The notes under the pieces are model-generated. The model was given only the letters and a program-made list of their open reading frames with translations. It was not told the DNA's origin and searched no databases. DNA of 64,000 nucleotides from Theodoxus fluviatilis (Eukaryota; Mollusca; Gastropoda; Cycloneritida; Neritidae). The stretch spans positions 47,501 to 111,500 of the forward strand of contig JAWQFJ010015172.1 in assembly GCA_034096865.1 (NCBI GenBank), read 5' to 3'. The position numbers and the translations under genes are program-made. Position 1 is the first letter of the stretch, and each line of letters starts with the position of its first letter. Shown piece by piece: positions 1 through 64,000 of the stretch.

Positions 1-2468
1 ATGAACGAATGAATGATTGAATGCATGAATGAATGACGTTTTATGGCTTATCGGCCTTTGCAGGCTATATAAGGCCATTGACTATCACTAGAACTAGTGA
101 AGAGTAAGTGTGTTTTGTTGTGATTCTCCTGACTATTCGCATCGGGAGGCGCGATGGGTCTGTTCTTACCCCCACTCCCCGGGGGATGATTAAAAGATAG
201 AATGTAGAAAGAAAAAAAAAGATTGCATCTGCTGCAGGGTTTGGAACCAAAGTGTAGACGGGGGGGAGGGGGGTGGAGGCAAGAAACTTCATGAGAAGTG
301 AGACGATTAAGATCCCCCCCGTCTTTAAGTGCTTCGGCCCTGTCTTCTGAGTAAGTACGAGGTTAAGGTCTCGAAATTCCAGCGCGACATAATCCAAACT
401 CTGAAGGAAGGTTTGGCCTTAAGGCCAAAACCGTTAAAATCATGCAGGCCCATCAACAACAACACTAACATCACCTCTCTCCCTGCACTTTTCTACAGCA
501 GGCAGGACCGACCACCAGTGTGGTAACGTCATGACAAGGTGGGGAGGAACCCTGTGGGTGGGATGGGTGGGTTAGGGGTAGCCACATGCAAGGAAGGAAT
601 CGGGGGTAGAGCGAGAGTGGGGGGGCCATCTTCAGGGTGGAGGGTCGGGGCTGAAGGAAAGCCTGGCTATTACTGAAGCGGGTATCCCGCAGAGCTTACC
701 CGGGCCCAGAACAATGCGGATTGGTTCCCGCTTAGGCAGGTGATAAGGAGAGGAGGTCAGGGGTCGGCGTTCCCACCGATCTTCATCAAAACGCTAATGT
801 CACCCCTGACATTAATTACAAAGTAGTTGAATTCCTGCATTGTGCCTGCTCTGAAAGGGAGCGGTGGGCCGTGAGAACTGAACGAAGCCCGGATCAAATT
901 TGCGAGGACATGAGACTACCCAGCAATTTTCGCGACAGTCAGTGGAAGGGGGATGGCCCCAAAAATATCACTCGGGCAGACGATTTGCCAGGAGAAATGA
1001 CGGACCTCTAGAGTTCCGCGTCGTGGCTTGGAGCACCTTTGCCACAGACGAGGGCCGCGACAGGGGCAGATAGGTGGGTAGATATCGGCCCCAGGCCCTG
1101 AATGGAATCAGAGCCCAGGACCTGCCCGAATGTGGTGTTTTTCCCGTCACACACTGCTGTCATTTCCGTCTCCAGTGGGAAGAAGGAGGAGAGAGGGAGG
1201 GGAAAGGGAGGAAAGAGTGAGGAGACAGTGAGAGGAAGGGGAGGGAAGAAAGCAAGGAGGGGGAAGGGGGAAGCTGACAGAGGGGGAAGGGGGAGTGGCG
1301 TTTATGACGGGAAGGAGACAGAGAAAAAGCGCGCCAAGAAGGGTAGAAAAGCAACAATGAAAGCAAAAGCTGCGAGTGGGAGAAAAGCTGAGGGAACGAA
1401 CAGAAAGGACGAGATAGAGTGAAGGAATGAGAGGGGGAAATACGATGTCAACACCAGTTACTTATCTCCGCGTTTACTCATTATTTCTAACATAACACCT
1501 TCTTTTCTTAGAAAATTCTCCCACTCGAAATCTCACCTCACTATCTTACCTGCGGTTTACTTCTTCCAACGTTTCTGTGCGCCCTTTTTTAGTCCCAAAC
1601 TGCCTTTGCTTAGTCTTCCTCCTCTTTGTGTCCGGTATGTTGCCTCCAATACGCACCCTGTTGTTTTTCCAACTATTTTGTCCGCTGATTTTCCTTCTTG
1701 TTGTACAGCGTCCCCTAAATCTCATAAACCCCCCCCCCCCCCCCCCCCCCCCAAGCCCCCCCTCACCCGCGAGCTCTTGTCTTCTCGTAACGCTTTGTTT
1801 TGTATGATCCTTTTGGGCGCCTCCATACACATGACGAAACTATCTGCTTCCAAAGCCTCACCCCCCACCCCCGTTCTCCCCAACAAATCCCACTTCACCG
1901 GCCCAGGGACAGATTCAGTCCCCTCCTTCCCCTCCCCTCCCCCCCCCACTTCTTCATTTGTTCTTTTCTCTTCTGGAGTGTCCGTTTCGACTTTAGCAGG
2001 CATTGTGGTTCACGTCAGTAAGGCATGTTGTTTTGCTCGCTGTTTGCTGCTTCTCGCTTCCGCCTCGCAAATGGATTTTTTTCTCTACCCGAAGTAGTCA
2101 CTTGAACTTTGGAGGAAATGTAACGCTCGTTAGCAAGAACCGGGGCCAAGACTTCATGCGTGGGAGAGAAATGAACTTTCTGGGAAATTAATGAGATAGA
2201 TTGACAGTGAGGAGGAGGAGGAGGAGGAGAGGAGGAGTGCATATGTTGATATTAGGCAAAATGTATTTCTTGTACCTCTCTGTAATTTGACACTTTGATA
2301 ATCATTGCGCAACATACACGTGTTGCTGGCTGATAGGAAGCACACCTGTTGATGTGACTCAGAGTAGCGATCTTTGGCAGGAATGGTGCAGTAGGTAACT
2401 CTGTAAATGAAGCTTGATTTCTCTTTGAAATTTCCGGTGTCAGTACTGCATGACTCATTCAACAATAC
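1..2468. other. noncoding stretch with low-complexity tracts
   Basis: I see no supportable gene here. The first 40 bases are an imperfect AATG-type repeat. A purine-rich G/A block lies at about 1,170-1,430, a run of about 24 C at 1,729-1,752, and a GGA repeat at about 2,208-2,236. Open frames across these blocks are compositional: proline-, serine- or glycine-rich with no domain. Confidence 0.6.
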
Positions 2469-2470
2469 TA

Positions 2471-2495
2471 CACTGGTCCGCAAAAGTTAAGGGCC
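2471..2495 (+). repeat. Tc1 left terminal inverted repeat
   Basis: The 25 bases are the exact reverse complement of 4,043-4,067. They are preceded by TA. Confidence 0.95.
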
Positions 2496-2692
2496 ACATA
2501 AAATTCTCTCTCTCTCGGAAACAAATTTTTAAAAAATCTGCAAATCAAAGAATTATTTCAATCAACATTTAAGCAATTGATTTATGCCAAAAATTCATTG
2601 ACAAGTTAAAACTAATTAGCTTGGCATCCGTCAGAAGCACCTCACCCCCTTTTCTGAAAGTTGCAAGGAAAATCCAGTCAGTTTGTCCATGT

Positions 2693-3713
2693 TCAATAAC
2701 GGGTGTGGCCACCATTTGCTGCCAAACAATCCACCACTCGTTGCCTCATCGAGCGGACAAGGTTCTGCAGCATATGTTGTGGGATGGCGAGCCACTCCTG
2801 CTGCAGACACTGGAAGAGCTGAGCAGCATCTGCGGGATGGGGGTGATTGTCCACTACGGGGCGTCACAGAATGTCCCACAAGTTTTCAATGGGAGCCAGG
2901 TCTGGGGATCGTGCTGGCCAGTCCATGCGGACAACCTGCTGACGCTGCAGAAAGTCCCTCACCATCTCAGCACGATGAGGGGTGGCGTTGTCGTTATGTA
3001 GACAGGAGCCACGTCCCATGGCCCGCAGAGTGGGGACGATGATCGGCCTGATAATCTCATATCTGTACCTGATGCCGGTCAGGTTGCCTGTACAGAGGAG
3101 TCCTCCCATGGAGATGAAAGCCTCCCCACACCATCACAAATCCCCCTCCATAACGGTTGTGCTCTTGGACGCAAGCATCGATGAATCACTCGCCTACACG
3201 TCACCACACGCGCCTCCGAGCATTACTGTTTGACATGGTAAACAGAGATTCATCGGTAAACAGGACTGTGCCCCACTGCTGCCTGTTCCAGCGCTGGTGG
3301 TTGCGGCAGAACGCCATCCGAGCTCGGCGATGTTGTGGTGTCAGCGGTGTTCGGATGGCAGGGACCCTTGAGTGGAGGTCCACCTCGTGCAGGCGTCGCT
3401 CGATGGTGTCCTGGGAGATGGTAACGTTGGTGGCCGTCCTCAGGGCGACTCTCAGGGTCCTGGCAGCGATTGTTTGGTCACGCAGCGCCAAAAGTTGAAG
3501 ATAACGTTCTTTGCGCCGGCTCGTTGCTCGTGGGCGTCCGGAGTGGGGCCGTTCATCAGCACTTTCGGTGGCCTGGAAGCGTTCGTGCAGGCGTTGGATG
3601 ACAGAGTGGCTCACTCCAAGCCGTCTGGCAACTTCTCGGCCGGGAGTTCCATCCTGAAGCCATCCCAGCGCTCGTCCACGATCAAGTTTTGACAGTCTCT
3701 GTTTTGGAATCAT
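2693..3713 (-). pseudogene. Tc1-like DD34E transposase pseudogene
   Basis: The frame starts with Met at 3,713 (MIPKQRLSKLDRGRALGW) and has an N-terminal helix-turn-helix with a second DNA-binding region (HSGRPRATSRR). It reaches the first catalytic Asp in LFTDESLF, then stops at TGA 3,201-3,203. A second in-frame TGA lies at 3,186-3,188. A frameshift just upstream of 3,109 restores the frame reading MGGLLCTGN. The second Asp is in LHNDNATPH and the Glu in SPDLAPIENLWD, with 34 residues between them, the Tc1 spacing. A third TGA follows at 2,864-2,866, and the remnant frame continues to a natural-looking stop at 2,693-2,695. About 340 residues in total matches Tc1 transposases. At the first two stops the family expects Arg, so CGA-to-TGA decay at CpG sites is the likely cause (inference). 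Confidence 0.93.
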
Positions 3714-4042
3714 GATTATTGAGAGTCCTGGTTGCGGCCCTTAAATACCCGTTGGTTTGTAACCTTTGCTAAACAGAGGTCACTAGGGACATGGCTTGCA
3801 CGTGCAATATGCCAGAAACCTGCAGCGACATTGCTTCTTCAGCGAAACTCGACTACACTTTGTAAAATTCTCGTGAATTTGCAACGTTTTTGGCTCCGCT
3901 GACAACACCTTTGCTCAACGGCAATGCCTGCATAACACTAGCAGCAATAAATAAAGTTGCAGCGTAGCCCACCTTGCGTCATTTTCAGCGTCGTTGCCTC
4001 AGTGTAAAATAAATATTTGTAAAGCTACTAATAACAGGGGCC

Positions 4043-4067
4043 GGCCCTTAACTTTTGCGGACCAGTG
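4043..4067 (-). repeat. Tc1 right terminal inverted repeat
   Basis: Perfect inverted partner of 2,471-2,495, followed by TA at 4,068-4,069. Confidence 0.95.
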
Positions 4068-4069
4068 TA

Positions 4070-5267
4070 CCATGCAGCCGCGCATGCATTATCGTCTTCT
4101 TGCACCACGCAGTAGACGATGTGACGTGTGTTTACCATTCCCGCATCCACCTATTGATATTTACTGGTACCTACGCAATTGCAGCGGCTGGCCACATCAG
4201 TCGGTGTGCGATAGCACCCGACCAAGCCCTGCCCGAGCAATCAAGAAATGGAAGTGATGATGTTATTTAGCACCATGAAATGATTTCAGCGAATGTTCCT
4301 TGTGCTTGCTTGCTTTCCACCGACAAACAGAACGCTTATCTGGGACGCACGCTTACGTATAGAGGGCATCTGTAGCTGCTAACTAGCACCTTTGCTCCGA
4401 AGTGCTTCACGAACTCATACGAGACGCAGATCTGTGCAAGAAAATTTGCTCACAGTAGTCAAATGAAAATTAGAAGAAATACCCATTGTGTATTAGGTAA
4501 ATATCACTATTAAAATCTCATAGTTATTCATAAGGAAAATGTTATACATTTAGGCTACATTATGTATTAACGTCTCTGGTAACCTATGAACTTTGCTATT
4601 GTAGAATTGTCATACTAGCGGAGTAGACACTATGAAGAGCAAAGCTGCAGGTTATGAGGAAACCAAAAGGACATTCACTTTTTGGGTAATGGTTGTCAGG
4701 CAATTTCACTCGCGTCCATTACGACAGCAGTTCTCATATTCTCGCGGCTAACTGCTTTGAATCACAGACGCTTCAAACTGATACCTTTTTTTTTAATGGG
4801 TGGAATACAAGCGCGGACCACCCAAAGGGGACAGTTTCAATGAGGCCATGAATGGTGAATGCTACTGGACAGAGCTCTTATCCTTGAATAGTCGCCACAG
4901 TCCCAAGCTAATCTCCTTCAGCAAGGCTCATTCATGCACCAGAAACGGTTGAGGTTCCGTTCCCAAGTCTTCCCGTCCAATTCTCAACACCGTTTGGGTC
5001 GACGGAGGCGCTGTAGGTGAGATGGAAGGGAGAGCACCCTTGAAAGACCCGATGCCTTTTTTACGACCTCTCGTTAGACCTAGGGCCACTCTTCCCGGCT
5101 GACCATTGAAACCTTCCAGGAAGGCCATGCCCCCCCCCTCCCCCCTCCCCTCCCTCCCCCTTCCCCTTCCTCCCCCCTCCCCCCTCCCCCCTCCCCTCCC
5201 TCCCCCTTCCCTCCCTCCCCCTTCCCCATCTCTCATTCTTTCCTACCCCTCACCACCTCGGAGGCCG
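4070..5267. other. noncoding stretch
   Basis: AT-rich from about 4,430 to 4,800, then a polypyrimidine block at about 5,127-5,230 built from CCCTCCC and CCCTTCC units. I see no gene. Confidence 0.6.
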
Positions 5268-5276
5268 GACTCTGTG

Positions 5277-5692
5277 CATTCTGTAAACCCGAGTCAGTAG
5301 TATTGACTCTGGCACAGTTCGCAATGAATGCGTAATAGGCTTGACCCTTGGCATTACAGCCTTGCGCCAAAAATAGTTCGTACTGATACTATTTTCTCTC
5401 CACTTTTTACAAAAATCATTCAGATGTAAAAACTTGGTTCCATTTCAACACAAACATTTTATTGTATCGAATAAACGCTTGTTTGTTGTCTCAACAAGAG
5501 TAAGATAAGAGTTTTGTGCGAAATAGTCTTAGAACTACTTTAACGGCGTATGTCAGTGAGCACATCGGCTATCCCACAAGCCTCTCGTGTGACCTCCGCT
5601 TGCATAAATTGGCCAAAAACCTTCCATCACGTGATGTGAACTGTGCTAGAGATACTTTTGCCGGTAGGCGAAATCTCTAGTTTACTAGAATG
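5277..5692. mobile_element. MITE-like nonautonomous element with 9-bp target duplication, copy 1
   Basis: A 416-bp noncoding element that begins CATTCTGTAAACCCGAG and ends CTAGAATG. It is flanked by GACTCTGTG (5,268-5,276) and GACCCTGTG (5,693-5,701), a 9-bp target duplication with one mismatch. The same element, diverged but collinear, occurs at 41,957-42,364 and, as part of the palindrome, at 59,912-60,319. The terminal inverted repeats are short (CATTCT/AGAATG, with weaker matching for about 17 bp). A subterminal hairpin lies near the right end (about 5,647-5,681). Among known superfamilies, a 9-bp duplication best fits Mutator-like elements. No transposase is present, so the superfamily is inference. 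Confidence 0.85.
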
Positions 5693-5701
5693 GACCCTGT
5701 G

Positions 5702-7342
5702 TAGACCCTGAGTGAAGGGAGAGGTGGAAGATGAGGGTGGAAGAGGGAAGAGACCGGGTGGACAGTATGCTTAAGGGTGGACGCTCAGGGGGAGGGGTAA
5801 GGCAGGGGGTAGGGAGAAGGCAGGGGGGGGGAGAAAGGCAGAGGAGAGGGGGGAGGCAGAGGGGAGGGGGAAGGCAGGATGGGGGGGGGGGGGGGTAGGA
5901 TGATGGAAGGGAGCTCCTACTTGAAAGGCAACATTCCCTCAGAAAAGTGACCCCCTGGAGACCTGCCCATCTGTCGTGACTGGTCAGTTGCCTTGACCGC
6001 TGGTGTCCCCCTCTCCCGCCCCTTCCCTCTACCAAAGGTTCCACCCCAGTTCCCCTTACACCCTTCCTTGTTCTACCCCAGCATAGTCCTCTCCCCCGGT
6101 CCAAGCTTGCTGATCTGGATTCCTGCGCACCCGACAGGTGTTGGCGTTTGGAAGACGGCGGAAAGCGCTGACGCAGGAGTAAAAACTTCGCGGTGACCCA
6201 AACTGCGGCCTCAGCGCATTGCAGATATCTGCGGTTGAGAGTTCGGTAGGTCAGCTGTGGAGAGACCAGGTTGACTGACGAAGCAAGGGAGTAGAGAAAA
6301 GCTGGAGTGAATTTTTTATTTTGGAGCTGTTGAAAGGTATGAGGGCTTTCTCCTCGCAGTTATAGGGTTCAGTGTTCAATGCTTCGCAGGTCCTGGGATT
6401 TTATTTTTCATGTGGGGGAAAAAAAGATGTGTGTTCAATGCGTGTTCACACTTGAAACTGAAATATAAAGATTTGTTAAGGCCAATGCTAAATTAAAATG
6501 GGATAATTACATTGATGCTTTCATTTACATCGTTTCTATGGTATTAAGGGTAATCTAATCAAAATCGCAGAAAAATTGCGACTTTGGTCTTGTAATCAGA
6601 ACGTACACTACGCAGCGGCCCGGAAATGCAGATAAGAAAAACTTTACACGATGTCTCAACTGATCATCCTCACTGCTCGACTCATCGGGAAATTGACTTC
6701 CTCATGCGATTGGGCAGTGTCCCCATGACGCTGATCACGTGACACGATGGTGTCTAGACCTTGGATATGTCCAGGCACGTAGCCATTTCTCTGGACTTAT
6801 GTCCTCCACATAGCAATGCCATGACTCAAAATGTCATTTTTTGTAATGAAAAAGAATAAGAACATATATTGATGTACTGCAATTTATATGATGACTTGGA
6901 GAAAAAGTATAATCAAACAGCATTTAGAGGCAGGAACATTATTTATTGCAACTAATACTAACGTCAAATAAGAAACCAATCAGAGATGTTGCGATGTACA
7001 ATCACTAAGCGCTGAAAGTTCGAGAGGAAAAATGCTGTTGATTGTATGTTATCAACCTTTTACCTTATGAGCTCTAATGTTGAATTGTGAAAGGTGGTCG
7101 CCCCACATGCAATAAAAAGTCAAAGTCAAAGCCATAGTCTCCCAGACGGCGTGGCATCTGTTCTTGAAGCCAAGTTCTTGCCAAAGCAAGACGTCCGTGG
7201 GCTTTGTAAGCCTAACAGCAGGTCTGTGGCTCCAAGTCCAAATGTGCGCGACCCTATTAGAAGTATTTGCGTGCAGATACATGTGCATGAATGCATGCTT
7301 GCTCGCGTGTGTGGATGTGAGTGTGCATGGTGAGTGGATGCG
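5702..7342. other. noncoding stretch
   Basis: A G-rich block at about 5,760-5,900 includes a G run near 5,881-5,895, and is a possible quadruplex-forming tract. The remainder is unique-looking AT-rich DNA with no supportable gene. Confidence 0.6.
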
Positions 7343-7346
7343 GGTA

Positions 7347-7383
<37 letters not shown>

Positions 7384-7640
7384 ATGCGTGCGTGCGTGTG
7401 CATGTATGTGTGTGCGTGTGTGTGTTTGTGTGTGTGAGACAGACAGACAGACAGACAGACAAACAAGCAGGCAGGCAGGCAGGCAGACAGGCGGGCGGGC
7501 GGGCAGGCAAGCAGGCATACAGATAGACAGGCAGGCAGGCAGATGGACAGATGAACGGACGGACGGACAGATAGACACACAGAGACACAGACAGTCAGGC
7601 AGGTAATCAGGCTGGCAGGCTGGCAGATAGAGAGACAAGA
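7343..7640. repeat. compound microsatellite (TG)n - (ACAG)n - (GCAG/GCGG)n
   Basis: TG/CG dinucleotides run to about 7,436, followed by tetranucleotides of the ACAG, GCAG and GCGG types. All overlapping open frames (Cys/Leu/Val or Thr/His repeats) are compositional. Confidence 0.95.
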
Positions 7641-9303
7641 CAGACAAGACAGAGACATTTACTTTTGGATCCCACGGTCGCTCCACGAGAAAAGTTCGTG
7701 GCTCTTTCCTGCAAGATTATTAAAGACGCTGATAAGTATCTTCACTTCACTTTTTCTTGATAAATTACGTCTATTTTTCTGTTCATGTCCACATAACAGG
7801 ACACCTGCGCTTAGTGCATTTCTGCAGTGATACGTGTATCATGTCTCAGATAGTGGTAAGCCAGTGAAGGGCAAACGTGTCATGCTTTCATCCAATGACA
7901 ATAAATATGCAACTTAATCCGCCAACGGCAAGGTGTTCAACAGGTGATGAGGCTCCAAGCATGAACCCGTCAATGAAATTCAGCGGTAAAAATAAGTAGG
8001 AAACCATGCTTCTGAATGGAGCCATTGAGAGCATGCAAGCTTATACCAAGATGGCCAAGCAGTATGACGAAGGGAGCCATCTGCTCTTATCTCAAATGTC
8101 GTTTGGGAGCAGTGTGTGATGAGCGTTGAACTTGTTATGATGAAACAAACGGTTTGAATTTCAGCCAACAGCGCATTTTGCTAACAGGCATGAAAATAAA
8201 GACAGCACGTTTCCACGTAGTGGTGATAACTACACACTGTAGACACGTCGTTTTTGTGTGAGTGCGTGCATGCTTGTACTCGCGCGCGTGGGTACGCACG
8301 CACGCATTCACTCTTTTTTACGGACAACTGACGGATGCTAGATAGAGGCAGAGATACATAACTGTGCTGAGAAGAGCATACGAAATATAAAGTAACTTGG
8401 CAACGAAATAACGGAGGTTGAATGTTTAGATTGAACCTCGAAGGGAGAATGGTTGTTCCGACTAATTGAATTGTTTCGTCCAGGCCGATGTTATTACTTT
8501 CCAACGGTCCTATTCAAGGCCACATCAATTATCACGGCAAAGAAGTAATGCTCATATATAAAGAGACGTTACATAGCATCAAACATGCCGAAAGAACCTT
8601 TTAACCTACTCGGGACACACGCACTTTTCTCCTTGAAAACAAGAAAACACGCTCATCAGCCCTCGGTAGGACGCGCAGCAAAACTCTGGCAGCCGTCCAA
8701 TGTAAACCGCTCATAACCCTCATATAAAAAAATAAGTTACTAATTCCTCTCTAGAATTTCCTCTTGCCACATTGCGCAGCCCTTCATCCGGAACTCTCGA
8801 ACAATGTATTGGCTCGAATCTCTGCAAAGACCTGCCTACGGACTTGCTGGGTTGTGGAGGCAGGCAGAGGATCAAAAAGTCCTCATCAAAGTGCCTGTGT
8901 CAACATTAAGGAGCTGCCGGGGCGCGAGACCAACGGCCCGAGAAAGGTCTTCGGCGGGCGATGTCGGGACTGGGAGGACGATAGCGGCGGTGGACGGGAC
9001 ATGGCGTGGTGGGTCTGAATGGCGGCTCCCAACCATGAGCCTCGCGATGGCCAATTTGAACCTTGATGTCTCCAGCCCTCTGGCTGACAGGCAGCCCGGG
9101 CTACCCGTGCTCACCCACCCGGTTCCTACCCGCCGTTGCGGATGGGTGGCCGCGGGGATTGGGACTCGAGGATTAAGGGTGGGGAGGGGGAGTCAGGACC
9201 CGAGCCTTTAGCAAAGATGGGGATTAAGGAGTAGGTGGAGGAGTTGTGCATGGGGAGAGAAGGATGTGTGTGTCGCCGTGCGACGACTGTGATGTTCTTG
9301 CAG

Positions 9304-9305
<2 letters not shown>
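7641..9305. other. noncoding stretch with a CpG-richer segment
   Basis: Mostly AT-balanced unique sequence. About 8,900-9,200 is clearly richer in GC and CpG than its surroundings. I recognise no coding domain. Confidence 0.5.
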
Positions 9306-9374
<69 letters not shown>

Positions 9375-9391
9375 TGTGTGTGTGTGTGTGT
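9306..9391. repeat. (TG)n microsatellite
   Basis: An almost uninterrupted TG dinucleotide run. Confidence 0.97.
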
Positions 9392-9583
9392 TTGCTCATG
9401 GAAAATAAAAAATAATTGAACTTAGACAATTTCACAAATACAATTTGACAGAGAGACTCGCTCATTGTCAAACAGCAACAAAAAACTGAATTATTCCATG
9501 GATGATCCCTACGAGACAGAACATTTGTAAAGTATCAATATAACAGCCAAATATGCAACACTTCTCGACATTGTTACTAATGG

Positions 9584-9688
9584 ATGTGTACTTTGACGCC
9601 ACTTAGTTCTGTCAGTGAGAGGTCTTATTTATTGTATGTGTACTTTGACGCCACTTAGTTCTGTCAGTGAGAGGTCTTATTTATTGTA
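9584..9688. repeat. two-copy tandem duplication, 52-bp unit
   Basis: The 52-bp unit beginning ATGTGTACTTTGACGCC at 9,584 is repeated essentially identically from 9,636. Confidence 0.93.
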
Positions 9689-10230
9689 TTTGCACTGCAA
9701 CGCCTTGCCTTTTGTATCACAAAAAAAGGAAAATGATGGAATTCGCAATTACTTGCAGGATGCCGGCATAGGGAAGTCTGTGAGGAGGAGGGAGGGAGTG
9801 GGAGGGAGTGGGAGTGAGTGAGACCACAAGCCTCAATATAGGTGGACCTGTTCAATAGAGCCAGAAGATCAATACACGATGAGATTGGATATGATTCAGA
9901 AACCAACAAACACGAATATTGATGCGGAAAGCTATTTGAGGGGAATGCAGTGGAGGAAGTGACTTCATGTTTATCACAGCAGGATAGTGGCCAGTTTATG
10001 GAGACTGACGTATCAAGAATACGCACATGGGGGCAGCTCTCTGCTAACGCCACCCTCAACCCCCTTTCTCCTCCAACCCCTCTGCCCGGGAACACTCGCA
10101 TGTTGACTGAGAAGTCGCGGGTTTGGTTCTAGTTGACGGACCAACATATTCATGTCATTTTTCTCCCTGATCCCCGAAAGAGGAATTTAACTTTTATATT
10201 CCCCGTCCTCACACCGTCGTCACCAGCTGC

Positions 10231-10363
10231 CAGTCTGTTAGTCTGACAGTCTGTTAGTCTGACAGTCTGTTAGTCTGACAGTCTGTTAGTCTGACAGTCT
10301 GTTAGTCTGACAGTCTATTAGTCTGACAGTCTGTTAGTCTGACAGTCTGTTAGTCTGACAGTC
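10231..10363. repeat. 16-bp minisatellite
   Basis: About eight tandem copies of AGTCTGTTAGTCTGAC, with one unit showing an A for G substitution near 10,317. Confidence 0.95.
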
Positions 10364-10371
10364 GAGTCGGC

Positions 10372-10557
10372 TCTGTGTGTGTGTGTGTGTGTGTGTTTTT
10401 AAGCGCACGCGCGCGTGCGTGCTTGAGTGCTTTGTATTATGTTGGCCTGTCGGTCGGTAAGTCTGCGTGCTCGTCTGTCTGCACGTCAGTGTGTCTTTGT
10501 CTGTCTGTCTGTCTGTCTGTGTGTCTGTGTGTCTGTCTGTCTGTCTGTGTGTCTGTG

Positions 10558-10593
<36 letters not shown>

Positions 10594-10689
10594 GGTCTGT
10601 CTGTCTGTCTGTCTGATTGTCTGTATGTCTGTCTGTCTGTCTGATTGTCTGTCTGTCTGTCTGTCTGTCTGCCTGTCTGTCAGTCTGTG

Positions 10690-10740
<51 letters not shown>

Positions 10741-10745
10741 CGCTC
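10372..10745. repeat. compound microsatellite (TG)n, (TCTG)n, (TC)n
   Basis: TG repeats at 10,372-10,397, TCTG tetranucleotides from about 10,497 to 10,705, then a TC run to about 10,745. Confidence 0.95.
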
Positions 10746-11367
10746 TTGTGTGACCAAACACACGAAACTTGTTTATCAGTGCTTTGGGCACTGCCCATTA
10801 AAGGGAGAAGTAAGATGTTCCCTGTGACGCCAAACAGTGTAATTACTAACTTTATCTCCATACTGACCTGTTCAGCAGATGTGTACGCCAACAGCTCTTA
10901 AAAACAGATTATGTGAGCATATGTTCAAGCCACAAGGTCAACATAAGTAAAGGGCCCTGCCCCGCTCTATGGCGCCATAACACGCGGCTCACGCTTCACA
11001 CTCGGTGTCCAAAAGGTCGGACGCAACTAGCGGCGATAGAACTGAATTGTCGTCGTGTGGAAGCTGACGGTTCCCTGTGACTGAGACGGAGTCCACTGCA
11101 TTATTTCTTGGGCACCGCTCGGCAGGAATAATGCATTGAGAAACCTATCTGATCCAGAGCATCCAAGTGATCTGGATGCGAGACAGGGTCACCGTAGCTG
11201 AAGATCGATTTTGTAGTGTATTTCCCATTAATTTATCGTCGAAAACTCACGATGCACTATTTCTTAGTTCATGGTTTGAAATGTTGGAGTTTTTGTGAAG
11301 GTTTTTGAAGGAACGGGAAGATTGTAGCGCAATCGGGCTGTTTACATCAGCCTCTCTCCGCTAATGC
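10746..11367. other. noncoding stretch
   Basis: I see no gene or repeat structure that can be supported here. Confidence 0.5.
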
Positions 11368-11762
11368 TGTTGCCTGGTCACGTGGTTGAGACGGGCTAAA
11401 TTTGTCGTGGCTGTGTCACGTGACGTCAGTCGATTTCCAGCTGGAGCGTGAGAGTATATTGTACTGTTCTGGAATCTGTGTAAAGGGTATATAAGCGCGA
11501 CAAAGCGACAGAGAGAGGGAGAACATGAGCAGATACGACAGAGTTAAATTGAGAGCTTAACTAAAAGATAAACGAGTCCTCCTTTGTAAGGAGTGAGTCC
11601 TCTGCGGCATTGCGCGTAGAGTGAAGTTGTTACGACGAAGCTGTTTACTGATTGTCACCGCTGTGTATCGACCAGTGTGTGAATAAAGTTTTATCGAAAA
11701 CGATCACCAGCGTTTGTGAACTTCGACTTTCTGGTGCAAGCTAGAAGAACCCCCGTATAACA
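11368..11762 (+). promoter_or_regulatory. LTR-like promoter and polyadenylation block (candidate solo LTR)
   Basis: The block contains CACGTG boxes at 11,379-11,384 and 11,417-11,422, a CRE-type TGACGTCA at 11,421-11,428, a TATATAAG box at 11,488-11,495, and an AATAAA signal at 11,682-11,687. It can be bounded by TGTT (11,368) and AACA (11,759-11,762), the terminal form of many LTRs. The TATA-to-polyA spacing of about 195 bp suits the U3-R-U5 layout of a retrotransposon LTR. I found no matching flanking duplication and no gag or pol nearby. A stand-alone cellular promoter followed by a chance polyA signal is therefore equally possible, and the boundaries are tentative. Confidence 0.4.
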
Positions 11763-12245
11763 GGATATTGTGAAGAGATCGGGTGCAACAGAGTGAATTA
11801 GTTCTTGCAAGCAATTTGGCATTGACAGCGAATGTACTTTTCTTTGAATCGTCATCAGCATGCACACTTGGGTTACAAAAACAAAGGGACTTTAGGAAAC
11901 CACGTGGATTCTGCGCATGCATTATTGTTAAAGAATTTGATGAAAATGAGAGAGGTTTTGATCTTCTTGCAATATCTTGTTTTTCTAAGTGCTTGCCAGA
12001 GCAAAACAGGGTTATTTTTTAAATATATTTTTTCGCATTGGGCGTACTAGCTGTCTAAGTGCAGTTCTTCTTACATCAAACGTGACTTGCAGAAGGAATG
12101 TTTGTTCATTGATGTTGTGTACTATTAGAACACGTAGAATGTAGAAATATGTATTTTCAGCACCGCTCTATCGAAAATCTGCTCTCATCTGCTGTTTCTT
12201 GTCAACTCAGGTTTTAATTCTACTCGGCGAATTCTGATCGATTCC
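11763..12245. other. noncoding stretch
   Basis: I recognise no gene. AT-rich near 12,000-12,050. Confidence 0.5.
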
Positions 12246-12760
12246 TTGAAGCTTTGGGTGCCGGGCTTAAGTTTGTCTAATAGGCTGTTGGCGTCTGATG
12301 GGTTGTTAAGGAAGCTGTGTTTGTGTTGGAAACTGTCAATATCTTGTATGTTGTTCATCGCTTGGAAACGTAAACTAGACGTGTCTGGTATGCTGACAAC
12401 TTGTGTAAACCACTGCCAGATAAGTCGTCTGGATCTTGAAGGCCGTCGATATCCTACAGTGTGTTCATATCTTGAAGGTTGTACATGACTAACTATGACT
12501 CGTAGTCTGTATTTGAGAAGCTGCATTCGCCTTCTAGGCTGTTCATGTCTTGGGTGATGCCCACATTTCTGCAGCTTCAGATGTTTGGTGGGCGTCAACG
12601 CTTTGGGAACTGGTTTTCTTTGGAACCCTATGGATGCGATGAGGGCCAGCCAATGTCTTGCTGGCAGTGGATGCCTTGCAGGCCCTCTGTCTTGGAGACC
12701 ACGTCTTGGAGGCAGGCGATGTCTTGAAAGCTGTCTATGTTTCGGAGGCGGTGCTAATGC
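12246..12760. repeat. degenerate minisatellite
   Basis: Irregular repetition of a unit containing CTGTNNATGTCTTGGANG, for example near 12,340, 12,440, 12,470, 12,541, 12,650 and 12,717, with spacing of roughly 24-40 bp. The minus-strand open frame through it (12,185-12,946) shows a weak Gln-Asp-Ile periodicity that follows from the DNA repeat. Confidence 0.5.
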
Positions 12761-14796
12761 ACTTCCTGCAGACGCCGTATCGCTGTTAGCCGCGGCGTAC
12801 AGCCGGTTGGACGCTGGTCGATAACTCGCGCCTCCTTCCTCTCGCTTGCACCTTCCTGGACGTTGGGTTCTCTGTCGACTTGGCGGTTTGCCTTTCTGCT
12901 GGTGCTGAGTGGCAGGCCTACTGACAGCGGTGCCCGTGACACACATACGTACCGAGAAACTGGCGTACAGAAGGACACATGAACTGAGAGCGAACCCTAA
13001 CGAAGGGAAGAAGGAACGGGTTAAGGTCCTACCTGATGGAAGGGCTGATACGATTGGACGAAAGGGAGAGGAAGACCTTCCTCTGCATGATGGAAGTGGT
13101 TGTTTTTGTTTGATATTGATGTCCTTTCATTAGTAGTCGTCGGAGTGATTACATGTATGCGCATTATAACTCAGGTGGAGTGAAATAAAGTGATGTGATG
13201 TGATGTAATGTGCTGTTGGATGGTAGACACAACAAGTTAATCTTGACTGTGGAGCAACGCCTTCTCCCACTCTCCCCTTCCATCATCACCAACGCAGACT
13301 GAAATCTTCTGCAAAGCACTATGTCTGTTTTCACTGTGGTCGTCGTATTCGACGTGGAAGAAGGTCACGGAAAAAACGTATGTGGCAAACACCATTACAT
13401 TTTGAGGCATTTTGTAAGGCTGCATCGTTTTCGCCCTGCAGTCTAAAACTAGTGGTAAAAAGCCCTTGCTCAGGCCATCGTCTGCTCTGCCATTTCTGGA
13501 GTCATTTGGCGTGGTGCTGGTGGTGCGAGCAAGGGCGGAGTGAGGTGGCTGTCGGAGAGCAGGGGGACCAGTCCATTACGAGGATTGAATTAAGACGCGT
13601 CGTCTCCTGCCGCCCCTCTCCACAATAATCAACGGCTAAGACTCCTGGCGGAAATCTGGACCAACTCGGCCCGGCAGGAATTAAAACGGGAACCAGTCGC
13701 TCCGGCAGCCCGGCCGTAATTCCCCGATGGTTACATGGGAATCCCTTCTTGCAGAGGAAATGATTCCCTCCAATCCATTCAGCCGCCATCAGGAAATTTC
13801 CGGGCACCGGCCCGCGCGCGCTCTGGCGATCACGTGACTTTTGGAGTGGGTCCCCGTCGGACGGAAGCCGGCCCACTTTGATGGCGCGAGGGAGAATTTC
13901 GTAAGGATTTCCATTCCGCTCCTGTAATTTTCTCCCAACGAGTGAAAGCAAAAACTGTTTGTGAGTCTTCCAGCCAGCTCCGCAAACATATTACCATTTT
14001 TGCCGGAGAGCCATTGGCGGTACCCACGGGCGGCCTCTGCCTCTGCGAGAGTTTTGTCTCGCCTGCTGAGTAGGGTCTTCGCGTCAACAAAGCTGTCTTG
14101 GCCCACGCTGACCCTCGGTCCAACCGTCCTGTCCTGAACTCTGCTGGTGCCATCACTCATTCCTGATGCCAGACCTCGGTGTGGCAGCAGTCCTTCCATA
14201 GAGTTTGGCCGGCAGTTGCCTTTCCGTGATTTGAGGCCGAGTTTTTCCAGGGGATTTTTGCTCTTTAACGCTGTTTTCGTAGTTCTTCCTTAGTATTTGA
14301 GACTTGCGACAAACTCTCAATATACAAGCTTTTTTCAATTATAAACATTCCGTGTTTGTTATGACAATGTGTCGGTGCTTTTCCTGGCCTTTCAGAGGAC
14401 AGTGGCGATGACAGATTGTGTCCTATATTTATTAATGGTGCGTTACTGATCTGTACCCTCCAGGTGCCAGAGGGACATGAACCTTGATTTTGTGGGAGTT
14501 TTATAAAAGTTTGTCCTAGTTATCCTCTTGACTTGTCTTTTCCGTGCACTAGTTGGAAATACAAAATTCAAAGAGTTCTTTCATGTCCATTGTATTTCCG
14601 AGTCTCAGATGTCGATGGATAAATAGCTGAATGTGCATGCACTTGATTTTTAACAGTTGTTTTACAATGCAATAATGGTGTTTAGATTTGGCAGTATTGA
14701 CGATCAGTGTCTTTTCCATCGGCTTCTATTGATATCTACTCCGACGCATACTTCAAGCTGTGGAGCATCGGCAACCTTCTCTTTTACACTCTCTGG
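12761..14796. other. noncoding stretch with a GC-richer island
   Basis: About 13,540-14,060 is GC- and CpG-rich, with unique, non-repetitive sequence that contains AATTAA/TAATT-type motifs. It resembles a conserved noncoding element or a promoter-proximal island in texture only. I recognise no domain in its open frames. Confidence 0.4.
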
Positions 14797-14916
14797 TCTA
14801 CCACTGCTACCACTGCTACCACTGCTACCACTGCTACCACTGCTACCACTGCTACCACTGCTACCACTGCTACCACTGCTACCACTGCTACCACTGCTAC
14901 CACTGCTACCACTGCT
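14797..14916. repeat. 9-bp tandem repeat (CTACCACTG)n
   Basis: About 13 copies of a 9-bp unit that leaves all plus-strand frames open (Ala-Thr-Thr, Leu-Leu-Pro or Cys-Tyr-His). Confidence 0.96.
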
Positions 14917-15659
14917 CCTGTTTTGAGACTCTTCAACGTAATGTGTGCTTATGTTGTGGGTGATAAGACAAGCCCAGATTTAGAAATGAATATGGAGTGT
15001 GAGTTATCATTATTGTAGACCCTGGACGTCTTTTTGCTACAGATTAGATATGGTAAACTGAAGTAATATAATTTGAGGATAACACATCCATTTAAATCTC
15101 TGCTTGTGCTTTTTTATTGTGGAGGTGTTTGGGAAGGCTTAACACTTTTGGAGTTTGACTTTTGAATCATGGTATCTATAAAACGTGTGCTCTCTGCTGG
15201 AACCGTCGTTAGAGGTAGAACGAAACGCGACAGTTTCTGGCTGCGGTGATGTTGGAAGTAGAACGCAGCCTGTAATGGAATCAACAACAAATGGTTTCGA
15301 AAAAAAGATCCCTCGCACAATCAGCTCACAACTTTTGAGGCTACGCTTAATCCTACACGATTCTGTCAACAAAGGCAAATAAGGACATTGGATAGTGTCT
15401 ATTACGCAGCTAATTCATTCTTTGAATTATCGTCGACACTCCCTATTATTCTGTTCACGACGAAAAAAGATGTAGCATTGCACCCGAATTTAAGGGAATC
15501 CAATAGGTGGTGAATGGATGAAAATCACGACAAACAAAGGAAGCTTTAGAGCAGTTCTCTGACAAAAAACGGCTTATGCTTTAAATTATGACGTGATGAC
15601 AGAACCCATTGTGTGATTCCCCTCGGCAATTTCGCACGACCTGAAAGGACCCCTTGCAT
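14917..15659. other. noncoding stretch
   Basis: I see nothing I can support here. Confidence 0.5.
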
Positions 15660-15679
15660 TCTCTCTCTGTCTGTCTTTC

Positions 15680-15745
<66 letters not shown>

Positions 15746-15862
15746 CCTCTCCCTCTCTCTCTCTTTCCCTCTCTTTCTCTCTCTCAGGCACACACACACA
15801 CATACACACACACACATACACACACACATACACACACATAAACACACACACGCACACACACA
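15660..15862. repeat. compound microsatellite (CTGT)n, (CT)n, (CA)n
   Basis: Three successive simple-repeat blocks change at about 15,705 and 15,787. Confidence 0.96.
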
Positions 15863-16756
15863 TCAGTCCTTCCTGAGACAACAATGCCTCCTTTGATCAT
15901 GCAAGACTGGTCGTCTATTGTCTTGCTATAATAATGTGTAATTGCGTTGCTTTCACCTACATGAGGCCTATTACAATAAACTTGATTACCGCGAAAACGT
16001 CCTCATAGATTTCGGTGAACACGATGACACAGCGCACAAGGAGATGCGATACATTATGTGAAGCATTTTTCCCTGCCACCTGTTGGGAGGGTTATCAGTC
16101 TCTGGCTTCCACGGTGCAATCGAGGGGTGTCATCATCAGCTGCTTGGGTGGAAATATGTAAAAATAACTACACTCTCTGTCCATTTCGCCGACTATCTTC
16201 ATGTGATCTTCTCATCAGTCTGGGCCCGTAGCGATGGAATCGCCCAATAAACCACCCCGTTCTCCCTACGATGGGGCAATCAGCTCTCTTTATCTTTCTC
16301 TTGGCTGATCACAGGGTTTGCACGCGCTCGGGCGAAGCGAAGGGAGCTTATACAAGAGGTGAGATGAATCATCAACCTACTTTTTCATCCCTTGTCGGAG
16401 AGAGAAAAAAGTGTTACCCCGATGGGTGGATACGGCCCTGTGGAGACCAGTAAGCCATGCATTGTGTTGCGCCATTAGAGCTCAGATCCAGCATTGCAAC
16501 GAAATGGCTAGACTGGCTCTCCTCTCACCAGACCTCTGCCGGATTTCACGTCGGTGTAAGAGAGATGGAGATGATAGGCGAGGGTCACATCGACGCACGA
16601 TGTTCCTTGTCGAATGGGTGTTTGCATTGTTATCGTCGTCATCGCCCCCGCCTTTCGTCTGATCTCAGTGGTCTGGAGTGGAGTACTTTGCACTCCTCCT
16701 CCTTGTCCTTGTCGTTCTTGTCCTCGTCCTTGTTGTGGCATTGTTCGCTTGTCGAA
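15863..16756. other. noncoding stretch
   Basis: No recognisable gene. The short open frames on both strands have no domain signature. Confidence 0.5.
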
Positions 16757-16790
16757 TGTGTGTGTGTGTGTGTTTGTGTGTTTGTGTGTT

Positions 16791-16828
<38 letters not shown>
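16757..16828. repeat. (TG)n microsatellite at the LINE 5' junction
   Basis: TG/TTTG repeats end exactly where LINE-like coding sequence begins (GAACAAAACAAAGG at about 16,828). Confidence 0.93.
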
Positions 16829-16830
<2 letters not shown>

Positions 16831-18211
16831 CAAAACAAAGGCCTCTACATCACCTTTGTTGATCTGACTAAGGCTTTTGACACCGTGAACAGGCAGGGAA
16901 TGTGGCTTATTCTTAAAAGGCTCGGCTGTCCCCCAAAGTTCCTCAACATCATCATGCAGCTTTATAATGACCAGCACGGACAAGTCAGACTGAACAGTGA
17001 CCTGTCAGAGCCCTTCCCCATTGTCAATGGCGTGAAGCAGGGCTGTGTCCTGGCACCGACCCTCTTCTCCATCTACTTCAGCATGGTGCTCAATCAGGCA
17101 ATGGACGCCTTTGATGATGGGGACGCGATGTATGTCAGATACAGGCCAGATGGCAACCTGTTTGACCTCAGGCGCCTGAGAGCCCGCACCAAGACTACAA
17201 ACCAGGCGATCAGAGACCTCCTCTTCGCAGACAATGCCGCCTTCATCGTACACTCTGAGACAGCCTTGCAACAAGTCACATCCAGCTTCGCAGAGGCTGC
17301 CTAGCAACCTATTCGGACTGGAAGTCAGCCTAAAGAAGATGGAGGTCCTCCACCAACCTGCCCCCCGAGAAGCGTCTCTCCCTCTTCACATCTACATTGG
17401 GGAGACCGAACTACGCTCTGTCAGCAGGTTCACATACCTGGACTGCACCATCACGGCAAATGCCAAGATAGACAAGGAAGTGGACAGCAGAATAGCCAAG
17501 GCCAGCAGAGCCTTTGGCAGGTTGTATCTAAAGAGTGTGAAGCAACAAACACCTCAAACAGGACACAAAATCAGTGTATACAGAGCGGTTGTCCTTACCA
17601 CACTCCTGTATGGCTCAGAATCCTGGGTCCTGTTCCACCGATACCTGAGGCTCTTGGAACGCTTCCACCAACGCTGTATTCGTACGATCCTGGAGATACA
17701 CTGGAGCGACTACATCACGAATGTGGAAGTTTTGGAACGGTCTCAACTCACCAGCATAGAGACCATGCTTTTGAGATCTCAGCTGCGCTGGGCAGGCCAT
17801 GTTTCCAGAATGAAAAACCACCGCCTGCCCAAGGTTTGGTGAGCTTTCCACTGGTCGACGTGACAAAGGGGGCCCGAAAAAGAGATACAAAGACTCAAGA
17901 AAGCCCACACCTCCTGCAACATCGATCCCCGACAGTGGACCTCCGTCGCTGCTGACAGAGATGCCTGGCGCCACACCATCAATAAAGCCACGGCAGTGTT
18001 GGAGAGCTCCCGCAGGAACACACTAAAGGAGAAGACCCAGAGGAGAAAAAACCAAGAGGACGTCATGCTAGACCCTGGCCAGATCTTCCCCTGCGGCCGC
18101 TGTGGTCGGGCTTGCCGGTCCAGCATCGGCCTCTACAGCCACCAACATGTCTGCGGTGGACGTGGACAGCAGCATCGACTCATCTTCGTTCGCGAAGCAA
18201 CGCCATATTAA
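16828..18211 (+). pseudogene. 5'-truncated non-LTR retrotransposon (LINE) reverse transcriptase, broken
   Basis: The relic begins inside the reverse transcriptase at YITFVDLTKAFDTVNR (motif A, first catalytic Asp). It continues through NGVKQGCVLAPTLFSIYF (motif B) to LLFADNAAFI, where the family has FADD, so the second catalytic Asp of motif C is replaced by Asn. A stop at 17,302-17,304 plus a frameshift follows. The next frame (17,300-17,842) carries the thumb/C-terminal region (SVSRFTYLDCTITANAKID, LYGSESWVL, RWAGHVSRM). A second frameshift near 17,838 and a third near 17,900 lead to the last frame, which contains a C-terminal zinc finger (C-x2-C-x12-H-x-H-x-C, 18,092-18,154) and ends at about 18,211. 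Endonuclease and ORF1 are absent. The clade is uncertain. The element is dead. Confidence 0.93.
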
Positions 18212-18237
18212 TACTGTATGTTTGTGAGGTGTTTGTG

Positions 18238-18364
<127 letters not shown>

Positions 18365-19516
18365 GAGATAAGTGTGTGACTGCATACGTGTTTAACATTG
18401 TTTTCGAAAGTTAATTTTTAACGGTGTATACATGTACTCACGTGCAATATTGTACAAATGCATATTTCTACATTCATGTAGTCATGAAGAAGTGCACGCT
18501 TCATAAAAGTTAAATGCCCCGTTCGTCCGGCATTACATCTCCAAAATAAGTCCCCCAAACTCGATTGTGTTCCCCTTCAGGAACGAATTATGTATCTACA
18601 AGCAACACCCGTTTTTCTTACAGTACAGGATAATCCAAATATTTGTATTCATCTCACATTAGGCACACAATCATTTACGTGCCCATATCACATCGTTTAA
18701 TTTTGTTCCGCCCTTATGTTCCTCACTCCGTTTTTCATAAACACCATTCAGCCTGCATCGTATACTTCACTGAACGCACGTGCCTGCTGTATCACAGGTG
18801 TTTGTGCACGTACATTGTTAGTTTGCTTTTTTTCTCGACGTGCATGCGTGCTTGCCTGCCTGCCTACCCTGGTATCACTTTCTCTGCTGTATTCACGCTG
18901 TCTGGCCCCCTACCTAGCCGACACACGTGGGAACCCTGACTGATTGACACCTGAGTGCCAAACTCTCTCAGGGCAAAGCGCTAAATGTCAGACATGCTTT
19001 CTGGTCCAACACTGGGGCAAAGTTGTCACAACAAAAGCAATAGCGGTTCTCTTTTCTTCCGCCTGAAGAGCGCGGCGGAGACTGAATAGGCGAGTATACA
19101 GGCGTTTAGCCACGGCTTGGAGTTTGAATGGCGAGTAATTCATTACCGGCACACATTAATTTCGCCTATAAGGAAGGTGCCATTGTTCACAGGTCTAGCG
19201 GGACCATAGTGGCTAAATCGCACTGCCGAGGCGAGAAAAAGCACAACAGAACAGGCGGGGCTGACGGACGCTATTATCTCCCCTTGGCAGCCGCTAGGGG
19301 GATCTGGTTTCCCGCGGGTTTTTAGCAAAAGACGGCTTGTGAGTTAAACGGGAGCAGTTTCACAGGAACGTAAAAAGCAGGCTGCAATAAAATTACAATG
19401 GGACAAGACAGAATCACTCTAAAGTGGAGTTTATTGCAGGAAAGAAAAAGGGAAAGAAATATTTCGTTCCTGTAAATGCTCAGATCGTGTTTTTAATTAC
19501 ACTCTTCGCCAGTTTG

Positions 19517-19517
<1 letters not shown>
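18365..19517. other. noncoding stretch
   Basis: No gene seen. About 19,060-19,330 is unique and moderately GC-rich. Confidence 0.5.
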
Positions 19518-19568
<51 letters not shown>

Positions 19569-19676
19569 ATACACACATACTCACGTAAGCATGCACGCAC
19601 GTACGCACACACACGCACGCGCGCGCACACACACACCCCCCCCTACGTACCCCCCCCCCCCCCCCCTACATACGTA

Positions 19677-19770
<94 letters not shown>
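19518..19770. repeat. (CA)n microsatellites with a poly-C run
   Basis: CA runs at 19,518-19,568 and 19,679-19,770 are separated by mixed CA/CG repeats and a C homopolymer at about 19,650-19,666. Confidence 0.96.
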
Positions 19771-19771
<1 letters not shown>

Positions 19772-19929
19772 TGTGTGATACTCACCGAGCTAAATTGTAG
19801 TTGCACTTGTGCTGGGCGAGAAAACACACCAGGGTCGAAGTTGATGGCAGTTCTTGAAATCTCCATGGGGTAGTACACGATTGCTGAGGCAAACTTTTAG
19901 TCCGCTCAGATGTCTAATGCAAATGACGA

Positions 19930-20006
19930 CACTTCTCTCGCTTCATTCGCTTATTTCGTTCTCTCGCTTCTCTCGCTTCTCTCGCTTCGTTCGCTTCTTT
20001 TGCTTT

Positions 20007-20068
<62 letters not shown>

Positions 20069-21240
20069 CTTCTTTCGCATCTCTCACTTCTCTCACTTCT
20101 CTCTTCATTTGTCTCTCACCTCTCTCATTTCTTGTACAACTCAAACATCTCTGACCCCTCTTGTTTCATTCGGTTCTTTCGCTTCTCTCGCTTTTCCCAC
20201 TTCTCTCGCTTCTTTCGCTTCTTTCACTTCTCTGTCTTCTCTCGCATCTCTCACTTTTCTCACATTTCTCACTTGTCTCACATCTCTCACTTGTCTCACA
20301 TCTCTCACTTGTCTCACATCTCTCACTTGTCTCACATCTCTCACTTGTCTCATATTTCTCACTTGTGTCACATCTCTCACTTGTCTCACATCTCTCACTT
20401 CTCTCACATCTCTCACTTCTCTCACATCTCTCACTTGTCTCACATCTCTCACTTATCTCACATCTCTCACTTGTCTCACATCTCTCACTTGTCTCACATC
20501 TCTCACATCTCTCACTTGTCTCACATCTCGCACTTCTCTCACATCTCTCACTTGTCTCACATCTCTCACTTGTCTCGCATCTCTCACTTGTCTCACATCA
20601 CTCACTTGTCTCGCATTTCTCACTTGTCTCGCATCTCTCACTTGTCGCGCATCTCTCACTTCTCTCGCTTCTTATACAACTCTCACATCTCTCACTTCTC
20701 TCATATTTATCACTTGTCTCACATCTCTCACTTGTCTCACATCTCTCACTTGTCTCGCATCTCTCACTTGTCTCACATTTCTCACTTGTCTCACATCTCT
20801 AACTTCTCTCACATCTCTCACTTCTCTCACTTCTCTCACATCTCTCACTTGTCTCGCATCTCTCACTTGTCTCGCATCTCTCACTTGTCTCATATTTCTC
20901 ACTTTTCTCGCTTCTCATACAACTCTCGCATCTCTCACTTCTCTCATATTTCTCACTTCTCTCATTTCTCTCACTTCTCTCGCTTCTCCTACAACTCTCA
21001 CTTCTCTCGCTTCTCCTACAACACTCACATCTCTCATTTCTCTCACTTCTCTCGCTTCTCCTACAACACTCACATCTCTCACTTCTCTCATATTTCTCAC
21101 TTCTCTCATTTCTCTCACTTCTCTCGTTTTTCCTACAACTCTCACATTTCTCACTTCTCTCATATTTCTCACTTCTCTCATTTCTCTCACTTCTCTCGCT
21201 TCTCCTACAACTCTCACATCTCTCACCTCTCTCGCTAGTC
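19930..21240. repeat. 1.3-kb minisatellite, 18-bp unit (TCTCACTTGTCTCACATC)n
   Basis: The array starts with CTTCTCTCG-type units and a TC run (20,010-20,066), becomes regular 18-bp units from about 20,245, and grades into CTTCTCATTTCTCTCA variants after 20,900. Two plus-strand frames (up to 473 codons) and several minus-strand frames stay open because the unit has no stop in those frames. The predicted Ser-His-Ile-Ser-His-Leu repeats have no start context, domain or splice evidence, so I do not call a gene. Confidence 0.94.
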
Positions 21241-22679
21241 TCACTCGCGACTCCGACCTACTCTCTCTTCTGTAACATGAACGATGGAAACACTCAAGAC
21301 ATTGTGGGGTAGCTTAATTGGAGGTGGGTACATAGTTGAAAGTAGATTAACCTGACTGACGAGAAGACTTACGAAAAGATTGCAGAAGGAACTGAGAAAC
21401 GGGAACAGCAGATGAGGAGTGTGTGTAGAGGGTGTGTGATGTGAGGTTGGGAGTGGGGGGGTGGGGGTTGGGTAGGAGGGAAGAGATGAAAAGAAAATCG
21501 GGGAAAGAATTTGCTTGATGAACTGATGGAAGACTTGGATTCCCAAAATGAACAGTAATTTGTTTTTGGTAGGATTTTAAAATGTATTTTTTTTGTTATT
21601 ATTAGTATTTTTTTACCCTAAGGTTTTGTGTTCATCTCTGCACACGACTTCAAGATGCCTAACTACTTGTGTCAGCAGGTATCGTGTTTCTCTGACGAGG
21701 CAAAGATACCAATGTTACGCTCTGTTTGTGCTGCACCTATACAACATCGTGGTAAACAGTGTGACATGAGAGTATATGAGAAACCAGCCAACATTTTATG
21801 ACAGGAGGATAAGAAATCTTGCGTTTTAGACCTTCATAGTTTGATGTTTGATATGGAGACAACGTTAATGCACACCGTCAAGACCTGTAATGAAGAAACA
21901 GGAGGACGATGTCTTCGTGCATGCGCGCGCGCGAGCGTGTTTGTGTGTGTTTGCGTGTTGGCGCGTGAGTGACTTTACGGGACGACGTAGAATGAACTCA
22001 ATTAAAAACAAGAACGCTGAATGAGAAGAAGAAAAACTAACACTACTGCATGGCAACTAGAAAAACAATGCAAACGAAAATAAAGGTGTACGCACACGTG
22101 TGTGTGTGTGTGAGTAGGGGACATGGCAGGTTGGACGGACCCTAAAGGGAGAACCCATTTAGCAAAACACAATACACTAACGAATGGAAGGACAGGAGGG
22201 CGGAAGATCCACAAGACGAGGAAAGCAGCAAGGACGAAAGACGGAATTGGGGGATGAGACTGACGGATGAAACAGAGGGAGGGATGGGAGGGGGTGGCGG
22301 AGCAAGGGAGGGGTGGGGAGCAAGGGAGGGGGTGGGGAGCAAGGGAGGAGAGGTCCGTGGAGCTTTCCCACTGTGGACGTGCGAGCGTCCCACGACTCCA
22401 GTGATGGCTACAGCCAGGGGTCTGGGAAAATTGTGTTCCGCACAGCATCCCCCTGTCACCCCTCCCCACCCCCTGTCACCCCCACCCCCACCCCCTGCCC
22501 ACTATGGCCCTGCTACCCGACACCTTAGCGCCCCCCCCCCCCTCTTTTGGCTTTCTGTAATCCCCTCCACCCACCTACCCACCTTCACCCCTTCATTTCC
22601 CCTCACCTCCAACAATTCTTATACCTTTCCTTCATCTCCGCACCTCATCCCTTATCCCTCTCTGTCTTTTTTTTTTCTC
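21241..22679. other. noncoding stretch
   Basis: Includes a G-rich purine block (about 22,265-22,360) and a C-rich block (about 22,440-22,560). No recognisable gene. Confidence 0.5.
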
Positions 22680-22686
22680 TCCGTCC

Positions 22687-22758
<72 letters not shown>

Positions 22759-22817
22759 GCCTGCCTGTCTGCCTGTCTGTCTGTCTGTCTGTCTGCCTGT
22801 CTGCCTGTCTGTCTGCC

Positions 22818-22862
<45 letters not shown>

Positions 22863-22885
22863 GTCTGTCTCTCTCTCTCTCTCTG

Positions 22886-22926
<41 letters not shown>
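22680..22926. repeat. (CTGT)n / (CTGC)n / (CT)n microsatellite
   Basis: CTGT tetranucleotides with CTGC interruptions, followed by CT runs. A (GC)n-(GT)n stretch lies just beyond, at 22,971-22,998. Confidence 0.96.
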
Positions 22927-22929
<3 letters not shown>

Positions 22930-23887
22930 CGTCGCTCTGACCGTCTGTGTGTCTGTATGTGTGTCTTTCTGCGCGCGCGCGCGCGTGTGTGTCTGTGTGC
23001 GCGCAAACATGACTTCATATAGAATCGAATACGCGAGGACTTGCTCAGCCAAATGCAGAAATCCTAAATAACACGATCAACACTGTAATTTTACTTCACA
23101 CAGCACCTCAGTGAACATCTCGCCCAACTCCTCAACTCCACAATCATCGTCACTGTTTAGACGCTCTTCATTCTGCTGTCTTTCATTCGTGACGGTGCGT
23201 AAATAGAAACAGCAAACATCAAGGGGAGCAACTGCGTACACCCTTTTCTTTATTTACCACCAGGGGACTTGCATCTCCACTGTTCCAGCAATCTGTGTCC
23301 GGACAAGTAGCCCACGGGTCATTGGGCAGGCATGGCAAAAGGACTGGGGTGGGGGTGGAGGGTGAGGGTGGAAAAGGGTTGGAGTAGAGGGGCAGGGGGA
23401 TAAGGGAGTTGAAGAGGGGGGAGGGGGCTGCGGGGCACGTAGGGGGAGGGGCTGGGAAAGGGGCGGGTTAGTTCCAACGAGCTGAGACACCCCACCTGCT
23501 CGCCTTCCTCTTCCTGTGTCTGTCATCAGTCTCAGCCGAAGGAAGTACCTGGGAAAGCTAGCAAAGGCAAGAAAGAAGGGGGAGTAGGGGTGGGGTTAAG
23601 GGGCGTTTGAGAGTGAGGCTGGGAGTTGGAGAGGAAGAACAGAAGAAAGGAGTGAGTGAGGGGAGAAAATGCAGGGCTCCAGAGGTAAATTGGGGACGGA
23701 GTCAGAGGAGAACTAGAGGTCCAGACTGGGGCTAGCGTTGCACTCGACACGTTGTAGGTCTCGTCTAGATTGCATGTGCTTGTGAGTGAGTGAGTGAGTG
23801 ACTGAATGTGTGAGTGAAAGAAAGTGATGGAAAGAATGTAAAGATGAATGAATGAGCGTGAGTGAGTATGTGTGTGTTCGTGTTTGT
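22927..23887. other. noncoding stretch
   Basis: G-rich low-complexity sequence at about 23,343-23,470 and 23,575-23,690. No gene recognised. Confidence 0.5.
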
Positions 23888-24018
23888 GTGGGTGTGCATG
23901 AGAGAGAGAGAGAGAGAAACAGACAGACAGAGACAGAGAGAGAGACAGAGAGAGAGAGACAGAGAGAGAGACAGAAAGAGAGAGAGAGAGAGGCAGGCAG
24001 GCAGGCATGCAGACTGAC

Positions 24019-24068
<50 letters not shown>
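23888..24068. repeat. (GA)n / (GACA)n microsatellite
   Basis: GA runs interrupted by ACAG and GGCA units. Confidence 0.96.
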
Positions 24069-24070
<2 letters not shown>

Positions 24071-26197
24071 GAGATAGATGAAAGAAAGAAAGCAAGAAAA
24101 AGAATCAAGACTGTCTAACAATTTCCGGGATCTCGAAAACAAGTTTCAACCAAATTACTAGAGACACTCCAGCATCGATTTTCGAGGCAAGGCGCTTCAA
24201 AAAGCTTGCCGTCTTTCCGCCGCCTGGTAGACGCCATTTTGGTCTTCAGGCCTGGGGCGGACGTTCAGACGGCGCGTCGATCATGAGCCGGAGTCCGCGT
24301 TGTTGCTGCTGTGTTTCAAGTTCCGGCTTACCTGTCCGGGCTCTGCCCGGTGTTTGTTCGTGGAGTTTGGGCTGCCTCCGACGGAAACGTCCGTGGCAGG
24401 GCCGTGGCACATTCTTAGCGGACTTCGGACTTAGACTGGAAGCTTGGTTGCATAAGCCTAATGAGAAGGGATTCGGTCACGGAAAAATAGTCCGCAAACC
24501 GGATTACGAGCTTTGCTCGATGCGGCGTGTGTTTCCGGTGGTCGAGTCTGTTGTTGGGAGGCATCATGGTCTGAATTATCTTTGTACTTCCTCGCAAGGT
24601 TGGTGTGCAGAAGTCAATGGTTGCAAGTGACTTTGAGATCGAATTCTTCGTCGCGGCCACCAGCTCTCTCATAACTTCTATAGCTTCCTGCTCCTAGTGC
24701 GTATATGTCACACAGGCAAACGTACACACAGGGTAAGATTGTATTTGTGTCCCAGCTGCACACGGTAAACAGGACGCCTGTAATGTCTAGCCCGAAGTAC
24801 GACAGTGCAGCTGCAGATCACACGATGCCGCTTGGTAGGCGGGTGCGAACTAGTTTCGTTTACCCAGACTCGTTCTATGACTGTATTGTGTAGATAATCT
24901 TCATCCTGCTTCGTTTTCCTTATCACTCTCTTGCGACGAACGTTTTCAAAGTGAGTGTGGTTTTATTGGCGACGTTTTTGTCGTACGATCTGATTACGTA
25001 GCACGTTTGGTGCTCGTTCACCTTGGGCTTCATTGTTTTTGCTGCGCTGGCATGCTGGGTTACCATAACGTTTTTTTTATAACTACACCTCATCGAGGTG
25101 AGGCAATTTCTACAGGCAGCTCTACCTCTTGACAGCTGGATGGGGATCGTGACCAGAACCCCTTTCCGTCTCCATTTCAAGCCATGCTCGATCGTCGCTT
25201 TGACGCAGGGGTGGGAAGCGTTGCTTTGTTTTAGTACCACCCTCCCCGCCTGGACTTCCGTAAGACAGCACCATCTATCATGCAGGGGGATTGCGTTTCT
25301 GGTCCTAATCCATTAGTAGACACCGAGGGACAAAAGGCGCTTCATATCTCTACGTCGGGCGTCAGTAAGTCCTGTGAAATAGAAGAACGGCGTTGAACGC
25401 GATACCCAACCGAAAATAGACGACGGAGCCACCTCCATCACAGGTGGTGTGCAGACCACGACGGAAGGAGTGTGGGTGGGTGTGAGGCGTGGGGGGTGGG
25501 GTGGAATTGGAGGGAGAGGGGAGGGGGGGGGTTGTTTTGAGATGCGTGCATGCTTGATCTGTGGCTTGCATAGCGTGCGTACGCTGCATAAAACACAGGG
25601 ACGCCCCACCACGAGCATACTTCCTTCATCGTTGGCTGAGCCCTCCCTCTCACAGGTTCTCCATCCCATCCACCGTCTGTTTCCCCTCCATGCAACCGAA
25701 CATCTTCACCCCCAACCCCCCTCCTCCTCCCCCCCCCCTCCCCAGCAACCGTCACCACACTGCAACTGTCCTGTGGCTTGTCTTTGCTACTGGTCCAGAA
25801 ATGGCACCATGCCGTCTTCTCTTCATATTTTTGTGATATCAGAAGGTGTTGTAGAATTGAAGTCGACGACTACTTCCATTCCGGAGAAGTCTTCTCTTTG
25901 AGTCGAAGTTTTTTGAAACGAACAAGCAAACAACTGAATGAACGAACGAATGAACAAACGTACAAACAAACGAGCATGTTCATGTCGGATACTCAAATGT
26001 CAGCCAGAAAAAAGGAGACAGGTTTCGTCTTCACGTCCCTCATCATGCGAGGTTTAGATTTTCATTTTAAGAAAAGGCATGCACAGATTACTATCTGCTA
26101 AAGTGATTTCATCAGAGTGAATCGACTGTGTGTCATGTGCTGTGCTGTAACATTTCTCATATTATGTAAGGGGAGGATGAACGCAAGCGCATGCACG
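24069..26197. other. noncoding stretch
   Basis: The open frame at 24,283-24,630 (115 codons) begins in GC-rich sequence but shows no domain I recognise. A G-rich block lies at 25,485-25,535 and a C-rich block at about 25,710-25,745. I call no gene. Confidence 0.45.
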
Positions 26198-26380
26198 AAC
26201 ACACACACGGACACAAGCACACACACACACACGCGCGCGCGCGCGCGCGCACGCTCACACATACACACAAGCACACACACATGCGCGCGCGCGCACACAC
26301 AAACACACACACATGCGCGCGCGCACACACATACACACACAAGCACACACACATTCTCTCTCTCTCTCTCTCTCTCTCAT
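26198..26380. repeat. (CA)n/(CG)n/(CT)n microsatellite
   Basis: CA tracts alternate with three (CG)n runs (about 26,232-26,251, 26,283-26,294 and 26,315-26,326), then a CT run to 26,379. Long alternating purine-pyrimidine sequence of this kind favours Z-DNA. Confidence 0.95.
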
Positions 26381-26708
26381 ACACACGCACGGAACGAATG
26401 AGGGGCTGTAACGTTTGAGACGGGGTACACGTTTCTCTATCCTCCATTTCCAGTGTTCCAGTGAAGGGATCTATACATTGCCGAGCACTACGGCATATCC
26501 GTTGTTTGTTGTTGCCGTGGTTATTTTTGGTGTGTTTTCCCGCGAGACCGAGAATGTCCCAGGTACAGATGCAAGGCGCACCTATTTCAGGCGGAAGTAT
26601 ACATTTTTATTTATTTTTTTTTTATTTTTTTTTTAAATATTTTTTTTAGGCGCTTTGAGTCTCACTGTGTGGGAGTATTGCGCGTTATAAGAGTGATCTA
26701 TTATTATT

Positions 26709-26830
26709 AGAGAAAAGAAGCAAGGAGACTTTCTTCCAACTTCAGAACTGTATTAGCAAAGTTTTCGGGGTCGAAAGCTAAGCTAATAAAGTTCTGAAGT
26801 TGGACGAAAGTCTCCTTGCTTCTTTTCTCT
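26709..26830. repeat. short hairpin (48-bp inverted repeat, 26-base loop)
   Basis: The left stem 26,709-26,756 and right stem 26,783-26,830 are reverse complements with two mismatches. The loop (26,757-26,782) contains TTTTCGGGGTCGAAAG, itself a small TTTCG/CGAAA inverted repeat. The loop resembles that at the axis of the giant palindrome (51,118-51,152), while the two stems are unrelated in sequence. Confidence 0.92.
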
Positions 26831-28951
26831 ACATCAACGAGTCCAATACTGGCCTCCTTTTTCAAGATTCTTTGTTTGGTCAATGATTATCAACACATAT
26901 GGGACACATGTATATGTGGGACACATGTATATGTGGGACACATGTATATGTGGGACACTTGAACATGTGGGACAAGCGGGACAAGCGGGACATGGGAGAC
27001 TGTTGCAATGGAGACACCTTGAGGCAGACTGTCTGACACGCACATGAAGTCTCGGCTTCAAGCAGATGGACCACCCACATAATTCCTCTGTGGGGGCTGT
27101 GGAAGGGATTGCCACTCCTGTGTGGGGTTCTGCTGCCACAGAAGACTCTGCTCTGTGACCCGGCGAGTCCCTTGAGTGTGCTGGTCCCATTGTCCTTGGG
27201 GTCTGCAATGAACTACAGAGCACGGTGAGAGCGCAAACCTCCAACAAGGAAACACCATGTTCTCTTCCTTGGGCTGAAGAAGTAACAAAGGCAGCGTGTT
27301 CTGCTAGCCACGGGCATGACTCGACGAAGTTTATTTCATTTTATTGGCTGAAAGCAAATTCTGAGTGCGAACCGCATGCGCCCGCGTCATCAATAGTTAG
27401 AGGTCATCATTTTCGTGATGCACAGTAAAATCTATCTTAACGTTTCCGATTCCCAAACTACAGAACAGAAAGCATTCTCTGTATGGTTGTATTTCCCAAA
27501 CCACAAAGCAGATAACCTCCAAAATCAAACGGATTTTTCCTTGGGTGAAAAACTGACCTTGCATCAAAGTTTCTCAGAATCCCTTGTAAACTGTTTGATT
27601 AAATTTGCTGAATAACTAATTAACTAATCAACGAATCTCGGGTAAAACATATCCTCCTTAGCGGAGTTAATAATCAAGAAAACGAAGGCGTGGGTGGATC
27701 CTCTCAGGTGTAGGTTGACGGAAATTCTATCCCAACATCTATGGGTAATTCACTAACGTATGAAGTCACAAACACATACTCATGGGTGGATGACACTAAT
27801 CAACTAAAGACCCTATTTAGTTATATTTCAAATGCAATATTTGTAAAAACTGTTATGTGGCTATTCTAACTGTAATACTTGAAACAACTGTCGCCAAATA
27901 ACTGAATGAAACAATATACAAATTTACATTCACGGAGGGACTACTACAGCACAATTTTAAAGCCCGTTTTACCAGTAGCAGTCGTGCAATTAACATTACG
28001 TTGAACCCACTCGTCACAGCCAATGTTGCACAGTGTGATGCCATATCCTGCAGATTCATCAAATGGTTCTGTTCATCACGTGGTACTCTCAGCCCTAGGT
28101 CAAGGTGGCGAGCGGCTCCGGGGTCAGAGGTCAGGAGAAAAGGGTATTCTAGGGCACAGGGCGATTACCCGTCAGGCCCGTGCACGTCACATGGCAGGCC
28201 TATTATTTACCGCCTATCGCTATTCCCATCTGCCGCGGCCTGGCATGGCGGTGTCGGGTTCGCTGCCCGGATCTGGGAGTGCATGACTGTGACGCACTTC
28301 CGCCACCTATCCTGGCCAGCGAGGTACCCGGATGACAAGCTCGTGGCCCCTCTTGGCAGCATGACCTTTGGTGTGTGAACTTTGATCCGTAGTTCAGCGC
28401 GCTCCCTGAAAGGGACACTGGCAGAAAAAAAATCGTGCATGTGACCTCCCATGTCCGTTCTCCTGTGTGGAAGTTTCCGTTCCGTATGAAGCTCATCACC
28501 CGGTCCTTGCTGCATGGTACCACTCAATTTTTAAACAGTAAGAGAAAAATCAAGGATGCAAGTGGGCTAAAACGACTTATGAATCTTCTACTTTGCTTGT
28601 GCATATCCACCACTTTCTAACTCTATCTCACATGATTTTTGTACATGGCTGTTGCTGAGATCTGAGTGACTGTAGCAGAAGCGGGACAGGGAGAGTGGAG
28701 TGACTGTGTTGCGCTGTCGTTGCTGTTTACTGCACAGGTACTGCAATACAGACCTCGACTGTTGTAGAGATTCATGAGTCAGTCCCTTCTCCACTGCACT
28801 CCACGTGCTGCTTCGTTTGTTTGGCGCTCTCCGACAATCATCCAGTTGATGGTCGCCCTCTCTTTTCACTTTCGCTTGCAGGTAATCATGCACGGAGATG
28901 CAGGCATTGCACGTGAAAATGGTCCCCGAAGTGTTGTATTATAAACTGATG
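26831..28951. other. noncoding stretch with a small minisatellite
   Basis: A 17-bp repeat (GGGACACATGTATATGT type) occupies about 26,900-26,960 and is followed by shorter GGGACAAGC units to about 26,996. The rest is unique sequence without a recognisable gene. Confidence 0.55.
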
Positions 28952-29368
28952 AAGCCACTCACATCTGAACTACCGAGACTGATACAAGCCCTGGAAATTA
29001 GATGCTACCGCAAGATTCTGAACATCTCATATAAAGACCATGTCACGAATGAGGAAGTCAGTAACAGGATCAGGAGAGCAATTGGACAGTACCAAGACCT
29101 GCTCTCAATCGTGAAAAGCAGAAAGCTGAAGTGGCACGGTCACGTGACAAGAGGCAGTGGGCTGGCCAAGACCATCCTGCAAGGTACCGTACCAGGTGGG
29201 AGAAGGAGAGGCAGGCAGAGAAAGAGGTGGGAAGACAACATCAAAGAGTGGACAGGCTTGACCTTTGCTGACTCACAACGAGCCACAGAGGATAGAGATC
29301 GATGGAGGAAGATTGTCCGAAAGTCATCAGTGGTGCCTCAACAAACCATCTCAGGGATAAGAGACTGA
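28952..29368 (+). pseudogene. C-terminal fragment of a non-LTR retrotransposon polyprotein
   Basis: The uninterrupted frame matches the tail of endonuclease-reverse transcriptases of animal non-LTR elements: IQALEIRCYRKILNISYKDH, then VTNEEV, SRKLKWHGHVTRGSGLAKTI, GGRRRGRQRKRWEDNIKEWT and RWRKIVRKSSVVPQ. It is read to TGA at 29,366-29,368. The catalytic reverse transcriptase core and everything upstream are missing, as expected of 5' truncation during target-primed reverse transcription. Homology begins near 28,952; the Met at 28,898 is probably accidental. The frame has no stop in this segment, so the insertion is relatively young or short enough to have escaped. The 3' tail is the pentamer array that follows. 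Confidence 0.92.
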
Positions 29369-29389
29369 ACTGAACTGAACTGAACTGAA
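29364..29389 (+). repeat. (ACTGA)n 3' tail of the LINE fragment
   Basis: Five tandem ACTGA units overlap the stop codon and end the element. Short tandem tails instead of poly(A) are known in RTE- and CR1-type non-LTR elements. Confidence 0.85.
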
Positions 29390-29390
29390 G

Positions 29391-32300
29391 CTTTTACGAC
29401 GACCATTATGTCTCCATTGCTTATAAATTATCAGCGTGTCTTAACCTATGGAGATGCACGGTGTGGTCATTTAACTTCACAATGTGTACACATTTCAACC
29501 AAATGGAAAATTTGACTGATATATACCGGACTCTCTCACGCACAAAATTTAAAAAGCGCCTCTAATTTTTACGGTGCCCACTTTCGAAAAAGTGTATCTA
29601 AAATCTAGTATTAAAATAAGACAAGTTTGGGAAGGTGAATTGACAACTGTTTCCAGCTTATTGAGGGAGCAATGAAAGAGTCCAGATGTATTAATCCTCG
29701 GTTTCAAATAGCAAGTGAGACATGTGTAACTTCTTGTCTACTAAAAGCCCAGAGAGCGATGAGGATTTTTGCAAGCAATGAGAAGTTTCAAACAACTTTG
29801 CTTTGAAATCAATGATACGCTTTAACACGTAATTAAACATGTGGTGTCCTGAAAAATCTACATTACCTTGGCATTGTACACAATTGGTTTGGTTAGGCGC
29901 GGCATTGAACCCTCAAAGCCCCATCATAAGTTCAGTGTCTTGCGAGCACCTCCTGGTGCATCTGCAAAGAGATATTGCAATGGACTCCGACACTCCTCCT
30001 ATACTTGGCGACCGGCAGTGAACCAGGAAAAACCAGCTCGACGGTCTTGTCACGCAATAAACTCCCCAGGACACGCGATGGGTGCTGAAATATCCTACAG
30101 GTGTTAACAAATAGCCGCATTCACCCGCCTTTCATCTCAACATTCTCATCAACAACTTCCATCGAAGTATTCCTACCCCATTAAACAAAAAAACTGTCGA
30201 GCAGCACAGGCCATGTTCTCAGGCGCACCTGGGGTGGGGTGGGGAGGAAAGGGAGGGGGGGGGGGTAGATGCGTGGGGGTGGGATGGGGATAGGGGTCGA
30301 AGGAGGAGAGAGGGATAGGGCGAAGGGAGATGGCGTGGGGGATCTAAAGCGAGGGGTGGGGTGGGGGTGGGGGAGGAAGACAGTCACACCAGCAGGAGGT
30401 ATCTTTAATGTCTCCTCCCGGTGAACGAGAACGAAAGTACACCCTTGTATTTCTTGCTGTCGACGCAATGTGCAAAAGCGCCATGGACTGTCGAGGCCGT
30501 GACGTGGTGTGGGAGGTAGGCTGAGCAGTTGTCACTGGTTCCTGACCTTGGCCTGTCACGCTGTCATACACCGCGGCCTGCTTGCAGTCACAGACTGAGC
30601 CGCTGCTCTCATTCCGCCATTTTGTGGCAAGCCTCGGTTCTTGAGAGGGCACGTAGCAGCCTGCCCGAGACAAGCAGGAGCGATACACAATGGATGATGA
30701 GCGGAAGTTCCCGAACAGCCCCCCTCCCCTGCCCCTCCTTGCCCCACCTGTTTTTTCCAAGCAAGTCTCCCAACTGCACCCAGCCACCTGCCCTCTGTTC
30801 ATTAATGGTCAGGCCTGGTTCCCTGTTGAGGTGCGTTGACTCATTACGAATGTCATACACATAATTTGGATTGGCCAGTACCTTGTTGGGGCCAGAGCAC
30901 ATGCCCATTGAACTTGCAATTGAGTGACTTTTGTGAGACGAACTAGTAAAACAATTTTGTACCTGTTGAATACTCACGCCCGTGTTCCATTGAACCTGCT
31001 GTTTAATATTTATTAAAATGCTATTTGGGGTTCTCTTCCCTCCTTCATCATGAACTGTTTTCAGTTCTTCAGTGTCAGTTATTCAAACCCTCAAACATAT
31101 TACTGTATTGATTTGTACACTCTAGCTCCTTTAGAACATTGACCCTAGGTCGTTTCCTCCGATGTCAAATATGAGATATTTATACACTATTCACAAGACG
31201 AACCATTTTGGTATTAGAAGTCTCTGCACTCCTAGTGGATTTATATAACAAAAAGTGGTTTATTTACACCGGGTCACACCAATTTTACAGCAATGAATAC
31301 AGCGAGTAGATAGAGTGCAAAAACTATTAACCTTCCTGCGCCAGGTACGAAACTAATTACGCTAATTTACGGCGTAGATTATAATGCAACGACTATTGTC
31401 TAGCTTTACACAATCAGACGTCCTCGCAGAATCCAAATGTTTCGCACAGCTGATAGAGAAACGTTAGATTATGACTGTATTGATCGATGGCGCCAATGAA
31501 GGAATTAATCAAACGGAAGTCTGTCTTTTGAGGTACACCGGTGACAGTGGAACTGACGATCTGTATGCACCTCGCTTGGTTTCGAGTCGGGTGGAGGCTG
31601 AGCACCGGTGACGAGGCTGCAAAGTTGGAGCCCCCCGCGGAGTTCTCTGCCGCAGGACTTCGTTTGATGGCTGCGCGTGGCGAAACTAAGCCACGGGGAT
31701 GTACCCTCAGTTCGGGACGACAGGAAGACGGGACGCTTCATGATAAAAAATTTATCAAAACAAAATGTCTTGGTCCTGAGTCAGGCTGTGTGGAAACGCA
31801 AGTCACCCACCCACAGCAGCGTCAGGTGTTTTGTACACTGTGATGGATATGCATCCATTGGGACGTATGCCCAGTGACAGCCAGCCAGTCATTCCTGCGA
31901 GGCAAGCTCTGGTCTGTTTGGCACAAACACATCATCATTCACACGGACATGAGGTAGAGTTCTCAGGACAAGTGATAGATTCCTCGATTCAGTACCACCA
32001 AGATTAATTCAATAGAAACCAATAGGTCTTGAGTTTGATTCCCACCCGATACTTCCTGACACCTTTTTCGTCTTTTTCTCCCTTGTGGCCTTGGTAATCT
32101 TTGCTGGCAATAGCGGAGAGCTGAACCCCCAAGATCTGTTGTCTGCATCGCAAAATAACATTGTGATTATTTAATTTTATTTGAGAAGCATGTATACTAT
32201 TTTAATGTCAACAAGAAGAAAGGAAAAGTTTGCTCCCGCGGCGTAGGTGTAGAAGCCAATGTTGTGCTGAACATTGGGATTGTGTAAATCTTTTGGACTA

Positions 32301-32746
32301 ACGTTAACAGAAAGCATGAGTTGAATGGTATGAGACAAAATCTGCAGACCTTTGTGAGATAAAAATAAGATGGACTCCACTGTTCATGCACGTCGGGGGA
32401 GCCGCGTCAGATCCGTAGGAGATAAACTGTCAGCGAGTGCAATAACCAGGGCGAAACGGGATGAAATTGGGTTCAAATATGTGTCGTAGATCAAACATCC
32501 ATGCCTTCTGGACTGTGACGAAAATACACGTGCCTGTGAGTCAGAGCTTGCTAAACAAGCAGGTGACATAACAATGCGGATGTGCGAGGGATTCTACTTT
32601 GGAGACACCAATTTAAAGTCGCTGTCAACTTCTTACGTTAGTGAAGCAGTGGACCCATTGCCCGCATGGTCACATTGGTTTTAGCTACAAACAGGGTCAA
32701 CACATTGAGTGCATAGACAGAAATGTTCGTGTTTTCATTCGTGCAT
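29391..32746. other. noncoding stretch
   Basis: A G-rich block with potential quadruplex runs lies at 30,228-30,380. A degenerate tRNA-like B box (GAGTTTGATTCCC) lies at about 32,030-32,042. No gene recognised, though there are several short open frames. Confidence 0.45.
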
Positions 32747-32785
<39 letters not shown>

Positions 32786-32989
32786 AGTGTGTGAGACAGA
32801 CAGACAGACATACAGACAGACAGACAGACAGACAGACAGGCAGACACAGATACACACAAACAGGAAAACAGACGGGCAGATACACAGACAGATACACACA
32901 GACAGATACACACAGACAGATACACAGACACACTCACAGAGACAGACACACACACACACACACAGACAGACACACACACACACAAACAG

Positions 32990-33020
<31 letters not shown>

Positions 33021-33056
33021 GACACACACACACACACACAGATACAGGCAGGCAAG

Positions 33057-33096
<40 letters not shown>

Positions 33097-33100
33097 CATA
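32747..33100. repeat. compound microsatellite (TG)n, (ACAG)n, (CA)n, (GGCA)n
   Basis: Continuous simple repeats change type at about 32,795, 32,843 and 33,045. Confidence 0.96.
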
Positions 33101-33697
33101 CATATCAACTGAAAATATTGACATCTAAAATAAAACAGTCTTTGGACTGACAGACCTTTTTCTCATCATCGAAGAATGTCGTATAGGAACTGAACCCGTA
33201 AACAATCCATGAGATTAGGGGCCTTTAAATTTCATAGAGTAAAACTGTTAACTGACGTGTATGCGTGACATGACAACGTACCCTCACAAACGAAATTATC
33301 CCTCCAGGTTTGCTGGAGGTCCTCACAGCTTTATCCTCCCTTTATCTCCCCGGGTGGCCATGTTCTGGCATGGCAGGGAATTTTTTACGTGTGGGAATCA
33401 AAGCCTGAAATCTGCCGGGAGAAAATTGTATCCGGTTTGCGTAAAAATGCGACCTGATATGCTATTTTGAGACGTCAGTAAGTGCATATATGCTATTTTA
33501 GTCGTGCAGCTGCTTCTGAAACAGCATGTAGTAGGTGTGAGGGTTTTGGGTACAGATCTTATCATCTTATGCGCGTTCTAGTGTAGACAACTGGATTATG
33601 TTTTTCCCAGAACGCCCACGGTTTCCCTTCGTTTGCACTCGAGTCGATTTAAACAGATGCGGTTTGGAAACAAACACGAGCATCTGTAGGATATTTT
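33101..33697. other. noncoding stretch
   Basis: Nothing supportable seen. Confidence 0.5.
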
Positions 33698-33900
33698 GAG
33701 AGCACACGCACACAAACACACGAACAGAAACACACACACACACACACGCACACACTCACGCACACGCTCACACCCAGACTCGACACACTCACGCGCACAC
33801 ACAAACGCACACACATCGCGAGAGCGCGCGCGCACGCACGCACGCACACGCTTACACACACGCGCACACGCACACGCACACACACACCCACCACTCCCAC

Positions 33901-33975
<75 letters not shown>
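33698..33975. repeat. (CA)n with CG interruptions, then (GA)n
   Basis: CA-rich to about 33,903, then an uninterrupted GA run to 33,975. Confidence 0.96.
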
Positions 33976-33976
<1 letters not shown>

Positions 33977-34702
33977 TGTCGTGTATCTATACTTTTCTTC
34001 ATTACCTTTCATCAGTAGAAGTCACTGCTTTAACTGCAATGGACGTAAAGCGAGTTGTATACGAATTTAGCATTCCTCTCTTAGATCTCTCATAAGCATT
34101 GTTTACTCTGTAAGAGAATGGAGTACAACACTTATTTGCTGCACCAAATCTCTACCCAGTTCTGTGTTTATTTCCTGCTATTCGCTTCCAGCGTTCTTTA
34201 AGCTCATAGGTAGTTACCAACGGTGTTCTTTTGATGTTTCCGCCTACATGCGTCACAGCGGAAGTTACCGTTGAAAGTTGACTCCACATGTAAAACAAAA
34301 CAAAGTATCGGTTTTAATAAAGTTGTTTTGATTACCGGACACCGCATGTAAAATTTCGCCGTAATGGTTTTCTCTCTCAGGGTTATATTAAACGCACTGA
34401 ATATAAACAACCCCCCCAAAAAAAACAAAAAACAAAAAAAAAACACACGCACACAAAAAAAACCAACAACAACGACAACACGTATTTACGGTAACCTGAC
34501 AGACACTATTTTTTTTGCGGACCCCAAGTTGCAAGTCGTTTCATATCGAAAACAAAAAAAGAACAGAAATTGAAGGTAAACAAGTTCCGTAGTATTCCAT
34601 CTTCCCGATGAGCAATATTTAAGTAAGAAAAATAATGTCGTCGAAAGGGAAATTTTGATTTATGTTCAGATGAATCTATTGTTTGATTTACATTTATTAA
34701 AA
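33976..34702. other. noncoding stretch with A-rich block
   Basis: A- and AC-rich sequence lies at 34,408-34,470. No gene recognised. Confidence 0.5.
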
Positions 34703-34767
34703 CACACACACACACGCGCGCGCGCGCGCGCGCGCATACATGCACACAAACACACACACGCATATAT

Positions 34768-34815
<48 letters not shown>

Positions 34816-34832
34816 ACACACACACACACACA
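34703..34832. repeat. (CA)n/(CG)n microsatellite
   Basis: CA, then a CG run (34,716-34,734), then CA to 34,832. Confidence 0.95.
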
Positions 34833-35689
34833 GTGGCCTGATTAAAAAAAAAATCCGGCCTAGTTGTCGACCCTTTAATTATTTTCTGTTCATGCCACCT
34901 TAACTACAGCTATATTTGTGTGTGTGTGTGTTAAGCAGCCCTCAATGGTTGAGCTCCAAATATCCACATAATGTAATGTCCCAGAGCTCAGACTTCAAAG
35001 TGATCTGCACCGAGAACGCCCGGCCTTTTAAGTTCTGAATCTTCTCATATTTTCCCCGAAATATCCTCGTGTTTACGATTTTCCTTATTAGACTTTGTTG
35101 ACACTTTTTTTGAGGAACTGTCGCATCGATGGTTGGTAAACAATCCCATTTAAAGTTAAGCGGTCAGATCTGTTGGAAAGAAGTATCCACCCTTTCCGCA
35201 TGCCTTCCAGTCTATAGAATTCCATGCTTCCTGTTTCGTGTGGTTTTTCCTCGCCTCTGAAGCTGTTCATTCCAAAACAGGATAGATTCAAGGCGATGAC
35301 GAAAGCATTGACGTAAAGGTTCTTTAAACTCAAAGCACTGAAAGGCCCGCAGCTCTGAAAATAGTTAATCTGTAACTCTCGCGAGTGAAGATGAGCGCAG
35401 CATAGGGCGGGAGCCGCTCAATGCCTCCTCATGAGCGAGAATCCCTAGCTACTAGGCTTTCGGGGCCTGCCGCAGTGGTTAATCAGGGGCGGCCCCAAGC
35501 CGACAAACTGGCCACTTGGGGAAGGGAAGGGTATATGTGTCATTGGAAATATTGTCAGTCATTCCGACCTGTCTCTGGTCTGCCAGATGCAAGTGGATGC
35601 GGACTCGGCCCCGCTTTCGAAAGTTACTTTGAGCAATGAATGAGTACGTGCTGCTGCTGGTTCCCTGTCGCAATCGACAATGGTAGACT
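34833..35689. other. noncoding stretch
   Basis: No gene recognised. Its right part may be the 3' untranslated tail of the LINE relic that follows on the minus strand. Confidence 0.45.
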
Positions 35690-35920
35690 GCACACTTTTG
35701 TCTCTCCTATGAAAATGTTTGTTGATGTGACTTGCCAGGCAGATACGTGAGCCACGTTGACGGGGACAGTGGGGACACTGGAAAGCAGCTCTGTAGGTGT
35801 CCTGAGCTGCAGGTCTTCTTCTCTCCCTGGCAATGGCGAGTCCGCTCCGTTCGGTCTCCTCGAAAGTGGCAGTCGCTTTCCTTGCGGCCACACAGCAGTC
35901 AAATCGGTCCTTTGCCAGGA
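35690..35920 (-). pseudogene. C-terminal relic of a LINE polyprotein with C2H2-type finger
   Basis: The minus-strand frame reads ARKATATFEETERSGLAIAR, then RRAAF-type sequence leading into a finger with C-x2-C-x12-H-x3-H spacing (35,715-35,777; CPHC at its start, SHINKH at its end). Many animal LINEs end with an acidic/basic helix followed by such a finger that reads SRIGLxSH; here it reads SRICLASH. Neither reverse transcriptase nor endonuclease is nearby. The flanking residues on both sides do not look conserved. I call it a short decayed insertion fragment. Alternative: a small zinc-finger exon of a host gene, less likely. Confidence 0.7.
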
Positions 35921-38275
35921 ATTCCATATATCTTGGTGGCACGCTTTTTGGGGCCCCCAATATATATGCAGATCTTGACGTAATAAATACATTTCATTTC
36001 ACCGTAACTTCCAAAGTGGCAATGTTTGTCTTTTTCTAATTTGGAGGATCAAAGTATTTACGAGTAGTAGAATTATAATTGGAAACAGTGACTGAGATTA
36101 TTACAAATATAATTAAATATTTCGTCTTTGTGAACTGAAAACAATCTTCAGTCGTTTTGCGTGACCTATTAATTTTCTAGTTTGCGTCGATATCAAATGA
36201 CTATTAAAAATAACAGAGCGAGATAGGACATACGTAGGAGTGAAATTTTATCATGAAAATATTGGCACTGGGAACAGAAACAGTATGGGAGTGCTCCAGC
36301 TGAGGTTTGCTCAAGGCTCTGACTTTGAACGTAAAACTGTCTGAAAGGAAAAGGATCACGCTTCAGTAAATGTTTTACTTTATCGGCGGCGTCGCGTATC
36401 GGTATATGTATTCAAGCTGGTTCTTCTGTCTGTCGTGATAGTTCAATTGATCAAGGGATGGAACAGTCGGTAAACGGAAAGACAATGTTATGTTACGAAT
36501 AACCTGGAGGTAAAAATAACCTGACGAGTACCAGCAAGTACTCACACAGTACTTTCCGAATCTCGCATTACTCGGCACGGCAACGTCTTTTACATTCCTT
36601 CTTTTGTGCTTTTCGCGCTGCAAGGAGCGTTTGGCTTTCAAATCCTGTGCCTTGGTCTTTTTTTCAACGGTCGACTCTACGACCGTGCACCGTCTTACGT
36701 CGCCCACCATTCACCATGCGCGCTCGGCGAACGTCCAACGTCACCTACGTTGACGGCGACGCTGACGGCGACGCTGACGGCGACTTTGACGGCGGCGGTG
36801 ACGGCAATGCTAATGGTTCCAGAGGGGACACAAAGGGAGGGACGGGGGAGAAAGACGCGGGCGAGAATGCGCCCCCAGTAATGTCCTGCTGCATTGTGCA
36901 GGGCTTGAGCGGCCCACAAAGCCCTCGCCACGTTGCCTTTGCCCTGCCTTTGCTTTAGCGTCGCCCGGGGCTCCACTGAAAAGCGCGCCGCCGCTTTCAA
37001 ACGGGCACCAACTGTTGCTGCCGATTGTGCGTGATCGCCTGCTCGTCTCAATCGCCCTGCGCCATCGGGCTTGGAGTTCGCGATTGAGCCATACAGGGCG
37101 TTTCATAAACGTTTCGCCGCATTATCCATATTTGATGTTCGCCCCTGCCACCCCGTGAGCAGAAAACGACGGCAGGCGAGTTGAGATTGTGATTCTAATA
37201 AGCATGAAATTTCCGAACAATTCTGCATTGAGGCTGTGTCAGCCGCCCGTCCGTTTCAACTGTCGCGGAGGCAGGATCTTTGTGGCCTCGCATAGGGCTT
37301 CTTTGAATGTGGCTCGAAGCGGAAAAATTATCCGACTGTAAGAATTTTTTCCCTCTATTCCTGTGACTGCAATGGAAGGAAGTGAACCGTTTCTTTAGTG
37401 CATTTCCTGACCTGTGTATCGCGACATTTTCCTGTAAATGTTCTGAAGCATTTGCATTATGGTCAGACCCATGTAAAAGTGACACACAACTGAAATTTCT
37501 CCATTTATTACTTATTTATTCTCGTAAAAGTGAAAAACATATGTTTTTCTCCCTGAAAAATCAGTCCTTATCTAGTCACATATTGTTGTGCTCTCCATGA
37601 ATCTGGAATTTTTCGTCCGTATATCTTTCTAGTGTTTCTCCTCGAGTGAAATATTGTCATCAATGAATAAAATGGAAAACTAAGACATCTGTCACTGATG
37701 TAAATACACGAACGATAAATAGAAATCGATTTGTGGCTTAAGTGTGTTACTGTCTTGTATGGCAGAAATGGCTTATTTCTTCCCGAAAACGAAGAAAAAA
37801 GTAGAGAAAATAGTATGTATGATATTAATATCCCATTTGCTATATTTTAATAATAAACTGTTAAGTTTATCATCGGAATACACAATCGTTTACGAACATT
37901 TTTAGATAGCATTGGAGTAAAACTTGTCGAGCGATTTGGCGGTTTATTTTCTTCTATTCCCTCGATGATTTGCGTACAGTTGTTATTCTGTTCCTACATC
38001 ACTTGCATGCAGACGTGAGGACCAATTGTTTCCTCATCATGTGAACGGCAAAATGCACTGCCGCTAGTTGTTGAAGCGAACAATTCGCAGTTACGACGAC
38101 TGAAAGCGTACGGGCTACAAAGGCAAAGTAACCAAACGCTCCGTCACGTCTTGAAAGAAACCATCATCACCTATGGGCTGTGAGTGCTTTCTCGAGCCAG
38201 TGATCTTTAATCGACACGTTATGGAGCGCAATCAACGCCGGCTCTCCGAGCGGCCTTTTCGCTGAAAGGAGCCCC
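35921..38275. other. noncoding stretch left of the palindrome
   Basis: AT-rich from 36,000 to 36,350 and from 37,400 to 37,970. A short 12-bp GACGGCGACGCT repeat lies at about 36,750-36,810 in a GC-rich island (36,660-37,100). Whether the palindrome's left arm continues into this stretch cannot be judged, because the right arm runs out at the window end. Confidence 0.5.
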
Positions 38276-38599
38276 TGTCAGAAACGACACTTCCAAAGAA
38301 GCAGAGGGATAGGTGGAAGGTTTAATTTCCGATGGGCGGTAGCTGCATGAACTTCGGGTCACTGGCCATCAAAGCAAGGCGGGTCTCTTGAGACTGCTCG
38401 AGTTTCAATAAGCTCACGCATGGTAAGAAAGGCACTGGGAGTTGCGAAGATGAGGTGGGGTGGGGTGGTAGTTTAGGGGTGGGGGAGGGGTTCGTTCGGT
38501 ATGACTGTGCTGGCCGGTTGTTTGCTTTGGATGTTACGATGTTCGGTAGTTTGAGGTGACGAAGTTGGTCGCGTTGGTGGTGGTTGTTTTGGTGGTGGA

Positions 38600-38885
38600 A
38601 GCTGTGGTGGTAGCTAGAGTGAGCTGATGGTGGTAGTAGTTGTGGGGATAGCGGTGGTGGTGTTGGTGGTGTTGGTGGTGGTAGCAGTTTTGGTGGTAGC
38701 AATGTTGGTGGTGGCTAGAGTGGGGTGATAGTGGTAGTAGTTGAGGTGGTAGCGGTGGTGATGGTGGTGGTGGTAGTAGTTGTGGTGGTAGCGGTGGTGA
38801 TGGTGGTGGTGGTAGTAGTTGTGGTGGTAGCGGTGGTGGTGTTGGTGGTGGTAGTAGTTTTGGTGGTAGCGGTGGTGGTGGTAAC
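38600..38885. repeat. (GGT)n-rich minisatellite, left arm
   Basis: Imperfect 33-bp units made of GGTGGTGGTAGTAGTTGTGG-type sequence. On the minus strand they read as Tyr-Tyr-His-His repeats, a compositional artefact. Confidence 0.93.
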
Positions 38886-39228
38886 TAGTTTGAGGTACGG
38901 GAGGGGTTATTTCGGAATAAATTGTGTTGGGTGTCGATTTGCTTCGGATGTTACGATGTTGGGTAGTTTGAGGTGGGGGTGTTGGCAGTAGTAATAGGGG
39001 TGGTAATGGCGAAGATAGTGGTGCTTGAGATAGTGATGGTGGTGGCAGTAATGATGGTGAAATGGTAGTGGCGGTATGGAGGTTGGTGGTGGCGGTGGTA
39101 TTGATGATAAATCTCAGACTTAGCGGATTGATGTTGAGAGTGGTCGGCAATGTTGGGAGATAAGGTGTGGTTGCTTAGATCGTGGCTTGCGATGGCGTTG
39201 TTTTGCACAAAGATGAAATTAGGGTCGG

Positions 39229-39231
<3 letters not shown>

Positions 39232-39280
<49 letters not shown>

Positions 39281-39367
39281 TTTGATTTCTTTATTTGAGA
39301 GAGAGAGAGCGAGAGAGCGAGAGAGAGAGATTTGATTTCTTTATTTAAGAGAGAGATAGAGAGAGAG

Positions 39368-39405
<38 letters not shown>

Positions 39406-39426
39406 CTTTATTTGAGAGAGAGAGCG

Positions 39427-39483
<57 letters not shown>

Positions 39484-39491
39484 GAGAGAGA
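39232..39491. repeat. (GA)n microsatellite with TTTGATTTCTTTATTT interruptions, left arm
   Basis: GA runs are separated by three near-identical interruptions (about 39,280, 39,330 and 39,402), so a higher-order unit of about 50-70 bp is present. Confidence 0.94.
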
Positions 39492-41947
39492 ATACTTACT
39501 CGTATCTTTTTTGTTCGATTGCATTTCAGTTGGTTATTCAAGTGGCTGAGTACTATTTTCTATTTCTATGTGTGTTGTGCATGCGTTGAGACCTACGTAA
39601 ATTAACAGAGGACTATTGAACTTTACATGAGCAACATTGTGAAACAGATTTTAAAATAACACAGAATAAAAGGAAAAGCACCTGCAATAGGACAATCGAC
39701 TGGTCCCTATAGCCACCTCCCCGTTCCACTAGGTTTACCTGGCGTCTCTCAATCTCCATTACGTTCGGACCACATGTTATTTTTGTCGCAGTTGGAAGCC
39801 TCTGTATGGAAAAACTACTCTGGCGTGACCATTGGCCGTGTGAACAGGGAAGTACCGCCTTAGGGATGACTCTGCAAAGAAGCGAGGTGTATAAAGGAGT
39901 TGGTCACTGCCTCTAAGCACGTTGTAGGTGTCGTTTGTATCGATGTTCTCAATGGAGTCACAGTGTACGCGCTTGTTTGACTCAAGTCCTATTCAATATA
40001 ACTAGATATCCTTAGATAATAGAGTAACGTGATAACCACACCAGCAGCGACCGCTGTTGGTTCTCATAGCAGTGCTGAGAGATTATTTCCTCTCTACCTA
40101 TTTTATCAGATAAAGGTAAAGGTAAAGGTGTGATTTTATATAGCGACTTTCCAACATTGATCGGCGCTCAGACCGCATGACACTTTACCCCCTGATCACT
40201 GGGCATCTTGATCAATCCTCACTGGTACCTCACAACAAACATAGTGACTCGACCTAGATCTACATGGTATGGTTTGAATGGGAACGATCTATTTTTCAAT
40301 ATTATCGAAGAATGCAAGCTTGTTTATCTTTAGGAAATGCAAAGCAACACATACCTGTCAAGAAGGTGCTTTGCTGCCAGAAAGTCATTCGATTAAGTGA
40401 ATTCAGTTGCCATTTCGACAAAGATTATAGTTACAATCAAGCGTTGCCCTGCGACCTGCATTTCGATTGTTAAAAAGTAGGAGCTTTCAATACCTTTTGA
40501 TGCATTCAACATACAGCTTTGATAAATTAATGCTGTTCATGGCTTACATTTTCTTTGGATGGGTTTCTAGTATCCCAAAATATAGCTTTTTCTGTGCGAA
40601 CTGGAGAGAGCTCCGCCATTGAATTGCGCAAAGAGTAGACATAAACGCCATATCTACACGAAAGCAGTCCTCTGATTGGTTCCCTGAATAGAATCCTCCA
40701 ATCAGCAGGCAGCTTTCTTCGCCGTCTTGTCGCTAAGCGGTGTGATTACTTCCCCTTGATTCACCCCTAATACTCTCCGCTAGGTGCAGCGTCTTGTAAC
40801 TTTATATAGCAAAAGCTCGGCATGAGCTATCTTTGTGTAACCTATAATCTTTGGCCTCACACATAAAGTTATGGTATCATCGTTCTGAGCAGGGACTGAT
40901 GCTCAGCTCAGAGAGACTCGACTGCAGGTTATTGTTATTACGTTTACAGACTAACTGTGTTTCTTGAGAGACGCTACGTCCATTAATAGTGTCACTTCAG
41001 TATATTATTTTGTTGGCCTCAATTCTTGGTGGGAGCACTGTGTAGCTTTCGCCCATTCAAATTCACTCGTAATTTTTACAATCGGAGTTAATGGAACTGA
41101 CAAAAAACATATTTGGCGTGCAACATTTTATAACAAAAAAGTTGGAGTGCTTGCAGTAGTTCACAAGTTTTCGAAGATCATGAAGCGTAGTATCATCGTT
41201 CTGGCCGTTATGCCAAGGCGTGCAGTTCCTCTGTAACGCTCTTGTTCCCCGCAGCGCGTGCAATAGTTTCGAGGCATGCAATGCATGGAAATTTTGTGTT
41301 CTTGTCGGGAGAAGATAACACGTGATGTATTACACAGGCAAGGGACGTGGAAAGCATTTACTTGCCGGCTTCTGTGACGATCTTTTTATGCTAACAAAGG
41401 CGCATGATCAAAGAAACCCGGGCCGCCCCCTCCCATTGTCGATTCGGTGTCAATTTTTGTGGTTGAAACTAATGTGCTATTTGTATTAGTGCCAATGACA
41501 CTACCTGGCGAGACACGGGGCGTTCGTTCCCGCGTAGCTGCTGCCGCAATTAAATATTCAAAGGGGCTAGGCGGGAAAACCCCCCAGCAGACAATGAATA
41601 ATAGATATTGTCGCTGTAGATGAAGCAATATTGCATGCAGACGGATGAGATGGCAGATGTAAGGATAGAGGATAATATCAAAATGCAGATGGAGTGAAAT
41701 GCTTTTTCATGAATGAAATTGAATTTGATATTGTGCAGAGAAAACAGATAACAATGTCTTTGTATAATCAGTGCACGTGTCAGTAGCGACACTGCACCTG
41801 CTCGTATTGTCTGTGAGCAGACTACGCTGCTGACTAGATCTGAGGCCGTCAAACCGTGGCAGCGATGTGCTGGGCTGTTTACCCTGTAGGTAAGGATACA
41901 CGCCCTGCTTCTCCCGGCACGAGCTGAAAATGGCGAATAAGTAGGGA
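39492..41947. other. left-arm noncoding stretch with a promoter-like cluster
   Basis: GGTAAA trimers at about 40,115-40,130 lead into TATATAGCGACTTTCCAA. A plus-strand ATTGG (40,675-40,679), CCAAT (40,698-40,702) and TATATA (40,803-40,808) form a possible core promoter. No coding exon follows that I recognise. Mirrored in the right arm at about 60,329-62,784. Confidence 0.45.
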
Positions 41948-41956
41948 AGTCTAGAC

Positions 41957-42364
41957 CATTCTGTGAACCCGAGTCACGTGACTCTGGCGCAGTTCGCAAT
42001 GAATGCGTAATAGACTTCACCCTTCGCATTACAGCATTGCGCCGAAAACACTTCGTTCTGGACAGTATTTTTTCCATTTTTTAACATATATCATTCAGAT
42101 GTCAAAACTTGTTTCCATTTCAACACAAACATGTTATGTTTTCGAATAAACGCTTATTTATTGCCTCAACAAGCGTAATTTATGAGTTTTGTGCGACATC
42201 ATCTTAGAACTACTTTAACGGCGTATGTCAGGGAGCAGAGGGTCATCCCTCAAGCCTCTCATGTTACATCCTCATGCATATTCCGGACGAAAACCCTCCA
42301 TCACGTGCTATGAACTGTGCTAGAGACTGTCGCCGGCAGGCGAAGTCTCTAGTGGACTAGAATG
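41957..42364. mobile_element. MITE-like element with 9-bp target duplication, copy 2 (left arm)
   Basis: 408 bp, starting CATTCTGTGAACCCGAGTCA and ending GGACTAGAATG. It is flanked by perfect 9-bp direct repeats AGTCTAGAC (41,948-41,956 and 42,365-42,373). It is collinear with 5,277-5,692. Near its right end is a strong hairpin (TAGAGACTGTCGCC paired with GGCGAAGTCTCTA, about 42,321-42,352). Confidence 0.92.
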
Positions 42365-42373
42365 AGTCTAGAC

Positions 42374-42863
42374 TTGACTTGCTCTAATTTTGACAGTTCT
42401 AGCAATTGTCGCAATCAAAAGCCTTTCGTAGCCTATGCAGGCAGATAGCTTGTAAAGCTGAATTTATTTCCGTATTCATCATCTACATCCGCCCCCATTT
42501 TACTTTTTTGTGTACGTCAGTTACGTGGAAATTGCTTCCTCCGGCAATATTCCCTTTCAAAAACAAAACTTATACTCCTACTTATATACATATTTAATTA
42601 AATATTATTCATTTGTCTTGTAACATTTGACGACGTGTCAGTTTCATCGTAAACAAAACAGCAGAAATATCGGTTTGGGTGATGTCGTTGTGACATTTTT
42701 AGTTATTGACACTGGTTTGTATTGAATCATAGTAAAAGCAATTAGTATTCGAAATATTTTAGAAAATGAAAAAGGAAGCACACGTTTATGGCACTCAGAA
42801 TGCATAGGGAGTACATGTAGGTAGTTGGACACAACGAGTAAGTAAGGGCCAGAGAAGTTTGGG
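42374..42863. other. left-arm noncoding stretch
   Basis: AT-rich unique sequence with no supportable gene. Confidence 0.5.
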
Positions 42864-43225
42864 GGTGGGATGGATGGATGGATGGATGGATGAGTGGGGT
42901 GGGGTGGATGATTGAAGGGGAGTGGGGTAGGGTTGGATTGATGAATGAGGGTGGTGTGTGTGGTGGATGGATAAATGGGTGGATTGGGCAGGATGGATGA
43001 GTGAGTGAATTGGGGAGGATGGATGAGTGGGTGGGTGAATTGGGGTGGATGGATGAGTGAGTGGATATGGGGTGGATGTATGAGTGGGTGGATTGGGGTG
43101 GATGGATGAGTGGGTGGATTGGGGTGAATGGATGAGTGGGTGGATATGGGGTAGATGTATGAGTGGGTGGATGGATGAGTGGGTAGATTGGGGTGAATGG
43201 ATGAGTGGGTGGATTAGAGTGAGGG
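42864..43225. repeat. GGATGGATGAGTGGGT-type minisatellite, left arm
   Basis: Imperfect tandem units of GGTGGATGAGTGG, GGATTGGGGTGGATG and variants. Single-G length differences from the right-arm copy shift the pairing by 2 bases here. Confidence 0.93.
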
Positions 43226-44988
43226 TGGGGGTGGGACTCAGGGCGTCGTGATGCTCGAGGGCACTGGGACGGAACTAGGGCGGCGATCACGGATGACAGG
43301 GTCGAGCCGAACGCCTTTGAGCGTGGCGGGAGAGGGGGTCGCACAGTGCGTCACTGCAGGCCGTCCTGCGCCCCATCAACACGCCCGCACGCCCTCGCCG
43401 TGCGCGTGCATGCTCGACTGCACGTGCCACCCTTGATGTCGTCTTCTCCATCGAGGACTGGCAGAAGTGGGGGAGGTAAAAGGGGAGGGGGGGGGGAGGA
43501 GGGGGGTTGGGGATGGGGTTTGGGTAAAATGGAAGTGGATTGGTTATTAAAAGGAGTGGGAGTTTGTAAATTTTACAAGCACAGGTAGAACTATGAAAGA
43601 GTAGGTGTCATGGATAAAAAAGTGGATTGAAACAAACAAGTGGGTGGTGGGTGAGTGGGTGGATGGTGGGGGGAATGGAAGGAAGAAAAAGGAAGAAAAA
43701 GGAAGGAGGGAATAGTGTGAGGAAAAGTGGAGTGGGGGTGGGGATTTGAGGGTGGCGATTGGGGATTAGAGGGCGGAGGATGGGGATTAGAGGGTGGGAA
43801 ATGGGAGAGGAAGACATTGTTATCGTCACCGTTCACGGAATGCTCGCGCAGTCATGTGAAAAAGCAAGTAACGTACGTTGATTGCAGAGGCGGTGGAGAC
43901 AGCACAAAACCAAAGGATGCGTGCGGTGCACGGATATAAAACACAGGGGATGAGTGTGGATTCAGTGATAAGTTCCCGAGAAACACCCCATCCTACCATC
44001 TGTCCATTCATCGATCCATCCATCCACCCTTCCATCCGTTCTTTCTTCCGTCCGTCTATCCATACATCTCTCCTACATTACCTGACGGGAATCACAAGGG
44101 GGGTTCAAGCTGTCCAGGTCTGATTGCTTCCATGCTCTCTGGAGGTCAGTCTCAGGGGACTCGGCGACCTCGTTTGTGGCTAATGGTCTGGAGACACCCA
44201 CCTGTCCCCTTCTCCCTCTTCCTCTTTCCTACCTCCAATCCACCCCACCCACCCACCCTTAACCAGGTCTCTGAGCAGTGACGATGCAGGTGTAATTAGC
44301 TCCTTGGACGCATTACAGTTACCTAACTTGGTCCCCAGGGCGGCGCCACGGTAGCTCGGACCCCTTGGGGTTGCTGAGATTGCCTCCCTTGATTAGCGTC
44401 CACTATCCCTCGGCAGGGGGCGCACCGTCGGTTGTTTTGATTTCCAGAGCTGCGCGGTGGGGCGATAAATATCACGTGAATGCTCCCCCCCCCCCCGTCT
44501 CTTCCACGCTAATCCCTACCCCCGTCCCCTCCACTCTTCCCCATCCTCTCCACCAGCCATCCCAGACCCCTCTCTACGTCAAACGCCTGCGTGCGGAAGA
44601 ACCAGGGGGATGACGTGAGCTCCAAAGCTAGTGGTTCCACGTCTTTCGGCGATTGATGGATCGGTAGCCAGCCCTGTCTCGCCCCAGCGGTTCCTACCTG
44701 GACGAGGTCCGTATCGAATTGCGCTCGTCCCATGATTTAGCGGCCCTGTCATGGCCGTCTGTCTCGAAACCGTCTCGCCTGCCCGGCCTGGGAAGACTCA
44801 GGCGGGGATCTTGGGGTCCAGGAGCCAATAGGAATTATTCCGATAAAAAAGAGAGACAATCCTGCAAGCTTGGATACGAGTTACGGTTCCTGAAGCACAG
44901 TCAAACTTCAAGATTTCCAGTCAGTCTGACACAGAAGAGCGTGTGTTATAATCGGCGCGGATTTTGTGTAATTCAAGCTTATTACAGT
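43226..44988. other. left-arm stretch upstream of the THAP exon
   Basis: Contains G-rich blocks (43,465-43,530 and 43,635-43,815), a poly-C run (about 44,486-44,497) and a unique GC-richer island (44,280-44,480). The last 150 bases presumably include the promoter and 5' UTR of the THAP gene. I can identify no TATA box there with confidence. Confidence 0.45.
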
Positions 44989-45192
44989 ATGGTAAAACGC
45001 TGTAGTTGGGGCACTTGCAATGCAGATAGCAGGTATCCTGACCGATATCCTGGTGTCAATTTTTTCCCGTTTGCTAAACCGACAAGAACCCACAACAGAG
45101 ATAAATGTCTGCGATGGATCAAAGCGTGTGGTCGCCCGCATTCCCAACTCAACGTCGACAACATACGGCGATGGATGTATGTTTGCTCCCAA
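44989..45192 (+). CDS. THAP-type zinc-finger protein, first coding exon (left arm)
   Basis: A THAP (C2CH) DNA-binding domain starting at its own Met, as THAP domains typically do: MVKRCSWGTC supplies Cys5 and Cys10. Further family hallmarks are FFPF (residues 25-28), the invariant Trp43 in CLRWIKACGRPHSQLN, and Cys66 in YVCSQ. The zinc-binding His is missing, but the exon ends two residues after Cys66, at the donor GTAAGT (45,193-45,198, phase 0). The His should therefore be the first residue of the next exon (VCSxH in the family). THAP proteins bind DNA; many are transcription factors or derive from P-element- or Kolobok-type transposases. Exon 2 is not visible in the window. The open frame upstream to 44,719 has no THAP homology and is taken as UTR. 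A convergent SAP/SWIM gene begins 0.9 kb downstream, so introns would overlap if both genes are active. Confidence 0.85.
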
Positions 45193-45198
45193 GTAAGT
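45193..45198 (+). other. splice donor of the THAP exon (left arm)
   Basis: GTAAGT follows the Cys-Ser-Gln codons directly. This is the consensus donor at the position where THAP genes are commonly split. Confidence 0.8.
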
Positions 45199-45322
45199 CG
45201 AAACAGCTGTTTTTTTTTACAATTATTACCCTTCACTTTAATTAAAAACTATTATGTGTGTGTGTTGTGTGTGTAGACATAAAACGTAGATCTATTCAAG
45301 ATTGCGTGTGCACTCTCCCTAC

Positions 45323-45742
45323 GAAAATTTTCGGCAAACCTGCAGTTTAGAGGCGAGTCCCGCTTGTGGGTTTTCATGCATTTTAATGCGTTTTTCGCTA
45401 AAATACAATTATTGGGTTTAAATACAATCATATTTACACACATTGTACACATATTCGAGCCTATGTACATTAGAATTAACTCACAATTTAATGCCGAAAT
45501 GACCGACTGTCGCAGAGCGTCATGGCCGCCATGTACTGTTTGTGTTGTGACGATCGGTCACTTCGGCATTAAATTGTGAGTTAATTCTAATGCACATAGG
45601 CTCGAATATGTGTGTGTATGAGTGTAAGTATGATTGTATTTAAAGCGTATAATTGTATTTGAGCGATAAACTCATTAAAACGCATGAAAACCGGCAACAA
45701 GCAGGACCCGCCTCTAAACTGCAGGTTTGCCAAATTTTCTTC
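45323..45742. mobile_element. foldback element with ~190-bp inverted arms (left arm)
   Basis: The left half (45,323-about 45,512), starting GAAAATTTTCGGCAAACCTG, is the imperfect reverse complement of the right half (about 45,553-45,742). The spacer of about 40 bp contains ATGGCCGCCAT. The inner arms (TTAATGCCGAA and the 30 bp beside it) match best and the outer arms have diverged at many sites. No coding capacity is seen. It lies in the presumed intron shared by the convergent THAP and SAP/SWIM genes. I could not identify a target duplication. It is a foldback MITE or a decayed local inverted duplication. Confidence 0.8.
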
Positions 45743-46098
45743 AGCTGATCTTTTTCTTCGTTTTTTATTTATTTAATTTTTATTATTATTAAAATTAGCT
45801 TGTGAAAAGGTGGAATGTGTACTGTAACACTACTTAAAAGGATTTTGTTTTATGTACATAAGTGCCATGCATGCCTGCAGCCTACTGAGTCAGTGTACAA
45901 AGCATTTGTGTGGGTGTGGTTTGAATGACTGCATGCTTGTGTACATCACTACATAAGTACATGTATGCTTGTGATGAGTGAGTGCATATGAACCATATAA
46001 CTGAGTGTATGCATGTGTTGCAATGTAGGGTTGTATGTGTGTATTACTATAGTATTAAGAGTGAGCCAGAGTCTTCCGTTAAGATTACAGTATAGGCT

Positions 46099-46104
46099 AC
46101 ATAC
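46099..46104 (-). other. splice donor of the SAP/SWIM exon (left arm)
   Basis: Minus-strand GTATGT directly after the codons for CTCKG. The open frame beyond it (YVAYTVILTEDS) does not look like protein family sequence. Confidence 0.75.
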
Positions 46105-46658
46105 CCGCCTTTGCAAGTGCAAAATGCTGACAAGATGCAGCTTCTGGTCCTGTTTCCCAGTGTTGACATGATAATCCAGGGGTAGTAGAAAGCTGCACCT
46201 GTTACTGGATCTTTGTCTCTAGTTCTAGGTTTCACATGTGCCTTCAGCGCAAAGTACTCGGAATGTTCTGGAAATGAGACAACTTCCATCGCCTTCACAT
46301 ATCCATCCGTCATCATCGTATATCCTTCTGACTTTTGGAAATCTCGTACGGTTGCATGGTCTAAAGTGCTCATAAGGTACGTGAACACATCGAACATACT
46401 GAAAAAAGGCAACGCGGAAAGGTCGCTGCTACCCGCATGAAGTGAAGGGTTCGGTAACTTCACATCGCCGTCGGTCAGTTTGTCAACAATGATTTCTTCT
46501 CTGTCTTCGTATAATCCATCGGGATCAAACTCCAGGCTAATACCTCTCGCAATCTCACACAATTCCGCTAGTTCAGTCTTTTTTTGGCCAGACACAGTCA
46601 CACCACGATCTCTCAAAAAAGCTTGAAATTCAGATACTCGACGCAAGGAAGTCGCCAT
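46105..46658 (-). CDS. SAP-like and SWIM-finger protein, first coding exon (left arm)
   Basis: The 184-codon exon starts at ATG 46,658 in a good context (A at -3, G at +4). Residues 8-40 (VSEFQAFLRDRGVTVSGQKK and following) have the pattern of a SAP-like DNA-binding helix pair: short helix, glycine turn, K-K-T-E-L-A-E-L helix. Residues 133-182 (YFALKAHVKPRTRD, WIIMS, SAFCTCKGG) match the beta-strands leading to a SWIM zinc finger, with C180-x-C182 as its first half. The exon then ends at donor GTATGT (46,104 downward, phase 2). The second half (C-x-H) and any C-terminal domain, such as YqaJ-type nuclease in proteins I associate with this architecture, would be in later exons not seen here. 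Function is unknown; nucleic-acid binding is likely. Confidence 0.8.
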
Positions 46659-48326
46659 GTTTGACTGAGTATTGGGCGGAGTAACTCTTACCGTTGCTAG
46701 AAAACGAGTAACTTCCCATTTAGGAATTAAGCCTATTGGGACCTGACATCGGACGCCACAATGTCAGGGATATGTGACCAACGTCTACCGGGCGTGGCCA
46801 GGTTTCCCCCGCACTAGAGGCAGTTTACCCCGTCAAAGCATCGATGCGCACGCGATAGCTGGGGAGATGTTAGGAAGCCTTAACCGTCTGCTGTTTGTAG
46901 TGATTCATTAAGGACTGGAAATCATGGGTGTCGCCAGTATAACTGACTCGCCGCTGTCTGTGAAATCCCTGGGCGGTTCAGGCGTGATGTGAAGGACAGA
47001 CGGGAGGAATGACTAGTCTGATGAATGGGGGCTGTACAGGCGATTGCTGCTGATTGCTGTGCGACACTGGGAGGGGCCATTTGAAATGCCGCAAAGTGAC
47101 AGCGCGGTGGCCAATGGTCAAAGCGTCTGTACACAAGTGCACTGCTATATACTATGTTCTGGTCATTAAAAGAAATCAGAGCATCAATCTGTTATTAAAC
47201 TAGATCACATGCAAAGACTAGAGATAAAGGTTATTACTAACTATAATCAATCTTAGACGATTTGTAAGTTGTTCACAGAGTTTTATGTGTCAAAGTCCAG
47301 ATACTGTGAACTACTTTGACTCCGAATTATATAAGTTGATTTACTCCTGGTACCGCGAAAAATCAATGAAAATACTAGATGTGGAAACATGGAATGACCA
47401 TCAAGTACGACGTTTCTAAAGGCAAAGCATTCCCACGGTATTTAACATAATCTGCAGTGTCTATCATTCCGATCTTCACGTGCAGTTCCTACAATGGCCA
47501 CTAATGAATTTACCGCGTCTTTCAAATATTCATTTTTCACTGAATCAGGCCGCAGTACGATCTGCCCTAACCCCACGGGGCTAACGAGGATCAAAGACGG
47601 ATTGCCTTGCAATGGCTGCCTACCTGGGTTCTCCTTTCACCTGAGAGGTAGATGGAGACAAATTGTTTTAGAATGGCTTCTTGCCGCGTTCAATGGGACG
47701 AGAGGGGGCGCTTTCGCGCGCTCCACACACTGAGGCACCCAACACAATGGGGTGGTCGGGTCGATTCCGCCCTGATTGTCTCCCTTTGTTGGCCTCAGTG
47801 CGCATGACAGGAAGACGCCTGCCTTGGGAGAGACAAGCCAGTGTCCGATGACAGGAGGACGGGTCACGTGGCTTGTTGAGCCTGTCTTCCTCTGCTCCTC
47901 TTTAATGTGGGCAAAAGGGGTTGCTACCGGGAGAGAGAGAGAGAACGAACGAACGAACGAACAAACGAATTATTTTTTGAGAGGCCATCAGCCCATTTCA
48001 ATGAAAATTTACAATTTGAATTAAAAACACAAGAAGATGTAAATACACTTCGTTGCTTTAAAGCGGTGGATGGACCGTGTTCATTACCTGGCAAAACATG
48101 CTGACATCTCTTCATATTAAAGCCACATTCATGACGGATTGATAGAATCTGTTTTTGCATATAGTGACATCCCTCAAAACAAATCTGCATTCACACTCAT
48201 CTATTCTACACCCCCAGCACTTCTTTTGAAAGAATGATATAGGTACAAGCCAACATTGTGCCGTACTTCACAATCTCTTGTGCCCAAGAAACATAGCTGT
48301 TGACTCCTAAAACCATGTATTTTGGG
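46659..48326. other. left-arm noncoding stretch
   Basis: Upstream region of the SAP/SWIM gene followed by unique DNA and a short (GAAC)n near 47,943-47,970. No other gene recognised. Confidence 0.5.
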
Positions 48327-48389
<63 letters not shown>

Positions 48390-48451
48390 GTGTGTGTGTC
48401 TCTGTATTTGTGCAGTGTGTGTATGTGTGTGTGTGTGTTCTCTGCATGCAC

Positions 48452-48531
<80 letters not shown>

Positions 48532-48532
48532 G
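48327..48532. repeat. (GATA)n-(GA)n, (TG)n and (TA)n microsatellites, left arm
   Basis: GATA then GA at 48,327-48,386, short TG repeats, then an uninterrupted TA run at 48,457-48,522 continuing into TG. The pairing sum changes by 5 here, so the two arms differ in repeat length. Confidence 0.95.
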
Positions 48533-50537
48533 TGTGTGTGTGTGTGTGTGTGTGCGTGCGTCCGTGCGTGTGTTAGCGTGCATGCTTGGGTATAGAAGGA
48601 TATGCGTAGATACGCAAGCTGTCTGGCATGAAAATGAATAACAGCAGACTGATTTGGGAACCCAACTTCATTTCTCTGCAATTGTCAATATCAGAATGAG
48701 ATGACGTCGGCGGAAGCTAGTCTGGAGGACACTGTTATGATGAAGAGGTGAGGCAACGAAATACAATAGAGTGCCATCTGCTCAGCACACTTTTTCATAT
48801 CTCGGTCTGCAGTCTGGCAGGAAGTCTGCATGTCTACTTGCAGCAGGTGCATTGATGCAGAGAACTCCTGCTGTGCATGATGAGCCCCATGTCTGTGTGC
48901 ACGAAGGTTCTCTGTCAAAACTGACAACTTGTCTGATGACACGCAACTCCCTCTGTGATCGTTCCTATGAGTTGTATCCACGCAGAAAGCATGCTCTACT
49001 TCTACCACTACACAACTCTTTGCTCCCTCACAACTCTGTCTGCTTGGAGATTGACTATACCTGTACCCTGCACATCTCAGTTGCTGGCGTAGCTAAGCTT
49101 ATCGCTGTACCTATCTTACTCTCAGCTGTAGAACTGGCTGCTGGCGTCGCGCAGGAAGTGATCTGTGCGCATGCGCTTGGCAGCCGCGGTTCGAACCGGG
49201 GCTAATTAATTCTTCATCCATTAAGGGCAGCACATGTCGCCACGGTAATGCTGCTCACTCGGGCGTCGCCCCTCCATCCATTCTGATAATTGTTTTGGGG
49301 CTGCTGCCGTGGACACGTGACGCGAACCCAAGGGCGAGTAACTCTGGCCACTTCCGCCAGCTTAGTTGACACCTGGCGCGAGCGGATGCGGCGCTTAAAC
49401 GGTGAAGAGCGCATGCGCGGGTCAGCGCGGTCACGTGTGAGGCTAACGCATGCGTGATAGAGCCTCTGCTTCTGAGAATTGGGAGAGGGGATAGAGTGGA
49501 TGGGTCAGTGCCATTCTTGTAAAGCACAGCAATCCCTCCCTTGGGATGTGTCTGGAGGTGGTGCATAACGCCATAAGATCAGATTAGGGAAAGCACGTAT
49601 GTGAGCAACACATGGTGTTTATAATCGGATATAGCACAGAAGGAAGTGCCAGTTTGTTGATGAATTTTCTCCCTTAATTAAAGTAGAAAATTTAATGAAA
49701 ATATTTCATACATAAAGAAACAAGGAGACGCATTTTCACCGTCATTCCGTGTCCTTTTATATTCAGAAAACATTGCATTTGCAGTGGTAGAACTGATGGT
49801 ATTACAATCACTGCATTTCGAATGAAACGGTAAATGCGTGTATATGCTGCGGTCATACCACATACATGTATGTTCAAAGATTGATCAAGCAGACTGCTGA
49901 TCTGGGAATTGGGTGTAAAGAGGTTTGAGCTCAAGATATGGGTAAAAAGCCGCAATAGAAAACTCATATGTTTGCCTGTAACCCTCGTAAACCCAATAGT
50001 CGGCACTCAGCAGCCTCCATCCCTCGCGATCCAGCCAACAACTCCCCACACTCTGCACACTCATGACATCACGTGATCTAACCAGGGCATGGAGTTATCT
50101 CCCATGCCGGAGTGTTGCCTTTCCGCCTGGCCGTCCGCTCAAGGCTGCGTGGTCATCACAGCATGGCGACCCCGTCCTTCGCTGCCCCGCACCCTGTCAC
50201 TGGAGCCGCACTGCTCTGTGCACGCAGCCTCCGTCTTTCCCGCCTTTGTCTGAAAAGCCTGTTCATGCCGTCAGCTGACTTGGATGACAGAGGGGAGATG
50301 AGGAAATGAGTCCGGATAGAAATCAGTCGATAGGGAGCTCATGTTTCGTCCTTGTGTGCAGACAGCAGCTCGGGCTGTTGCTGGTCTATGGTCATAGTGT
50401 CATGGTTCAAGATCAGCAATGTGTGAAGCTGAGTGCGTTGTCACAAGTTGTTGCTTGTCCCGCTTTACAGGTAATTACCTGGATTTAGGGTCAAGCAGGC
50501 ACTTGTGCTTTCGCTACTTATGTAGTGTGTTGGACCG
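48533..50537. other. left-arm noncoding stretch
   Basis: A GC-richer unique segment at about 49,130-49,460 includes GGTTCGAACC (49,189-49,198), which resembles a tRNA T arm but has no supporting acceptor or D arm. No gene recognised. Confidence 0.45.
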
Positions 50538-50927
50538 ACCTCTCTCTCTCTCTCTCTCTCTCGTTCTCTTTCTCTCTCTCCGTCTCTTTCTTCTTTTTCT
50601 TGTTCTCTTTCTCTCTCTCTCACTCTGTATCTCTCTCTCGCTCACTCTCTCTTTCTCTGTCTCTCTCTCTCTCTCGGTCTCTCTCTCTCGTTCTCTTTCT
50701 CTCTCTCCATCTCTTTCTCTCGTTCTCTTTCTCTCTCACTCTGTATCTCTCTCGCTCACTCTCTCTTTCTCTCTCTGTCTCTGTCTCTCTCTGTCTCTTT
50801 CTCTCTCTCTCACATACACACACACACCCTCTCTCTTTCACTCCCCCCCTCCCTTCTCTCTCTCTCTCACTCTCTCTCTCACTCTATCTCACACACACAC
50901 ACACCCTCTCTCTTTCACTCCCCCCTC

Positions 50928-50960
<33 letters not shown>
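50538..50960. repeat. (CT)n-rich satellite block with internal duplications, left arm
   Basis: CT repeats interspersed with CGTTCTCTTTCTCTC units and two copies of a CACACACACACCCTCTC module (about 50,819 and 50,892). The long Ser-Leu open frames are artefacts. Confidence 0.94.
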
Positions 50961-50963
<3 letters not shown>

Positions 50964-51117
50964 CTCACTTTATCTTCAGGCCAATAATCCATAACAAGGG
51001 GTCATCCTACATGCGTACAATGCAGAATGTTGTAGTCAGTATGTTACAGATTTTAACAAAACAAATCATGATCACAAAGATCGCTGGGAGGTGTTGGAAT
51101 CTCAGGTTTAGTATGAA

Positions 51118-51152
51118 AACAAACGTTTCGGGCGAAGCCAAACTGATGATTG
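51118..51152. other. spacer at the palindrome axis
   Basis: About 35 unpaired bases containing CGTTTCGGGCGAAGCC. The last 30 bp of each arm next to it show two substitutions (51,101-51,107 against 51,163-51,170), more than in most of the arm. Confidence 0.9.
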
Positions 51153-51306
51153 TTTCATACTAAATCTGTGATTCCAACACCTCCCAGCGATCTTTGTGAT
51201 CATGATTTGTTTTGTTAAAATCTGTAACATACTGACTACAACATTCTGCATGTACGCATGTAGGATGACCCCTTGTTATGGATTATTGGCCTGAAGATAA
51301 AGTGAG

Positions 51307-51309
<3 letters not shown>

Positions 51310-51342
<33 letters not shown>

Positions 51343-51730
51343 GAGGGGGGAGTGAAAGAGAGAGGGTGTGTGTGTGTGTGAGATAGAGTGAGAGAGAGAG
51401 TGAGAGAGAGAGAGAAGGGAGGGGGGGAGTGAAAGAGAGAGGGTGTGTGTGTGTATGTGAGAGAGAGAGAAAGAGACAGAGAGAGACAGAGACAGAGAGA
51501 GAAAGAGAGAGTGAGCGAGAGAGATACAGAGTGAGAGAGAAAGAGAACGAGAGAAAGAGATGGAGAGAGAGAAAGAGAACGAGAGAGAGAGACCGAGAGA
51601 GAGAGAGAGACAGAGAAAGAGAGAGTGAGCGAGAGAGAGATACAGAGTGAGAGAGAGAGAAAGAGAACAAGAAAAAGAAGAAAGAGACGGAGAGAGAGAA
51701 AGAGAACGAGAGAGAGAGAGAGAGAGAGAG
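51310..51730. repeat. (GA)n-rich block, right-arm mirror of 50,538-50,960
   Basis: Reverse complement of the left block, closely matching in unit order. Confidence 0.94.
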
Positions 51731-53738
51731 GTCGGTCCAACACACTACATAAGTAGCGAAAGCACAAGTGCCTGCTTGACCCTAAATCCAGGTAATTACC
51801 TGTAAAGCGGGACAAGCAACAACTTGTGACAACGCACTCAGCTTCACACATTGCTGATCTTGAACCATGACACTATGACCATAGACCAGCAACAGCCCGA
51901 GCTGCTGTCTGCACACAAGGACGAAACATGAGCTCCCTATCGACTGATTTCTATCCGGACTCATTTCCTCATCTCCCCTCTGTCATCCAAGTCAGCTGAC
52001 GGCATGAACAGGCTTTTCAGACAAAGGCGGGAAAGACGGAGGCTGCGTGCACAGAGCAGTGCGGCTCCAGTGACAGGGTGCGGGGCAGCGAAGGACGGGG
52101 TCGCCATGCTGTGATGACCACGCAGCCTTGAGCGGACGGCCAGGCGGAAAGGCAACACTCCGGCATGGGAGATAACTCCATGCCCTGGTTAGATCACGTG
52201 ATGTCATGAGTGTGCAGAGTGTGGGGAGTTGTTGGCTGGATCGCGAGGGATGGAGGCTGCTGAGTGCCGACTATTGGGTTTACGAGGGTTACAGGCAAAC
52301 ATATGAGTTTTCTATTGCGGCTTTTTACCCATATCTTGAGCTCAAACCTCTTTACACCCAATTCCCAGATCAGCAGTCTGCTTGATCAATCTTTGAACAT
52401 ACATGTATGTGGTATGACCGCAGCATATACACGCATTTACCGTTTCATTCGAAATGCAGTGATTGTAATACCATCAGTTCTACCACTGCAAATGCAATGT
52501 TTTCTGAATATAAAAGGACACGGAATGACGGTGAAAATGCGTCTCCTTGTTTCTTTATGTATGAAATATTTTCATTAAATTTTCTACTTTAATTAAGGGA
52601 GAAAATTCATCAACAAACTGGCACTTCCTTCTGTGCTATATCCGATTATAAACACCATGTGTTGCTCACATACGTGCTTTCCCTAATCTGATCTTATGGC
52701 GTTATGCACCACCTCCAGACACATCCCAAGGGAGGGATTGCTGTGCTTTACAAGAATGGCACTGACCCATCCACTCTATCCCCTCTCCCAATTCTCAGAA
52801 GCAGAGGCTCTATCACGCATGCGTTAGCCTCACACGTGACCGCGCTGACCCGCGCATGCGCTCTTCACCGTTTAAGCGCCGCATCCGCTCGCGCCAGGTG
52901 TCAACTAAGCTGGCGGAAGTGGCCAGAGTTACTCGCCCTTGGGTTCGCGTCACGTGTCCACGGCAGCAGCCCCAAAACAATTATCAGAATGGATGGAGGG
53001 GCGACGCCCGAGTGAGCAGCATTACCGTGGCGACATGTGCTGCCCTTAATGGATGAAGAATTAATTAGCCCCGGTTCGAACCGCGGCTGCCAAGCGCATG
53101 CGCACAGATCACTTCCTGCGCGACGCCAGCAGCCAGTTCTACAGCTGAGAGTAAGATAGGTACAGCGATAAGCTTAGCTACGCCAGCAACTGAGATGTGC
53201 AGGGTACAGGTATAGTCAATCTCCAAGCAGACAGAGTTGTGAGGGAGCAAAGAGTTGTGTAGTGGTAGAAGTAGAGCATGCTTTCTGCGTGGATACAACT
53301 CATAGGAACGATCACAGAGGGAGTTGCGTGTCATCAGACAAGTTGTCAGTTTTGACAGAGAACCTTCGTGCACACAGACATGGGGCTCATCATGCACAGC
53401 AGGAGTTCTCTGCATCAATGCACCTGCTGCAAGTAGACATGCAGACTTCCTGCCAGACTGCAGACCGAGATATGAAAAAGTGTGCTGAGCAGATGGCACT
53501 CTATTGTATTTCGTTGCCTCACCTCTTCATCATAACAGTGTCCTCCAGACTAGCTTCCGCCGACGTCATCTCATTCTGATATTGACAATTGCAGAGAAAT
53601 GAAGTTGGGTTCCCAAATCAGTCTGCTGTTATTCATTTTCATGCCAGACAGCTTGCGTATCTACGCATATCCTTCTATACCCAAGCATGCACGCTAACAC
53701 ACGCACGGACGCACGCACACACACACACACACACACAC
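51731..53738. other. right-arm mirror of 48,533-50,537
   Basis: No gene recognised. It mirrors the left arm essentially base for base. Confidence 0.5.
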
Positions 53739-53818
<80 letters not shown>

Positions 53819-53880
53819 GTGCATGCAGAGAACACACACACACACATACACACACTGCACAAATACAGAGACACACACAC

Positions 53881-53947
<67 letters not shown>

Positions 53948-53948
53948 C
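53739..53948. repeat. (TA)n, (CA)n, (CT)n and (TATC)n microsatellites, right arm
   Basis: Mirror of 48,327-48,532, with a slightly different tract length. Confidence 0.95.
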
Positions 53949-55616
53949 CCAAAATACATGGTTTTAGGAGTCAACAGCTATGTTTCTTGGGCACAAGAGA
54001 TTGTGAAGTACGGCACAATGTTGGCTTGTACCTATATCATTCTTTCAAAAGAAGTGCTGGGGGTGTAGAATAGATGAGTGTGAATGCAGATTTGTTTTGA
54101 GGGATGTCACTATATGCAAAAACAGATTCTATCAATCCGTCATGAATGTGGCTTTAATATGAAGAGATGTCAGCATGTTTTGCCAGGTAATGAACACGGT
54201 CCATCCACCGCTTTAAAGCAACGAAGTGTATTTAACATCTTCTTGTGTTTTTAATTCAAATTGTAAATTTTCATTGAAATGGGCTGATGGCCTCTCAAAA
54301 AATAATTCGTTTGTTCGTTCGTTCGTTCGTTCTCTCTCTCTCTCCCGGTAGCAACCCCTTTTGCCCACATTAAAGAGGAGCAGAGGAAGACAGGCTCAAC
54401 AAGCCACGTGACCCGTCCTCCTGTCATCGGACACTGGCTTGTCTCTCCCAAGGCAGGCGTCTTCCTGTCATGCGCACTGAGGCCAACAAAGGGAGACAAT
54501 CAGGGCGGAATCGACCCGACCACCCCATTGTGTTGGGTGCCTCAGTGTGTGGAGCGCGCGAAAGCGCCCCCTCTCGTCCCATTGAACGCGGCAAGAAGCC
54601 ATTCTAAAACAATTTGTCTCCATCTACCTCTCAGGTGAAAGGAGAACCCAGGTAGGCAGCCATTGCAAGGCAATCCGTCTTTGATCCTCGTTAGCCCCGT
54701 GGGGTTAGGGCAGATCGTACTGCGGCCTGATTCAGTGAAAAATGAATATTTGAAAGACGCGGTAAATTCATTAGTGGCCATTGTAGGAACTGCACGTGAA
54801 GATCGGAATGATAGACACTGCAGATTATGTTAAATACCGTGGGAATGCTTTGCCTTTAGAAACGTCGTACTTGATGGTCATTCCATGTTTCCACATCTAG
54901 TATTTTCATTGATTTTTCGCGGTACCAGGAGTAAATCAACTTATATAATTCGGAGTCAAAGTAGTTCACAGTATCTGGACTTTGACACATAAAACTCTGT
55001 GAACAACTTACAAATCGTCTAAGATTGATTATAGTTAGTAATAACCTTTATCTCTAGTCTTTGCATGTGATCTAGTTTAATAACAGATTGATGCTCTGAT
55101 TTCTTTTAATGACCAGAACATAGTATATAGCAGTGCACTTGTGTACAGACGCTTTGACCATTGGCCACCGCGCTGTCACTTTGCGGCATTTCAAATGGCC
55201 CCTCCCAGTGTCGCACAGCAATCAGCAGCAATCGCCTGTACAGCCCCCATTCATCAGACTAGTCATTCCTCCCGTCTGTCCTTCACATCACGCCTGAACC
55301 GCCCAGGGATTTCACAGACAGCGGCGAGTCAGTTATACTGGCGACACCCATGATTTCCAGTCCTTAATGAATCACTACAAACAGCAGACGGTTAAGGCTT
55401 CCTAACATCTCCCCAGCTATCGCGTGCGCATCGATGCTTTGACGGGGTAAACTGCCTCTAGTGCGGGGGAAACCTGGCCACGCCCGGTAGACGTTGGTCA
55501 CATATCCCTGACATTGTGGCGTCCGATGTCAGGTCCCAATAGGCTTAATTCCTAAATGGGAAGTTACTCGTTTTCTAGCAACGGTAAGAGTTACTCCGCC
55601 CAATACTCAGTCAAAC
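53949..55616. other. right-arm mirror of 46,659-48,326
   Basis: Upstream side of the right-arm SAP/SWIM exon. A one-base indel against the left arm lies near 54,233 (TTTAACATC against TTTACATC). No gene recognised. Confidence 0.5.
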
Positions 55617-56170
55617 ATGGCGACTTCCTTGCGTCGAGTATCTGAATTTCAAGCTTTTTTGAGAGATCGTGGTGTGACTGTGTCTGGCCAAAAAAAGACT
55701 GAACTAGCGGAATTGTGTGAGATTGCGAGAGGTATTAGCCTGGAGTTTGATCCCGATGGATTATACGAAGACAGAGAAGAAATCATTGTTGACAAACTGA
55801 CCGACGGCGATGTGAAGTTACCGAACCCTTCACTTCATGCGGGTAGCAGCGACCTTTCCGCGTTGCCTTTTTTCAGTATGTTCGATGTGTTCACGTACCT
55901 TATGAGCACTTTAGACCATGCAACCGTACGAGATTTCCAAAAGTCAGAAGGATATACGATGATGACGGATGGATATGTGAAGGCGATGGAAGTTGTCTCA
56001 TTTCCAGAACATTCCGAGTACTTTGCGCTGAAGGCACATGTGAAACCTAGAACTAGAGACAAAGATCCAGTAACAGGTGCAGCTTTCTACTACCCCTGGA
56101 TTATCATGTCAACACTGGGAAACAGGACCAGAAGCTGCATCTTGTCAGCATTTTGCACTTGCAAAGGCGG
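55617..56170 (+). CDS. SAP-like and SWIM-finger protein, first coding exon (right arm)
   Basis: Identical at the protein level to the left-arm copy at 46,105-46,658 but on the opposite strand: 184 full codons from ATG 55,617 (context AAACATGG) to the donor GTATGT at 56,171. It has the N-terminal SAP-like segment and the first half (C-x-C) of a SWIM finger near its end. If the palindrome is real, this is a second gene copy transcribed toward the right, converging on the THAP copy. Absolute identity means the duplication is very recent, homogenised by gene conversion, or artefactual. The open frame past 56,170 to a stop near 56,228 is intron read-through. Confidence 0.8.
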
Positions 56171-56176
56171 GTATGT
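56171..56176 (+). other. splice donor of the SAP/SWIM exon (right arm)
   Basis: GTATGT after GGCGG, phase 2. Confidence 0.75.
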
Positions 56177-56532
56177 AGCCTATACTGTAATCTTAACGGA
56201 AGACTCTGGCTCACTCTTAATACTATAGTAATACACACATACAACCCTACATTGCAACACATGCATACACTCAGTTATATGGTTCATATGCACTCACTCA
56301 TCACAAGCATACATGTACTTATGTAGTGATGTACACAAGCATGCAGTCATTCAAACCACACCCACACAAATGCTTTGTACACTGACTCAGTAGGCTGCAG
56401 GCATGCATGGCACTTATGTACATAAAACAAAATCCTTTTAAGTAGTGTTACAGTACACATTCCACCTTTTCACAAGCTAATTTTAATAATAATAAAAATT
56501 AAATAAATAAAAAACGAAGAAAAAGATCAGCT

Positions 56533-56952
56533 GAAGAAAATTTGGCAAACCTGCAGTTTAGAGGCGGGTCCTGCTTGTTGCCGGTTTTCATGCGTTTTAA
56601 TGAGTTTATCGCTCAAATACAATTATACGCTTTAAATACAATCATACTTACACTCATACACACACATATTCGAGCCTATGTGCATTAGAATTAACTCACA
56701 ATTTAATGCCGAAGTGACCGATCGTCACAACACAAACAGTACATGGCGGCCATGACGCTCTGCGACAGTCGGTCATTTCGGCATTAAATTGTGAGTTAAT
56801 TCTAATGTACATAGGCTCGAATATGTGTACAATGTGTGTAAATATGATTGTATTTAAACCCAATAATTGTATTTTAGCGAAAAACGCATTAAAATGCATG
56901 AAAACCCACAAGCGGGACTCGCCTCTAAACTGCAGGTTTGCCGAAAATTTTC
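56533..56952. mobile_element. foldback element with ~190-bp inverted arms (right arm)
   Basis: Mirror of 45,323-45,742, with the same spacer motif. Confidence 0.8.
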
Positions 56953-57075
56953 GTAGGGAGAGTGCACACGCAATCTTGAATAGATCTACGTTTTATGTCT
57001 ACACACACAACACACACACATAATAGTTTTTAATTAAAGTAAGGGTAATAATTGTAAAAAAAAACAGCTGTTTCG

Positions 57076-57081
57076 ACTTAC
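57076..57081 (-). other. splice donor of the THAP exon (right arm)
   Basis: Minus-strand GTAAGT, phase 0, mirror of 45,193-45,198. Confidence 0.8.
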
Positions 57082-57285
57082 TTGGGAGCAAACATACATC
57101 CATCGCCGTATGTTGTCGACGTTGAGTTGGGAATGCGGGCGACCACACGCTTTGATCCATCGCAGACATTTATCTCTGTTGTGGGTTCTTGTCGGTTTAG
57201 CAAACGGGAAAAAATTGACACCAGGATATCGGTCAGGATACCTGCTATCTGCATTGCAAGTGCCCCAACTACAGCGTTTTACCAT
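57082..57285 (-). CDS. THAP-type zinc-finger protein, first coding exon (right arm)
   Basis: The 68 codons are identical to those of the left-arm THAP exon: Cys5, Cys10, Trp43 and Cys66 are all present. The exon starts at ATG 57,285-57,283 and ends at the minus-strand donor GTAAGT (57,081-57,076). The upstream sequence differs from the left arm within about 15 bases near 57,449-57,466 (two substitutions and one indel), so the longer open frames upstream of the Met differ completely between the arms. That supports the internal Met as the true start. The zinc-ligand His must come from the next exon, which is not visible. Confidence 0.85.
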
Positions 57286-59049
57286 ACTGTAATAAGCTTG
57301 AATTACACAAAATCCGCGCCGATTATAACACACGCTCTTCTGTGTCAGACTGACTGGAAATCTTGAAGTTTGACTGTGCTTCAGGAACCGTAACTCGTAT
57401 CCAAGCTTGCAGGATTGTCTCTCTTTTTTATCGGAATAATTCCTATTGCTCGTGGACGCCAAGATCCCCGCCTGAGTCTTCCCAGGCCGGGCAGGCGAGA
57501 CGGTTTCGAGACAGACGGCCATGACAGGGCCGCTAAATCATGGGACGAGCGCAATTCGATACGGACCTCGTCCAGGTAGGAACCGCTGGGGCGAGACAGG
57601 GCTGGCTACCGATCCATCAATCGCCGAAAGACGTGGAACCACTAGCTTTGGAGCTCACGTCATCCCCCTGGTTCTTCCGCACGCAGGCGTTTGACGTAGA
57701 GAGGGGTCTGGGATGGCTGGTGGAGAGGATGGGGAAGAGTGGAGGGGACGGGGGTAGGGATTAGCGTGGAAGAGACGGGGGGGGGGGGAGCATTCACGTG
57801 ATATTTATCGCCCCACCGCGCAGCTCTGGAAATCAAAACAACCGACGGTGCGCCCCCTGCCGAGGGATAGTGGACGCTAATCAAGGGAGGCAATCTCAGC
57901 AACCCCAAGGGGTCCGAGCTACCGTGGCGCCGCCCTGGGGACCAAGTTAGGTAACTGTAATGCGTCCAAGGAGCTAATTACACCTGCATCGTCACTGCTC
58001 AGAGACCTGGTTAAGGGTGGGTGGGTGGGGTGGATTGGAGGTAGGAAAGAGGAAGAGGGAGAAGGGGACAGGTGGGTGTCTCCAGACCATTAGCCACAAA
58101 CGAGGTCGCCGAGTCCCCTGAGACTGACCTCCAGAGAGCATGGAAGCAATCAGACCTGGACAGCTTGAACCCCCCTTGTGATTCCCGTCAGGTAATGTAG
58201 GAGAGATGTATGGATAGACGGACGGAAGAAAGAACGGATGGAAGGGTGGATGGATGGATCGATGAATGGACAGATGGTAGGATGGGGTGTTTCTCGGGAA
58301 CTTATCACTGAATCCACACTCATCCCCTGTGTTTTATATCCGTGCACCGCACGCATCCTTTGGTTTTGTGCTGTCTCCACCGCCTCTGCAATCAACGTAC
58401 GTTACTTGCTTTTTCACATGACTGCGCGAGCATTCCGTGAACGGTGACGATAACAATGTCTTCCTCTCCCATTTCCCACCCTCTAATCCCCATCCTCCGC
58501 CCTCTAATCCCCAATCGCCACCCTCAAATCCCCACCCCCACTCCACTTTTCCTCACACTATTCCCTCCTTCCTTTTTCTTCCTTTTTCTTCCTTCCATTC
58601 CCCCCACCATCCACCCACTCACCCACCACCCACTTGTTTGTTTCAATCCACTTTTTTATCCATGACACCTACTCTTTCATAGTTCTACCTGTGCTTGAAA
58701 AATTTTACAAACTCCCACTCCTTTTAATAACCAATCCACTTCCATTTTACCCAAACCCATCCCCAACCCCCCTCCTCCCCCCCCCCCTCCCCTTTTACCT
58801 CCCCCACTTCTGCCAGTCCTCGATGGAGAAGACGACATCAAGGGTGGCACGTGCAGTCGAGCATGCACGCGCACGGCGAGGGCGTGCGGGCGTGTTGATG
58901 GGGCGCAGGACGGCCTGCAGTGACGCACTGTGCGACCCCCTCTCCCGCCACGCTCAAAGGCGTTCGGCTCGACCCTGTCATCCGTGATCGCCGCCCTAGT
59001 TCCGTCCCAGTGCCCTCGAGCATCACGACGCCCTGAGTCCCACCCCCAC
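57286..59049. other. right-arm mirror of 43,226-44,988
   Basis: C-rich blocks and the same GC-richer island. Differs from the left arm near 58,697-58,712 by a substitution and an indel and in homopolymer lengths near 58,770-58,790. Confidence 0.45.
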
Positions 59050-59412
59050 CCTCACTCTAATCCACCCACTCATCCATTCACCCCAATCTACCCACTCATC
59101 CATCCACCCACTCATACATCTACCCCATATCCACCCACTCATCCATTCACCCCAATCCACCCACTCATCCATCCACCCCAATCCACCCACTCATACATCC
59201 ACCCCATATCCACTCACTCATCCATCCATCCCAATTCACCCACCCACTCATCCATCCTCCCCAATTCACTCACTCATCCATCCTGCCCAATCCACCCATT
59301 TATCCATCCACCACACACACCACCCTCATTCATCAATCCAACCCTACCCCCACTCCCCTTCAATCATCCACCCCCACCCCACTCATCCATCCATCCATCC
59401 ATCCATCCCACC
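59050..59412. repeat. CCATCCACCCACTCAT-type minisatellite, right arm
   Basis: Mirror of 42,864-43,225. It carries two extra single C bases, which change the frame of the Pro/His/Ser open frame. Confidence 0.93.
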
Positions 59413-59911
59413 CCCAAACTTCTCTGGCCCTTACTTACTCGTTGTGTCCAACTACCTACATGTACTCCCTATGCATTCTGAGTGCCATAAACGTGTGCTT
59501 CCTTTTTCATTTTCTAAAATATTTCGAATACTAATTGCTTTTACTATGATTCAATACAAACCAGTGTCAATAACTAAAAATGTCACAACGACATCACCCA
59601 AACCGATATTTCTGCTGTTTTGTTTACGATGAAACTGACACGTCGTCAAATGTTACAAGACAAATGAATAATATTTAATTAAATATGTATATAAGTAGGA
59701 GTATAAGTTTTGTTTTTGAAAGGGAATATTGCCGGAGGAAGCAATTTCCACGTAACTGACGTACACAAAAAAGTAAAATGGGGGCGGATGTAGATGATGA
59801 ATACGGAAATAAATTCAGCTTTACAAGCTATCTGCCTGCATAGGCTACGAAAGGCTTTTGATTGCGACAATTGCTAGAACTGTCAAAATTAGAGCAAGTC
59901 AAGTCTAGACT

Positions 59912-60319
59912 CATTCTAGTCCACTAGAGACTTCGCCTGCCGGCGACAGTCTCTAGCACAGTTCATAGCACGTGATGGAGGGTTTTCGTCCGGAATATGC
60001 ATGAGGATGTAACATGAGAGGCTTGAGGGATGACCCTCTGCTCCCTGACATACGCCGTTAAAGTAGTTCTAAGATGATGTCGCACAAAACTCATAAATTA
60101 CGCTTGTTGAGGCAATAAATAAGCGTTTATTCGAAAACATAACATGTTTGTGTTGAAATGGAAACAAGTTTTGACATCTGAATGATATATGTTAAAAAAT
60201 GGAAAAAATACTGTCCAGAACGAAGTGTTTTCGGCGCAATGCTGTAATGCGAAGGGTGAAGTCTATTACGCATTCATTGCGAACTGCGCCAGAGTCACGT
60301 GACTCGGGTTCACAGAATG
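59912..60319. mobile_element. MITE-like element with 9-bp target duplication, copy 3 (right arm)
   Basis: Mirror of copy 2, flanked by GTCTAGACT on both sides. It is a consequence of the palindrome and not an independent insertion. Confidence 0.92.
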
Positions 60320-60328
60320 GTCTAGACT

Positions 60329-62784
60329 TCCCTACTTATTCGCCATTTTCAGCTCGTGCCGGGAGAAGCAGGGCGTGTATCCTTACCTACAGGGTAAACA
60401 GCCCAGCACATCGCTGCCACGGTTTGACGGCCTCAGATCTAGTCAGCAGCGTAGTCTGCTCACAGACAATACGAGCAGGTGCAGTGTCGCTACTGACACG
60501 TGCACTGATTATACAAAGACATTGTTATCTGTTTTCTCTGCACAATATCAAATTCAATTTCATTCATGAAAAAGCATTTCACTCCATCTGCATTTTGATA
60601 TTATCCTCTATCCTTACATCTGCCATCTCATCCGTCTGCATGCAATATTGCTTCATCTACAGCGACAATATCTATTATTCATTGTCTGCTGGGGGGTTTT
60701 CCCGCCTAGCCCCTTTGAATATTTAATTGCGGCAGCAGCTACGCGGGAACGAACGCCCCGTGTCTCGCCAGGTAGTGTCATTGGCACTAATACAAATAGC
60801 ACATTAGTTTCAACCACAAAAATTGACACCGAATCGACAATGGGAGGGGGCGGCCCGGGTTTCTTTGATCATGCGCCTTTGTTAGCATAAAAAGATCGTC
60901 ACAGAAGCCGGCAAGTAAATGCTTTCCACGTCCCTTGCCTGTGTAATACATCACGTGTTATCTTCTCCCGACAAGAACACAAAATTTCCATGCATTGCAT
61001 GCCTCGAAACTATTGCACGCGCTGCGGGGAACAAGAGCGTTACAGAGGAACTGCACGCCTTGGCATAACGGCCAGAACGATGATACTACGCTTCATGATC
61101 TTCGAAAACTTGTGAACTACTGCAAGCACTCCAACTTTTTTGTTATAAAATGTTGCACGCCAAATATGTTTTTTGTCAGTTCCATTAACTCCGATTGTAA
61201 AAATTACGAGTGAATTTGAATGGGCGAAAGCTACACAGTGCTCCCACCAAGAATTGAGGCCAACAAAATAATATACTGAAGTGACACTATTAATGGACGT
61301 AGCGTCTCTCAAGAAACACAGTTAGTCTGTAAACGTAATAACAATAACCTGCAGTCGAGTCTCTCTGAGCTGAGCATCAGTCCCTGCTCAGAACGATGAT
61401 ACCATAACTTTATGTGTGAGGCCAAAGATTATAGGTTACACAAAGATAGCTCATGCCGAGCTTTTGCTATATAAAGTTACAAGACGCTGCACCTAGCGGA
61501 GAGTATTAGGGGTGAATCAAGGGGAAGTAATCACACCGCTTAGCGACAAGACGGCGAAGAAAGCTGCCTGCTGATTGGAGGATTCTATTCAGGGAACCAA
61601 TCAGAGGACTGCTTTCGTGTAGATATGGCGTTTATGTCTACTCTTTGCGCAATTCAATGGCGGAGCTCTCTCCAGTTCGCACAGAAAAAGCTATATTTTG
61701 GGATACTAGAAACCCATCCAAAGAAAATGTAAGCCATGAACAGCATTAATTTATCAAAGCTGTATGTTGAATGCATCAAAAGGTATTGAAAGCTCCTACT
61801 TTTTAACAATCGAAATGCAGGTCGCAGGGCAACGCTTGATTGTAACTATAATCTTTGTCGAAATGGCAACTGAATTCACTTAATCGAATGACTTTCTGGC
61901 AGCAAAGCACCTTCTTGACAGGTATGTGTTGCTTTGCATTTCCTAAAGATAAACAAGCTTGCATTCTTCGATAATATTGAAAAATAGATCGTTCCCATTC
62001 AAACCATACCATGTAGATCTAGGTCGAGTCACTATGTTTGTTGTGAGGTACCAGTGAGGATTGATCAAGATGCCCAGTGATCAGGGGGTAAAGTGTCATG
62101 CGGTCTGAGCGCCGATCAATGTTGGAAAGTCGCTATATAAAATCACACCTTTACCTTTACCTTTATCTGATAAAATAGGTAGAGAGGAAATAATCTCTCA
62201 GCACTGCTATGAGAACCAACAGCGGTCGCTGCTGGTGTGGTTATCACGTTACTCTATTATCTAAGGATATCTAGTTATATTGAATAGGACTTGAGTCAAA
62301 CAAGCGCGTACACTGTGACTCCATTGAGAACATCGATACAAACGACACCTACAACGTGCTTAGAGGCAGTGACCAACTCCTTTATACACCTCGCTTCTTT
62401 GCAGAGTCATCCCTAAGGCGGTACTTCCCTGTTCACACGGCCAATGGTCACGCCAGAGTAGTTTTTCCATACAGAGGCTTCCAACTGCGACAAAAATAAC
62501 ATGTGGTCCGAACGTAATGGAGATTGAGAGACGCCAGGTAAACCTAGTGGAACGGGGAGGTGGCTATAGGGACCAGTCGATTGTCCTATTGCAGGTGCTT
62601 TTCCTTTTATTCTGTGTTATTTTAAAATCTGTTTCACAATGTTGCTCATGTAAAGTTCAATAGTCCTCTGTTAATTTACGTAGGTCTCAACGCATGCACA
62701 ACACACATAGAAATAGAAAATAGTACTCAGCCACTTGAATAACCAACTGAAATGCAATCGAACAAAAAAGATACGAGTAAGTAT
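60329..62784. other. right-arm mirror of 39,492-41,947
   Basis: Same promoter-like cluster on the minus strand. No gene recognised. Confidence 0.45.
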
Positions 62785-62792
62785 TCTCTCTC

Positions 62793-62849
<57 letters not shown>

Positions 62850-62870
62850 CGCTCTCTCTCTCAAATAAAG

Positions 62871-62908
<38 letters not shown>

Positions 62909-62995
62909 CTCTCTCTCTATCTCTCTCTTAAATAAAGAAATCAAATCTCTCTCTCTCGCTCTCTCGCTCTCTCTCTCTCAAATAAAGAAATCAAA

Positions 62996-63044
<49 letters not shown>
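62785..63044. repeat. (CT)n microsatellite, right arm
   Basis: Mirror of 39,232-39,491, with the same AAATAAAGAAATCAAA interruptions. Confidence 0.94.
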
Positions 63045-63047
<3 letters not shown>

Positions 63048-63390
63048 CCGACCCTAATTTCATCTTTGTGCAAAACAACGCCATCGCAAGCCACGATCTA
63101 AGCAACCACACCTTATCTCCCAACATTGCCGACCACTCTCAACATCAATCCGCTAAGTCTGAGATTTATCATCAATACCACCGCCACCACCAACCTCCAT
63201 ACCGCCACTACCATTTCACCATCATTACTGCCACCACCATCACTATCTCAAGCACCACTATCTTCGCCATTACCACCCCTATTACTACTGCCAACACCCC
63301 CACCTCAAACTACCCAACATCGTAACATCCGAAGCAAATCGACACCCAACACAATTTATTCCGAAATAACCCCTCCCGTACCTCAAACTA

Positions 63391-63676
63391 GTTACCACCA
63401 CCACCGCTACCACCAAAACTACTACCACCACCAACACCACCACCGCTACCACCACAACTACTACCACCACCACCATCACCACCGCTACCACCACAACTAC
63501 TACCACCACCACCATCACCACCGCTACCACCTCAACTACTACCACTATCACCCCACTCTAGCCACCACCAACATTGCTACCACCAAAACTGCTACCACCA
63601 CCAACACCACCAACACCACCACCGCTATCCCCACAACTACTACCACCATCAGCTCACTCTAGCTACCACCACAGCT
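63391..63676. repeat. (ACC)n-rich minisatellite, right arm
   Basis: Mirror of 38,600-38,885. Confidence 0.93.
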
Positions 63677-64000
63677 TCCACCACCAAAACAACCACCACC
63701 AACGCGACCAACTTCGTCACCTCAAACTACCGAACATCGTAACATCCAAAGCAAACAACCGGCCAGCACAGTCATACCGAACGAACCCCTCCCCCACCCC
63801 TAAACTACCACCCCACCCCACCTCATCTTCGCAACTCCCAGTGCCTTTCTTACCATGCGTGAGCTTATTGAAACTCGAGCAGTCTCAAGAGACCCGCCTT
63901 GCTTTGATGGCCAGTGACCCGAAGTTCATGCAGCTACCGCCCATCGGAAATTAAACCTTCCACCTATCCCTCTGCTTCTTTGGAAGTGTCGTTTCTGACA

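Follow-up and report, generated by a model that had tools for sequence, protein, structure and literature searches.

A near-identical inverted repeat around a short imperfect hairpin in a mollusc contig, probably a read or assembly fold-back

Two exons lie at this locus, each in two mirrored copies, and both are carried on the arms of a palindrome that takes up about 26 kb of the 64-kb window, by which we mean the whole stretch of DNA that was analysed, 64,000 nucleotides in length (Table 1). The first exon is THAP-like. Its Pfam THAP score lies below the cut-off (17.8 against 23.9 bits), and two of its relatives, P0022 and P0023, exceed that cut-off. P0023 additionally bears HTH_Tnp_4, a domain of DDE endonucleases, and for this reason the exon may be transposon-derived. 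There are 33 relatives, 13 of them with an organism given (nine bivalves, one abalone, two Branchiostoma and one fish), and one, P0013 from a 951-bp contig, is 95-96% identical to the exon. The second exon is related to SWIM-type proteins of molluscs. Pfam finds no domain in the exon itself; the SWIM domain is found only in its relatives, above the cut-off in P0004 and below it in P0012. The exon shares 55% identity with P0004, a SWIM-type protein of Littorina saxatilis, and 192 of 193 aligned residues with P0001, which comes from contigs no longer than 2,988 bp; organisms are given for two of the 12 relatives (Littorina and Dreissena). Taken together, the relatives of both exons indicate a mollusc-like animal. 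The interval 55617-56324, which includes the right copy, is identical to the mirror of the left arm.

Later exons of the two genes were sought in the window by tblastn with 45 proteins (E <=0.01), which met only the two exons already described. When 11 downstream protein parts, the conservation of which is uncertain, were compared with the window, six matches were obtained at E 0.35-0.98, with nothing recognisable among them. What the arms carry would be described at best as two first exons, one THAP-like and one SWIM-type-related. A preliminary description of this DNA had spoken of two duplicated DNA-binding-protein genes; that label finds partial support, the THAP score falling short of the cut-off and the other exon being without a Pfam match.

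Table 1. Features of the palindrome and of the sequence within its arms (window coordinates)
Feature	Position	Strand	Basis or remark
Left arm	38276..51118	+	Reverse-complement alignment; may extend further left
Zone of clustered arm differences	42900..45234	+	11 of 16 events, within 2.3 kb
THAP-like exon, left copy	44989..45195	+	tblastn matches from all 33 relatives overlap; Pfam THAP 17.8 bits
Natural fold-back repeat, MITE-like	45323..45739	.	83.7% self-complementary; within left arm, mirrored in right arm
Exon related to SWIM-type mollusc proteins, left copy	46104..46658	-	12 of 12 related proteins match
AG microsatellite	48355..48384	+	15 units in left arm, 17 in right arm
Inner stem, left half	51102..51118	+	2 substitutions in 17 bp against right half
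Spacer (loop)	51119..51152	.	34 bp; 51118 pairs with 51153
Right arm	51153..64000	-	Reverse-complement alignment; cut by window end
Inner stem, right half	51153..51169	-	Alignment and hairpin fold
Exon related to SWIM-type mollusc proteins, right copy	55617..56171	+	12 of 12 related proteins match
THAP-like exon, right copy	57079..57285	-	tblastn matches from all 33 relatives overlap

On piecewise re-alignment the two inverted copies are identical at 12,833 of 12,852 columns (99.85%), and the arms are separated by 16 difference events over this length. Reverse-complement 20-mers pair 38276 to 51101 with 51170 to 64000 along a single anti-diagonal with coordinate sums of 102270-102276, and the remaining inverted matches listed across the window pair one simple repeat with another. 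Arm length alone excludes an origin by chance. The figure is a lower bound, as the mirror of base 64000 is 38276 and the match stops with the window. The giant near-perfect palindrome of the preliminary description, with visible arms of about 12.85 kb, paired coordinates summing to 102,270-102,276 and a right arm cut by the window, is thus borne out; its 35-bp spacer is also present, with a length of 34 bp.

The axis is less regular than the arms. Two of the six arm substitutions fall in the innermost 17 bp (p 2.6e-5, with limits chosen post hoc), and next to this stem an extra A on the left side allows a few more bases to pair. The interval 51085-51186 is predicted to fold into a DNA hairpin of -35.7 kcal/mol (z -11), as the centre of any palindrome would. 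A scan of positions 1-51000 for 17-bp stems with at most two mismatches and loops of 20-50 gave 238 matches, of which 18, at two loci, passed a low-complexity filter, and both of these loci sit within longer natural fold-back repeats. An open reading frame across the axis (51111-51275) found no homologue, which is a weak test given that the frame is probably non-coding. The passage from an imperfect stem into near-perfect arms could be the trace of snap-back priming at an existing inverted repeat, because in that case only the stem would be native on both sides. A stem older than the arms would account for the surplus of mismatches close to the axis; so would poor reading of the axis.

The 16 events comprise nine single-base indels (42900, 42923, 43486, 43515, 43567, 44825, 45234, 48039 and 51019), a 4-bp step in the AG microsatellite at 48354, and six substitutions (43045, 43575, 44815, 44821, 51102 and 51106). 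A MAFFT alignment gave 30 mismatch and 11 gap columns but no extra events, 15 of the mismatches being the spacer halves superposed and nine a smeared G run. All single-base indels except that at 45234 alter a homopolymer run; in five of them the longer version of the run has at least four bases, and in three a single base stands against two. Among random indels placed in the left arm, a change of run is expected in 42-44% (8 of 9 observed, p 0.006-0.008), and a change in a run of at least four in 6-8% (5 of 9 observed, p about 0.0001-0.0003). The five long-run indels all lie in 42900-43600, where 15% of bases belong to runs of at least four, the figure for the arm being 8%, and five of the eight run indels sit in G-rich or A-rich stretches in which runs are twice as common as arm-wide.

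The events are also unevenly distributed. The zone 42900-45234 holds 11 where 2.9 are expected (binomial p 1.3e-5; scan p about 0.0005; width chosen post hoc), and the outermost difference is that at 42900, so that the outer 4.6 kb is free of events (p 0.0008, with limits likewise set post hoc). Base content varies within the zone, with 46% G in 42900-43600 and 23% G in 44800-45240. Each arm contains 14 pure microsatellites, 12 of which, including (TA)34, are equal in length between the arms; the unequal simple repeats are a G run of 10 or 11 and the AG array. Long microsatellites usually mutate faster than single sites, and the age of the arms should for this reason appear first in them. Taken as a whole, the pattern of differences resembles consensus error more than ageing, and it is small for two haplotypes. 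At 44815-44826 three differences fall within 11 bp and adjoin position 44827, the point at which the match of P0013 to the left arm ends; this is perhaps the edge of an inserted repeat.

Comparison of the arms with P0001 and P0013 was possible at four places. The C-terminal end of P0013 reads ...SCFFYNYYPYFN, and to read this tail both arms need a change of frame in the T run before 45220. Past the T run the reading is YNYYPYFN in the right arm and YNYYPSL in the left. The P0013 tail follows the right arm, so that the additional C at 45234 belongs to the left arm only; no other arm indel could be polarised. Upstream, the P0013 match that ends at 44827 in the left arm continues for two residues further in the right arm (to 57453), beside the three arm differences. 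P0001 can be aligned with the window as far as residue 193 and then diverges, eight codons past the last base conserved among its relatives, and there the arms are identical. At two of the four places, then, the arms are alike and both unlike the independent sequence, and at the other two (upstream of 44827, and 45234) they differ from each other.

These places bear on the idea that the assembler fused two haplotypes of the locus in head-to-head orientation, which we regard as very unlikely. Such joins are a known assembly error in heterozygous animals, and at 45234 the independent sequence agrees with just one of the arms, as it would with one of two alleles. However, the arms are separated by 16 events over 12.85 kb (10 indels), which would be few for a mollusc, and the agreement of the arms against P0001 and P0013 at two places of four would argue mildly against two haplotypes, if it is assumed that both proteins come from the same species. 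The preliminary description had offered a recent or conversion-maintained duplication, a fold-back artefact and a head-to-head haplotype join. The arm differences favour one molecule or locus over two haplotypes, while the choice between an artefact and a young palindrome is not decided by the window.

It is suggested here that the palindrome is probably a fold-back artefact of reading or assembly, in which a single genomic stretch would have been read or assembled out and back by way of a fold-back at a short imperfect hairpin. The trigger might have been a free 3' end at the stage of library repair or amplification; alternatively, the polymerase may have jumped strands, or an adapter been missed, during long-read sequencing. 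The free end or jumping strand would pair with the opposite side of the inner stem, synthesis or reading would then proceed along the complementary strand, and the outcome would be a near-exact mirror copy with the hairpin loop left as the 34-bp spacer. On this account the residual arm differences would be consensus errors, and the event itself technical rather than one that took place in the animal. Several observations speak for it: 10 of the 16 arm differences are indels and the single-base ones are concentrated in runs; 11 events are clustered and the outer arm is clean; 12 of 14 microsatellites are unchanged in length; the additional C at 45234 occurs in one arm only and is absent from the independent P0013; and a 17-bp stem with two mismatches surrounds the loop. 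Fold-back artefacts are common in sequencing and assembly, and it is this commonness together with the indel-rich spectrum that places the artefact first, neither point being decisive.

Against an artefact, the spacer resembles no sequencing adapter familiar to us, indels in runs are frequent among true mutations too, runs are locally enriched where most of these indels lie, and three of them are only one base against two. The six substitutions, including those at 44815-44825 (a cluster of three events), could be true mutations. A strand can snap back at a short hairpin inside cells, and likewise during sequencing or the making of a library, and the stem with its 34-nt loop suits fold-back inversions in living cells equally well. 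Nor do residual errors separate an artefact from a real palindrome, because a real one is also hard to polish and inverted duplications reduce the accuracy of nanopore base-calling (PMC7229812).

There is precedent for a technical origin. In a hawkmoth assembly, chimeric reads and those produced by a missed adapter or a strand jump of the polymerase were detected and corrected (PMC6977585). One assembly of the gorilla Y showed numerous inverted duplications that were no longer detected once amplified reads had undergone palindrome correction (PMC6218980). The palindromic, or inverted chimeric, long reads treated in these two papers likewise have adjacent arms from the same locus that are near-identical and show error-like differences, whereas here a 34-bp loop lies inside an imperfect stem at the axis. 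In the literature on methods and mechanisms of fold-back and inverted duplication, no title among the matches listed reports this palindrome, and a narrow query on fold-back reads in nanopore data returned no match.

A real and very young inverted duplication, germline or somatic, is a possible reading that we hold only tentatively. A broken end would have snapped back at the imperfect 17-bp stem and been copied, the duplicate would have been kept, and the near-identity of the arms would be owed to youth or to gene conversion. The inner stem and loop at the axis fit such a fold-back. Mirrored gene pairs on arms of more than 99% identity are familiar from the palindromes of Y chromosomes. The fold-back inversions described for yeast, which proceed through single-strand hairpins, also have a short stem and a median loop of 36 nt against 34 here, and imperfect stems occur among them, increased in the sae2 rad10 double mutant (4/11), though those are observed rearrangements with a known parental sequence (PMC7467729). 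Human inverted duplications arise by fold-back at short inverted microhomology and, as here, have a non-duplicated spacer edged by inverted homology, but their spacers measure 766-70,466 bp (PMC3907307).

A stronger statement would be that a real and essentially perfect palindrome, its arms 12.85 kb long or more and its spacer only 34 bp, arose by snap-back at the 17-bp hairpin and persists in a mollusc nuclear genome, young or kept by conversion, despite a design prone to instability; this we consider rather unlikely. Caenorhabditis does retain inverted repeats with mirrored gene pairs and arms more than 99% identical, as here, one having 2,207-bp arms, a 126-bp spacer and 99.7% identity; these have shorter arms and a longer spacer than the present palindrome and are conserved across several species (PMC1803023). 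With inverted Alus in eukaryotic cells, a 52-bp spacer stopped frequent replication stalling and a 12-bp spacer did not, so that a spacer of 34 bp is compatible with a real palindrome; the same source nevertheless has the risk rising with longer and more alike arms and a shorter spacer (PMC7999016). The differences themselves pull against a young duplication, as six substitutions suggest a greater age than 12 of 14 unchanged microsatellites would permit at the rates generally assumed.

A transposon, or some other element whose inverted ends are very long, is the least probable explanation, and we consider it extremely unlikely. The genome does contain small natural fold-back repeats (26708-26831 and 45323-45739), and the relative of the THAP-like exon that bears HTH_Tnp_4 lends the idea some support, but the sequence of the arms is mixed, comprising numerous microsatellites and two exons that are not related to each other, and no end is visible. 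No transposase domain was found by Pfam in the five versions of arm open reading frames that were scanned.

If the palindrome is technical, as we think probable, it is a marker of uncorrected fold-back reads, and gene copies, depth and inversion calls of this assembly may be wrong wherever such axes exist. The combination of an imperfect inner stem with indel-rich arm differences would then offer a cheap flag for fold-back artefacts. If it is real, it would be an unusually long and closely spaced palindrome for an animal, and one in which the stability of a germline palindrome could be tested directly.

Other elements are present in the window, where searches for RNA families and tRNAs at default thresholds gave none. 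The natural fold-back repeat at 26708-26831 is MITE-like and 88.7% self-complementary. A dispersed repeat links the arm (41957-42364) with the left flank (5277-5692) at 82.8% identity. A fragment of a Tc3-type transposase (HTH_Tnp_Tc3_2) lies on the minus strand at 3201-3713, and a reverse-transcriptase fragment at 16678-17842, with RVT_1 in a first open reading frame followed by an overlapping second one in another frame. Two tandem arrays also lie in the left flank: one at 14798-14916 is a perfect repeat of 9 bp in 13.2 copies (100% matches), and the other, at 19930-21245, is a 1.3-kb array of an 18-bp unit whose long open frames are probably not genes.
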